50,602 nucleotides of DNA from Actinomycetota bacterium (GTDB lineage Bacteria > Actinomycetota > Actinomycetes > Actinomycetales > Microbacteriaceae). The stretch is taken from the NCBI GenBank assembly GCA_005778835.1, contig SXMG01000090.1:1-50602 (forward strand), read 5' to 3'. Positions 1 through 50,602 of the stretch are shown here, one piece after another; positions within the stretch are counted from its first letter, which is position 1, and each line of letters begins with the position of its first letter. Under the pieces are notes generated by a model, which was not told the DNA's origin, did not search any database, and saw only the letters and a program-made list of their open reading frames with translations. Made by a program: the position numbers and the translations under genes.

Positions 1-2
1 CG

Positions 3-467
3 CTGCAGGGCCTCAACAAGGCCGAGACTCTCGAGCAGCACGGCAATGACCTCTTCATGACGTGGCGCCGCAGCTTCGACACCCCGCCCCCGGTGCTCGA
101 CGACGATGCCGAGTACAGCCAGGTGCACGACCCGCGCTACGCCGGCATCGACGGCGAGGTGCCGCGCACCGAGAGCCTGAAGCTCGTCATCGACCGCATG
201 CTGCCCTACTGGCAGAGCGACATCACCCGCGACCTCGCCACGGGCGAGACGGTGCTCGTCGTCGCGCACGGCAACTCGCTGCGGGCCCTCGTGAAGCACC
301 TCGACGGCATCGCCGATGACGCGATCGCCGAGCTCAATATTCCGACCGGCATTCCGCTCGTCTACGAGCTCGGCGACGACTTCATGCCCGTGAAGCCCGC
401 GGAGTACCTCGACCCCGAAGCGGCAGCCGCTGGCGCCGCGGCCGTCGCCGCGCAGGGCAAGAAGTAG
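3..467 (+). CDS. gpmA: 2,3-bisphosphoglycerate-dependent phosphoglycerate mutase, 5'-truncated at window edge
   Basis: Frame open from base 3 reads [30 protein letters not shown]...[17 protein letters not shown], typical of GpmA. Confidence 0.95.
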
Positions 468-474
468 ACCGAAC

Positions 475-510
475 GACGAACGCCCCCGGCTCAGGCCGGG
501 GGCGTTCGTC
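475..510. terminator. Bidirectional hairpin terminator between convergent gpmA and phoU
   Basis: Perfect 16-bp inverted repeat GACGAACGCCCCCGGC-TCAG-GCCGGGGGCGTTCGTC. Confidence 0.8.
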
Positions 511-523
511 ATGAGATCAGGTC

Positions 524-1186
524 TCAGTCGTCGGCCTGCACCCAGTCGCCGGTCGCGAGGTACTGAACCTTCTTGGCAATCGAGACAGCGTGGTCGGCGA
601 AGCGCTCGTGGTAGCGCGAGGCGAGCGTCGCGTCGACCGTGTCGACGGCCTCGCCCTTCCAGCTCTCGCCGAGCACCTTGTCGAAGACGCTGAGGTGCAG
701 GGCGTCGATCTTGTCGTCTTCGTCGCGGATGTACTCGGCGATCGAGAGGTCTTCGGTCTCGAGCAGCTCGACGAGCTTGCGCGCGATCTCGACGTCGAGC
801 GCGCCCATCTCTTTGAACGTGCCGCGCAGGCTCTTCGGCACGACCTTGTCGGGGAACCGGTAGCGCGCGAGCTGCGCGATGTGCTCAGACATGTCGCCCA
901 TGCGCTCGAGCGAGGCGCTGATGCGCAGGGCGCTCACGACGACCCGCAGGTCGCGAGCCACCGGCTGCTGCCGGGCGAGAATGTTGATGGCGAGCTCGTC
1001 GAGCTCGGCGGCCGCGACATCGATCTTCGCGTCGTCGGCGATGACCGTCTCGGCGAGTGAGACGTTCGATTCGTTGAACGCTCGCGTGGCGTTGTCGATC
1101 GAGTCTGCGACGAGACCCGCGATCTCAACCAGGCGCTCGCGAACCTCGCGCAGCTCTTGCTGGAACACTTCGCGCATTGAACTCAA
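524..1186 (-). CDS. phoU: Phosphate signalling complex protein PhoU
   Basis: 220 aa; MREVFQQELREVRERLVEIAGLVADSIDNATRAF...; adjacent to senX3-regX3. Confidence 0.93.
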   Translation of the reverse strand: MSSMREVFQQELREVRERLVEIAGLVADSIDNATRAFNESNVSLAETVIADDAKIDVAAAELDELAINILARQQPVARDLRVVVSALRISASLERMGDMSEHIAQLARYRFPDKVVPKSLRGTFKEMGALDVEIARKLVELLETEDLSIAEYIRDEDDKIDALHLSVFDKVLGESWKGEAVDTVDATLASRYHERFADHAVSIAKKVQYLATGDWVQADD

Positions 1187-1237
1187 TCCTCATTTCGTGG
1201 GGCTCTGGCACAGTCCCCCTCACCGTCCCGTTCTCTC

Positions 1238-1270
1238 GTGAACGGCACGTGGCCCGCAGGTGAACTCTGC
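1238..1270. promoter_or_regulatory. PHO-box-like array of three 11-bp direct repeats (PhoP/RegX3-type)
   Basis: GTGAACGGCAC | GTGGCCCGCAG | GTGAACTCTGC at exact 11-nt phasing in the phoU/senX3 divergent region. Confidence 0.55.
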
Positions 1271-1337
1271 ACTTCGGGCCCTCTCGCAGCACGGGAAGCG
1301 GAGGAGAGAGCACTCGCCGGTCACTAATCTAGTGCTC

Positions 1338-2495
1338 ATGGACTCGGCACTGCTCGTGCCCCTCGCTCTCGTGCTCGGCGCGCTGATCGGGGGCGGAGCC
1401 GTCGTCACGGTCGTGGCCGCCGCGCGACGAGGCCGCATGGCCGCCGAAGTGGCCTCGACCACGGTGCCCGACGGTGTCGATCAGGTGGTCGAGGCACTCG
1501 AGTCTGCGGGCGTCGTGCTCGACCCCAGCAACACCGTGGTCAAGGCCTCGCCGGCCGCTTTCGCACTCGGGCTCGTGTGGCATCGCACGCTCGTGCACGC
1601 GCGACTCGTCGAGCTCGTCGAACGCGTGCGCCGCAGTGGCGAGCCGGTGACCGAAGAGCTCGAGCTGAGTCGGGGGCCTCTCGGTGACGCGGCTCTGCAC
1701 CTCTCGGTGCGCGTCGCCCGGCTGGGCAGCCGCTTCGTGCTGCTGCTGGCCGAAGACCGCACCGAGTCGTACCGTCTCGACGCCGTGCGGCGCGACTTCG
1801 TCGCGAACATCAGCCATGAGCTCAAGACTCCGATCGGCGCGATCGGCCTGTTGAGCGAAGCGCTCGGCCACGCTGCCGACGACCCCGTGCAGGTGCGGCG
1901 CTTCGCCGATCAGTTGCACCGTGAATCAGAGCGACTCGCGAGCATGACACAAGAGATCATCGAGCTCTCGCGACTGCAGGCGAAAGACGCCTTGAGCCAC
2001 CCCGAGGTGGTCGAGATCGATGCGGTGATCGCCGCGGCGATCGACCAGAACCGCGTGCTCGCCGATGCGCACCGCATCGCGCTCGCGAGCGGCGGCGAGA
2101 AGGGTCTGCGCGTGTGGGGCGACGAGGTCATGCTCATCACGGCAGTGCACAACCTCATCGCCAACGCCGTGCAGTACTCGCCGTCGCCCTCCCGCGTCGG
2201 CATCGGCGTCAACGCGACCGACGACGTCATCGAGATCGCGGTGACCGATCAGGGCATCGGCATTCCCGCCGACGAGCTCGACCGCGTCTTCGAGCGCTTC
2301 TTCCGCGTCGACCAGGCCCGCTCGCGCGCCACCGGCGGCACGGGGCTCGGCTTGAGCATCGTCAAGCACGTCGTGCAGAATCACGGCGGCGACGTGCGCG
2401 TCTGGTCGCAGCACGGTCGAGGTTCGACGTTCACCATCCGACTGCCCCGGGTCGACCAGCCCGCGGCGACCGCCACCGGAAAGGCCCGCGCATGA
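1338..2495 (+). CDS. senX3: Two-component sensor histidine kinase SenX3/PhoR-like
   Basis: N-terminal TM segment, HisKA motif FVANISHELKTPIG, HATPase motifs; start at MDSALLVPLALVLGALIGG preferred over ORF start 1260. Confidence 0.92.
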   Translation: MDSALLVPLALVLGALIGGGAVVTVVAAARRGRMAAEVASTTVPDGVDQVVEALESAGVVLDPSNTVVKASPAAFALGLVWHRTLVHARLVELVERVRRSGEPVTEELELSRGPLGDAALHLSVRVARLGSRFVLLLAEDRTESYRLDAVRRDFVANISHELKTPIGAIGLLSEALGHAADDPVQVRRFADQLHRESERLASMTQEIIELSRLQAKDALSHPEVVEIDAVIAAAIDQNRVLADAHRIALASGGEKGLRVWGDEVMLITAVHNLIANAVQYSPSPSRVGIGVNATDDVIEIAVTDQGIGIPADELDRVFERFFRVDQARSRATGGTGLGLSIVKHVVQNHGGDVRVWSQHGRGSTFTIRLPRVDQPAATATGKARA

Positions 2496-3172
2496 CCCGC
2501 ATTCTCATCGTCGAAGACGAGCCGGCGCTCTCTGAGCCCCTCGCCTACCTGCTCACCCGTGAGGGCTACGAGACCACGGTGGTCGCCGACGGCGCTGCCG
2601 CGCTGACGACGTTCGATCAGGCCGGGGCCGATCTCGTGCTGCTCGACATCATGCTGCCGGGCCTGCCCGGCACCGAGGTCTGCCGCGAGCTGCGGCAGCG
2701 ATCGAGTGTTCCGATCATCATGCTGACGGCGAAAGACAGCGAGGTCGACATCGTCGTGGGGCTCGAGCTGGGGGCGGACGACTACGTGACCAAGCCGTAT
2801 TCGACCCGCGAACTGCTCGCGCGAATCCGTGCCGTCATGCGACGCCAGTCAGACGAGGGCGACCTGGATGATGGCGTGCTCACGGCCGGTCCGGTGCGCA
2901 TGGACGTCGACAAGCACCAGGTCACCGTCGATGGCCGCGAGATCGCGATGCCGTTGAAAGAGTTCGAGCTGCTCGAGCTGCGGCTGCGCAACGCGGGTCG
3001 CGTGCTCACGCGCGGGCAGCTCATCGACCGCGTCTGGGGTGCCGACTACTTCGGCGACACCAAGACGCTCGACGTGCATGTCAAGCGCATCCGTTCGAAG
3101 ATCGAGCCGGACCCGTCGAACCCGCGGATGCTCGTGACCGTTCGAGGCCTCGGCTACCGCTTCGAAGACTGA
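2492..3172 (+). CDS. regX3: OmpR/PhoB-family response regulator RegX3-like
   Basis: MTRILIVEDEPALSEPLAYLLTREGY...; receiver plus winged helix; ATGA overlap with senX3. Confidence 0.93.
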   Translation: MTRILIVEDEPALSEPLAYLLTREGYETTVVADGAAALTTFDQAGADLVLLDIMLPGLPGTEVCRELRQRSSVPIIMLTAKDSEVDIVVGLELGADDYVTKPYSTRELLARIRAVMRRQSDEGDLDDGVLTAGPVRMDVDKHQVTVDGREIAMPLKEFELLELRLRNAGRVLTRGQLIDRVWGADYFGDTKTLDVHVKRIRSKIEPDPSNPRMLVTVRGLGYRFED

Positions 3173-3193
3173 CCGCCGCGATCGCGGCCACCC

Positions 3194-5080
3194 TCAGCAG
3201 CGGGTGAAGTTCTCGACCGCGGCCGAGACCGCGAGGGTGCTGCCGAGAATACGAACCTCATCGGCGTTGTGCCGCCAGGCGCCGTGCAGCACGTCGTTCG
3301 GCAGGCAGGTCGGGCGCACCATGTAGATCGGTGCTGCGTCGAGTGCCGCGAGAGTGATGCCCGCGAGCGCGTCGGGGAAGTTGGCGCCCGTCACCCAGTA
3401 GCTGAACGGCGACGGGCGGTAATCGAACCCGAGCTCCGTCACCGCTACTGAGGTCGAGTACCGGTCGGTGCCGGCGGCGCGCACTGCTTCAACCCCGGGA
3501 AGCGCATCCACTTGGGCGAAGATTCCCGCGCTCATGACATTCGATCCCCCGACCAGGATCACCCGCTCGGGCTTGAGGGTGCCCGTGATGAAGCTCAGCG
3601 TCGAGGCGGGCAGGCTGCTCGCAAGGCCGTCGACCAGCAGCATCGGCATGCCAGTCGCACCCGCTGCTGCACCGGCACTGAGCGCATCAGGGAAATTGCG
3701 GCCGGTCACGAGGTAGAGGTCTTCATAGCCTGCAGAGTCATCGAAGAATTCCTGCACGATGCGCTGCGACGTCGCGTACCGGCTGGGTCCCTCGAGCCGG
3801 AACACATCGGCTCCCGTGGCTTCGAGCTGGGCTTCGACGGCGTCGGAGATCACGAGATTGCTGCCGGCGATGAAGATCGTGTCAGGGTTGAGGCGCTGGA
3901 CCTCAGCGAGCACCTCGGGCAGCAGCGTGTTCTTCGGGTTCAGCAGCAGAGACCCGTTGAGCACCGAGACCGCGGGCGCGAGCGAGAGGGCGTCGGGGAA
4001 GGACGTGCCGCTCGCGATGTAGACGTACTGGCTCGTACCGGGGTAGGCCTCCTTCGAGATCTCGATCGCGGTGCCGTAGCGGCTGGCGCCGAAGATGCGG
4101 TCGATCTTGAGCCGTGCGACAGAGACTGCGTCGGTGCTGGACGATGTCGAATAGACCGTGCGGCCGTCGAGCGACATGACCACATCGTTGGTGAAGCTCG
4201 GTGTCGTGTAGATTCCGCGCTCCAACCCGATATCGAGATCGATCTTCTTGACCGAGCTGCCAGTCGCAACGAAGAGGATGCGCCCGTCGACCGAGGGGGC
4301 CATGCCGGTGGGTTGGCCGCCGAGGCTCAGGTACCCGATGAGCGAATCGTTCGTGAGATCGATCTTCGCAACAGTGCCGACACCGAACATCGAGACGTAG
4401 GCGCGGTCGCGAGCGGCATCGATGTAGACCTCGTTCGCATCGTCGAAGAGCGAGAGCGACGTCACGGCTCCCGAGCTGAGGTTGACGAAGCTGACTCGTT
4501 CACCGGCGGTGTCTGATCCCTCCGAAGCGACAATGAGTCGATTGCGTTCGGTGTCGAGTGCGAGTCCGTCGGGAGAGTCGCCCACTGCCCACGTGGTGAT
4601 CGTGGATCGTGTCGCGGCGTCGATCACGCGCACGGAGTCGATCAGCGGCATGGTGACATACGCGCGGGCACCGTTCGCGGAGAAGACGATGTTCTGCGGA
4701 GCGTTGCCCACGGAGAAGAACGTCGTTTCGACGAAGGTGAGAGCGTTGACAATCGAGATGGTGCCACTCGCGTAGTTCGTGACCCACAGCTCGTTCGTAC
4801 CGGGACGCATCTGCAGGTCGCTCGGGCTGAACCCGACGGGGATGCTCGTCACGGTTTGCGTGCTCAGATTGATGGCGCTCACCGTTGCGGCCGCCTGGTT
4901 GGCAACGAAGGCGACCTGGCCGTCGGTGCGCAGTTCGATCGCCACGGGCGAGTCGCCGACGGGGATCGAACTGAGTGCGGAGATGCCGAGCGCGGGTGTG
5001 GCGCCGAAGGGCAGCAGCAGTGCCAGTGAAGCGATCGCTGCGAGGGGGGCGGCAGTGCGCACGCGTCGGGAAGCGGGCAT
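3194..5080 (-). CDS. Secreted YVTN-type beta-propeller protein with C-terminal cell-wall-binding repeat 2 domains
   Basis: Signal peptide; repeated SIPVG..P/AYV..; three C-terminal (FGA)SRYxTAxx...FPDALS repeats. Confidence 0.85.
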   Translation of the reverse strand: MPASRRVRTAAPLAAIASLALLLPFGATPALGISALSSIPVGDSPVAIELRTDGQVAFVANQAAATVSAINLSTQTVTSIPVGFSPSDLQMRPGTNELWVTNYASGTISIVNALTFVETTFFSVGNAPQNIVFSANGARAYVTMPLIDSVRVIDAATRSTITTWAVGDSPDGLALDTERNRLIVASEGSDTAGERVSFVNLSSGAVTSLSLFDDANEVYIDAARDRAYVSMFGVGTVAKIDLTNDSLIGYLSLGGQPTGMAPSVDGRILFVATGSSVKKIDLDIGLERGIYTTPSFTNDVVMSLDGRTVYSTSSSTDAVSVARLKIDRIFGASRYGTAIEISKEAYPGTSQYVYIASGTSFPDALSLAPAVSVLNGSLLLNPKNTLLPEVLAEVQRLNPDTIFIAGSNLVISDAVEAQLEATGADVFRLEGPSRYATSQRIVQEFFDDSAGYEDLYLVTGRNFPDALSAGAAAGATGMPMLLVDGLASSLPASTLSFITGTLKPERVILVGGSNVMSAGIFAQVDALPGVEAVRAAGTDRYSTSVAVTELGFDYRPSPFSYWVTGANFPDALAGITLAALDAAPIYMVRPTCLPNDVLHGAWRHNADEVRILGSTLAVSAAVENFTRC

Positions 5081-5201
5081 CAGGGGGCTCCTCTCGATGG
5101 CCGCAGATCGCGTTCGCGATCGCTCGTCGTGCTTCGCACCCTAGCCAGCGCGCACCCAAAAGTGAAGAGTAGTTGCTACTTACCCCCGGGGCTCTGGTGC
5201 T

Positions 5202-7136
5202 CTAGCACGGGCTGAGAGACGCCACGTCCGCAGTCACGACCGACTCGCTGCCGAGCAGGAAGAGGTAGGTCGCCTGCCCGCCGAACACGGCCTCCATTCC
5301 GCCGGGCGTCACGCACGACTTCGGCACCAGATACAGGGGTGCGTTGGCCCGTGCGGCAAGCGAGGCGGCAGCGAGCGCGTCGGGAAAGTTGGCTCCCGTT
5401 GCGAAGATGACGCTCTCACTCGAGGCATAAGCATCGGCGCTGATGGCCGTCGACGTCTCGTAGCGGCTCGCGCCCGACAGGCGGCGCACATCGCCGCCGA
5501 ACGCGGTGGTCAGCTGCGTCATAATGCCCGCGCTCACCACGTTCGCCCCGCCGGCGATGGTGATCTGGGTGGGGGCGAGGTCGGCGATGAGCGCCAGGGT
5601 CGAGGGCGGCACGGTCGAGCGGGTGCCGTCGACCAGGATCACGGGCACACCCTCGGCCGCAGCGACGGCCCCGGCGCTCAGCGCGTCGGGATAGTTGCGC
5701 CCCGTCGCGATGAAGACTTCGGGCACCGTGAGCGAGTCCCACACCGTGCTGACGACGACCTCAGCTGTGTCGTATCTGCTCGCACCGAACAGTCGCTCGA
5801 CAGTCGGCTGCGGTTCGGGGCCGAAGTCGATGGCCTCGACCGCCGCTTTCACGGAAGCCGACACGGCGCTCACGCCTCCGACGATGTAGATGGTGTCGGG
5901 CGCGAGCCTCACGAGTTCGTCACGCACCACAGACGGCAGACTCGTCGGCGCCGTGAGCAGCAGCGAACCGTCGAGCAGACCCGCCGCGGGTCCGGCAGAA
6001 AGTGCGTCGGGGAAGTTCAGCCCATTGGCGAGGAAGACGGTGTTCGCACCCGACGGGAACGCGCGCTTCGACACCTCGACGGCGGTGGCGAAACGGCTCT
6101 GGCCTGCGAGCCGCTCGGTCTCGAGCCCGACGATCGAGATCGTGTCGTCGAAGAAGTTGGTCACGGCAACCTTGCCGGTCGAGTCGCTCGCGACCGAGTA
6201 CGGTTCGTCTCCCACCCGCACACTCGACACGACCTCCAGGGTCGCGAGGTCGATCAGACTGACCTGGTCGAGGCTGTACTCCGTGACGTAGACGAAGTCA
6301 CCGGTCGCAGAGAAGTCGAATCCCCCTGGTACACCTGCGAGCGGAATGGTCGTGATCACCTCGGTGGCGGTGGGATTCAGGATCGCGACGTAGGTGCTCG
6401 ATTCCGCTTGCACCGTCGCCCACAACTGCGTGCCGTCAGGGCTGAGCAAGAGGTCGTTGGCTCGCCCGCTGTCGGGCAGGGGGACGGTCGCGTTGTAGTC
6501 GTAGATCTCGCTCACCAGGTCGAGTCTCACCACTCGATCGATGCCGCCGAGACCGGTGAAGTAGAGCTGCTGCTCGTCGGCCGACAAGACGCCGTACGTC
6601 GGAGACGGCAGAGAGCTGCCGAGCTCGGTGATGGCCTGAGTGCTCGTATTCACCGCTTGCACGAGGGCGAGCTGCGAGTTGAGCACGTAGGCGGTCGTGT
6701 CGTCAGCAGTGAAGATGACCTCACGGGGTCGCCCACCCGTGCTCAGGGTGTCGATCACGAGGTTCGTGGACGTATCAATGATCGAGATCGTGCCGTCGTC
6801 CACATTCGAGACCCACACGACCGACTGATCGTTGCTCGCACTGATGTTGTAGGGGTTGCTGCCGACGTTCAGCGTCGTCTCGAGACTCCAATCGGAGGTG
6901 TCGTAGACGGTGACGGAGTCGTCCAAGCGGTTCGCAATGTAGGCGAATCCGGCGGCCATCGCGATGGCTTGCGGCCCGTCGCCGGTCGGCAGGCTGCCGA
7001 ATTCGCCGTGCGCGGTCGCGGGAGGGGCGGTGGCGCTGTCGATGCCGCTCAGCCCGACAATGATCAGAGAAGAGGCGGCGATCGATGCGAGGAGCGATCG
7101 GCGGCGCGCAGCAGGGGTCGAGGTAACAATGGGCAT
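5202..7136 (-). CDS. Secreted YVTN-type beta-propeller protein with C-terminal cell-wall-binding repeat 2 domains (paralogue of preceding)
   Basis: MPIVTSTPAARRRSLLASIAASSLIIVGLSG signal peptide; propeller repeats; GxSRFATAVEVSKRAFPSG...NFPDALSAGPAAG x3. Confidence 0.85.
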   Translation of the reverse strand: MPIVTSTPAARRRSLLASIAASSLIIVGLSGIDSATAPPATAHGEFGSLPTGDGPQAIAMAAGFAYIANRLDDSVTVYDTSDWSLETTLNVGSNPYNISASNDQSVVWVSNVDDGTISIIDTSTNLVIDTLSTGGRPREVIFTADDTTAYVLNSQLALVQAVNTSTQAITELGSSLPSPTYGVLSADEQQLYFTGLGGIDRVVRLDLVSEIYDYNATVPLPDSGRANDLLLSPDGTQLWATVQAESSTYVAILNPTATEVITTIPLAGVPGGFDFSATGDFVYVTEYSLDQVSLIDLATLEVVSSVRVGDEPYSVASDSTGKVAVTNFFDDTISIVGLETERLAGQSRFATAVEVSKRAFPSGANTVFLANGLNFPDALSAGPAAGLLDGSLLLTAPTSLPSVVRDELVRLAPDTIYIVGGVSAVSASVKAAVEAIDFGPEPQPTVERLFGASRYDTAEVVVSTVWDSLTVPEVFIATGRNYPDALSAGAVAAAEGVPVILVDGTRSTVPPSTLALIADLAPTQITIAGGANVVSAGIMTQLTTAFGGDVRRLSGASRYETSTAISADAYASSESVIFATGANFPDALAAASLAARANAPLYLVPKSCVTPGGMEAVFGGQATYLFLLGSESVVTADVASLSPC

Positions 7137-7238
7137 GTCGTGCTCCGGGTGCGGGGTGGTGGAACACAACTCACACGAGTTGCTGGCGACACGCTAGAGC
7201 AAACTCGCCGTCGGTGCACTACTCAGGTTTGCTCGTCA

Positions 7239-7688
7239 CTACTCAGTCACGCCCCCGGACCCGTCGTCGACCGACTGCACGGTGAGATCGAGCTCGATCG
7301 CCGCCTCTGTCGATCGGTAGAAGAAACCCTGAGCGATCGTGATCGGCACGATCTCGCCCACGACTGCGCTCAACCCCGCGAGACGGAAGTCTCCTTCCGC
7401 TCCGATGGCGGTGGTGGAGAGCGCGGGAACCAGACGAGACTCCTCGCGGTTCTGCTCATCGACCGCCCATCTGACGGTGAACGCGCGGTCCACTGACGAG
7501 GTGTTCGTCACGGTGGCCGTCAAGGTTGTGGCACCATCGGCGTCAGCGAGAAGTCGAAGGTCGGCGATCTCCAGCTGTCCGACGCTCTCGACAACGACGT
7601 CATTCGAGGTCGATGCGCATCCGGTCACGACCGCGATGATCGCCACGCATGCCACCATCAGCGACGACGCAGGCGATCGACGTGACAT
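7239..7688 (-). CDS. Small putative lipoprotein, function unknown
   Basis: Lipobox-like ...AIIAVVTGCAS; similar in layout to the neighbouring 7720-8196 product. Confidence 0.7.
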   Translation of the reverse strand: MSRRSPASSLMVACVAIIAVVTGCASTSNDVVVESVGQLEIADLRLLADADGATTLTATVTNTSSVDRAFTVRWAVDEQNREESRLVPALSTTAIGAEGDFRLAGLSAVVGEIVPITIAQGFFYRSTEAAIELDLTVQSVDDGSGGVTE

Positions 7689-7719
7689 CGTGGTCCCGGC
7701 GAGCTCTCCGTGATGCCGG

Positions 7720-8196
7720 CTAGTCGCCCGAGGGGACGAGCAGCTCGTACTCGGGCAGGCTGCCGTCGAGCACGGGCACGAGCAGTTCGACGCCGGGCAC
7801 GGTGCCGTAGCTCAAGAAGAGCGGCACGAGGCCGCCGATCACATCGGTGCTGCCGGTCACGAGCACCTGCGGCTGGTCGGGGCTGCCGATCGCCGTGCGG
7901 CCGTTCGCCGTCACGAAGACCGACTCGGTGATGCGCTCGCCGCCGGCGCTCCACTGCACCGAGAGCCGGCGGTCGGTGTCGCCCGAGTTGACGATGGTCA
8001 TGACGAGGTTGAGCGTCTCGGGGTCGTCGCCGATGAGCAGCGCGTTGCGCACGGCCAGGTCGCCGACCTCGGTGCCGACTCCGTCGCTCGGGTCGTACTC
8101 TTTCTCGGTCGCGATCTCGGCGCTGAACGTGCAGCCGGTCGTTGCCAGCAGAAGCGCCGCAGCCAGGGCGATCGACGCGGCCAGACGAGATTTCAC
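7720..8196 (-). CDS. Small putative lipoprotein, function unknown
   Basis: GTG start with upstream GGAGG; (V)KSRLAASIALAAALLLATTGCTFS lipobox. Confidence 0.75.
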   Translation of the reverse strand: MKSRLAASIALAAALLLATTGCTFSAEIATEKEYDPSDGVGTEVGDLAVRNALLIGDDPETLNLVMTIVNSGDTDRRLSVQWSAGGERITESVFVTANGRTAIGSPDQPQVLVTGSTDVIGGLVPLFLSYGTVPGVELLVPVLDGSLPEYELLVPSGD

Positions 8197-8378
8197 GAGT
8201 TGCCTCCAGAGCACGGGGGGTAGCGATCGATGAGCCGCGGGCGACTCTCGATGGCCTCTTCGCATCAAGTCTATCCAGCGAGCGACGGCCGCGCGCAGGC
8301 TCGAGGAGTGCCCGCCCGACCGCTGAGGCTGAGAAACTGCTGTGGTAGACTGGAGGTTCTGCGGAAGGACCACCATCC

Positions 8379-8861
8379 ATGCTTTTCCAGGTCGGCGAGA
8401 CTGTCGTCTACCCCCATCACGGGGCTGCCACGATCATTGAAGTCAAGAACCGAACCATTCGGGGTGAAGAGAAGCTGTACCTCAAGCTCAACGTCACCCA
8501 GGGCGATCTGACGATCGAGGTTCCTGCTGAGAACGTCGACCTCGTCGGCGTTCGCGATGTCATCGGTCAAGAGGGTCTCGACAAGGTGTTCGAGGTGCTG
8601 CGCGCGCCGTTCACCGAAGAGCCCACCAACTGGTCTCGCCGTTACAAGGCGAACCTCGAGAAGCTCGCCTCCGGTGACGTCATCAAGGTCTCCGAGGTCG
8701 TGCGCGACCTGTGGCGCCGCGATCAAGACCGCGGTCTGAGTGCGGGCGAGAAGCGCATGCTCGCCAAGGCGCGTCAGATTCTCATCAGTGAGCTCGCTCT
8801 CGCCGAGAAGACCGACGAGGAAAAAGCCTCGACGGTTCTCGACGAGGTCCTCGCTTCCTGA
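8379..8861 (+). CDS. carD: CarD-family transcriptional regulator (RNAP-binding)
   Basis: [37 protein letters not shown]...; 160 aa, next to ispD. Confidence 0.95.
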
Positions 8862-8872
8862 GCGATTCCGCG

Positions 8873-10072
8873 GTGACCGAGTCGGCCGCTGCGTCCGCTC
8901 CATCGTCGGGATCACCACGCCTCGCGGTCGTCGTCGTTGCCGCGGGCAGCGGCACCCGGCTCGGGCGTGCTGAGCCCAAGGCCTTCGTCGCCGTCGGCGG
9001 CCGCACTCTGCTCGAGCATGCCCTCGATGCCGTGTTCTCGCTCGCCGAGCCGGCTCAGGTCGTCGTTGTCGCGCCCGGGTCGCATCGTGATGAAGCGCGC
9101 GCGGTCGCGTTGAGGTCGGCGGGTGCTGCGCGCGACGCCGTGAGCGTCGTCGTCGGCGGCGACAGCCGGCTGGCCTCAGTACGCGCTGGAGTGGCCGCGA
9201 TCGGGGCGGGCGTCGAGACCGTGCTCGTGCACGACGCCGCGCGCGCCTTCACCCCCGTCGAGGTGTTCGACCGCGTCATTGCGCGCGTGCGTGCCGATGG
9301 AGTCGGAGTCATACCCGCGCTGCCGGTGGTCGACACGATCGCGCGGCGCACGCCCGACGGCGCGGTCGTCGAGCAGGTCGATCGCGCGCAGCTCGCGTCG
9401 ATCCAGACCCCGCAGGGCTTTCCGCTCGACCAGTACCGCGCCGCACTCGCGGCGGTGGCGCCCGACGCAGAGCACACCGACGATGCGAGCGTGCACGCGG
9501 CGGCAGGGCATCCGGTGGTCACGGTGCTCGGAGACGACCGCGCCTTCAAGGTGACGACTCCGTGGGATCTTCGCCGCGCCCAGCAGCTCGTCGCCGACGA
9601 TCGGCCTTCGCTGCGCACCGGGGTCGGCATCGACGTGCACGCCTACGACGATGCGCAGCCGCTCTGGCTCGGCGGCCTCTACTGGCCCGATGAGCCAGGC
9701 CTCGCCGGTCACAGCGACGGCGACGCGATCAGCCATGCGATCTGCGACGCGCTGCTGTCGGCGGCGGGGCTCGGCGACATCGGGTCGCGTTTCGGTGTCG
9801 ATGATCCTCGATTCGCGGATGCTCGAGGCGAGGTCTTCCTGACCGCGACCCTCGACCTGCTGCGCGATGCGGGGTTCGACGTGCTCAACGTCGCGGTGCA
9901 AGTGGTCGCTCAGCGCCCCCGGTTCGCTGCCCGCCGCCACGAGGTCGAGGCACTGCTGAGCCGCGTGCTCGGCGCCCCCGTGAGCGTCGCCGCGACCACG
10001 AGCGACGGCCTGGGTTTCACGGGCCGCAGCGAAGGCGTCGCCGCTATTGCAACGGCACTGATTCGTTCCTAG
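8873..10072 (+). CDS. ispDF: Bifunctional IspD/IspF (MEP cytidylyltransferase / MECDP synthase)
   Basis: GTG start; VVVVAAGSGTRLGRAEPKAFVAVGGRTLLEHAL (IspD) then GIDVHAYDDAQPLWLGG...GHSDGDAISHAICDALL (IspF). Confidence 0.95.
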   Translation: MTESAAASAPSSGSPRLAVVVVAAGSGTRLGRAEPKAFVAVGGRTLLEHALDAVFSLAEPAQVVVVAPGSHRDEARAVALRSAGAARDAVSVVVGGDSRLASVRAGVAAIGAGVETVLVHDAARAFTPVEVFDRVIARVRADGVGVIPALPVVDTIARRTPDGAVVEQVDRAQLASIQTPQGFPLDQYRAALAAVAPDAEHTDDASVHAAAGHPVVTVLGDDRAFKVTTPWDLRRAQQLVADDRPSLRTGVGIDVHAYDDAQPLWLGGLYWPDEPGLAGHSDGDAISHAICDALLSAAGLGDIGSRFGVDDPRFADARGEVFLTATLDLLRDAGFDVLNVAVQVVAQRPRFAARRHEVEALLSRVLGAPVSVAATTSDGLGFTGRSEGVAAIATALIRS

Positions 10073-10093
10073 CCCCGCCGGTAGGCTTGCCCG

Positions 10094-11500
10094 GTGACCG
10101 TGCGCCTCTATGACAGCCTGCAGCAGGCCGTCGTCGACCTCGCGCCACGGGTCGAGGGCCACGTCGGCATGTACGTCTGCGGGCCGACCGTGCAGTCGTC
10201 GCCCCATATCGGGCACGTGCGCAGCGCGCTCGTCTACGACCTCTGGCGGCGGTGGCTGACCCACCGCGGGTACGCCGTCACCTTCATCCGCAACGTCACC
10301 GACATCGATGACAAGGTGCTCGCGCAGCAGAGCGAGCACGAGGCGTGGTACGCCGTGGCCTACCGCGTCGAGCTCGAGTTCACGGCGGCATACCAGGCGC
10401 TCGGCATTCTGCCCCCGACCTACGAGCCGCGGGCCACGGCGAGCATCGAGCATATGCACGACCTCATCGCCGCTCTCATCGAGCGCGGTCACGCCTACGC
10501 GGCCGACGACGGCAGCGGCGACGTCTACATCGACGTGCGCAGCTGGAGCCGCTACGGCGAGCTCACCCGGCAGAGCCCCGACGACATGGAGGCGGCCGGT
10601 GATGCGCCGCCGCGCGCGAAGCGCGACCCGCGCGACTTCGCGCTCTGGAAGGGCGCCAAGCCCGACGAGCCGGCAAGCGCCCACTGGGCGTCGCCGTGGG
10701 GCCGTGGTCGACCCGGCTGGCCCATCGAATGCTCGGCGATGGCTGCCCGCTACCTGGGCGAGGCGTTCGACATTCACGGCGGCGGGCTCGACCTGCGGTT
10801 TCCGCATCACGAGAACGAGCTGGCGCAGTCGAGCGCCGCGGGGCACGAGTTCGCTCGCCACTGGGTGCACAACGGCCTGGTCATCGTGGGCGGTCAGAAG
10901 ATGTCGAAGTCGCTCGGCAACTCGGTGTTCGCGCTCGACCTGCTCGCGAGCCATCGGCCGGCCGTCGTGCGCTACTGGCTCGGCTCGGCCCACTACCGGT
11001 CGACGATCGACTACACCCCGAGCTCGCTCGACGAGGCGCAGGCCGCTCTCGAGCGCATCGAGGGCTTTCTCGCGCGCGCATCCCGCCGCGTCGCCTCGAC
11101 CCGCGTCGCCGAGGTCGAGGCCGAGCTGCCGGCCGAGTTCGCTGCCGCGATGGACGACGACCTCGCGGTGCCGCAGGCGCTCGCCGTGCTGCACGATCGC
11201 GTGAGGGCCGGCAATGCCGCGCTCGATGACGATGATGTGGCCGCCGTCGCGCGGGCCCGTGCCGAGGTGGCCGGCATGGTCGCCGTGCTCGGCTTCGACG
11301 CGACCGACACGGATGCTCGCGACGACGACCCCGCCCGCCGAGCCCTCTCGACGCTCGTCGACCGGTTGATCAGCGAACGCCGCGAGGCCCGCGAGTCGCG
11401 CGACTTCGCGACGGCCGACCGCATTCGCGATGACCTGGCAGCGGCCGGCATCGTGCTCGAAGACTCACCGACAGCAACCGACTGGAGTATCGATGGCTAA
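10094..11500 (+). CDS. cysS: Cysteinyl-tRNA synthetase
   Basis: GTG start; [37 protein letters not shown]. Confidence 0.96.
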
Positions 11501-12485
11501 GCAAGGGCGCCCCGGCGCCAGCAAGAAGAAGAAGGGCCCGACGGTCGGTTCAGGGGGACAAGGTCGCCAGGCGCTCGAAGGCCGTGGACCGACCCCCAAG
11601 GCGGAGGACCGCACCTGGCACCCGGCCGGCAAGCGCAAGGCCGCGAACGATCGGCTCGCCGCTGCGCGCACTCGCGCGGGGGGAAACTCCGGGGGTGGCC
11701 AGCAGTCGAACCGCTCGCGCGCACCCAAGAAGAACGTCGACGCCGAGATCGTGAGCGGCCGCAACTCGGTGCTCGAGGCGCTGCGGGCGAAGATTCCGGC
11801 GAGCGCGTTCTACATCGCGGCGCGCGTCGAGATGGACGACCGGGTGAAAGAGGCTCTGTCGCTCGCGACGAAGCGCGGCATTCCGGTGCTCGAGATCATG
11901 CGTCCTGAGCTCGACCGCATGACGGGCGAGAACTCGGTCAACCAGGGCATCGCGATCTCGGTGCCTGCCTACGATTACGCGCACCCGATGGATCTCGTCA
12001 CGAAGGCTGTCGACCGGGGGCAGACTCCTCTGATCGTCGCGCTCGACGGGGTGACGGATCCGCGCAATCTCGGGGCGATCATCCGCTCGACGGCCGCGTT
12101 CGGCGGGCACGGCGTCATCGTGCCGCAGCGTCGCTCGGTCGGCGTGACGGCCGCAGCGTGGAAGACCTCGGCGGGAGCCGCGGCGCGCACGCCCGTCGCC
12201 ATGGCCGCCAACCTCACCCAGACCCTCAAGGCCATGAAGGCCGAGGGAGTCTTCGTGCTCGGTCTCGACGGGAGTGGCGACATGATGCTGCCGAACCTCG
12301 AGCTCGCCGATCGCCCGCTCGTCATCGTCGTCGGCAGCGAGGGCAAGGGCCTGTCGCGGCTCGTCACGGAGACGTGCGACGCGATCGTGTCGATCCCGAT
12401 CTCGGCAGCGACCGAGTCGCTCAATGCGGGCATCGCGGCGAGCGTGGCGCTCTACGAGGTCTCGCGACGTCGGGCGGCTCTGTAG
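11493..12485 (+). CDS. rlmB: 23S rRNA (guanosine-2'-O-)-methyltransferase RlmB, SpoU family
   Basis: Basic N-terminus; [15 protein letters not shown]...[28 protein letters not shown]... Confidence 0.93.
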
Positions 12486-12527
12486 AGCGGCTCGCGCAGC
12501 ACGACAGCCTCGTGTGTATCCTCGAAG

Positions 12528-12546
12528 TGTTCATCTTTACTGAACA
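12528..12546. promoter_or_regulatory. Candidate operator TGTTCA-TCTTTAC-TGAACA
   Basis: Perfect 6-N7-6 inverted repeat just upstream of the 12562 CDS. Confidence 0.6.
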
Positions 12547-12561
12547 TGTGAGGAGAGAGCG

Positions 12562-13614
12562 ATGGCGCTCGACCACCTGAAGATCGCGATCGTCGGCACG
12601 GGTGCCGTCGGCGGGTCGGTCGCAGCCGACCTGATTCGCGCGGGTCTCGATGTCACGGTGATCGACCAGTGGCCCGACCATGTCGAGGCGATGCGCGCTC
12701 AGGGGCTCACCGTGCACCTGCCGACCGAGACTCAGGTGACGCCGGTGCCGGCGCTGCACCTGTGCCAGGTCGCCGAGCTGCGCGAGCCCTTCGACATCGT
12801 GCTCACGGCAGTGAAGACCTATGACACCCGCTGGGTGGCCGAGCTCATGAAGCCGCTCCTGCGCCCTGACGGAGTCTTCGTGGGGCTGCAGAACGGCATG
12901 ACCATCGACCATGTCGCCGAGATCGTCGGGGCCGAGCGCACGATCGGCTGCGTGCTCGGCATCGCGGCGAACCTGCGCACACCGGGCGTCATCGTGCGTC
13001 AGGTCTCGCCTGCCGACACGTGGTTCTCGGTCGGCACGCTGAGCGGGGAGCGCACCGAGCGCCTCGACCAGGTCGCCGCGGTGCTCGCGCCCGCCGCCGA
13101 GATCGTCGTGACCGACGACATCCGCTCGGCGAAGTGGATGAAGCTCATCGCCAACAGTCCCGAGATGCTGCCCTCGGGGCTGCTGGGAGTGCCCCTGCTC
13201 GAGGCAGCGCGCACTCCGGGCATCAGGCCCGTCATGGATGCGATGTCGCGCGAGGCGTACGCGCTCGCGATCGAGCTCGGCATCACGATGATGCCGTCGC
13301 TCGGCATCGCGGCAGACGACATGCCCGACTCGGATCAGTACGCGCTCGACCTGCTCGACCGCGTGCTGTCGCACTTCTCGCAGCCCGACACGCGCGTCGC
13401 GGTGCTGCAGGACTGGGAGAAGGGCCGCCGGGCCGAGCTCGATGCTTTCAGCGGGTACATCGTCGCGAAGCGTGCGGAACTCGGAGGCAGCGCGCCCGTC
13501 AACGAGCAGATCCTGCGGCTCTCCGAGCGCGTCGAACGCGGCGAGCTCGTTCCAGTGCCCGAGAACGCACCGTTGCTCATGGCCGCGCTCGAAGGTGCTC
13601 GTACGCCCGCTTGA
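12562..13614 (+). CDS. 2-dehydropantoate 2-reductase (ketopantoate reductase) family protein
   Basis: IVGTGAVGGSVAADLIRAGLDVTVIDQWPDHVEAMR; WMKLIAN; C-terminal RRAELDAFSGYIV. Confidence 0.85.
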   Translation: MALDHLKIAIVGTGAVGGSVAADLIRAGLDVTVIDQWPDHVEAMRAQGLTVHLPTETQVTPVPALHLCQVAELREPFDIVLTAVKTYDTRWVAELMKPLLRPDGVFVGLQNGMTIDHVAEIVGAERTIGCVLGIAANLRTPGVIVRQVSPADTWFSVGTLSGERTERLDQVAAVLAPAAEIVVTDDIRSAKWMKLIANSPEMLPSGLLGVPLLEAARTPGIRPVMDAMSREAYALAIELGITMMPSLGIAADDMPDSDQYALDLLDRVLSHFSQPDTRVAVLQDWEKGRRAELDAFSGYIVAKRAELGGSAPVNEQILRLSERVERGELVPVPENAPLLMAALEGARTPA

Positions 13615-13641
13615 CAGCAGACCATGCGATCGCATTGACTA

Positions 13642-13660
13642 TGTTCACTAAGGCTGAACG
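13642..13660. promoter_or_regulatory. Candidate operator TGTTCA-CTAAGGC-TGAACG
   Basis: Same 6-N7-6 architecture as 12528, upstream of the bicupin gene. Confidence 0.55.
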
Positions 13661-13711
13661 CGTCGAACTGCCGCGGAGCCCCACTGAGCAGACACCACGA
13701 AGGAGTCGATG

Positions 13712-14602
13712 ATGACCCGCTATGTCGTCCGTACGGCCGACGAGGCCGACTACCGCGACCCCGGGGCGCTCGCCCCCGACTCGCACGGCTACTCGCGCTG
13801 GTGCGCGGTCGGGTACGCCGACGGCGCGGTGCACACCGACTTCGGCATGTCGCGGCTCGAGCCCGGCGGCGCCGTGCCGACGCACGTGCACTCGTTTGAA
13901 GAGTCGTTCCACCTCGTCGAAGGCGAGGTGCTGCTCGTGACGCCCGAGGCGACCGTGCACCTCGTCGCGGGCGACTACGGCGTCATTCCGCTCGGGGTTC
14001 CGCACTCGTGGCACTCGATCGGCGACGCCCCGGCGGTCTGGAGCGACATCTACTCGCCACCGCCGCGCATCGAGCACGGCTCGGACACCTATCGCGTCGC
14101 CGACCTCGCGCCGGGTGAGCCCATTAAGGTCGACCCGCGCGACCCGCGCACGCGCTCGTTCGGGGCGATCACGACCGAGCAGATGAACCCCGGCAAGCAG
14201 TCTCAAGAGCTGCTTGCGCAATCGGCCAGTATGCGCACCGCCCTGCTCGTCTACAGCGGCATCTCGCTGAAGATGATGGTCGACAGCGATCTCGGCTCGG
14301 TGCTGCACACCATGTTCATGGTGCAGTACGAGCCGACCGGCGTCGCGGGCCCGCACGACCACCCGCTCGAAGAGGCCTACTTGATCATGGACGGCGAGGT
14401 CGACGCGACCTTCGACGGCCACGAGGTGCGGATGAAGCCCGGCGACATCGCCTGGGCGGGCGTCGGCTGCGTGCACTCGTTCCGCGCAGTCGGCGAACCG
14501 GTTCGGTGGCTCGAGACGCAGTCGCCCCAGATGCCCGCGCGCCATGCGTACCGGTTCGCCCGCGACTGGACCTATCTGACCGACAAGCTCGGCTCGGCCT
14601 GA
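13712..14602 (+). CDS. Bicupin protein ((S)-ureidoglycine aminohydrolase-like fold)
   Basis: Two cupin modules: PTHVHSFEESFHLVEGEVLL...GVPHSWH and GPHDHPLEEAYLIMDGEVDATF...GCVHSFR. Confidence 0.75.
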   Translation: MTRYVVRTADEADYRDPGALAPDSHGYSRWCAVGYADGAVHTDFGMSRLEPGGAVPTHVHSFEESFHLVEGEVLLVTPEATVHLVAGDYGVIPLGVPHSWHSIGDAPAVWSDIYSPPPRIEHGSDTYRVADLAPGEPIKVDPRDPRTRSFGAITTEQMNPGKQSQELLAQSASMRTALLVYSGISLKMMVDSDLGSVLHTMFMVQYEPTGVAGPHDHPLEEAYLIMDGEVDATFDGHEVRMKPGDIAWAGVGCVHSFRAVGEPVRWLETQSPQMPARHAYRFARDWTYLTDKLGSA

Positions 14603-14645
14603 CCGAGCCCGCTTCGCACCAGACAGCAACGCTCAAGGAGGAGCA

Positions 14646-15353
14646 GTGACTCAGCGCACGATCGCCGTCATCGGCGGAACATCCGGCATCGGCCTCGAGA
14701 TCGCGAAGGAGGTTGTCGCCCGGGGCGACCGCGTCGTGCTGACCGGCCGCGATCAGACGCGTGCCGACGCCATCGCGCGGTCGATCGGCGAGAGTGCCAC
14801 GGGCCTCGCGCTCGACATCTCCGAGCCCGAGTCGATCGCCGAGAGCCTCGCGAGCGTCGAGCAGGTGCACGGCCTGGTGCTCGCCGCGATCGAGCGCGAC
14901 GCCAACACCGTGCGCGAGTACGACATCACACGGGCGCGACGGCTCGTGACCCTCAAGCTCGTCGGCTACACCGAGACGGTGCACACCCTGCTCGACCGGC
15001 TCGAGCCGACCGTCGACACGGGCATCGTGCTGTTCGGCGGTCGCGCGAAGGACGCACCGTACCCGGGTTCGACGACCGTGGCGACGATCAACGGCGGTGT
15101 CGAGGGCCTCGTGCACTCGATGGCGCTCGAGCTCGCCCCCATGCGCGTCAACGGCCTGCACCCCGGCATCATCGGCGACAGCCCGTTCTGGGCCGACAAG
15201 CCGGCGGCGGTGCTGCAGGGCTACGAGTCGCGCACGCCGGGCGGCAAGCTCGCCACCATGGCCGACATCGTGGGCGCCACGATGTTCCTGCTCGGCAACC
15301 GCGGAGTCTCGGGCACGAGCCTCTACGTCGACCGCGGCTGGCGGCTCACCTAG
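14646..15353 (+). CDS. SDR-family oxidoreductase
   Basis: GTG start; AVIGGTSGIGLEIAKEVVARGDRVVLTGRD Rossmann motif. Confidence 0.85.
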   Translation: MTQRTIAVIGGTSGIGLEIAKEVVARGDRVVLTGRDQTRADAIARSIGESATGLALDISEPESIAESLASVEQVHGLVLAAIERDANTVREYDITRARRLVTLKLVGYTETVHTLLDRLEPTVDTGIVLFGGRAKDAPYPGSTTVATINGGVEGLVHSMALELAPMRVNGLHPGIIGDSPFWADKPAAVLQGYESRTPGGKLATMADIVGATMFLLGNRGVSGTSLYVDRGWRLT

Positions 15354-15397
15354 ATTCGTCTGTCTCCACTAGATATATCCACGCGCATCGACTTATC

Positions 15398-15416
15398 ATT
15401 TCACCAGGGCTGTACA
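15398..15416. promoter_or_regulatory. Degenerate operator copy ATTTCA-CCAGGGC-TGTACA
   Basis: Matches the TGTTCA-N7-TGAACA pattern with mismatches; upstream of amidohydrolase 1. Confidence 0.35.
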
Positions 15417-15420
15417 GATG

Positions 15421-15439
15421 CGTGCACCTTTACTGAATT
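15421..15439. promoter_or_regulatory. Degenerate operator copy CGTGCA-CCTTTAC-TGAATT
   Basis: Shares CTTTACTGAA with the 12528 operator. Confidence 0.35.
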
Positions 15440-15458
15440 GCTCAACGAGGAGGAACTC

Positions 15459-16895
15459 ATGACCGACGCCGCTCCCCGCGCCGCGGACTTCACACCCGGA
15501 CGGCCCGTCGTCTTCCGCAACGCGACGGTGATCACCGTCGATGCTGCTGGCGTTCTCGAGAACGCCGACGTCTTGATCACGGATGACACCATCGCCGCCG
15601 TCGGTCATTCGCTCGAGGTGCCCGCAGGCACGCTCGAGATCGACGCCAAGGGCGGCATCCTCATGCCGGGCATGATCGACACGCACCGGCACATGTGGCA
15701 GACCGCTCTGCGCGGCTACGGCGGAGACTGGGCGCTCAGCCAGTACTTCGTCTTCTACTACCTGACGTGGGGCCACGTCTTCCGCGCGGAGGACATCGCG
15801 GCCGGCAACCAGCTCAGCGCGCTCGAGTCGATCGACGAGGGTGTCACGACGACCGTCGACTGGTCGCACGCCCTGCGCACGCCCGAGTACGCCGACGCGG
15901 CAGTGGAGGCTCTGCGCAGCATCCCCGGTCGATTCGTGCTCGCGTACGGCAACTACCTCGGGGCTCCGTGGGAGTGGATGAACGAGCCCGGCTTCCAGTC
16001 GTGGGTCAAGAACTTCAAGGCCGACGACATGATGGGCCTGCAGGTGGCCTTCGATGTCAACTCGGGCCCTGACTTCCACGAGAAGGGCGCCTTCGAGGCG
16101 GCTCGCGACCTCGGCTTGCGGGTCACCACGCACGCGGGCGTCTGGGGCGTCAACGGCGACCCCAACATCGAGCTCATGTACGACCACGGGTTCATGGACG
16201 ACACGGTCACCTACGTGCACGCGAGCTCGCTCGGTCCCGAGAGCTACCACAAGATCGCCGCCACGGGCGGAACGATCTCGATCGCGACCGAGAGCGAGCA
16301 GAGCGCCGGCCAGGGCTACCCCTCGGCCTGGGTCGCGAAGAAGTACGGCATCACCGCGTCGCTGTCGATGGACACGAGTGTGTGGTGGAGTGCCGACTTC
16401 TTCTCGGCCATGCGGGCGACCCTCAGCTCGTTCCGCTCGCGCGACCACCTCGAGGCTCACCTCAAGGGCGAGACGGTGAACGTCAACCGCATGAAGGCCG
16501 AAGACGCGGTCTGGCAGGCGACCATGGGCGGTGCGCACACGCTCGGCATGGCTGACAAGCTCGGCTCGATCACCGTGGGCAAGAAGGCCGACCTCGTGCT
16601 GCTCAAGAACGACGAGTCGCCCGCCATGACGCCCGTCCTCAACCCGTACGCGCACGTCGTGTACCAGGCGGGAACGGCCGACGTGCACACGGTGGTCGTC
16701 GACGGCAAGGTCGTGAAGTACAACGGCGAGCGCATCGGACTGCCCCTCAAGCCCGTTGCCGACCGCGTCGCCGCCTCGGTCGAGCACGTGCGCAGCGAGC
16801 TCGGCGAAGAGGCTTGGGCCGAGTGGATGAACCCCGCTCTGCCCGAGGACGAGCCGATCGCGAACCCCTACATGTACCTCGACGAGGAGAAGTAG
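15459..16895 (+). CDS. Amidohydrolase family protein (paralogue 1)
   Basis: GMIDTHRHMWQTALRG, VTTHAGVWG, TYVHASSLG, ASLSMDTS; AGGAGG upstream of ATG. Confidence 0.85.
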   Translation: MTDAAPRAADFTPGRPVVFRNATVITVDAAGVLENADVLITDDTIAAVGHSLEVPAGTLEIDAKGGILMPGMIDTHRHMWQTALRGYGGDWALSQYFVFYYLTWGHVFRAEDIAAGNQLSALESIDEGVTTTVDWSHALRTPEYADAAVEALRSIPGRFVLAYGNYLGAPWEWMNEPGFQSWVKNFKADDMMGLQVAFDVNSGPDFHEKGAFEAARDLGLRVTTHAGVWGVNGDPNIELMYDHGFMDDTVTYVHASSLGPESYHKIAATGGTISIATESEQSAGQGYPSAWVAKKYGITASLSMDTSVWWSADFFSAMRATLSSFRSRDHLEAHLKGETVNVNRMKAEDAVWQATMGGAHTLGMADKLGSITVGKKADLVLLKNDESPAMTPVLNPYAHVVYQAGTADVHTVVVDGKVVKYNGERIGLPLKPVADRVAASVEHVRSELGEEAWAEWMNPALPEDEPIANPYMYLDEEK

Positions 16896-16910
16896 GACAG
16901 CTGATCGATC

Positions 16911-16950
16911 AGAAACGGGGGCGTGCCGACAGCGGCGCGCCCCCGTTTCT
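16911..16950. terminator. Bidirectional hairpin terminator
   Basis: 17-bp stem AGAAACGGGGGCGTGCC/GGCGCGCCCCCGTTTCT with one G.T wobble, 6-nt loop, between convergent CDSs. Confidence 0.75.
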
Positions 16951-16961
16951 CGTGTGTGACG

Positions 16962-18008
16962 TCAGCGCGACGCCAGCGCCAGCAGCACGTCGGCGTTGCT
17001 CGGGTGAGGCGCGAGCACACCGCGCTCGATGCGCCGGGCGACCTCGACGAGGGCGTCGTTGGCCGGGGTGGCGATGCCGAGTTCGGCACCCCTCCGCGCG
17101 ACGAGGCCGTTGAACTGCTCGGCCTCGCTGCGACGGCCCTTGCGCCAATCGTGCAAGACGGTGGTCGTCGTGCTCGGCAGCACGAAACCCGCATAGAGAG
17201 CATCCAGCAGCACCTCGACGAGCGCATCGACGCGTGCGACGTCGTCGTCGTCGAGGCCGAAGATCGGCAGGACCGCCCGGCCGTCGCGCACGCCCACCTC
17301 GAGGGCCTCGTTGCCGGCGCGCACCATGAGCTCGCGCATGCCCGGGGTCTCCAGTGCGGCGATCATCGGCAGACCGAGCGCGGCGGTCGACACGAGCGTC
17401 GTGCAGTTGCTCACGAGCTTCATCCACTTCGCCGACAGGATGTCGTCGACGATCGCCACGGTGCCGGCATGCTCGAGTACCGCGGCGGCTTCCGCCAGTC
17501 GCGGATGGCCGTCGGCAGTGAGCGCGCCGAGGGCGAACCACGACCGATCGGCGGGCGTGTGGCGCATGACAACACCGGGCTCATCCATCTCGCTGGAGAC
17601 CTCGATGACGCAGCCGAGGGTGCGGTGGGTGCCGACGACCTCGGCGATCGTCGTCGCCGTCATCCCGTTCTGCACGCCGATCAGCAGACCGTCGGCGGCG
17701 AGGTGCGGTTCTATGAGCCGCGCGGCCCACCCGGCGTCGTACGCCTTCATCAGCATGAGCACGATGTCGAACGGTTCGCGGAGAGTGGCGACCTCGCACA
17801 GGTGCAGGGTCGGAAGGCGCGTGACCGTCTCGCCGCCCGGCATGACCACGCGCAACCCGTCGCGGCGGATGGCCTCGACGTGCGCGGGCCACTGCTCGAT
17901 GAGGGTCACGTCGACGCCCGCACGAGCGAGGTCGGCGCCGATGCCGCCGCCGTTCGCGCCCGCCCCGAGTACTGCGACCCGCAGCGGCCGCTGCTGGTCA
18001 CGCGTCAT
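16962..18008 (-). CDS. 2-dehydropantoate 2-reductase family protein (paralogue 2)
   Basis: MTRDQQRPLRVAVLGAGANGGGIGADLARAGVDVTLIEQWPAHVEAIR; WMKLVSN. Confidence 0.83.
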   Translation of the reverse strand: MTRDQQRPLRVAVLGAGANGGGIGADLARAGVDVTLIEQWPAHVEAIRRDGLRVVMPGGETVTRLPTLHLCEVATLREPFDIVLMLMKAYDAGWAARLIEPHLAADGLLIGVQNGMTATTIAEVVGTHRTLGCVIEVSSEMDEPGVVMRHTPADRSWFALGALTADGHPRLAEAAAVLEHAGTVAIVDDILSAKWMKLVSNCTTLVSTAALGLPMIAALETPGMRELMVRAGNEALEVGVRDGRAVLPIFGLDDDDVARVDALVEVLLDALYAGFVLPSTTTTVLHDWRKGRRSEAEQFNGLVARRGAELGIATPANDALVEVARRIERGVLAPHPSNADVLLALASR

Positions 18009-19036
18009 CGCGAACCACCGGCCAGAAGCTCGTCGAGCAAGTGGATGCCCCGCTCGAGCTCGCCCCGCTCGATCTTCTCGGCGAGCGCGACGACGTGCGC
18101 GTTGACGGGAGCACGATCGCCGGCAGCGGCCAGCACGTCGACCACGAGGCCGTTCAGTTCGCGGTACTCCGACCGTCGACCCTTCATCCAGTCCTGCAGC
18201 ACCGTCGTGCGCGTGTCCGGCAGCGAGTACTTGTCGAGCACTTCGCCGAGCAGCCGAGCAGCGTAGCCGTCGGGGTCGGTGAGTTCGTCGTCGCTCAAGC
18301 CGAAGATGCTCACGAGCCGGCTGCCGTCGGCGAGTGCAGCCCGTGCCGCCTCGGCCCCGCACACGATCATGAAGTCGTGCACTCCCGGCAGCCGGACGGC
18401 GTCGGCGAGCGGGAGGTCGAGGATCGCGGAGGGCACGAGCTCGCCAGCGTTGGCGACGAGCTTCATCCACTTCGACGAGCGGATGTCGTCGGAGACCTCG
18501 ACAGTGCCGGTGCAGCTCATGATCTCTCTGACCTCGTCAGCGCGAGCATGGGCGCGCGGGTCGGTGCCGCCCACCGCGAACCACGAGTCGGCCGGGGCGT
18601 TCTGCCGGTTCACGATGCCGGGCTCGAACATGTTCGACGCCATCTCGATCACGGCCCCGAGCGTGCGATGCGCTCCGACAGCCGCGGCGATGTCGTCCAT
18701 GGTCATGCCGTTCTGCACACCGACGACGACGCCGTCGTCGGCAAGCAGTGGCGCGATCAGTGCGCACGCCCACCGGGTGTCGTAGGCCTTCACGAGCAGC
18801 AGCACGATGTCGAACGGCTCGCGCAGGGTCGCGACATCGCAGAAGTGCACGGGCTGGGCTGGCGTGACGACCGTCTCGAGTGGGAGCCGCACTTCGATGC
18901 CACGCCTGCGCATGGCGTCGACGTGGGCGGGCCACTGCTCGATGAGGGTCACGTCGTGACCGGCGCGGATCAGGTCGGCGCCGATGCCGGCCCCTTGGGC
19001 TCCCGTGCCGAGAACGGCTATACGGGGTCTGGTCAT
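18005..19036 (-). CDS. 2-dehydropantoate 2-reductase family protein (paralogue 3)
   Basis: MTRPRIAVLGTGAQGAGIGADLIRAGHDVTLIEQWPAHVDAMR; start overlaps stop of paralogue 2. Confidence 0.83.
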   Translation of the reverse strand: MTRPRIAVLGTGAQGAGIGADLIRAGHDVTLIEQWPAHVDAMRRRGIEVRLPLETVVTPAQPVHFCDVATLREPFDIVLLLVKAYDTRWACALIAPLLADDGVVVGVQNGMTMDDIAAAVGAHRTLGAVIEMASNMFEPGIVNRQNAPADSWFAVGGTDPRAHARADEVREIMSCTGTVEVSDDIRSSKWMKLVANAGELVPSAILDLPLADAVRLPGVHDFMIVCGAEAARAALADGSRLVSIFGLSDDELTDPDGYAARLLGEVLDKYSLPDTRTTVLQDWMKGRRSEYRELNGLVVDVLAAAGDRAPVNAHVVALAEKIERGELERGIHLLDELLAGGSR

Positions 19037-19179
19037 GGAAGAGCCTCCTTGCTCTGGCTGGCACTGTGTCACGTCGACTCCGCCCGTTCAGTCCGACAGA
19101 ACGAACTGGGTGCGTCTGCCCCTCGTGCCGGGGGAGCACACGCCGGAATGTGGCACTTGCAGGGGCGGCGACCCCCGTG

Positions 19180-19198
19180 TGTAAAGTATGGCTGAAAC
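19180..19198. promoter_or_regulatory. Degenerate operator copy TGTAAA-GTATGGC-TGAAAC
   Basis: TGT..A-N7-TGAA.. pattern in the divergent 19036/19310 region. Confidence 0.3.
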
Positions 19199-19214
19199 TC
19201 AAAGGAGAGTCAGC

Positions 19215-19313
19215 GTGAACACTATCGACCCGGCGCCATCGCGTCGACCCCTGCGTCGACGAAGCGGCCACTCCTGCGCAGCGCAGCGCAACGGAGGTCG
19301 AGCTCGCGCATGA
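19215..19313 (+). CDS. Short leader ORF (32 aa), translationally coupled to the downstream ADH
   Basis: AAAGGAGAG then GTG; VNTIDPAPSRRPLRRRSGHSCAAQRNGGRARA*; TGA overlaps ADH ATG (ATGA). Confidence 0.35.
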   Translation: MNTIDPAPSRRPLRRRSGHSCAAQRNGGRARA

Positions 19314-20365
19314 GAGCGCTCGTGTTCCGTGGGGCGGCAGGCGCTGAGGTCGAGAGCATCCCGGTACCTGTGCCCGGGCCCGGTGAGGTGCTCGTGCGCG
19401 TCGCCGTGTGCGGCGTGTGCGGCAGCGATGCCGCCGAGCTCGATCACGGGCCGACTCTCACCTCGCCCCCTGTCGTGCTCGGTCACGAGTTCGCCGGAGT
19501 CGTCGAGTCGGTCGGCGCGGGCGTGTCGACGCTGGCGCCCGGAGCGCGCGTCGTCTGCGGAGCTGGCATCTCGTGCGGCGAGTGCCGGCCGTGCTCGCAG
19601 GGCCGCACCAACCTCTGCGTGCAGTACCGCACCGCAGGACTGCAGATCGACGGCGGCCTCGCTGAGTACGCCGTCGTGCCAGCATCGACGCTTCTCGACG
19701 TGACCGATTCGGGGCTGCCGCTCGACACTCTCGGTCTCGCGCAGCCGATGTCGATCGCCGTGCACGCCGTGCGGCGCAGCGGGCTGCGCGAGGGCGATGA
19801 CGCGATCATCGTGGGTGTCGGAGGCATCGGCGCATTCCTGACCGTCGCTGCCTCGGCGCTGGCGGCGCGGGTGCTCGTCGTCGATCTCGATCCCGAGCGG
19901 CTCGAACTGGCGCTGCGCCTCGGAGCCGACCACGTCATGAACGCGCGTGAAGGATCGCTCGCCGACCGCATCGAGTCGCTAGGGCTCCACCCCGATGTTC
20001 TCTTCGAGGTCAGCGGCACCAAGCCCGGGCTCGACTCGGTGCTGGGCGCCGCGCGACCAGGCTCGACCATCGTGCCGCTCGGCATTCAGCGCGACGACGT
20101 CGCGGTGCCCCTCGCGCAGTGGACGGTGCGCGAGTACACCGTGATCGGTACGAACGCGCACGTGTTCGCCACCGACCTGCCCGACGCGGTTCGACTGCTC
20201 GCGACGAGAGACGACTGGAGCGACATCGCCCCGCTCGTGATCCCGCTCGACGACGCGGTCGCCGACGGCATCGAGCCGATCCGAACCGGCACGGCGCACC
20301 GCATCAAGACACTTGTCGACCCCACGATCCGGGCCGCGCGAGCGGCCGATCACCGAAGGAGCTGA
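19310..20365 (+). CDS. Zinc-dependent alcohol dehydrogenase / MDR family
   Basis: GHEFAGVVESVGAGVSTLAPGARVVCGAGISCGECRPCSQGRTNLC; VGVGGIGAF. Confidence 0.87.
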   Translation: MRALVFRGAAGAEVESIPVPVPGPGEVLVRVAVCGVCGSDAAELDHGPTLTSPPVVLGHEFAGVVESVGAGVSTLAPGARVVCGAGISCGECRPCSQGRTNLCVQYRTAGLQIDGGLAEYAVVPASTLLDVTDSGLPLDTLGLAQPMSIAVHAVRRSGLREGDDAIIVGVGGIGAFLTVAASALAARVLVVDLDPERLELALRLGADHVMNAREGSLADRIESLGLHPDVLFEVSGTKPGLDSVLGAARPGSTIVPLGIQRDDVAVPLAQWTVREYTVIGTNAHVFATDLPDAVRLLATRDDWSDIAPLVIPLDDAVADGIEPIRTGTAHRIKTLVDPTIRAARAADHRRS

Positions 20366-20368
20366 ACC

Positions 20369-21799
20369 ATGCGCACTCTCATCACCCAGGCCGCGATCGT
20401 CTCGATGGACGACGCCATCGGCGACCTGCCGCGCGGCGACATCCTCATCGAGGACGGAGTCATCGTCGCTGTCGCGCCATCGATCGACGCCGCCGACGCC
20501 GAGATCATCGACGGGTCGACCATGATCGCGATGCCGGGAATGGTCGACACCCACCGCCACACCTGGCAGACCGCGCTGCGCGGTATCCTCGCCGACGGCA
20601 ACATCCCCGACTATCTGCGCGGCATCCGGCTGCAGATGGCGCCGCGCTATCGGGCCGACGACATGTACGCCGGCAACTACGCCGGTGCGCTCGACGCCCT
20701 CAACTGCGGCGTCACCTCGCTTGTCGACTACTGCCACAACATCCTCGACCCCGACTGCGCGCACGCAGCGGTGACCGGGCTGCGCGACGCGGGCATCCGC
20801 GGCCTGTACGGTCACGGCCTCACGCCGATCACGAGCAACACGTGGAGCGAGAGCAAGGGAGGTTCGGCCGCAGACTCCGACCCCGCGGATCTCGAGACCC
20901 GGGCGCGGCTGGCGCGGAGCATCCGCGACGAGTACTTCTCCTCTGACGGACTGCTGCGATTCGGCATCGCGCCGCAAGAGCTCGCCATCGCGCCCGTCGC
21001 GACCGTGCAGGCGGAGTTCGCACTCGCTCGCGAGCTCGATGCGCGCATCACTATGCACGCCAATCAGGTGATGGTGCGGCAGCTCTTCAAGGACGTCGAA
21101 GTGCTGCACGAGAACTCGTTGCTGGGCGACGACCTTCTCCTCGTGCACTGCACGTTCAACACGGACGACGAGTGGCGCATGCTCGAGGGCACCGGAACGA
21201 TGGTCTCCGTCTGCGCCGAGACAGAGATGCAGATGGGCATGGGCTACCCCGCCATCGCCGAGGTGACGAAGCACACGCCCGGCCCGAGTCTCGGCATCGA
21301 CTGCGTGAGCGGAGACAGCGGCGACATGATCTCGCACGCGCGCCTCGTGCTGCAGGCGAGCCGCTATCGCGCGGACGAACCGGGCTACCAGCAGTGGGTC
21401 GCGCCGCAGACGATGTCGTGGACCACGCGGGATGCCCTCCGCTGGCTCACCATCAACGGCGCACACGCGGCCGGGGTGGGCGACCTCGTCGGCTCCTTGA
21501 CCCCCGGAAAGCGCGCCGACATCGTGCTGCTCGAGATGGGCGGCATCAGCCAGGCCGGCTGGAACCGCAACGACCCCGCGGGCGCGATCATCGCCCAGGC
21601 TCACGCCGGCTGCGTCGACACGGTGCTCGTCGACGGCCGGGTGGTCAAGCGCGGAGGAGTGCTCGTGCACGTCGACCTGCCGGCGGCTCTGCGCACGCTC
21701 GATGAGTCGCACCAGTACCTCTATGAGCAGATGGAGCAGCACGGAGGCTTCATCCCCCAGCCCCCGATCGACATTCCGCTCTACCGCGACCGCGCCTGA
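20369..21799 (+). CDS. Amidohydrolase family protein (paralogue 2)
   Basis: GMVDTHRHTWQTALRGI, ITMHANQV, LVHCTFN, LGIDCVSGDSGD. Confidence 0.85.
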   Translation: MRTLITQAAIVSMDDAIGDLPRGDILIEDGVIVAVAPSIDAADAEIIDGSTMIAMPGMVDTHRHTWQTALRGILADGNIPDYLRGIRLQMAPRYRADDMYAGNYAGALDALNCGVTSLVDYCHNILDPDCAHAAVTGLRDAGIRGLYGHGLTPITSNTWSESKGGSAADSDPADLETRARLARSIRDEYFSSDGLLRFGIAPQELAIAPVATVQAEFALARELDARITMHANQVMVRQLFKDVEVLHENSLLGDDLLLVHCTFNTDDEWRMLEGTGTMVSVCAETEMQMGMGYPAIAEVTKHTPGPSLGIDCVSGDSGDMISHARLVLQASRYRADEPGYQQWVAPQTMSWTTRDALRWLTINGAHAAGVGDLVGSLTPGKRADIVLLEMGGISQAGWNRNDPAGAIIAQAHAGCVDTVLVDGRVVKRGGVLVHVDLPAALRTLDESHQYLYEQMEQHGGFIPQPPIDIPLYRDRA

Positions 21800-21838
21800 C
21801 GCGGCCCCACTGAACACCGCAGCCCCGATCTGGGCTGT

Positions 21839-21857
21839 TGTTCAACTATGATGAACA
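21839..21857. promoter_or_regulatory. Candidate operator TGTTCA-ACTATGA-TGAACA overlapping a TATGAT -10-like element
   Basis: Perfect 6-N7-6 inverted repeat upstream of amidohydrolase 3 and the ABC operon. Confidence 0.6.
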
Positions 21858-21975
21858 AAAGTGTAAGCAAGGCTTGACTAGCGTTCAGTCACACTTCTAC
21901 GATGACGGCAGTACACCACGACGCGATGCGGCGCCCCTGGGCGACGTGTCGCCCGATACAGGAGTCAATGACGAC

Positions 21976-23361
21976 ATGAGCACCCGTACCCTGCTGCGTG
22001 GCGGCACTGTGATCACCTCGGCGCGAGCCGGCGAGGTCCTCCCCAACACCGACATTCTCATCGGCACCGACGGCACCATCGAGGCCATCGGCCACGGCCT
22101 CGACGCCGCCGATGCCGCGGTCATCGACGTGACCGGTCGCATCGTGCACGCTGGCTTCGTCGACACCCACCGCCACACCTGGCAGTCGGTCGTGCGGCAC
22201 GTCGCCTCCGACTGGTCACTGACCGAGTACCTCGCGGGCCTGCACACGGGGCTCAGCAAGTACTTCCGCCCCGAAGACACCTACACCGGCAACTACCTCG
22301 GAGCCCTCGAGGCGCTCGATGCGGGCATCACGACGCTCGTCGACTGGTCGCACAACCTGGCGACGCCGGCACACGCGGATGCCGCGGTGCAGGCGCTCAT
22401 GGACACCGGAATGCGAGCGGTCTTCGCGCACGGTGGCGGCGCGCAGCAGTGGGGCGCGCTGCCGTCGACCAACAACCACCCGGCGGAGGACGCGCGCCGC
22501 GTGCGCGACCAGTACTTCAGCTCGGACGACCAGCTGGTGACGATGGCGCTCGCCCTGCGCGGTCCGCAGTTCGTCGTCCCCGAGGTCAACACGCACGACT
22601 TCCAGTTAGCGAAAGATCTCGACCTGCGCGTGACGATGCACGTCGGCGACGGCTACTGGGGCAAGTCAGGCCCGGTCCGCAAGCTGAAAGAAGAGGGCCT
22701 GCTCTCTGACCGCATCACCTACGTGCACTGCAACACGCTCGGAGACGACGAGCTCGACATGATCGCCGGTTCCGGAGGCACCGCTTCGGTCTCGCCCGAT
22801 GTCGAGATGCAGATGGGTCACGGCTACCCGGCGACCGGTCGCCTGCTCAAGGCGGGCATTCGCCCCACCTTCTCGATCGATGTCTGCAGCTCGAACGGCG
22901 GCGACATGTTCGGCACGATGCGCACCGCGATCGGCATGCAGCGGGCGCTCGACAACGCGCCGAGCGTCGAGACCGGCGAGGTGCTGCAGCGCATCGGCCT
23001 GAGCGTCACCGAGGTCATGCAGTTCGCCACCATCGACGGTGCCCACGCGGCCGGTCTCGACCACCGCACCGGCTCTCTCGAGGTCGGCAAGGCCGCCGAC
23101 ATCGTCGTGCTCGACGACCGATCGCTCGCGCTCACCCCGATGAACAACCCCATCGGCGCTGTCGTCTACTCCGCTCACCCGGGCCTCGTGCGCGACGTGT
23201 TCGTGCAGGGTCGCCAGGTCAAGAAGGATGGCGTGCTCGTCGGTGTCGACGTCGCGGCCCTCCGGGCGCGGGCCGAGGCGTCGCGCGACTACATCGTCGG
23301 TGAGATGCCCGAGGCCAAGCTCGACGGCACGTGGCACCCTGACCTGGCCCCGCAGGCCTGA
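21976..23361 (+). CDS. Amidohydrolase family protein (paralogue 3)
   Basis: MSTRTLLRGGTVITS start; GFVDTHRHTWQSVVRH, VTMHVGDGYWG, YVHCNTLG, FSIDVCSSNGGD. Confidence 0.85.
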   Translation: MSTRTLLRGGTVITSARAGEVLPNTDILIGTDGTIEAIGHGLDAADAAVIDVTGRIVHAGFVDTHRHTWQSVVRHVASDWSLTEYLAGLHTGLSKYFRPEDTYTGNYLGALEALDAGITTLVDWSHNLATPAHADAAVQALMDTGMRAVFAHGGGAQQWGALPSTNNHPAEDARRVRDQYFSSDDQLVTMALALRGPQFVVPEVNTHDFQLAKDLDLRVTMHVGDGYWGKSGPVRKLKEEGLLSDRITYVHCNTLGDDELDMIAGSGGTASVSPDVEMQMGHGYPATGRLLKAGIRPTFSIDVCSSNGGDMFGTMRTAIGMQRALDNAPSVETGEVLQRIGLSVTEVMQFATIDGAHAAGLDHRTGSLEVGKAADIVVLDDRSLALTPMNNPIGAVVYSAHPGLVRDVFVQGRQVKKDGVLVGVDVAALRARAEASRDYIVGEMPEAKLDGTWHPDLAPQA

Positions 23362-23366
23362 GCGTC

Positions 23367-24404
23367 ATGACTGCCGTTCAGCAGAGCCCGCAGGGTCGGC
23401 CCGAGATCGTCGATCGTGCCTCCCTCGCGCGCACCGTGTGGTCGTGGCCGGGAATGCGTGCTTTCGTGGCTGTGGTGCTGCTGTTCGCGGTGAGCCCGCT
23501 CATCGCTCTCGGCAGTGTCAGCGAGACCGCGATCATCTCGATGCTGCCGTTCGCTGCGCTGACGGCCATCGTCGCGATCGGCCAGACGCTCGTCATCCAG
23601 CAGGGCGGGCTCGACCTCTCGGTTCCCGGGGCAATCACCTTGAGCGCCCTCATCGTCGCCAAGTTCGGGGCCGACGAAGACTGGGGCTTGAGCACCGCGA
23701 TCGTCGTCGCCATCGTGGCGACGTCGCTCTTCGGCATGCTGAGCGGTGTCGTGATCGCGGTCTTCGGTCTGCCGCCGCTCGTCGTGACGATCGCAAGCAA
23801 CGCCCTCATGATCGGTGCGGTTCAGGCGATCTCGGGGGGCTTCAACGCCCAGACGACCGATGAGCTCAGCAGCTTCGCTCTCACGAGAGTGGCGGGGGTG
23901 CCGGTGCTGGCGTGGTTCGCGCTCGTGATCGTGATCGCCGTGCACATCGTGCTCAAGGGCACGCGCGTCGGCCGCCGATTCGAGCTCGTCGGTGAGAACC
24001 CGCGCAGCGCGGCCAACATCGGCGTCGCGACGCGGGGCTACATCATCTCGGCCTACTGGCTCTCGACCGCACTCGCCGCTGCGGGCGGCGTTCTCCTCGC
24101 CGGCCTGCTGCGGTCGCCGACTCTCACGGCCGGCAACGACTACCTGCTGCCTTCGATCGCTGCGGTGGTGCTCGGCGGCACCGCCCTCACGGGCGGCCGG
24201 GGAAGCATCGTCGGCACCGCCCTCGGGGCCCTCTTCCTCGCACAGCTCAGCCAGTTGGTTCAGACCTTCACGCAGGCGACCGCTGTGCAGAACATCGTCC
24301 AGGCGCTCATCATCGGCGTCGGGATTGTCGCCCAGCTCCAGCTGGGCGGCAACAGCGGACGGCTCAAGAGCCTGTTCCGCCTTAACCGCAACACCCATCC
24401 CTAG
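23367..24404 (+). CDS. CUT2-type (ribose/simple-sugar-like) ABC transporter permease
   Basis: Multi-TM; IGQTLVIQQGGLDLSVPGAITLSA; LLPSIAAVVLGGTALTGGRGSIVGTALGAL. Confidence 0.88.
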   Translation: MTAVQQSPQGRPEIVDRASLARTVWSWPGMRAFVAVVLLFAVSPLIALGSVSETAIISMLPFAALTAIVAIGQTLVIQQGGLDLSVPGAITLSALIVAKFGADEDWGLSTAIVVAIVATSLFGMLSGVVIAVFGLPPLVVTIASNALMIGAVQAISGGFNAQTTDELSSFALTRVAGVPVLAWFALVIVIAVHIVLKGTRVGRRFELVGENPRSAANIGVATRGYIISAYWLSTALAAAGGVLLAGLLRSPTLTAGNDYLLPSIAAVVLGGTALTGGRGSIVGTALGALFLAQLSQLVQTFTQATAVQNIVQALIIGVGIVAQLQLGGNSGRLKSLFRLNRNTHP

Positions 24405-24431
24405 CACCAACGACTCAATGAGGAGTGTGCA

Positions 24432-25619
24432 ATGAGCACCACAACCATGGGCAGAAGGCTCATCCCGGTGGCATCCGCCGCCGCGGTCGCCGCGATCATC
24501 CTTGCCGGATGCACGTCGACCAACGCCGAGGCACCCGAAGAAGGCGGCGTCGCCAACAACCTCCAGGCTGACATCGCCGCGGGCTCGGTCGGCACGGTCG
24601 ACCAGTTCATCTCGATGGACGACGTCTGCCCGACCGAGGGCGACCCGATCACCGTCGGCGTTGTCGACGGCATCGGCACGAACAGCTGGTCGAAGACCGT
24701 GCTGGCCGAGATCGAGAGCGAAGCGGCGCAGTGCGAGCTCATCGAGAGCGTCGAGTTCGTCGCCGGTCTCTTCGACCTCGAGACGACCACGAGCGGCATC
24801 ACGAGCCTCGCAGCCAAGGGCACCGACATCATCCTGGTGATCCCGGACGCCGGTCCGGGCGAGGCGCACCTTCCTGCGATCCGTCAGGCGACGCAGGCGG
24901 GCTCGATCGTGATCAACTTCGCTGCCGACCCGCAGGGTCAGGCCGGAGTCGACTACCTCGACTACACCGACCAGTCGCCGAAGTTCGTCGGCATCTCGAA
25001 GGCCGAGTGGCTCGTCGACCAGCTGGGCGAGGAAGGCGGCAACATCGTGTTCCTCGGCGGCCCCGCCGGTGCACTGGTCTCGACGCAGGAGTTCGAGGGC
25101 CTGCAGGAGGTTCTCGCCGAGAACCCGCAGCTCACCCTGCTCACTCCTGAGCCCGTCGTCACCAACTGGGACCCGGCGCAGGCGCAGCAGGCCATGGCCG
25201 GTCTGCTCTCGCAGTTCCCGGAGATCGACGCGATCATCGCCGACTACGGCGCAGCAGCTGCCGGCGTGATCCGCGCCTACGAGGCCGCGGGACTCTCGCT
25301 GCCGCTGGTCACGACGACCGACGACAACTCGCTGAGCTGCAACTTCGACGCTCTCAAGGAGACCAACCCGGCCTACGAGCTCGCGACGGTCTCGTCGCGC
25401 ACGTGGATCGGTCGCGTCGCCCTCCGCAAGGCCGTCGCAGCGTTCTACGGCGGCTCGAACCCTGAGCCGTCGATCTACAACCTGGCGATCGTCGAAGACT
25501 CGACGGGCACCGCTCCGGGATCCATCCTGCCGAGCGAGGCCTGCCTGCCGGACGCGCCGCCGGACGCCACGCCGTCGACGCTGCTGACGGCTGACGAGAT
25601 CAACGCGCTGTTCAACTAA
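24432..25619 (+). CDS. Sugar-type ABC transporter substrate-binding lipoprotein
   Basis: Lipobox AAIILAGCTS; periplasmic-binding-protein-like fold residues; in operon with permeases. Confidence 0.85.
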   Translation: MSTTTMGRRLIPVASAAAVAAIILAGCTSTNAEAPEEGGVANNLQADIAAGSVGTVDQFISMDDVCPTEGDPITVGVVDGIGTNSWSKTVLAEIESEAAQCELIESVEFVAGLFDLETTTSGITSLAAKGTDIILVIPDAGPGEAHLPAIRQATQAGSIVINFAADPQGQAGVDYLDYTDQSPKFVGISKAEWLVDQLGEEGGNIVFLGGPAGALVSTQEFEGLQEVLAENPQLTLLTPEPVVTNWDPAQAQQAMAGLLSQFPEIDAIIADYGAAAAGVIRAYEAAGLSLPLVTTTDDNSLSCNFDALKETNPAYELATVSSRTWIGRVALRKAVAAFYGGSNPEPSIYNLAIVEDSTGTAPGSILPSEACLPDAPPDATPSTLLTADEINALFN

Positions 25620-25633
25620 CAACGAAAGAACCG

Positions 25634-28129
25634 ATGACCATGGACACCGCCCTCTCTCTCACGGGAATCACCAAGATCTATCCAGGGGTGCGCGCGCTCG
25701 ACGATGTCAGCGTCACCGTCGCCCCCGGTAAGGTCCACGCGATCCTCGGCGAGAACGGAGCGGGCAAGTCCACGCTCGTCGGAATCGCCGCGGGGTCGGT
25801 CGTGCCTGATGCAGGCACGATCGGCCTCGCCGGCGACGAGCTTCCGCGCATGTTCCCGCGCGATGCTCGCGAGCGGGGGCTGGCGATCGTCTACCAGACC
25901 CCTGCTCTCGCACCGGCACTGTCAGTGCTGGATGCCGTGCTGCTGCTGCTCCCCGAGTCGAAGCGACCGGCGCGCAAGAACGCCGCAGCCTGGCTGTCAT
26001 CCCACTTCACGACTCTCGGGCTGCGGGTCGACCCCGGCGCGCTCGTCTCGAATCTCTCGTTGCGCGACGCTCACCTGGTCGAGATCGCCGCGGCGCTCGC
26101 GAGCGACCCGAGTGTGCTCGTTCTCGACGAGCCCACCGAAGCTCTCGGCCCTGAAGAGACTCGCTGGTTGTTCGACCGCATCGCCGATCTGCTCGCGAGC
26201 GGCACGGCCATCGTGTACATCACGCACCGCATTCCCGAGGTGATCGAGATCGCGACCGATCTCACCGTCTTGCGCGACGGCCGCGTCGTCGGCCGCGGTC
26301 TCGTCGCCGACTACACCGAAGAGCAGATCGTCGAGCTCATCGTCGGTCGCTCGCTCGAGACGACCTTCCCCGACAAGGCGGTCGTCGAGCCCGACGCTGA
26401 CGACGTCTACGCCGTGACTCGCATCACGGGCCAGGGCTTCACCGAGGTCAGCTTCGCCGCACGCCCCGGCGAGGTCATCGGCCTTGCGGGTGTGGAGGGC
26501 AACGGCCAGCGCGAGGTTCTGCGCGCCCTGGGCGGGCATGGACTCACCGACGGGTCTGTGGCGCTCGGAGGTCACCAGATCTCGGTGCGCTCGCCCCGGG
26601 CTGCCAAGCGAGCCGGCGTCGTCTATCTTCCCGGCGACCGCATCGGCGAGGCCATGTTCGGCAAGATGACCATTCGCGAGAACGTCGTCGCCCCCAACCT
26701 CACCGACGCCATGCCGTTCGGCATCGTGAACCGGCCCAAGGAGTACGAGCTGACGCGCAAGGCCATCGGCGGTCTCGCGGTCAAGACTCCGAGCCTCGAG
26801 ACACCCATCGTCTCGCTCTCGGGCGGCAGCCAGCAGAAGGTGCTGCTCGCCCGCGCCCGTCTCGGCAACCCGCGCGTGCTGCTCGTCGAAGACCCCACAC
26901 AAGGAGTCGACGCGGGCGCTCGCGTCGAGATCTACTCGTTCTTGCGGGCGATGGCGGCGTCGGGCGTCGTGGTCGTCGTGCTGTCGACCGATGCTGTCGA
27001 GCTCGAGGGTCTGTGCGACCGCGTGGTCGTGTTCTCGCGCGGCCGAGTGCAGACGGTGCTCAACGGCGATGACGTCACCGAGCGCGCCATCACCGGGGCA
27101 GCAGTACTGTCGACCGATACCTCGGAGTCGACGACGATCACTGCTGATAGCGGTCAGCGGCGCCGACGACTGCCACTGGGCCCCGGGGGAACACAGGCGA
27201 CGATTCTGCTGGCGCTCGCGCTCACGCTGAGCATCGCGACGACCCTCGCGTCGTCGGCCTTCCTCAGCCCGTTGAACCTGAGCCAGCTGCTCGCCGCGTC
27301 ATCCGTCATCATCCTGGTCGGCCTCGCGCAGCTGCTCGTGGTCATGACCGGCGGCATCGACCTCAGCATCGGTTCGGTGGTCGCGCTGTCGACGGTCGTC
27401 ATCTCGTTCTTCGGGCAGGGAGGCCCCGGGCTCTTCGCTCTTGGCGTCGTGCTCGCGATCGTCGCGGGACTGGTTGTCGGCATCATCAATGGTCTGCTCG
27501 TGACCCGTCTCTCGCTGCCGCCCGTCATCGCGACCCTCGTCACCTCGATCGCGGTCGTGGGTGTTGCGCAAGTGATGCGGCCCGCTCCGGGCGGCTCGGC
27601 CACGGGCGACATCATGGCGGCCGTGGGCCTGGTCGTCGCTGGTGTGCCGGTCGTGCTCATGATCGCCGTCATCATCGCGGTCGCCCTCTGGTACGTCATC
27701 GAGCGCACGACGCTCGGCCGGGGGCTGCGTGCCGCGGGCTCCGACCCCATCAAGGCCAACCGGATGGGTGTCAACGTCGACCGCATGCGATTCCTGGCGA
27801 GTGTCGGCGCTGGCACGCTCGCAGCGATCGCCGGTCTCATCCTTTACACGCGCACCGGCATCGGCGATGCGAACACCGGTCAAGCGCTGACTCTGACCTC
27901 GGTGACCGCGATCGTCATCGCCGGGGCGAGCATCTTCGGCGGTTCGGGTTCGGCCATCGCAGTCGCCGCGGCCGGTCTGCTGCTGCAGACGATCACGAGC
28001 GCCTTGAGCTTCTTGTCGCTCGGTCTGTCATGGCAGTACTGGCTGCAGGGCATCTTCGTGATTCTGGCGGCACTGATCCCGATCGTCGCCGCGTGGCGCA
28101 AGGGGCGAGCTGGGCCGCGCTTGAGGTAG
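25634..28129 (+). CDS. Fused ABC ATPase (RbsA-like, N-terminal) and permease (RbsC-like, C-terminal)
   Basis: 831 aa: GENGAGKSTLV...LDEPTEAL...LSGGSQQKVLLARARL then TM domain LAQLLVVMTGGIDLSIGSVVALS...IVIAGASIFGGSGS. Confidence 0.9.
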   Translation: MTMDTALSLTGITKIYPGVRALDDVSVTVAPGKVHAILGENGAGKSTLVGIAAGSVVPDAGTIGLAGDELPRMFPRDARERGLAIVYQTPALAPALSVLDAVLLLLPESKRPARKNAAAWLSSHFTTLGLRVDPGALVSNLSLRDAHLVEIAAALASDPSVLVLDEPTEALGPEETRWLFDRIADLLASGTAIVYITHRIPEVIEIATDLTVLRDGRVVGRGLVADYTEEQIVELIVGRSLETTFPDKAVVEPDADDVYAVTRITGQGFTEVSFAARPGEVIGLAGVEGNGQREVLRALGGHGLTDGSVALGGHQISVRSPRAAKRAGVVYLPGDRIGEAMFGKMTIRENVVAPNLTDAMPFGIVNRPKEYELTRKAIGGLAVKTPSLETPIVSLSGGSQQKVLLARARLGNPRVLLVEDPTQGVDAGARVEIYSFLRAMAASGVVVVVLSTDAVELEGLCDRVVVFSRGRVQTVLNGDDVTERAITGAAVLSTDTSESTTITADSGQRRRRLPLGPGGTQATILLALALTLSIATTLASSAFLSPLNLSQLLAASSVIILVGLAQLLVVMTGGIDLSIGSVVALSTVVISFFGQGGPGLFALGVVLAIVAGLVVGIINGLLVTRLSLPPVIATLVTSIAVVGVAQVMRPAPGGSATGDIMAAVGLVVAGVPVVLMIAVIIAVALWYVIERTTLGRGLRAAGSDPIKANRMGVNVDRMRFLASVGAGTLAAIAGLILYTRTGIGDANTGQALTLTSVTAIVIAGASIFGGSGSAIAVAAAGLLLQTITSALSFLSLGLSWQYWLQGIFVILAALIPIVAAWRKGRAGPRLR

Positions 28130-28214
28130 CGCCGGGCGCCCTTTCCCGGGCGCTCAGGCGAGTTGGTCACAATGAGGTCGAGTCATCGAGATTCTGTCAA
28201 CGAGAGTGGAGATC

Positions 28215-29597
28215 ATGAAGAGCACCGGAACAACCGGCACGAACGGCGTCGACTGGGAGGCGCGCATCGATTTCGATCGCCTCCGGGATGAACGGCTCAC
28301 GAAGCTCAAGGCCGAGCTAGACCGTTCCGACGTCGGCGCGCTGCTCGCCTTCGACTTCTCGAACATCCGCTACATGACCGCGACGCACATCGGCACGTGG
28401 GCGATGGACAAGCTGATCAGGTTCAGCCTGCTGACCCGCAACACCGACCCCATCTCGTGGGATTTCGGCTCGGCGGCGAAGCACCACAAGCTCTACAACC
28501 CGTGGCTCGACGTGACGACCTCGGAGATGGACGCCGACCCGCATTCGCCGCACGAGGGTGCGAAGCGGCCCCGGCTCGAGAGCGGCGCCCGCGCCGGCAT
28601 CTCGACGTTGCGCGGAGCCTTCCCGCCCGACGCCGGCATCGCCGAGGAGGTCGCCCGCAAGGTGAAGCGCGAGCTCGAGAAGTTCGGGGTCGCCGACCAG
28701 CCTCTCGGCGTCGATGTGATCGAGCTGCCCATTCTGTTCGCGCTGCAGAAGGAGGGCATCCAGGTCGTCGACGGTCAGCAGATCTTCCTCGAGGCGCGTC
28801 GCATCAAGACCCACGATGAGATCCGGCTGCTGACGCAGGCGGCGTCGATGGTGGATGCGGCCTACGAGAACCTCTACGAGTTCCTCCGGCCCGGCGTGCG
28901 CGAGAACGAGGCCGTCGGTCTGGTGGCGAAGACGCTGTACGACCTCGGCTCCGAGTACGTCGAGGGCGTCAACGCGATCTCGGGTGAGCGGTGCTCGCCC
29001 CACCCGCACGTGTTCAGCGACCGGCTGATTCGCCCGGGCGACCCCGCGTTCTTCGACATCCTGCACAGCTACAACGGGTACCGCACCTGCTACTACCGCA
29101 CCTTTGCAGTCGGGTCGGCTAGCCGCGCGCAGAAGGACGCCTACACGCGGGCTCGCGAGTACATGGATCGCGCGATCGCGCTCGTGAAGCCCGGCGCGAC
29201 CACCGCCGACATCGTCGCGGTCTGGCCGAAGGCCGAGGAGTTCGGATTCCCCGACGAAGAGGCGGCGTTCGCGCTGCAGTACGGCCACGGCGTGGGTCTC
29301 TCGATCTGGGAGAAGCCGATCTTCTCGCGCCTGACCTCGTTCGATCACCCCGAGCTCATCGAAGAGGGCATGGTCTTCGCCCTCGAGACCTACTGGCCGG
29401 CCTCGGACGGATGGGGTGCCGCGCGCATCGAAGAGGAGGTCGTCGTCACGGCGACCGGGTGCGAGGTCATCACGAAGTTCCCGGCCGAAGAGCTGCTCGT
29501 CGCGGGCAAGCGCTACTACGCCGTCGGCGGCGAGCTCAGCACGCTGCGCGACTCGCAGTCGCACCTCAACACGACCGACGGTCGCGGCGGCCACTGA
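28215..29597 (+). CDS. M24 / creatinase-fold family protein (paralogue A)
   Basis: FSNIRYMTATHIGTW; FFDILHSYNGYRTCYYRTFAVG; QYGHGVGL; ALETY; RIEEEVVVT. Alternative start 28206. Confidence 0.82.
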   Translation: MKSTGTTGTNGVDWEARIDFDRLRDERLTKLKAELDRSDVGALLAFDFSNIRYMTATHIGTWAMDKLIRFSLLTRNTDPISWDFGSAAKHHKLYNPWLDVTTSEMDADPHSPHEGAKRPRLESGARAGISTLRGAFPPDAGIAEEVARKVKRELEKFGVADQPLGVDVIELPILFALQKEGIQVVDGQQIFLEARRIKTHDEIRLLTQAASMVDAAYENLYEFLRPGVRENEAVGLVAKTLYDLGSEYVEGVNAISGERCSPHPHVFSDRLIRPGDPAFFDILHSYNGYRTCYYRTFAVGSASRAQKDAYTRAREYMDRAIALVKPGATTADIVAVWPKAEEFGFPDEEAAFALQYGHGVGLSIWEKPIFSRLTSFDHPELIEEGMVFALETYWPASDGWGAARIEEEVVVTATGCEVITKFPAEELLVAGKRYYAVGGELSTLRDSQSHLNTTDGRGGH

Positions 29598-29599
29598 CC

Positions 29600-29638
29600 A
29601 GCGGGCGGCGGGAGCACGCTTCGTCCCCGCCGCTCGCT
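29600..29638. terminator. Hairpin terminator between convergent genes
   Basis: AGCGGGCGGCGGG / CCCGCCGCTCGCT stem with one G.T wobble. Confidence 0.65.
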
Positions 29639-29654
29639 TGCTGCGCGTGCGGGC

Positions 29655-30548
29655 CTACAGCCCGCTGCGGCGCCGGGTGATCTCGGCGACGGCCGACCAG
29701 TCGAGCGCACTGAGGTCAGCGTCGGCCAGGGCTGCTTCGAACAGCTCGTGCAGCACGGGCGCGATCGGCAGCGATACCCCGCGCTCGGCCGCCGCGGCCT
29801 CGGCGAGGCCGAGATCCTTCAGGCCGAGCGACATGGCGAAGCCGACCGGCTCGTAGCGCTTCTCGGCGATGATCGGCGCGTAGCCCTTGTGGGCAGCGCC
29901 GCTGAAGGCCGTGTGGGTCAAGATCTCAACGAACTCGCTCGCGTCGATGCCCGTGGCCTCGACGAGCGACACCGATTCGGCGATCGACTGCATGGCGCTG
30001 ATCAGGCTGTAGTTCACGGCGATCTTCACGACGCTCGCCATCGCGACGTCGTCGCCGAGGTTCCACGTCTTCTGGCCGAGTGCCTCCAAGGACGGCATCG
30101 CGGCGGCGACCGCTGACGGATCTCCGGAGGCGACCACCAGCAGGCCTCCCGTCGCCGCGATCGTCGAACGGCCGAGCACGGGCGCCTGTACGTAGCCGAC
30201 GCCGTGACGCGCGTGCCGCTCCGCGAGCTCGTGGGCCGCGGACGGGCTGATCGTGGAGTGGTTTATGTGCACGCGGCCGGGCGGCACCGAGGTCAGCAGC
30301 TCGTCGTCGAAGACGGAGAGCAAAGCGGCGTCGTCGGCGAGCATCGAGTGCACGAGCTCGCAGGCGCCGAACGCTTCGGCGGGCGACGAGGCGACCGTGA
30401 CACCCTCACGAGCGGCCAGCGCGTCGATCGCGGGCCGGCTGCGGTTCCAGATCGTGACGCCGTAGCCCTCGTCGAGCAGCCGGGAGACCATGCCGGCGCC
30501 CATGGCGCCGAGCCCGAGGAAGGCGACGACAGGGGAGGTCGCGCTCAT
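29655..30548 (-). CDS. NAD(P)-dependent oxidoreductase, 3-hydroxyisobutyrate dehydrogenase-like
   Basis: VAFLGLGAMGAGMVSRLLDEGYGVTIWNRS; GxxGxG and HINHSTISPSAA. Confidence 0.85.
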   Translation of the reverse strand: MSATSPVVAFLGLGAMGAGMVSRLLDEGYGVTIWNRSRPAIDALAAREGVTVASSPAEAFGACELVHSMLADDAALLSVFDDELLTSVPPGRVHINHSTISPSAAHELAERHARHGVGYVQAPVLGRSTIAATGGLLVVASGDPSAVAAAMPSLEALGQKTWNLGDDVAMASVVKIAVNYSLISAMQSIAESVSLVEATGIDASEFVEILTHTAFSGAAHKGYAPIIAEKRYEPVGFAMSLGLKDLGLAEAAAAERGVSLPIAPVLHELFEAALADADLSALDWSAVAEITRRRSGL

Positions 30549-30633
30549 CGCTCGCCTCGAGCGTCGAGCGGAGTGCGATGCCGTGCTGGATCCACGATGA
30601 TCCTCCTCGTCGGGCGGTGGGCGATCACCGCTC

Positions 30634-30658
30634 CAGTGTACAGCAGCACTTCACACTG
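30634..30658. promoter_or_regulatory. Candidate operator CAGTGT-N13-ACACTG (GTGT-N13-ACAC family)
   Basis: Perfect 6-bp half sites in the divergent 30548/30815 intergenic region. Confidence 0.45.
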
Positions 30659-30720
30659 CTCCGGGTCGACGGATTCTGCGAACCTGCCGGGAAGCAGAAA
30701 GCAAGGCCGACGGGAGGGTT

Positions 30721-30739
30721 CGCTCGACTATGCTGAACG
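30721..30739. promoter_or_regulatory. Degenerate operator copy CGCTCG-ACTATGC-TGAACG next to palindrome GGTGAACGTTCACC
   Basis: Shares ACTATG.TGAAC with the 21839 operator; upstream of XRE-cupin regulator 1. Confidence 0.35.
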
Positions 30740-30814
30740 TCAGGTGAACGTTCACCATCACTGACGACCTGACTGACCCTCAGGGCGGCACAGTGCGGCG
30801 CGAGAGGGGCAGCG

Positions 30815-31543
30815 ATGCAGTTCGATGTGGGCGCTGAACTGCGTCGTGTTCGCGAGTCTCGCAAGCTCAGCCTTCGAGCAGTCGCGTCGGCTGTCGGTGT
30901 CTCGGCGAGTCTGCTCTCGCAGGTGGAGACCGGCAAGACCCAGCCCTCGGTGAGCACCCTCTACGCCCTGGTCAACTACCTCGGCATCTCTCTCGACGGC
31001 CTCATGGGGCACAACCGTGTCGATGCCTCGCCCCTGGGGCTCTCGACCTCGACCGACTCGACCTCCAACGACGGCCGACGCAGCGACTCGGTCGTGCAGC
31101 GCCGCGAGGACAACCCGGTCATCGAGATGGAGAACGGCGTCACCTGGGAACGCCTCGCTGTCGGCGATTCGGCCGTCGCCGACCCGCTCATCGTCACCTA
31201 CGCGCCCGCCGGCTCGTCGTCGGTCGAGGGCAAGATGATGCGCCACGCGGCACTCGAGTACGGGGTGCTGCTGGAAGGCCGGCTGACGCTCCGCATCGAC
31301 TTCGAGACCTACGAGCTCACCCCCGGCGACTCGTTCTGCTTCGACGCCCAGCGGCCGCACCTCTACATCAACGAGGGTGATGTTCCGGCTCGCGGCATCT
31401 GGTTCGTCATCGGCCGACGCGAGATGGCGTACCAGACGCTGTCTGATCTCGGGCACGACGACACCGGTGAAGTTCGCCCCATCGCCTCGGCGGTCGACGT
31501 GCTGCAGGCGATGAAGTCGCTCAAGGTCGAGCCCCGCGACTGA
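30815..31543 (+). CDS. XRE-family HTH regulator with C-terminal cupin domain (regulator 1)
   Basis: LRRVRESRKLSLRAVASAVGVSASLLSQVETGKTQPSVSTL; cupin AALEYGVLLEGRLTL. Confidence 0.9.
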   Translation: MQFDVGAELRRVRESRKLSLRAVASAVGVSASLLSQVETGKTQPSVSTLYALVNYLGISLDGLMGHNRVDASPLGLSTSTDSTSNDGRRSDSVVQRREDNPVIEMENGVTWERLAVGDSAVADPLIVTYAPAGSSSVEGKMMRHAALEYGVLLEGRLTLRIDFETYELTPGDSFCFDAQRPHLYINEGDVPARGIWFVIGRREMAYQTLSDLGHDDTGEVRPIASAVDVLQAMKSLKVEPRD

Positions 31544-31558
31544 TCGGTCGTGGCGAGC

Positions 31559-32848
31559 TCAGTACGGGTTCGCGACGAACAGGTCTTGGGCCGGGAACTT
31601 GGTGAGCACCTGAGCGCCGTTCGCGGTGATGACGACCTCTTCTTCGATGCGCGCAGCCGAGACCCCGTCTGACGCGGGGCAGTAGGTCTCGAGCGCGAAC
31701 ACCATGCCGGCCTTGATCTCGACCGGGTGGGTCAACGAGTTGAGCCGCGAGATGATGGGGCGCTCGTGCAGGCCGAGCCCGAGGCCGTGCCCGAACTGCA
31801 ACCCGAAAGCATCCATCTCGCTCGCAATGCCGATCTCCTGCGCAGTCGGCCACAGCTTCGCGACCTCGTCGGTGCCGACGCCGTCGGCGACCTTCTCGAT
31901 CGCGGCATCCATCCACTCGCGAGCACGCCGGTACGCGTCGTGCTGGGCGGGGGTCGAGCTGCCGACCGAGAACGTGCGGTAGTAGCAGGTGCGGTACCCG
32001 TTGTACGAGTGGATGATGTCGAAGAAGGCCTGGTCTCCCGGCCGGATCAGACGGTCGGTGAAGTTGTGGGGGTGCGGGTTGCAGCGCTCGCCCGACACCG
32101 CGTTGATGGCCTCGACCTGCTCGCTGCCGAGCTCGTAGAGCTTCTTCGAGGCGAGAGCGACGATCTCGTTCTCACGGATTCCCGGCTTGAGTGCATCGGT
32201 GATGTCTTGGTAGACGCCGTCGACCATGGAGGCGGCCTGGCTCAGCAGCAGGATCTCGTCGACGTTCTTGATGGCGCGCGCGTCGAGCATCGACTGCTGA
32301 ATATCGACGACCTCGATGCCTTGCCGCTGCATCTCGAACAGGAACGACGGCTCGACGATGTCGACGCCCACGGGCATGCCGCTCAGTCCGGCATCGTGCA
32401 GCAGACCCTTGATGGTCGTCACGGCCTCCTTCATGAGGCCGACCTCGGGGTGGATCGCACCGCGCAGGCCGAGCATGCCGCTGTGGCTGTGGCCCTCGTG
32501 CAACCAGGGGGAGAAGAGCCGGTGGTGCTTGGCGGCCGAGCCGAAGTCCCACAGGTGCGGCTTGCCGTCCCGGGGCAGCAGCGCGTAGCGCGACATCTTG
32601 TCGCCGAGCGCCCCGCCGATCCAGGTCTGGGTCGTGTAGCGGATGTTGTAGAAGTCGAAGAGCAGGAACGCCCCGCACTCGGTCGCTTCGAGCGCCTGCA
32701 TCGCGCGGCTGAGCCGGTAGTCGCGAAGGCGGGCGAAATCGACTCGCTGTTCGTAGTCGACGGCCATGTGGCCGTGGGCGGGAATCATGCGATTGTCGAA
32801 GTCGAGCGCCGCGACGAGGGGCCGCGGGGCTTCGCTGCTCGAAGACAT
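31559..32848 (-). CDS. M24 / creatinase-fold family protein (paralogue B)
   Basis: FDFYNIRYTTQTWIGG; FFDIIHSYNGYRTCYYRTFSVG; QFGHGLGL; ALETY; RIEEEVVIT. Confidence 0.82.
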   Translation of the reverse strand: MSSSSEAPRPLVAALDFDNRMIPAHGHMAVDYEQRVDFARLRDYRLSRAMQALEATECGAFLLFDFYNIRYTTQTWIGGALGDKMSRYALLPRDGKPHLWDFGSAAKHHRLFSPWLHEGHSHSGMLGLRGAIHPEVGLMKEAVTTIKGLLHDAGLSGMPVGVDIVEPSFLFEMQRQGIEVVDIQQSMLDARAIKNVDEILLLSQAASMVDGVYQDITDALKPGIRENEIVALASKKLYELGSEQVEAINAVSGERCNPHPHNFTDRLIRPGDQAFFDIIHSYNGYRTCYYRTFSVGSSTPAQHDAYRRAREWMDAAIEKVADGVGTDEVAKLWPTAQEIGIASEMDAFGLQFGHGLGLGLHERPIISRLNSLTHPVEIKAGMVFALETYCPASDGVSAARIEEEVVITANGAQVLTKFPAQDLFVANPY

Positions 32849-32889
32849 GAGGAAGTGCTCCTGACGTTGGGTGAATATGCTGGTCATGA

Positions 32890-32926
32890 GACCGGGGTGG
32901 GCGCCTTCACCGCGCCCACCCCGGTC
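32890..32926 (-). terminator. Strong intra-operon hairpin between substrate-binding-protein gene and M24 gene
   Basis: Perfect 15-bp stem GACCGGGGTGGGCGC / GCGCCCACCCCGGTC, 7-nt loop. Confidence 0.7.
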
Positions 32927-32954
32927 ACCTGCGTGACGAGTCAGACTCTGCTGA

Positions 32955-33965
32955 TCACCACTCGGGAGCGACCGACGGGTCGTCCGCGTTGTCGGCCGTC
33001 ACCTTGACCGAGGGCATGAACAGCTCACGGGGCGACGGGGTGTTGCCCGTGAGCACGTCGTACGCGACGCGCACGGCGTTCTCGCCATCCCACGACGACG
33101 ACTGGAAGACGGTGCCGTCCAGTTCGCCCGAGACCACGAGCGGGTTGCCGAGGAACGTGTTGCCGATCGACGTGATGTAGAGCGACGCGGGGTCGATGCC
33201 ACGAGCCTTGAGGGCGTCGATCGCACCGGCGACCATGGTGTCGTCAGCGGCGTAGATGCCCTGAACGTTCTCGGGGCCCACAGCGGTCAGCATCTCCGAC
33301 ACCGCGATCTGCGAGTCGTCCTTGTTCCAGTTGCCCGGCTGCTCGGCGAGGATCGTCACGTTCGGGCAGTTCGCCTCGATCGTGTCGACGAAGCCGGCGT
33401 TGCGGTTGATCGCCGTCGAGTTGCCCGTGAGGCCGTTCACGACGAGGATTCCGACCTCTTCGCCACCGACGAGATCGCACATGATCTCGGCCGAGGAGAC
33501 GCCCTGACCGTAGGTGTCGGGGCCCGAGTAGGCCTCGGTCAGGTCTTGGTCTTCAGGGTTCACGTCAGAGTTCGTGACGGTGACCGGGATGCCGGCGGCG
33601 TTGGCGGCGGCCAGGCACGGACGCACGGTGTCGCCCACAGCGGGCCACAGGATGATCAAGTCGGGCTGAGCCGCGACCGCGACCTCGCACTCGCTCGCCT
33701 GCTGGTCGGCGTCGTACTGCGAGTTCGTGATGGTCAGGTTGATGCCCAGCTCATCGGCTGCGGCCTGCATCGGCGGCAGGTAGGTGGTGCCGTAGGGCTG
33801 GTCGGTGCCCTGAGGCAGCAGCGCGTAGACCTCGAAGGTCTCGTCGCCAGCGCCAGCGCCGTCGGTGCCGCCGTCGGACGAGTCTGCAGCTGCGCAGCCC
33901 GAGAGCACGAGCCCAGCGGCGGCCACAAGGCCGATCGCGGAGAACGTGATGCGAGTGTTTCGCAT
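32955..33965 (-). CDS. Sugar-type ABC transporter substrate-binding lipoprotein
   Basis: Lipobox GLVLSGCAAAD; ...QAAADELGINLTITNSQYDADQQASECE. Confidence 0.87.
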   Translation of the reverse strand: MRNTRITFSAIGLVAAAGLVLSGCAAADSSDGGTDGAGAGDETFEVYALLPQGTDQPYGTTYLPPMQAAADELGINLTITNSQYDADQQASECEVAVAAQPDLIILWPAVGDTVRPCLAAANAAGIPVTVTNSDVNPEDQDLTEAYSGPDTYGQGVSSAEIMCDLVGGEEVGILVVNGLTGNSTAINRNAGFVDTIEANCPNVTILAEQPGNWNKDDSQIAVSEMLTAVGPENVQGIYAADDTMVAGAIDALKARGIDPASLYITSIGNTFLGNPLVVSGELDGTVFQSSSWDGENAVRVAYDVLTGNTPSPRELFMPSVKVTADNADDPSVAPEW

Positions 33966-34023
33966 GGTCTTCCTCTTTCCGTTCTTGGTGGGGTTGACGT
34001 CGTCAGGGTTGACGACGAGCTGC

Positions 34024-35070
34024 TCAGACGGGGGTCTGAGCCCTCTCGCGACTGCGCAGAGACGAGCGAACGCCTGCGAGTGCCGCGCGAAGATTGGTGG
34101 GGTCGGTGATCACGGCGAGCAGCAGAATGACGCCGATGAAGATGTCTTGAATGTCGACCTGCACGCCCGAGAGCGTGAGGGCGATCTGCAGGATCCCGAG
34201 CGAGAAGGCGCCGATCAGGGTGCCGAGCACCGAACCGCGACCGCCGTTGAGCACGACGCCGCCGATGATGGCTGCGGCGAAGCTCGCGAGCAGCACCGTC
34301 GACCCTGCCGTCGGGTCGGCCGCGGTGCGCTCGAGCGTGTTGATGATGCCCGCGAGCGAGGCGACGAAGCCGGAGATCAGGAAGCCGGTCAGAATGCGGC
34401 GGCGCACGGGAATGCCCGCATCCACCGCAGCCTGACGGTTGCCGCCGACAGCGTAGAACTCGCGGCCGGCCTTGACGCGGGTCAAGAAGATCTGCAGCGC
34501 GACGAAGGCGAGCACGAAGAGCAGCACCCGGGGGGTGATCGGGCCCAGCAGCGGAGCGCCGAAGGCGATGCCGGCATCGATGTCGGTCAGGCGCACGGGC
34601 TTCTCGTCGGAGAGCACGAACGCGAGACCGCGCAGCGCGAAGAGCATGCCCAGTGTCGCAATGAACGAGTTGATGCCGACCACCACGACGAAGAACGCGT
34701 TGATGGCTCCGATGATCAGGCCGGTCGCGAGTGCGGCGAGAATGCCGAGCCAGAGGTCGGGAATGCTCGCCATCACGACGCCCGAGACCGCGAGCGTGCT
34801 CGCGACGCTGAGATCGAGCTCACCCATGAGAATGACCGCGGTGAGGCCCAGAGCGACGAGCCCGATGAGGGCGACGCGCCCCAGCGTGACCTGGTACGAC
34901 GTGAACACGACGGGTTCGAGAATCGCGGCGGCGACGATGACGACCGACAGCAGGGCGAGACCGCGGCCCTCGGTGCGACGCGCCAGGGTCACCTTGAGCT
35001 GGTCGAACCAGCCGCCACGCGCCGCGCCGAGGTGCATGGTGGTCTGAGGCTGCTTCTCTGCAGTGCTCAT
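34024..35070 (-). CDS. CUT2-type ABC transporter permease
   Basis: MSTAEKQPQTTMHLG...; TAVILMGELDLSVASTLAVSG; VLLASFAAAIIGGVVLNGGRGSVLG. Confidence 0.88.
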   Translation of the reverse strand: MSTAEKQPQTTMHLGAARGGWFDQLKVTLARRTEGRGLALLSVVIVAAAILEPVVFTSYQVTLGRVALIGLVALGLTAVILMGELDLSVASTLAVSGVVMASIPDLWLGILAALATGLIIGAINAFFVVVVGINSFIATLGMLFALRGLAFVLSDEKPVRLTDIDAGIAFGAPLLGPITPRVLLFVLAFVALQIFLTRVKAGREFYAVGGNRQAAVDAGIPVRRRILTGFLISGFVASLAGIINTLERTAADPTAGSTVLLASFAAAIIGGVVLNGGRGSVLGTLIGAFSLGILQIALTLSGVQVDIQDIFIGVILLLAVITDPTNLRAALAGVRSSLRSRERAQTPV

Positions 35071-36086
35071 TTCTTGGCCGCCCTTCTCGCCAGAGCATCG
35101 ACAGAGACCGCGAGCACGATCAGCGCTCCGATCGCCATCTGCTGGAATCCGAACCCGATGCCCGAGAGCACGAGGATGTTGGTGAGCACGCTCACGAAGA
35201 TCACGCCGAGCAGGGTGCGCAGCACGCTGCCCTTGCCGCCGAACACGCTCGTTCCGCCGATGATGATGGCGGCGAGGGCGCGGAACTCGTAGCCGTCGGA
35301 CATCGATGACACCGCGGTGTTCGAGAACGCGGCGAGCACGAACCCGGCGACCATCGCCGAGAGCGCCGTGATGACGAAGGCCCCGACGACGACGGCGGTC
35401 GTGTTGACCCCCGCGAGTCGCGTCGCGCTCTTGTTCGAGCCGTAGGCGCGCACCGCGAATCCGAAGGTGGTGCGCGTGAGGACGAACCACAGGATGATCG
35501 TGACGAGGAGCAGCACGAGAGCCGAGAGCGGAATGGGCCCGAATCGCGCTTGCCCGAATGCTCGGATGGGGCCGTCTTCGGGGCCGAAGAAGATGCTGCC
35601 TCCCGAGAGCCAGCGCAGAATGCCGAGGCCGATGAAGGTCGTCGACAGCGTGACGATGACGGCATTCGCCTTGAAGAAGCCGACCGCGAGCCCGTTGACG
35701 ATGCCGTACAGCATCGCCACGAGCGAGGCGACAGCGACAGCGGCGAAGACGCCGAACTCGTTGCTGATGCCGATGAAGATCACGGCGGAGGTGGCCACCT
35801 GGGCCACGACCGAGAGGTCGAGGTAGTTGGCGCTGATGACGACGAAGGTCATGCCGACCGCGACGATGCCGATGGGGGCAGCCCGGTAGAACACGTCGGT
35901 CAGGTTGGGCAAAGTCGCGAAGCCGTCGATGAAGATCACGGCGGCGAGAATGAGCAGCACGGTGAACACGATCACGCCGCGGTCGGCCATCCAGAGCAGC
36001 AGGCTGAACCGCTTCTTCTCGATGCCGGCCTCGGGCCGGCTCGCGACCGCGATCGTCTCGGTCAGGGTCTCGGATTCACGGCTCAT
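35067..36086 (-). CDS. CUT2-type ABC transporter permease
   Basis: VISANYLDLSVVAQVATSAVIF; RALAAIIIGGTSVFGGKGSVLRT; 4-bp overlap with next CDS. Confidence 0.88.
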   Translation of the reverse strand: MSRESETLTETIAVASRPEAGIEKKRFSLLLWMADRGVIVFTVLLILAAVIFIDGFATLPNLTDVFYRAAPIGIVAVGMTFVVISANYLDLSVVAQVATSAVIFIGISNEFGVFAAVAVASLVAMLYGIVNGLAVGFFKANAVIVTLSTTFIGLGILRWLSGGSIFFGPEDGPIRAFGQARFGPIPLSALVLLLVTIILWFVLTRTTFGFAVRAYGSNKSATRLAGVNTTAVVVGAFVITALSAMVAGFVLAAFSNTAVSSMSDGYEFRALAAIIIGGTSVFGGKGSVLRTLLGVIFVSVLTNILVLSGIGFGFQQMAIGALIVLAVSVDALARRAAKK

Positions 36087-37612
36087 CAGGCACCCACCAG
36101 GGTCTCGCCGGATGCCAACGACATCACGGTCTTCTCATCGGCTTCGGACTGCGCGAGCGTGCCCATGATGCGGCCGTCGCGCACGACGTGGATCACGTCA
36201 GAGAGCTCGAGCAGCTCGGGCAGGTCGGAACTCACCACGAGCACCGCTGCGCCGTTGTCGGCGAGCTCGCGCACCAGGCGGTGGATCTCGGCCTTCGCGC
36301 CGACATCGACGCCGAGCGTCGGCTCATCGAGCACGATGAAATCGGGCTTGCGGCCGAGCCACTTGGCGATGACGACCTTCTGCTGATTGCCGCCGGAGTA
36401 CTCGCCCACGTCGCGCGTGATCGCAGGCGGACGCAAGCCCACGACGTCGGCGAGCCGGCGCACGAAGGCGCTGATCGCCTTGGGCCTGAGAACGGAGGCT
36501 CGCGAGAGCTCCGCGCGGTTCGGCAGGGCGACGTTGTCGGAGACGCTCATGGTGAGCGCGAGCCCGTCGACGCGGCGTTCTTCGGGCACGTAGCCGATGC
36601 CCGCGCGCACGGCCGACTGGAAGCTGCCGATGACCGTGCGGCGGCCATCCACCGTCATGGTCACGGTGCCCGCGGTGCGCGGGTCGGCGCCGACGATCGC
36701 GCGCACGAGCTCGGTGCGACCGGCGCCGACGAGCCCGCCGAGCCCCACGATCTCGCCCGCGCGCACGTCGAGGTCGACGTCGTTGACGTTCGGAGCCTTG
36801 ATGCCCCGCGCCGAGATGACGACATCACCGGGGTTGGCGGTGCGGCGCACCTGCAGGTCGAGCTGCAACTCGCGACCGACCATGGCGTCGATGACCGCGC
36901 TGGGCGTGGTGCTGGCGATCTCGGTGCGCTCGACCAGGTGGCCGTCGCGCAGAATCGTGACGGCCTCGCAGATGGCGAACACCTCGGGGATGCGGTGCGA
37001 GATGTAGATGACCGCCATGCCCTTGCTCGCGAGCCGCTGCAGCATGGCCAGCAGGTAGTCGGTCTCGGCCGGGGTGAGCGTGGCCGTCGGCTCGTCGAGT
37101 ATCAGCACGCGCGGCTTGCGGGCGACGGCACGGGCGATCTCGACGAATTGGCGCAGCGAGACCGAGAGGCGCGCGATCGGCTCGTCCAGATCGACGGTCA
37201 CGCCGATCTCGTCGAGCGCTTCACGGGCGATCGACTTCAGCTGGCGCGAGCGGATGAAACCGGCCGTCGTCGGGGGAGCGCCGAGCAGGATGTTCTCGGC
37301 GACGGTCATCTCGGGCACCAGGCTGAGCTCCTGGTGCACGAGGGCGATGCCGGCATCGATCGCCGCGCGCGGCCCGCCCTCGAGCTCGTCGCCGCCGACG
37401 CGGATGCTGCCCGAGTCGGGAGTGATGATGCCGGCCAGGATGCGCATGAGCGTCGACTTGCCCGCGCCGTTCTCTCCGACCACTGCGTGGATCTCGCCGG
37501 GGCGCACCTCGAGGTCGACGTCGGCCAGGGCGAGAGCGCCGCCGAATCGCTTCGAGATGCCGCGCGCCTGCAGGATCGGCGCGGGGGGCTCGTGGTGCGT
37601 TGAGTTCGTCAT
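36086..37612 (-). CDS. CUT2-type ABC transporter ATP-binding protein (double ABC domain)
   Basis: GENGAGKSTLMRILAG; LILDEPTATLT; YSGGNQQKVVIAKWLGRKPDFIVLDEPTLGVDVGAK. Confidence 0.93.
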   Translation of the reverse strand: MTNSTHHEPPAPILQARGISKRFGGALALADVDLEVRPGEIHAVVGENGAGKSTLMRILAGIITPDSGSIRVGGDELEGGPRAAIDAGIALVHQELSLVPEMTVAENILLGAPPTTAGFIRSRQLKSIAREALDEIGVTVDLDEPIARLSVSLRQFVEIARAVARKPRVLILDEPTATLTPAETDYLLAMLQRLASKGMAVIYISHRIPEVFAICEAVTILRDGHLVERTEIASTTPSAVIDAMVGRELQLDLQVRRTANPGDVVISARGIKAPNVNDVDLDVRAGEIVGLGGLVGAGRTELVRAIVGADPRTAGTVTMTVDGRRTVIGSFQSAVRAGIGYVPEERRVDGLALTMSVSDNVALPNRAELSRASVLRPKAISAFVRRLADVVGLRPPAITRDVGEYSGGNQQKVVIAKWLGRKPDFIVLDEPTLGVDVGAKAEIHRLVRELADNGAAVLVVSSDLPELLELSDVIHVVRDGRIMGTLAQSEADEKTVMSLASGETLVGA

Positions 37613-37656
37613 CACTCTCCATTGGGTGGTGAACGCGGACGTCGGCGTCGCTCTGA

Positions 37657-37677
37657 GTGTAAACACACAAAGAACAG
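37657..37677. promoter_or_regulatory. Candidate operator, minus strand CTGTT-N11-TACAC (GTGT-N13-ACAC family, one mismatch)
   Basis: Plus strand GTGTAAACACACAAAGAACAG, upstream of the ABC operon start at 37612. Confidence 0.4.
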
Positions 37678-37722
37678 ATTCGCCAGCGTTGTGGCAGATT
37701 TGTTATGTAAGAGAGAACGAAT

Positions 37723-37738
37723 CGGGGCTGCAGCCCCG
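37723..37738 (-). terminator. Short hairpin downstream of SDR gene
   Basis: CGGGGC-TGCA-GCCCCG perfect stem just after the stop at 37754. Confidence 0.4.
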
Positions 37739-37753
37739 GAATCGGACTCGGGG

Positions 37754-38557
37754 CTACTGCATCACCATGCCGCCGTCGATCATGATGAGCTGGCCCGTCA
37801 TGTAGTCGCTCTCGGGGCTCGCGAGGAAGGCTGCGGTGCCCACGACGTCTTCGGGGTACGAGTACCGCTTCATGAGGATCATGTTCTCGGCGAGCGAGTC
37901 CATCGACTCGCCGGGCTTCTTGAATTTGCCGATCGCGACGAGATCTTTGTCGAGCTGCTCCCACAGCTCGGTGCGCACGACGCCCGGCCCGTAGCCGTTG
38001 ACCGTGATGTTGTGCTCGATGAGCGCCTTCGCGCCGCCCTTGATGAAGGCGAGCACGGCGTGCTTGGAGGCCGAGTAGGGGATGACATCGTCGAACGCCT
38101 CGCGCGACAGGATCGAGCCGACGTTGATGATCTTGTAGGGGAAGTCTTGCTTGCCCTGCGCGACCATCTGCTTGGCGGCCTCCTGCATGCACACGAGCGT
38201 GCCCCAGGCGTTGACATCCATGATGCGCTGCCAGTTCTCTTCCGTGATGTCGAGGAAGAACAGCGGCTTGTTGATGCCGGCGTTGTTGAGCAGCACATTG
38301 ATCGAGCCGAACTCGGCGACCGTGTGCGCCACGGCGGCGGCGGCCGATTCGCGCTTCGTCACGTCGAGCGACACCGCGGTCGCGACGCCGCCCGCGGCGT
38401 TGATCTCGTCCGCGACGCTCTGCGCGCCCTCGAGATTGACGTCGCCGAGGCAGACCTTGGCGCCTTGCGCCGCGTAGTAGCGCCCGACGGCGGCACCCAT
38501 TCCCTGGGCTGCGCCGGTGATCAAGACGTTCTTTCCTGCGAGTCGCGTGGTGTCCAT
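37754..38557 (-). CDS. SDR-family oxidoreductase
   Basis: NVLITGAAQGMGAAVGRYYAAQG; YSASKHAVLAF. Confidence 0.9.
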   Translation of the reverse strand: MDTTRLAGKNVLITGAAQGMGAAVGRYYAAQGAKVCLGDVNLEGAQSVADEINAAGGVATAVSLDVTKRESAAAAVAHTVAEFGSINVLLNNAGINKPLFFLDITEENWQRIMDVNAWGTLVCMQEAAKQMVAQGKQDFPYKIINVGSILSREAFDDVIPYSASKHAVLAFIKGGAKALIEHNITVNGYGPGVVRTELWEQLDKDLVAIGKFKKPGESMDSLAENMILMKRYSYPEDVVGTAAFLASPESDYMTGQLIMIDGGMVMQ

Positions 38558-38645
38558 GCGAGGCTTCTCCGTTTCGCTGTGTCTGAGGAGGACGGGCCCG
38601 GAGGAGAGAACAGCGTGTGGTCTCGCACCACCGGCGACCCTGTCG

Positions 38646-38666
38646 GTGTTATGTCACACAATACAC
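38646..38666. promoter_or_regulatory. Candidate operator GTGTT-N11-TACAC
   Basis: GTGTTATGTCACACAATACAC in the divergent SDR/XRE-cupin 2 region. Confidence 0.45.
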
Positions 38667-38751
38667 GACGGCCGTGAAAGCGCCACAGGAAGGGGTTATC
38701 GTGGCTCCTGGGAGAACACTGGCCGCACAGGGGTGGATTCAGCACGGTTCT

Positions 38752-38772
38752 GTGTTGCGCACAGCCGTACAC
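38752..38772. promoter_or_regulatory. Candidate operator GTGTT-N11-TACAC
   Basis: GTGTTGCGCACAGCCGTACAC upstream of XRE-cupin 2, same architecture as 38646. Confidence 0.45.
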
Positions 38773-38805
38773 TGTTGACGAACACCCAAGGAATGGATTG
38801 TCACC

Positions 38806-39528
38806 ATGAGCAACGCCGACGACGAATGGTCGATCGTGGGGGAGCGCATCCGGCTCGCGCGGGAATCCCTCGGCATGAGCGTGCGCGAGCTCTCGCGACG
38901 GGTCGACGTCTCGGCGAGCCACGTGTCGCAGGTCGAGCGCGGCCTGGCGTCGTTCAGCGTTCGTGCCCTCTACACGGTCGTGAGCGAGCTCGGCATCTCG
39001 ATGGACAGCCTCTTCGAGGATTCTGCCGTCGACGCCGACCAATCTCCGTTTCCGGATGACGATGCCGTGGTCGCCCGCTCGAAAGACACGTCGCTCGAAG
39101 AGGCAGGAATCGTGCTGCGGCACGCCGATCGACCGACGATCAGCCTGAGCTCGGGCCCGCGCTGGGAGCGCCTCACCGCCAAGCCCGAGTCGAACGCCGA
39201 GTTCATCGACGTCATCTACGCCCCGGCGCCGGGGGCAGAGCCACCGGCCGACTTCGTGCGGCACGACGGTCGCGAGTACGGCGTGATCATCCGCGGCGAG
39301 CTCAACGTGCAGGTCGGCTTCGGCACAGCTGTGCTCGGCGTCGGCGACTCGATCTCGTTCGACTCGTCGATTCCGCACCGCTTCTGGAACAGCTCAGACG
39401 ACGAAGTGCACGCCATCTGGTTCGTGCTCGACAACCACCTCGATGAGATGCGTCAGCAGTTCTCGAGCGTGGGCGCGACGAATCACCTGCACGGCTCGAG
39501 CGAGCGCGGGCCGGCGAGCGAGCGCTGA
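38806..39528 (+). CDS. XRE-family HTH regulator with C-terminal cupin domain (regulator 2)
   Basis: IRLARESLGMSVRELSRRVDVSASHVSQVERGLASFSVRAL; cupin DGREYGVIIRGELNVQVG. Confidence 0.9.
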   Translation: MSNADDEWSIVGERIRLARESLGMSVRELSRRVDVSASHVSQVERGLASFSVRALYTVVSELGISMDSLFEDSAVDADQSPFPDDDAVVARSKDTSLEEAGIVLRHADRPTISLSSGPRWERLTAKPESNAEFIDVIYAPAPGAEPPADFVRHDGREYGVIIRGELNVQVGFGTAVLGVGDSISFDSSIPHRFWNSSDDEVHAIWFVLDNHLDEMRQQFSSVGATNHLHGSSERGPASER

Positions 39529-39552
39529 CGGTCAGCGAGAGCACGCTCGCCG
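39512..39552. terminator. Nested hairpin between convergent genes
   Basis: Outer stem CGGCGAGCG/CGCTCGCCG with inner CGCTGA-CGG-TCAGCG. Confidence 0.45.
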
Positions 39553-39565
39553 CAGGTCTCGGCGC

Positions 39566-40942
39566 CTACGCCCGCCAGACCGTCTTGAGGTTGCAGAACT
39601 CGCGGATTCCCGCGGCGGCGAGCTCGCGGCCGATGCCGGAGTTCTTGATGCCGCCGAAGGGCAGCTCGGGGTACGAGACGGTCATGCCGTTGATGAACAC
39701 CGCGCCAGCATCCAGCTCGCGAGAGACGCGGTCTTGCTCGTCGGGGTCGGTCGTCCAGACGGCTGAGCTCAGCCCGAAGGGCGTCTGGTTCGCAATGGCG
39801 ACGGCGTCGTCGACGCTCGAGGCGCGATAGACGGTCGCGACCGGACCGAAGGCCTCCTCCATGACCAGGCGGGCATGGTCGGGAAGGTCGGCGATGACGG
39901 TCGGCGGGTAGAAGAAGCCCTCACCCTCGGGCACGGTGCCGCCGGTGAGCACCGTGGCGCCCTGGGCGACGGCGTCGTCGACGAGCTCGGCGAGCTCGTC
40001 GCGCCCGCTCTTGGTCGCCAGCGGCCCGACCTGCACCGACTCGTCGAGCGGGTCGCCGACCACGAGGGCGGCCATCTTCTCGACGAAGAGCGCCAGGAAG
40101 CGGTCGTAGACGTCGGTGTGCACGATGAAGCGCTTGCCGGCGACGCACGACTGCCCGTTGTTGATGGTGCGGGCGGTGACGGCCATCGATGCCGCCGCCT
40201 CGAGGTCGGCGCTCGGCAGCACGATGAACGGGTCAGAGCCGCCGAGCTCGAGCACGGCCTTCTTCACCGCGGCGCCGGCCTGCGACCCGACCGCGCGGCC
40301 CGCGGGTTCAGAGCCCGTGAGCGTCACGGCCTTGATGCGCGAGTCGGCGATGATCGCCTCGACCGCGGCCGAGCCGATGAGCAGGCTCGTGAACGCTCCT
40401 TCCGGGAACCCCCCGCGCGTGAAGAGCGTGTCGAGGTAGAGCGCCGACTCGGGCACGTTCGAGGCGTGCTTGAGCACGCCGGCATTGCCGGCCATGAGCG
40501 CCGGGGCGGCGAACCGGATCACCTGCCAGAGCGGGTAGTTCCAGGGCATGCCGGCGAGCACGACGCCGAGCGGCTCGTAGCGTGCTCCGGCGGACGAGGC
40601 GTTGACGGCAGCGGGGTTCTCAAGCGGCTCGTCGGCGAGGAAGCGCTCGGCGTTCTCGGCGTAGAACCGCATGTTCTTGACGCACTTGAGCGCCTCGGCG
40701 CGCGCCTGCGCGATGGGCTTGCCCATCTCGCGCACCATCATGACCGCCACGTCGCCGGCCTCGGCCTCGAGCAGATCGGCAGCCGCGCGCATCCAGACCG
40801 CCCGCTGGGCGAAGTCGGTGCTGCGCATCGACTGCACCGCGCTCTCGGCGAGCGCGACGCGCCGCTCGATCTCGGCGGCGTCGTGCGCGTCGAACGTGCG
40901 CTCGGTCGTTCCGGTGGTCGGGTTGATGACGGCGATGGCCAT
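39566..40942 (-). CDS. NAD(P)-dependent aldehyde dehydrogenase, succinate-semialdehyde dehydrogenase-like
   Basis: MAIAVINPTTGTTERTFDAHDAAEIERR; LELGGSDPFIVL; NNGQSCVAGKRFIV; ELPFGGIKNSGIGREL. Confidence 0.9.
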   Translation of the reverse strand: MAIAVINPTTGTTERTFDAHDAAEIERRVALAESAVQSMRSTDFAQRAVWMRAAADLLEAEAGDVAVMMVREMGKPIAQARAEALKCVKNMRFYAENAERFLADEPLENPAAVNASSAGARYEPLGVVLAGMPWNYPLWQVIRFAAPALMAGNAGVLKHASNVPESALYLDTLFTRGGFPEGAFTSLLIGSAAVEAIIADSRIKAVTLTGSEPAGRAVGSQAGAAVKKAVLELGGSDPFIVLPSADLEAAASMAVTARTINNGQSCVAGKRFIVHTDVYDRFLALFVEKMAALVVGDPLDESVQVGPLATKSGRDELAELVDDAVAQGATVLTGGTVPEGEGFFYPPTVIADLPDHARLVMEEAFGPVATVYRASSVDDAVAIANQTPFGLSSAVWTTDPDEQDRVSRELDAGAVFINGMTVSYPELPFGGIKNSGIGRELAAAGIREFCNLKTVWRA

Positions 40943-40952
40943 GATTGCCTCT

Positions 40953-41648
40953 CTATCGGTGCGACGTGGTCGCGTCGGTGAAGATCTCGGGATGCGCGGC
41001 GAGCAGTCGTCGCGTGCGCCTGATGTGGTTCTCGACCGTGCGCTCGGCACTCTCGAGATCGCCCTCACGCAGCGCGGTGACGAGCAGGTGGTGCTCGTCG
41101 TGCACGATGCGCTGGCTGTGGTCGTCGATCATGAGCGTGTACGCGCGGCGGTAGGGCTGCGTGGTGTTCCACAGGCGCGTGACCAGGTCGCTCAGCACGA
41201 GCGTGTCGGCACCCGAGTAGCTGAGCATGTGGAAGGCGCGATCGAGCCGCAGGAACTCGGCGACGTCATCGGTCTCGGTCATTTGCTGCGCCAGTTCGGC
41301 GAGCTCGATGAGGTCGCGCGGTGTCAGCGACGGCATCGAATAGCGCATGAGCAGGGGCTCGAGCCGCTCGCGCGCCTGATACACCTCTTCGCACTCGGCG
41401 AGGGTGAGGCGCGAGACCCACGCCCCGGCGTTCGGCACGAGCGTCACGAGACCCTCGGCCTCGAGCAGCTTGAGCGCTTCGCGCACGGGCACGCGGCTCG
41501 CCCCGAAGCGCTCGGCGATCTCCTCCTGCCGCAGTCGCGCGCCAGGAGGGTATGTGCCGCGCACGATGCCGTCGCGAATGCCCTCGGCGACGCGCGAGCT
41601 CGCGTTGCCGTCGCGGGTGGCCGGGGCCGGCACGAAGGCGGCGGTCAT
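40953..41648 (-). CDS. GntR-family regulator, FCD subgroup
   Basis: VAEGIRDGIVRGTYPPGARLRQEEIAERFGASRVPVREALKLLEAEGLV; FCD-like C-terminus. Confidence 0.92.
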   Translation of the reverse strand: MTAAFVPAPATRDGNASSRVAEGIRDGIVRGTYPPGARLRQEEIAERFGASRVPVREALKLLEAEGLVTLVPNAGAWVSRLTLAECEEVYQARERLEPLLMRYSMPSLTPRDLIELAELAQQMTETDDVAEFLRLDRAFHMLSYSGADTLVLSDLVTRLWNTTQPYRRAYTLMIDDHSQRIVHDEHHLLVTALREGDLESAERTVENHIRRTRRLLAAHPEIFTDATTSHR

Positions 41649-42169
41649 TCGGCCGGCCTCCGCGGATCCCAGAGGCGCACGGTCGCGTCGCGCTCGTAGG
41701 CCTTGCCCTCGGGGTAGCTCACGAGCTCGAGCTGCATGCCCCAGGGCGACAGGAAGTACACCCAGCGCTGGCCCTCGCTGGAGTTGCGGCTCGACGTCGG
41801 CTCGCCGAGCAGCCGCACGCCGTGCTCGCGCAAGTGGGCGATACCGGCATCGAGGTCGTCGACGTAGAACGCCAGGTGGTGGCCTCCGATGTCGCTGTTG
41901 CGCGGCTGGGGCGCCTGACCGTCGGCCGACTCCCACTGGAAGATCTCGAAGTTCGGGCCGTGACCGCAGCGGAAGAAGCGCAGCTCGCGCACGACCGAGC
42001 GGGGGTGCACGTTCAAGTGCTCGTGCATCCAGTCGTCATCGCGCTCGAAGGGGCCGAGGGTGTAGACGTACTCGCACCCGATGACGTCGACGAAGAACCG
42101 CTGGGCTTCGTCGAGGTCGGGCACCGTGAAGCCGATGTGCTCGGTGCCTCTCAACCCGGGTAGCGCCAT
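41645..42169 (-). CDS. VOC (glyoxalase/bleomycin resistance) family protein
   Basis: GTEHIGFTVPDLDEAQRFFVDVIGCEYV...HHLAFYVDDLDAGIAHLREHGVRLLGEP. Confidence 0.87.
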   Translation of the reverse strand: MALPGLRGTEHIGFTVPDLDEAQRFFVDVIGCEYVYTLGPFERDDDWMHEHLNVHPRSVVRELRFFRCGHGPNFEIFQWESADGQAPQPRNSDIGGHHLAFYVDDLDAGIAHLREHGVRLLGEPTSSRNSSEGQRWVYFLSPWGMQLELVSYPEGKAYERDATVRLWDPRRPAE

Positions 42170-42192
42170 GTCGACATCCCTTCTTCGCGACG

Positions 42193-42204
42193 ACTGGATG
42201 CAAT
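42193..42204. promoter_or_regulatory. Candidate GntR operator ACTGGATGCAAT
   Basis: Near-identical to ATTGGATGCAAT at 42256, in the divergent VOC/E1 region. Confidence 0.5.
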
Positions 42205-42255
42205 CCTAGCCACAGCGGTGGACGCACGGCCAGGAATCCGGCGAAACTTGTTGAG

Positions 42256-42267
42256 ATTGGATGCAAT
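42256..42267. promoter_or_regulatory. Candidate GntR operator ATTG-GATG-CAAT
   Basis: Perfect ATTG/CAAT half sites upstream of the E1 gene. Confidence 0.55.
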
Positions 42268-42286
42268 TGCGGGTATCGTCACGGCC

Positions 42287-44473
42287 ATGCCGAAACAACG
42301 ACGTTTGGAATCCACCGCTCCGTGGGTCGAGCTCAGCACGACGGCCGCCGACTGGAAAGCAGCCGACCCTGCGCTGCTCGCCACGATGCTCGGCCAGCTG
42401 CACCTCATCCGCGCCTTCGAAGAGCGCGTGCTCGACCTGGCCGCCGAGGGTCTCGTGCACGGCCCGGCGCACTCGTCGATCGGCCAGGAGGGCGGCGCCG
42501 TCGGCTCGATCGTCGGTCTGCGCTCCTCCGACGCCGTCAACGGCTCGCACCGCGGCCACCACCAGTTTCTCGCCAAGGCGCTGACGCACGTCGCGCAGGG
42601 CGGCCTCGATGTCGACGCGCTCGTCACCGCCGACATCCAGACCGTGCTGCAGAAGACGCTGGCCGAGATTCTCGGTCTGGCGCAGGGCTACTGCCGCGGC
42701 CGTGGCGGCTCGATGCACCTGCAGTGGTTCGAGGCCGGCGCGCTCGGCACGAACGCCATCGTCGGCGGCGGCGCCCCGATGGCCACCGGCAACGCCTGGG
42801 CCCAGAAGCGCTCGGGCACGACCGATCTCACCATCAACTACTTCGGCGACGGTGCCGCGCAGATCGGCTCGGTGCTCGAGTCGATGAACCTCGCCGCTGC
42901 CTGGAAGCTGCCGGTCTGCTTCTTCGTCGAGAACAACTTCTACGCGGTCGCGACCCGCATCGAGGAGAGCGTGGCCGACACGCGACTCTCGGTGCGCGGC
43001 ATGGGCTTCGGCATTCCGTCCTGGCGCGTCGACGGCATGGACCCGCTCGCCGTGCACCTCGCGATGGAGCAGGCCGCCGAGGTCATGCGCTCGGGCGGCG
43101 GCCCGGCCGTCGTCGAGGCCGAGGTCTACCGCTTCTTCCACCAGAACGGGCCGTACCCGGGCAGCGCCTTCGGCTACCGCACGAAAGAAGAAGAGGCAGA
43201 GTGGAAGAAGCGCGACCCGCTCGAGCGCGTCGCCCGCGAGATGATCAAGCTCGGTCTCATCGATGAGGCCGGCGTCGAGAGCGTGCGCGCCCAGGCGGTC
43301 GCGGCGATGGATGCGGCCACCGAGCCCCTGCTCGAGGCCGACCCCGAGAAGCAGGGCCGCCGGCGCATCCGCCCCGAGCTCTGGCCCGACCCGAACTTCG
43401 TCGACGTCGGCGTGCGCGGCGACGCGAGCGAGCTCGACCCGCTCACCGCGCTCGACCCGAGCACGTCAGACGCCGCGCGCGAGGAGACGAAGTTCGTCGA
43501 CGCCGTGGCCGGGGTCATGGAGCGCCGGATGTCGCAAGACGATCGCATCGTGGTGCTCGGTGAGGACATCCACCGGCTCAAGGGCGGCACGAACGGCGCG
43601 ACCAAGGGTCTCGCCGACGCCTTCCCCGACCGCATTCTCGGCACGCCGATCAGCGAGAACGCCTTCATGGGCCTCGGCGGCGGGCTCGCGCTCGACGGGC
43701 GCTACCGGCCCGTCATCGAGTTCATGTACCCCGACTTCATGTGGGTGGCCGCCGACCAGGTGTTCAACCAGGTGGGCAAGGCGCGGCACATGTTCGGCGG
43801 TGACAACCCCGTGCCGCTCGTGCTGCGCACGAAGGTCGCGATGGGCTCCGGCTATGGCTCGCAGCACCTCATGGACCCGGCGGGCATCTTCGCCACGAGC
43901 CCGGGCTGGCGCATCGTCGCCCCCTCGACGGCGGCCGACTACGTGGGCCTCATGAACGCGGCGCTCGCGCTGCAGGACCCGGTGCTCGTCATCGAGCACG
44001 TCGACCTCTACGGCGAGAAGGACGAGGTCATCGCCGGCGATCTGGACTACATCATTCCGCCGGGCACCGCCGCGGTGCGCCGCGAGGGCGCCGAGATGAC
44101 GGTCATCAGCTACCTCTCGATGGTGCGGCATTGCGCCGAGGCCATTGAGCAGACGGGCGTGGATGCTGAGCTCGTCGACCTGCGCTGGCTCGACCGCGCG
44201 TCGATCGACTGGGCGACCATCGAGGCCAGCGTCAAGAAGACGAACGCGGTGCTCATCGTCGAGCAGGGAGCCCTCGGCACCTCGTACGGCGGCTGGCTCG
44301 CCGACGAGATTCAGCGCCGGTTCTTCGACTGGCTCGACCAGCCGGTGCAGCGCGTCACGGGCACCGAGTCGTCGCCGTCGATCTCGCGCGTGCTCGAGCG
44401 TGCCGCGATCGCCCGCACCGAAGAGGTCGTCGCCGGCCTCGAGACCGTGCGCCGGAATGCGGGGGGTGCCTGA
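42287..44473 (+). CDS. 2-oxoacid dehydrogenase E1, alpha and beta subunits fused
   Basis: Alpha-like LHLIRAFEERVLDLAAEGLVHGPAHSSIGQE...GDGAAQIG; beta-like VMERRMSQDDRIVVLGEDI...EFMYPDFM. Confidence 0.9.
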   Translation: MPKQRRLESTAPWVELSTTAADWKAADPALLATMLGQLHLIRAFEERVLDLAAEGLVHGPAHSSIGQEGGAVGSIVGLRSSDAVNGSHRGHHQFLAKALTHVAQGGLDVDALVTADIQTVLQKTLAEILGLAQGYCRGRGGSMHLQWFEAGALGTNAIVGGGAPMATGNAWAQKRSGTTDLTINYFGDGAAQIGSVLESMNLAAAWKLPVCFFVENNFYAVATRIEESVADTRLSVRGMGFGIPSWRVDGMDPLAVHLAMEQAAEVMRSGGGPAVVEAEVYRFFHQNGPYPGSAFGYRTKEEEAEWKKRDPLERVAREMIKLGLIDEAGVESVRAQAVAAMDAATEPLLEADPEKQGRRRIRPELWPDPNFVDVGVRGDASELDPLTALDPSTSDAAREETKFVDAVAGVMERRMSQDDRIVVLGEDIHRLKGGTNGATKGLADAFPDRILGTPISENAFMGLGGGLALDGRYRPVIEFMYPDFMWVAADQVFNQVGKARHMFGGDNPVPLVLRTKVAMGSGYGSQHLMDPAGIFATSPGWRIVAPSTAADYVGLMNAALALQDPVLVIEHVDLYGEKDEVIAGDLDYIIPPGTAAVRREGAEMTVISYLSMVRHCAEAIEQTGVDAELVDLRWLDRASIDWATIEASVKKTNAVLIVEQGALGTSYGGWLADEIQRRFFDWLDQPVQRVTGTESSPSISRVLERAAIARTEEVVAGLETVRRNAGGA

Positions 44474-45732
44474 TGGCCACGACCATCCGCATGCCCGAGG
44501 TGCTCGCGAACGTCACCGAGGCCGCCGTGCAGAAGTGGCTCGTCGCCCCGGGCGACGCCATCGCCGTGGGGCAGCCCTTCGCCGAGATCGAGACCGAGAA
44601 GGCCGTCGTCGAGTACACGGCCGAGACGGCGGGAACCGTGCTCGAGCTGCTCATCAAGGAGGGCGACAACGTCGACGTCGGCGCCCCCATCGCGATCGTG
44701 GGGGAGGCGGGGGAGGTGGCCCCCGCCTCTCCCGCGGCAGACTCCTCTGCCGCTGAACCCGCGGCCACCGCCGCACCCGCCGAGCCGGCACCTGCCGCAG
44801 CAGCACCCGCTGCGCCCGAGCAGACCACGGCCGCTCCGGGGGGCGAGGCGCACCCCGGAGCGCGCCGGTTCATCAGCCCGCTCGTGCGTCGGCTCGCTCG
44901 AGAGCGCGGGCTCGATCTGTCGTCGGTCACGGGTAGCGGCCCCGACGGCCGCATCGTGCGGCGCGACATCGAGGCGCTCGTCGCCGGCGCCGCCGCGCCG
45001 GCATCGCCCGCCCCCGCAGCGGCGGCCACGGCAGCCCCTGCGTCGGCCTCGGCCGAGCCCGACCTCATTCCGCACAGCCGCATGCGCACGACGATCGCTC
45101 GCCGGCTCACCGAGAGCAAGTCGACGGTGCCGCACTTCTACCTCACGGCCGATCTCCGCGTCGACCGGCTGCTCGAGCTTCGGCGCGAGATCAACGCGAT
45201 CGACGGCGTCAAGATCTCGGTCAACGACCTGGTCGTCAAGGCGGTGGCAGCGGCATTCGCCGATGTGCCCGAGGCCAACACGACGTGGAGCGACGAGGGT
45301 CGACTGCGTCACCGCACTGCCGACATCGCGATCGCGGTCTCGCTCGACGACGGACTCGTGACACCGGTGGTGCGCGGCGTCGAGTCGCTCACGGTCACGG
45401 CCCTCTCGGCCGCGATCGTCGACCTCGCCACGCGGGCCCGCGAGGGCAAGCTCAAGCAGCACGAGATCGAGGGCGGCAGCTTCGCCGTCTCGAACCTCGG
45501 CATGTTCGGCACGCAGGCGTTCAGCGCGATCATCAATCCGCCGCAGGCGGGAATCCTCGCGGTCGGCGCGGCGCGTCAAGCTCCCGTCGTGGTCGACGGT
45601 GCGCTCGAGGTCGGCATGGTCATGACCGTGACGCTCTCGGCCGATCACCGCGTCATGGATGGCGCGCTCGCCGCGCGCTGGCTCGCCGCCTTCACTGCTC
45701 GCATCGAGAACCCGGTGTCGATCCTCGCCTGA
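44473..45732 (+). CDS. 2-oxoacid dehydrogenase E2 (dihydrolipoamide acyltransferase)
   Basis: Lipoyl motif EIETEKAVVEY; Ala/Pro linkers; E3-binding FISPLVRRLARERGLDLSSVTGSGPDGRIVRRDI; catalytic DHRVMDG. Confidence 0.93.
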   Translation: MATTIRMPEVLANVTEAAVQKWLVAPGDAIAVGQPFAEIETEKAVVEYTAETAGTVLELLIKEGDNVDVGAPIAIVGEAGEVAPASPAADSSAAEPAATAAPAEPAPAAAAPAAPEQTTAAPGGEAHPGARRFISPLVRRLARERGLDLSSVTGSGPDGRIVRRDIEALVAGAAAPASPAPAAAATAAPASASAEPDLIPHSRMRTTIARRLTESKSTVPHFYLTADLRVDRLLELRREINAIDGVKISVNDLVVKAVAAAFADVPEANTTWSDEGRLRHRTADIAIAVSLDDGLVTPVVRGVESLTVTALSAAIVDLATRAREGKLKQHEIEGGSFAVSNLGMFGTQAFSAIINPPQAGILAVGAARQAPVVVDGALEVGMVMTVTLSADHRVMDGALAARWLAAFTARIENPVSILA

Positions 45733-45857
45733 CCGCGCGCGTTTCCCCGCGCTGAAGAACCGCAGAACTTTCACGAATCACGGGCGCCTTCGCGGCGGCC
45801 GCTCGGCGCGCGCGGGATAGTGTTCCCCTGGTCGCCGATGACCTGAGGGAGCCCGCT

Positions 45858-47009
45858 ATGCAGATCGCCATCCGGCGCGAACCGATCGACGGAGAGCTGC
45901 GCGTCGCCGCGACTCCGGCCACGGTGAGCCAGTACGTCGCCGCGGGCTACGCGGTCACGGTCGAGAAGGGTGCCGGTGTCGCGGCCGGCCACGCCGATGC
46001 CGCCTATGCCGACGCGGGCGCGACGCTCGTGGCGAGCATCCCGCTCGCGAAGATCAACGTGCTCGCCCACGTGCGTCCGCTCGATGCCGCGACGATCGCG
46101 GCGCTGCCGAAAGGTGCGGTCACCGTGGGCTTCGCCTCGCCCGCGAGCGAACTCGACGGTGTCGCGGCGCTCGCCGAACGCGGGGTCACGGCGTTCTCGC
46201 TCGAGCTGATTCCGCGCATCTCGCGCGCTCAGTCGATGGATGCGCTGACCTCGCAGTCGCTCGTCGCCGGCTACCGCTGCGTGCTCGAGGCCGCGATGCG
46301 GTTCGACCGGTTCCTTCCTCTCTACATGACCGCGGCTGGAACGATCCCGCCCGCGAAAGCCCTCGTGCTGGGCGCGGGAGTCGCCGGCCTGCAGGCGATC
46401 GCGACGGCCAAGCGGCTCGGCGCCAAGGTCTCGGCCTACGACGTGCGCTCGGCCTCCGCCGACGAGGTGCAGTCGATGGGCGGCACCTTCATCCACCTCG
46501 AGCTCGACGCCGAGGCCGATGCTGCGGGCGGCTACGCGAAAGAGCTCGCCGCCGACCGCGCGGATCGCCAGCGGCAGCTGCTCGCGCCGCACATCGCCGA
46601 CGCCGACCTCATCATCACGACGGCGGCGATTCCCGGGAGGCCCGCACCGCGGCTCGTGACGGCAGAGATGGTGCAGGCCATGCGCCCCGGCTCGGTCATC
46701 GTCGACCTGGCCGCCGAGACGGGCGGCAACGTCGAAGGCGCCGTTCCGGGCGTCGACACCGCCGTGCCGGTCGCGGGCGGCACCGTCACGATCGTCGGCA
46801 TGAAGGATGCTCCCTCGACGATGCCCGCCGACGCCTCGCGCCTGCTCGCCCAGAACATCGCGAACTTCATCGCGCTCATGACGGTCGAGGGCGGCCTGAC
46901 CCCCGACTTCGACGACGAGGTTGTCGCGTCGTCCTGTCTCACCCACGAGGGAGCGGTGCGGCACGAGCCCACCGCCGCAGCCCTCGCCGACCGAAAGGGT
47001 GCGAACTGA
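45858..47009 (+). CDS. pntA: NAD(P) transhydrogenase subunit alpha part 1
   Basis: REPIDGELRVAATPATVSQYVAAGYAVTVEKGAG; AKALVLGAGVAGLQAIATAKRLGAKV. Confidence 0.92.
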   Translation: MQIAIRREPIDGELRVAATPATVSQYVAAGYAVTVEKGAGVAAGHADAAYADAGATLVASIPLAKINVLAHVRPLDAATIAALPKGAVTVGFASPASELDGVAALAERGVTAFSLELIPRISRAQSMDALTSQSLVAGYRCVLEAAMRFDRFLPLYMTAAGTIPPAKALVLGAGVAGLQAIATAKRLGAKVSAYDVRSASADEVQSMGGTFIHLELDAEADAAGGYAKELAADRADRQRQLLAPHIADADLIITTAAIPGRPAPRLVTAEMVQAMRPGSVIVDLAAETGGNVEGAVPGVDTAVPVAGGTVTIVGMKDAPSTMPADASRLLAQNIANFIALMTVEGGLTPDFDDEVVASSCLTHEGAVRHEPTAAALADRKGAN

Positions 47010-47317
47010 TGGATGCCATCACGCTGCTGACCTTCTTCGTGCTGTCGGTGTTCGTCGGCTTCGAGGTCGTCTCGAAGGTGTCGAGCACGCTGCACACCCC
47101 GCTCATGTCGGGGGCAAACGCCATCCACGGCATCATTCTGGTCGGCGCCGTCATCGTCGCCGGGCAGGCCGAGAGCACGCTCGTGCTCGTCGTCGCCCTC
47201 GTCGCGGTGCTCATGGCGACCATCAACCTGGTCGGCGGCTTCGTCGTCACCGACCGCATGCTCACGATGTTCGGCGGCCGGCCCAAGGCTCCCGCGCGTG
47301 AGGAGGCGGCCCAGTGA
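47009..47317 (+). CDS. NAD(P) transhydrogenase subunit alpha part 2 (membrane)
   Basis: 102 aa; FFVLSVFVGFEVVSKVSSTLHTPLMSGANAIHGIILVGA. Confidence 0.93.
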   Translation: MDAITLLTFFVLSVFVGFEVVSKVSSTLHTPLMSGANAIHGIILVGAVIVAGQAESTLVLVVALVAVLMATINLVGGFVVTDRMLTMFGGRPKAPAREEAAQ

Positions 47318-48720
47318 TGCTGCTCAGCCCCGAGCTCACGGCACTGCTCTACCTCGTCGCGGCCGTCTGCTTCATCCTCGCTCTCAAGGGCCTCGGCTCG
47401 CCGAAGACCGCCCGCCGCGGCAACCTGATCGGCGCATTCGGCGCGGTGCTCGCCATGGTCGTGGTCTTCCTCTCGACCGAGCTCGACAACGTCGCCCTGA
47501 TTCTCGGCGTCATCGCCGTCGGCACGATCATCGCCGTGCCCGCGTCGCGCATGGTCAAGATGACGCAGATGCCGCAGCTCGTGGCCCTGTTCAACGGCGT
47601 CGGCGGCGGCGCGGCAGCGCTCGTCGCGCTGCTCGAGCTGCAGCACAGCACGACAATCGGCGCCTTCATCGCCGTGGCGTTCACCCTGCTCATCGGCTCG
47701 ATCTCGTTCTCGGGCTCGGTCATCACGTTCCTCAAGCTGCAAGAGCTCATGCCGACGCGGCCCATCGTGTTCCCCGGCCAGGCACTCGTGATCGTGCTGC
47801 TGCTCGTCGTCGGACTCGCGAGCGCGGTCATCATCGTGCTCGACGACGCCGTGCTCGTGGGCCTCGGCCTCGCGGGCGCGAAGACGGTCGCCGCCATCGT
47901 GGCCCTTCTCGTCGGCCTCGTGCTCGGCGTGCTGCTCGTGCTGCCGGTCGGCGGAGCCGATGTGCCCATCGTCATCTCGCTGCTCAACGCCGGCACCGGC
48001 CTCGCGGTCGCAGCCTCGGGTCTCGTGCTCAGCAACACGCTGCTGCTGGTCGCGGGCACCCTCGTGGGAGCATCCGGCTCGATCCTCACGCGCGAGATGG
48101 CGAAGGCCATGGGGCGCAGTGTCACGGGCACGCTCTTCGGGGCGTTCCGCGGCGGATCGACGGCGGGCTCGACCGCCGTGAGCGATCGCCCCGTGCGGTC
48201 GTCGAGCGCAGAGGATGTCGCCATTCTGCTCGGCTACGCCCAGCGCATCATCGTCGTGCCGGGCTACGGCCTCGCGGTCGCCCAGGCGCAGCACACGATG
48301 GCCGAGCTCGCCACCACGCTCGAGGCGAAGGGCATTGAGGTCGTCTTCGGCATCCACCCCGTCGCGGGTCGCATGCCCGGCCACTTGAACGTGCTGCTCG
48401 CCGAGGCGAACGTGCCCTACGAGGTGCTCGCCGAGATGGACGAGGTGAACCCGCAGTTCAAGAACGCCGACGTCGCCCTCGTCGTGGGTGCGAACGACGT
48501 CGTCAACCCCGCGGCGAAGACGAGCCCCGGCTCGCCGATCTACGGCATGCCGATTCTCGACGTCGCGGCGGCCCGACAGGTGGTCTTTCTCAAGCGTTCG
48601 ATGCGCCCCGGCTTCGCGGGCATCGAGAACGACCTGCTCTACGAGCCCCAGACGACGCTGCTGTTCGGCGACGCGAAAGACTCGCTGACCAAGGTGCTGA
48701 CGGCCGTCAAGAACCTCTAG
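47314..48720 (+). CDS. pntB: NAD(P) transhydrogenase subunit beta
   Basis: LKGLGSPKTARRGNLIGAFG; GYGLAVAQAQH; HPVAGRMPGHLNVLLAEANVPYEVLAEMDEVN. Confidence 0.95.
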   Translation: MMLLSPELTALLYLVAAVCFILALKGLGSPKTARRGNLIGAFGAVLAMVVVFLSTELDNVALILGVIAVGTIIAVPASRMVKMTQMPQLVALFNGVGGGAAALVALLELQHSTTIGAFIAVAFTLLIGSISFSGSVITFLKLQELMPTRPIVFPGQALVIVLLLVVGLASAVIIVLDDAVLVGLGLAGAKTVAAIVALLVGLVLGVLLVLPVGGADVPIVISLLNAGTGLAVAASGLVLSNTLLLVAGTLVGASGSILTREMAKAMGRSVTGTLFGAFRGGSTAGSTAVSDRPVRSSSAEDVAILLGYAQRIIVVPGYGLAVAQAQHTMAELATTLEAKGIEVVFGIHPVAGRMPGHLNVLLAEANVPYEVLAEMDEVNPQFKNADVALVVGANDVVNPAAKTSPGSPIYGMPILDVAAARQVVFLKRSMRPGFAGIENDLLYEPQTTLLFGDAKDSLTKVLTAVKNL

Positions 48721-48750
48721 CCTCTCAGACGCACGCGGCGGGCGCCGCTC

Positions 48751-50067
48751 TTAGACCTTGTCGCGCCAGCTGCCGGTCGGCTCGTCGTCGCCCTCGACGA
48801 TCTCGATCTCGCTCGTCTCGAGCGGAGGCAGCGAGAGGGTCTCGGTCGGCGGAGCGATGACCGTCGCCTCGTCGCGTCGGTGCCGCAGCACGGTGTCGAT
48901 GTACGAGCTCAGGGCTTCGGCGAGCGGGATCGACCGCGCCTCGTTCTGCGACAGGTACCAGCGGTGCTCGAGCAGCTGGTGGAACATCTCCGGCGTCTCG
49001 AGCTTGCCGCGCAGGTCTTTCGGAATCGCGCGCACGACGGGCTCGAACACGCGCGCGAGCCACTCGTGGGCGACCTCCTCCTCATCCATCTCCCTGCCCG
49101 GGTAGGTGGATGCCGCATAGGCATCGAGGTCGTTGAGCAGGCGGCGGGCCTGGTTCTCGCCGGCGTCGATACCGGTCAGGCGGATGAGCCGGCGCGTGTG
49201 ATGCCCGGCGTCGACGACCTTCGGGCGGATGCGCACCTCGGTGCTCGCCCCGTCGGTCGTGATCGCGAGCTCTTCGATGTCGAAGCCGAGAGCGTTGAGC
49301 CGCTCGACGCGCTGGTTGATGCGCCAGCGCTCCGATCGGTCGAACGACTCCCACCCGGTGAGCTCCCTCCAGAGCGAGCGGTACGACTCGATGATGCCGT
49401 TGCTCGTCTCGATCGCGTCGACGCTCTCGTCGAGGCGCCCGCCCGCCTCGAGGTCGAGAAGCTCGCCAGCGATGTTGACGCGCGCGATCTCGAGATCGTT
49501 CTCGCGCTGACCGTTCGACAGGCCGCCCTCGTAGAGCTGGCCGGTCTCGGCGTCGCCGAGGTAGGCGGCGAACGCTCCCGCGTCGCGGCGGAAGAGCGTG
49601 TTCGAGAGCGAGACGTCGCCCCAGAAGAAGCCGATGATGTGCAGGCGCACGAGCAGCAGCGCGAGAGCATCCACCAGCCGCGTCGCCGTATCGGGGCGCA
49701 GGGTCTGCGAATACAGCGCGCGGTAGGGCAGCGAGAACCGGAGGTGCCGGGTGACGAGCACGGGCAGCAGCTCTTCGCCATCGGCGCTCACACGCCCCGT
49801 GATGACGGCGACGGGCTCGACGCACGGAATGTCGAGCCGCTGCAGCGTGCGCAGCATGTCGTACTCGCGGCGCGCCATCTCTTCGGTCGTCTCTTTCACC
49901 GCGACGACGAAGTCGCTCATGTGCACGAAGCGCACGAGGTGGCGCGAGATGCCCTTGGGCAGCGAGGCGATCGAGTCGTCGGGCCAGAGCTCGAGCGGCA
50001 GGTGCCAGGGCAGATCGAGCAGGGCGGTGTCGGTCACGGCCGACGTGATGTTCAGCGAGGCGGTCAT
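48751..50067 (-). CDS. DUF4032 / LPS-kinase-like domain protein
   Basis: Kinase-like HLVRFVHMSDFVVAVKETTEEMARREYDMLRTLQRLDIPCVEPVAV...HIIGFFWGDVSLSNTLFRRDAG. Confidence 0.7.
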   Translation of the reverse strand: MTASLNITSAVTDTALLDLPWHLPLELWPDDSIASLPKGISRHLVRFVHMSDFVVAVKETTEEMARREYDMLRTLQRLDIPCVEPVAVITGRVSADGEELLPVLVTRHLRFSLPYRALYSQTLRPDTATRLVDALALLLVRLHIIGFFWGDVSLSNTLFRRDAGAFAAYLGDAETGQLYEGGLSNGQRENDLEIARVNIAGELLDLEAGGRLDESVDAIETSNGIIESYRSLWRELTGWESFDRSERWRINQRVERLNALGFDIEELAITTDGASTEVRIRPKVVDAGHHTRRLIRLTGIDAGENQARRLLNDLDAYAASTYPGREMDEEEVAHEWLARVFEPVVRAIPKDLRGKLETPEMFHQLLEHRWYLSQNEARSIPLAEALSSYIDTVLRHRRDEATVIAPPTETLSLPPLETSEIEIVEGDDEPTGSWRDKV

Positions 50068-50118
50068 GGCAGGGTGCTCATGATCAGGTTCTCCTGTCGC
50101 AGTGCGGCGGCGAGAATG

Positions 50119-50161
50119 CGACGAGGGCGGGGCGGCCTGGTGGCTCACCCCGCCCTCGTCG
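50119..50161 (-). terminator. Hairpin terminator downstream of UgpC-like gene
   Basis: Perfect 14-bp stem CGACGAGGGCGGGG / CCCCGCCCTCGTCG. Confidence 0.75.
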
Positions 50162-50203
50162 GCAGTGTCGTCAGTGGTGTCGGTTCGACGGGTCGTCGAC
50201 CGA

Positions 50204-50602
50204 TCAGCTGGCGATGGGCTCCTTGTTGAGACGCAGACCCGACGCCGTGTCGAACACGTGCACGTGCTTCGGCTCGGGCGTGATGTAGACGGTGTCGCCG
50301 CTGTGCGGGTGCACGCGGCCGTCGACGCGGGCCACGATGTCGACGCGCTGGCCGGCGACCTCGGTGTTGCCGTAGAGGTAGCCGTCGGCGCCGAGCTCTT
50401 CGACGATGTCGACCGTGACCGGCAGGCCGTCGCCCTCGGTCTTGACGATCATGTCCTCAGGGCGCACGCCCACCGTGACGATCTTCTCGCTCGTCGACGA
50501 GAGCACGTCGCGGGCGACCGGAGCGATCGCGGTGCCGAACTTCACGCCGCCGTCGCCGACCTCGGCCGGGAACAGGTTCATCGCGGGCGAGCCGATGAAG
50601 CC
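50204..50602 (-). CDS. ABC transporter ATP-binding protein, UgpC/MalK/MsiK type, C-terminal part (runs off window)
   Basis: Frame continues past 50581 as GFIGSPAMNLFPAEV...VTVGVRPEDMIV...HPHSGDTVYITPEPKHVHVFDTASGLRL. Confidence 0.9.
   Translation of the reverse strand, partial: GFIGSPAMNLFPAEVGDGGVKFGTAIAPVARDVLSSTSEKIVTVGVRPEDMIVKTEGDGLPVTVDIVEELGADGYLYGNTEVAGQRVDIVARVDGRVHPHSGDTVYITPEPKHVHVFDTASGLRLNKEPIAS

Follow-up and report, generated by a model that had tools for sequence, protein, structure and literature searches.

The window, as we call the whole 50,602-nucleotide stretch of DNA analysed here, belongs to a draft genome (G000) of 2,465,148 bases in 168 contigs that is 81% complete and is placed in Microcella by its closest relatives. 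Its plus strand carries the genes for a KPR-like (ApbA/PanE fold) oxidoreductase (12562..13614), a bicupin protein (13709..14602), amidohydrolase 1 (15459..16895) and amidohydrolase 3 (21976..23361; PRK08204 family, above cut-off), the last followed by permease, binding-protein and ABC genes. The gene of a HIBADH-like NAD-binding dehydrogenase (29655..30548, minus strand) is divergent from xre1 (30815..31543, plus strand), which encodes XRE-cupin 1, a protein with HTH_3 at 9-63 and Cupin_2 at 127-197 (Pfam; 54 bits against a cut-off of 23 and 55 bits against 27.2, respectively). These metabolic genes are the predicted targets of the operator described below. On the minus strand, two tandem paralogs of the KPR-like gene at 12562 occupy 16962-19036 and break up the plus-strand operons; the corresponding position in a related genome, G276, gives a partial match only (67% over 96 aa, L046:8960-9247). 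We note that the M24-family (DddP/creatinase-like) protein encoded at 28206-29597 is 80-97% identical across many genera, most of its neighbours being far less conserved, which by sequence comparison appears unusually strong for a catabolic enzyme without a known substrate.

The first-pass annotation had described two perfect copies and one near-perfect copy of TGTTCA-N7-TGAACA upstream of the KPR-like, amidohydrolase 3 and bicupin genes, and the sequences are exactly as claimed. All three predicted operators are written on the plus strand. The perfect copy at 12528..12546 (TGTTCA-TCTTTAC-TGAACA) is centred 25 bp upstream of the KPR-like gene, the copy at 13642..13660 (TGTTCA-CTAAGGC-TGAACG, one mismatch) 58 bp upstream of the bicupin gene, and the perfect copy at 21839..21857 (TGTTCA-ACTATGA-TGAACA) 128 bp upstream of amidohydrolase 3 (start about 21976) and its transport operon, where it overlaps a -10-like TATGAT (21847-21852). 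They are the sole matches in the window at up to two mismatches (0.36 expected), and three such matches were reached in 3 of 100 shuffled windows. Taken alone, three strong copies in the window are only modestly unlikely, and comparative data are therefore needed.

Of 300 genomes of the family, 66 encode relatives of XRE-cupin 1. From 18 of these 66 we took neighbourhoods spanning up to 20 kb and added 45 named loci drawn from genome contigs (most of them Microcella, Agromyces and Microbacterium, with a few Nocardioidaceae), which after duplicate removal left 61 loci of 1.11 Mb with 102 kb of intergenic DNA, some of them closely related, so that the counts are not independent. With a spacing of 7, their intergenic DNA holds 9, 38 and 99 matches at zero, up to one and up to two mismatches, and their coding DNA 0, 0 and 8; at each of the remaining spacings between 0 and 15 there are 0-1 intergenic matches at up to one mismatch and 2-12 at up to two. 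Among all 5-mer inverted repeats with spacings of 0-15, GTTCA-N7-TGAAC ranks first (27 observed versus 0.05 expected), in an enumeration independent of the motif as first described; that motif was the seed consensus for the training sites of a matrix, built from 58 sites outside Microcella and having the consensus TGTTCASYNNNRSTGAACA. Applied to the window, this matrix places 21839, 12528 and 13642 at ranks 1, 2 and 3 (25-29 bits), and its best 15 positions are all intergenic in a window with an intergenic share of only 6%; 1000 column-permuted matrices gave a mean of 3.5 and a maximum of 10 intergenic positions out of 12.

The position of the sites is likewise conserved. The orthologs of the KPR-like gene have theirs at -25/-26 in L046 and L164, and the counterparts of 21839 lie at -123 to -130 from amidohydrolase 3 in L099, L046, L053, L058 and L060. 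Sites are found upstream of six of seven bicupin genes (the window gene included), 11/14 amidohydrolase 3 genes (several at -123 to -130), 9/14 KPR1 genes and 9/12 HIBADH genes (that of the window, with its site at 30637, among them), in contrast to 1 in 12 ALDH genes and 1 in 30 GntR genes of the same neighbourhoods.

A similar density of the motif at random non-promoter positions, which the first-pass annotation had named as evidence against an operator, was not seen, either in the coding DNA of the 61 loci or in G000. Pattern and profile searches of G000 served as the genome-wide test: at up to one mismatch there are three matches in 2.47 Mb, all in the window, and 0 in the remaining 2.41 Mb; at up to two mismatches there are 17, versus 3 for the reversed control. 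With a length of 19 bp, a sequence-only profile has little power (best E 0.69), but from G000 it returned the three window sites and C62:265 only. Across the 300 family genomes, consensus counts give no clear distinction between carriers and non-carriers, since the background at one mismatch already comes close to one match per genome; the association is therefore a local one.

Some sites outside the island deserve mention. The sequence AGTGCAGTTAGGCTGAACA at G000:C62:264-282 (L011:264-282) lies directly 5' of the start codon of a fumarylacetoacetate-hydrolase-like gene, and the identical 19-mer occurs in the congener G190 (C48:40556-40574); it may mark a distant regulon member or simply a leaderless promoter. 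In two Microcella genomes, TGTTCAGCCAGAATGAACG occurs outside the island (G074:C1:1056120-1056138, or L163:6121, and L105:13280), 5' of a gene whose product, judged by eye, resembles the NAD(P) transhydrogenase alpha subunit. A similarly built near-palindrome, TGTTCGGCTTTGTCGAACA at G000:C13:24887-24905 (L004:1501), sits just 5' of a LysR-like gene and probably belongs to a different regulator.

The four weaker copies of the first-pass annotation (15398, 15421, 19180 and 30721) all rank within the top 13 of about 50,600 window positions; 30721 did not hold up as an operator. The first two, 15398..15416 (ATTTCA-CCAGGGC-TGTACA, rank 7) and 15421..15439 (CGTGCA-CCTTTAC-TGAATT, rank 10), are the upstream and downstream members of a predicted plus-strand tandem pair 5' of amidohydrolase 1, and conservation in Microcella orthologs confirms them independently: the pair recurs as ATTTCA-N7-TGTACA and CGTACA-N7-TGAATT at exactly -52/-29 in the window and in eight further loci of Microcella, where the half-sites hardly change and the spacers vary (amidohydrolase 1 in the Microcella locus L046 falls below the score threshold). 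Between the divergent KPR3 (minus) and ADH (plus) genes, 19085..19103 (CGTTCA-GTCCGAC-AGAACG, rank 6) and 19180..19198 (TGTAAA-GTATGGC-TGAAAC, rank 9, 5' of ADH) are plausible operators; Microbacterium relatives of KPR3 have sites at about -31 to -34, and 19180 was picked out almost entirely by its matrix score.

The intergenic region between the HIBADH-like gene and xre1 contains a predicted operator at 30637..30655 (TGTACA-GCAGCAC-TTCACA, rank 5), with the HIBADH-like gene as its predicted target and with related sites in the same intergenic region of L046, L048, L100, L101, L104, L106, L107 and L114. Alignment of xre1 upstream regions places the -10-like TATGCT of xre1 (30729..30734, plus strand) inside the rank-13 copy at 30721, and among orthologs the hexamer is largely conserved and the operator half-sites are not. 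Just 3' of this -10 lies a probable autoregulatory operator at 30749..30767 (plus strand, CGTTCA-CCATCAC-TGACGA), which is degenerate and scores weakly with the matrix (7.5); most xre1 orthologs keep its left half and spacing, and its counterpart in Agromyces (L104 and L114) reads TGTTCA-N7-TGAAAC/G. The alignments thus make 30637 and 30749 the likely xre1 operators, in place of 30721. Further candidates, called mainly by matrix score, are 37701..37719 (TGTTAT-GTAAGAG-AGAACG, rank 4), 5' of the second ABC transporter operon (minus strand), 37658..37676 (TGTAAA-CACACAA-AGAACA, rank 11, matrix only) in the same promoter region, and 38766..38784 (CGTACA-CTGTTGA-CGAACA, rank 8), 5' of XRE-cupin 2, which has one weak counterpart in G276 (L047). 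The sites at 19085, 30637, 30749, 37701, 37658 and 38766 are additions to those of the first-pass annotation.

XRE-cupin 1, which had been put forward as the candidate regulator, combines the N-terminal HTH_3/XRE and C-terminal Cupin_2 domains of XRE-cupin transcription factors and, as is also characteristic of them, has a palindromic operator nearby and metabolic genes as neighbours. Its nearest solved relative by sequence is 1y9q, with a match mainly in the HTH. The recognition helix SxSL[LI]SQVETGKTxPSVSTLY is near-invariant among members of the XRE1 clade, which span 47-100% identity, and XRE2 has a different one. Loci of the XRE1 clade have 0.37 sites (up to one mismatch) per intergenic kb, and nine loci with XRE1-like paralogs (helix type SQIENGKSQPSV in most) have 0.49, whereas 12 loci with M24a, GntR, ALDH or XRE2-type genes and without an XRE1-type regulator have 0 sites in 21.4 kb; the loci were collected around XRE1, so that neighbourhood genes co-occur with it, and the controls address GntR, M24a, ALDH and XRE2 rather than every neighbour. 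Genome-wide at up to one mismatch, four XRE1-bearing congeners have 1-5 matches, and there are none in G137 (neither XRE1 nor GntR) or in G236 (GntR 76%, XRE2 76%, no XRE1), where one KPR relative retains only the weak site TGTTCTGCGTCAAAGAACG at -25. This co-occurrence, the helix and the negative controls argue for XRE-cupin 1 as the regulator. The code is not private to it, since sites also accompany paralogs whose helix is similar: L145:13182, L146:16319 and L153:16157 are strong operator copies in loci that show no XRE-cupin other than a paralog of 35-37% identity with the helix SQIENGKSQPSV, which suggests a binding code common to the XRE-cupin family.

Other owners of the operator have to be weighed against XRE-cupin 1. 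Most of the neighbourhoods analysed also retain the GntR/FCD-like regulator encoded at 40953-41648, whose orthologs lie near many XRE1 loci; nevertheless, six loci with GntR and no XRE1-type regulator (L149, L150 and L159-L162) show no match at up to two mismatches, the 76% identical GntR of G236 is accompanied by none genome-wide at up to one mismatch, and the GntR genes themselves nearly always stand without a site, so that we consider its ownership very improbable. We give an equally poor chance to XRE-cupin 2 (38806-39528), or both XRE-cupins jointly, as the binder. Its architecture is that of XRE-cupin 1, and candidate sites lie 5' of its gene in the window and in G276, but its recognition helix is different (SASHVSQVERGLASFSVRALY) and XRE2-bearing loci without XRE1 (L159 and L162) have no sites; binding by XRE-cupin 2 is thus not supported by these comparisons. 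That the sites would be chance inverted repeats, or a compositional effect of promoters, is the reading to which we give almost no credence: promoters are A+T-richer and the window shuffles do occasionally yield three matches, but the motif is conserved, is tied to a single spacing and, at up to one mismatch, never falls in coding DNA, and the spacing test in the 61 loci already refutes chance.

A different question is what XRE-cupin 1 would do once bound. At some promoters, such as that of amidohydrolase 3 (128 bp), it might be an activator or dual regulator, given that a number of sites keep a conserved distance of 120-130 bp to the start codon and that LfsT is an XRE regulator with both effects (PMC9769523). 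Against this, many sites are 25-60 bp away from the start codon, where they adjoin or overlap -10-like hexamers; the 21839 site itself contains TATGAT, and for P. aeruginosa the XRE-cupins have been described as acting exclusively as inhibitors (PMC7901475). We therefore hold either role to be improbable.

We consider it likely that TGTTCA-N7-TGAACA, refined to TGTTCASYNNNRSTGAACA, is the operator of XRE-cupin 1, and that this protein acts as a dimeric, ligand-released local repressor of several catabolic operons. Several island operons have the inverted repeat overlapping or adjoining their core promoters, and a dimer that occupies it would block their transcription; the set would comprise the KPR-like gene, the bicupin gene, amidohydrolase 1 with its tandem pair, amidohydrolase 3 with the transporter genes, the HIBADH-like gene and xre1 itself. 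Binding of a pathway substrate or intermediate to the cupin domain would release the repressor, and the operons would be induced together. In loci where a single gene flanks the site, the median distance between site centre and start codon is 60 bp (interquartile range 36-127). TAnnnT hexamers close to sites are commoner on the gene-facing strand than on the opposite strand, as at 21847; both features fit a dimer that occludes the core promoter. The earlier suggestion that overlap with -10-like hexamers points to repression is supported by these gene-facing hexamers and, by analogy, by the Pseudomonas XRE-cupins, which act locally through palindromic operators to repress neighbouring genes of catabolism and transport, and for which release on binding of a pathway metabolite to the cupin has been proposed (PMC7901475). 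We infer a similar mode of release for XRE-cupin 1.

XRE-cupin 1 has the same architecture as PuuR, the putrescine utilisation repressor of Escherichia coli. The puuA-puuD region of E. coli contains the half-site TGAACA, with AAAATATAATGAACA at the puuD start, a 15-mer that is reportedly the PuuR site (Nemoto et al. 2012); unlike the sites described here, the TGAACA copies of the puu region are not TGTTCA-N7-TGAACA palindromes. XRE-cupin 1 scores 67.3 bits against the PuuR equivalog model (NCBIfam NF007408; cut-off 211), and it is thus probably PuuR-like in its action without being PuuR. Its window neighbours are KPR-like, bicupin, amidohydrolase, M24, HIBADH-like and ABC genes, with no puu-type genes for gamma-glutamylated putrescine among them. 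PauR, PsdR and ErfA of P. aeruginosa share with XRE-cupin 1 the HTH and Cupin_2 domains, palindromic operators, neighbouring catabolic or transport targets and suspected autoregulation (PMC7901475), whereas XRE-cupin 1 belongs to an actinobacterial clade with an operator of its own and several operons of one island as predicted targets. The LfsT motif, NAACN(5,8)GTTN, has AAC/GTT half-sites and a similar spacer size, but its arms are reversed (AAC...GTT rather than GTT...AAC), and LfsT is a Pseudomonas regulator with other targets (PMC9769523). Among the papers searched, none was found that reports the TGTTCA-N7-TGAACA operator.

In sum, the operator and its predicted regulon are well supported as a further case of the known XRE-cupin repressor switch. 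It is conceivable, though we lean against it, that the TGAACA half-site is read by an SQ(V/I)E(T/N)GK(T/S)xPSV helix common to XRE-cupin repressors from actinobacteria to enterobacteria, and that the island is a multi-operon regulon for an undescribed pathway. Were this so, the operators and regulons of many uncharacterised XRE-cupins would be predictable from the helix alone, and one target promoter here would be tuned by conserved weak tandem sites. For a regulator clade that is uncharacterised and occurs in many Microbacteriaceae and some Nocardioidaceae, the analysis provides a concrete operator and a list of predicted targets, and it ties amidohydrolases, a bicupin, KPR-like proteins and an M24-family protein, whose substrates are not known, into one putative co-regulated pathway. 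The inducible switch would also offer a route to the substrate, as a compound that releases the protein from its site is likely to be the substrate or an intermediate of the pathway.
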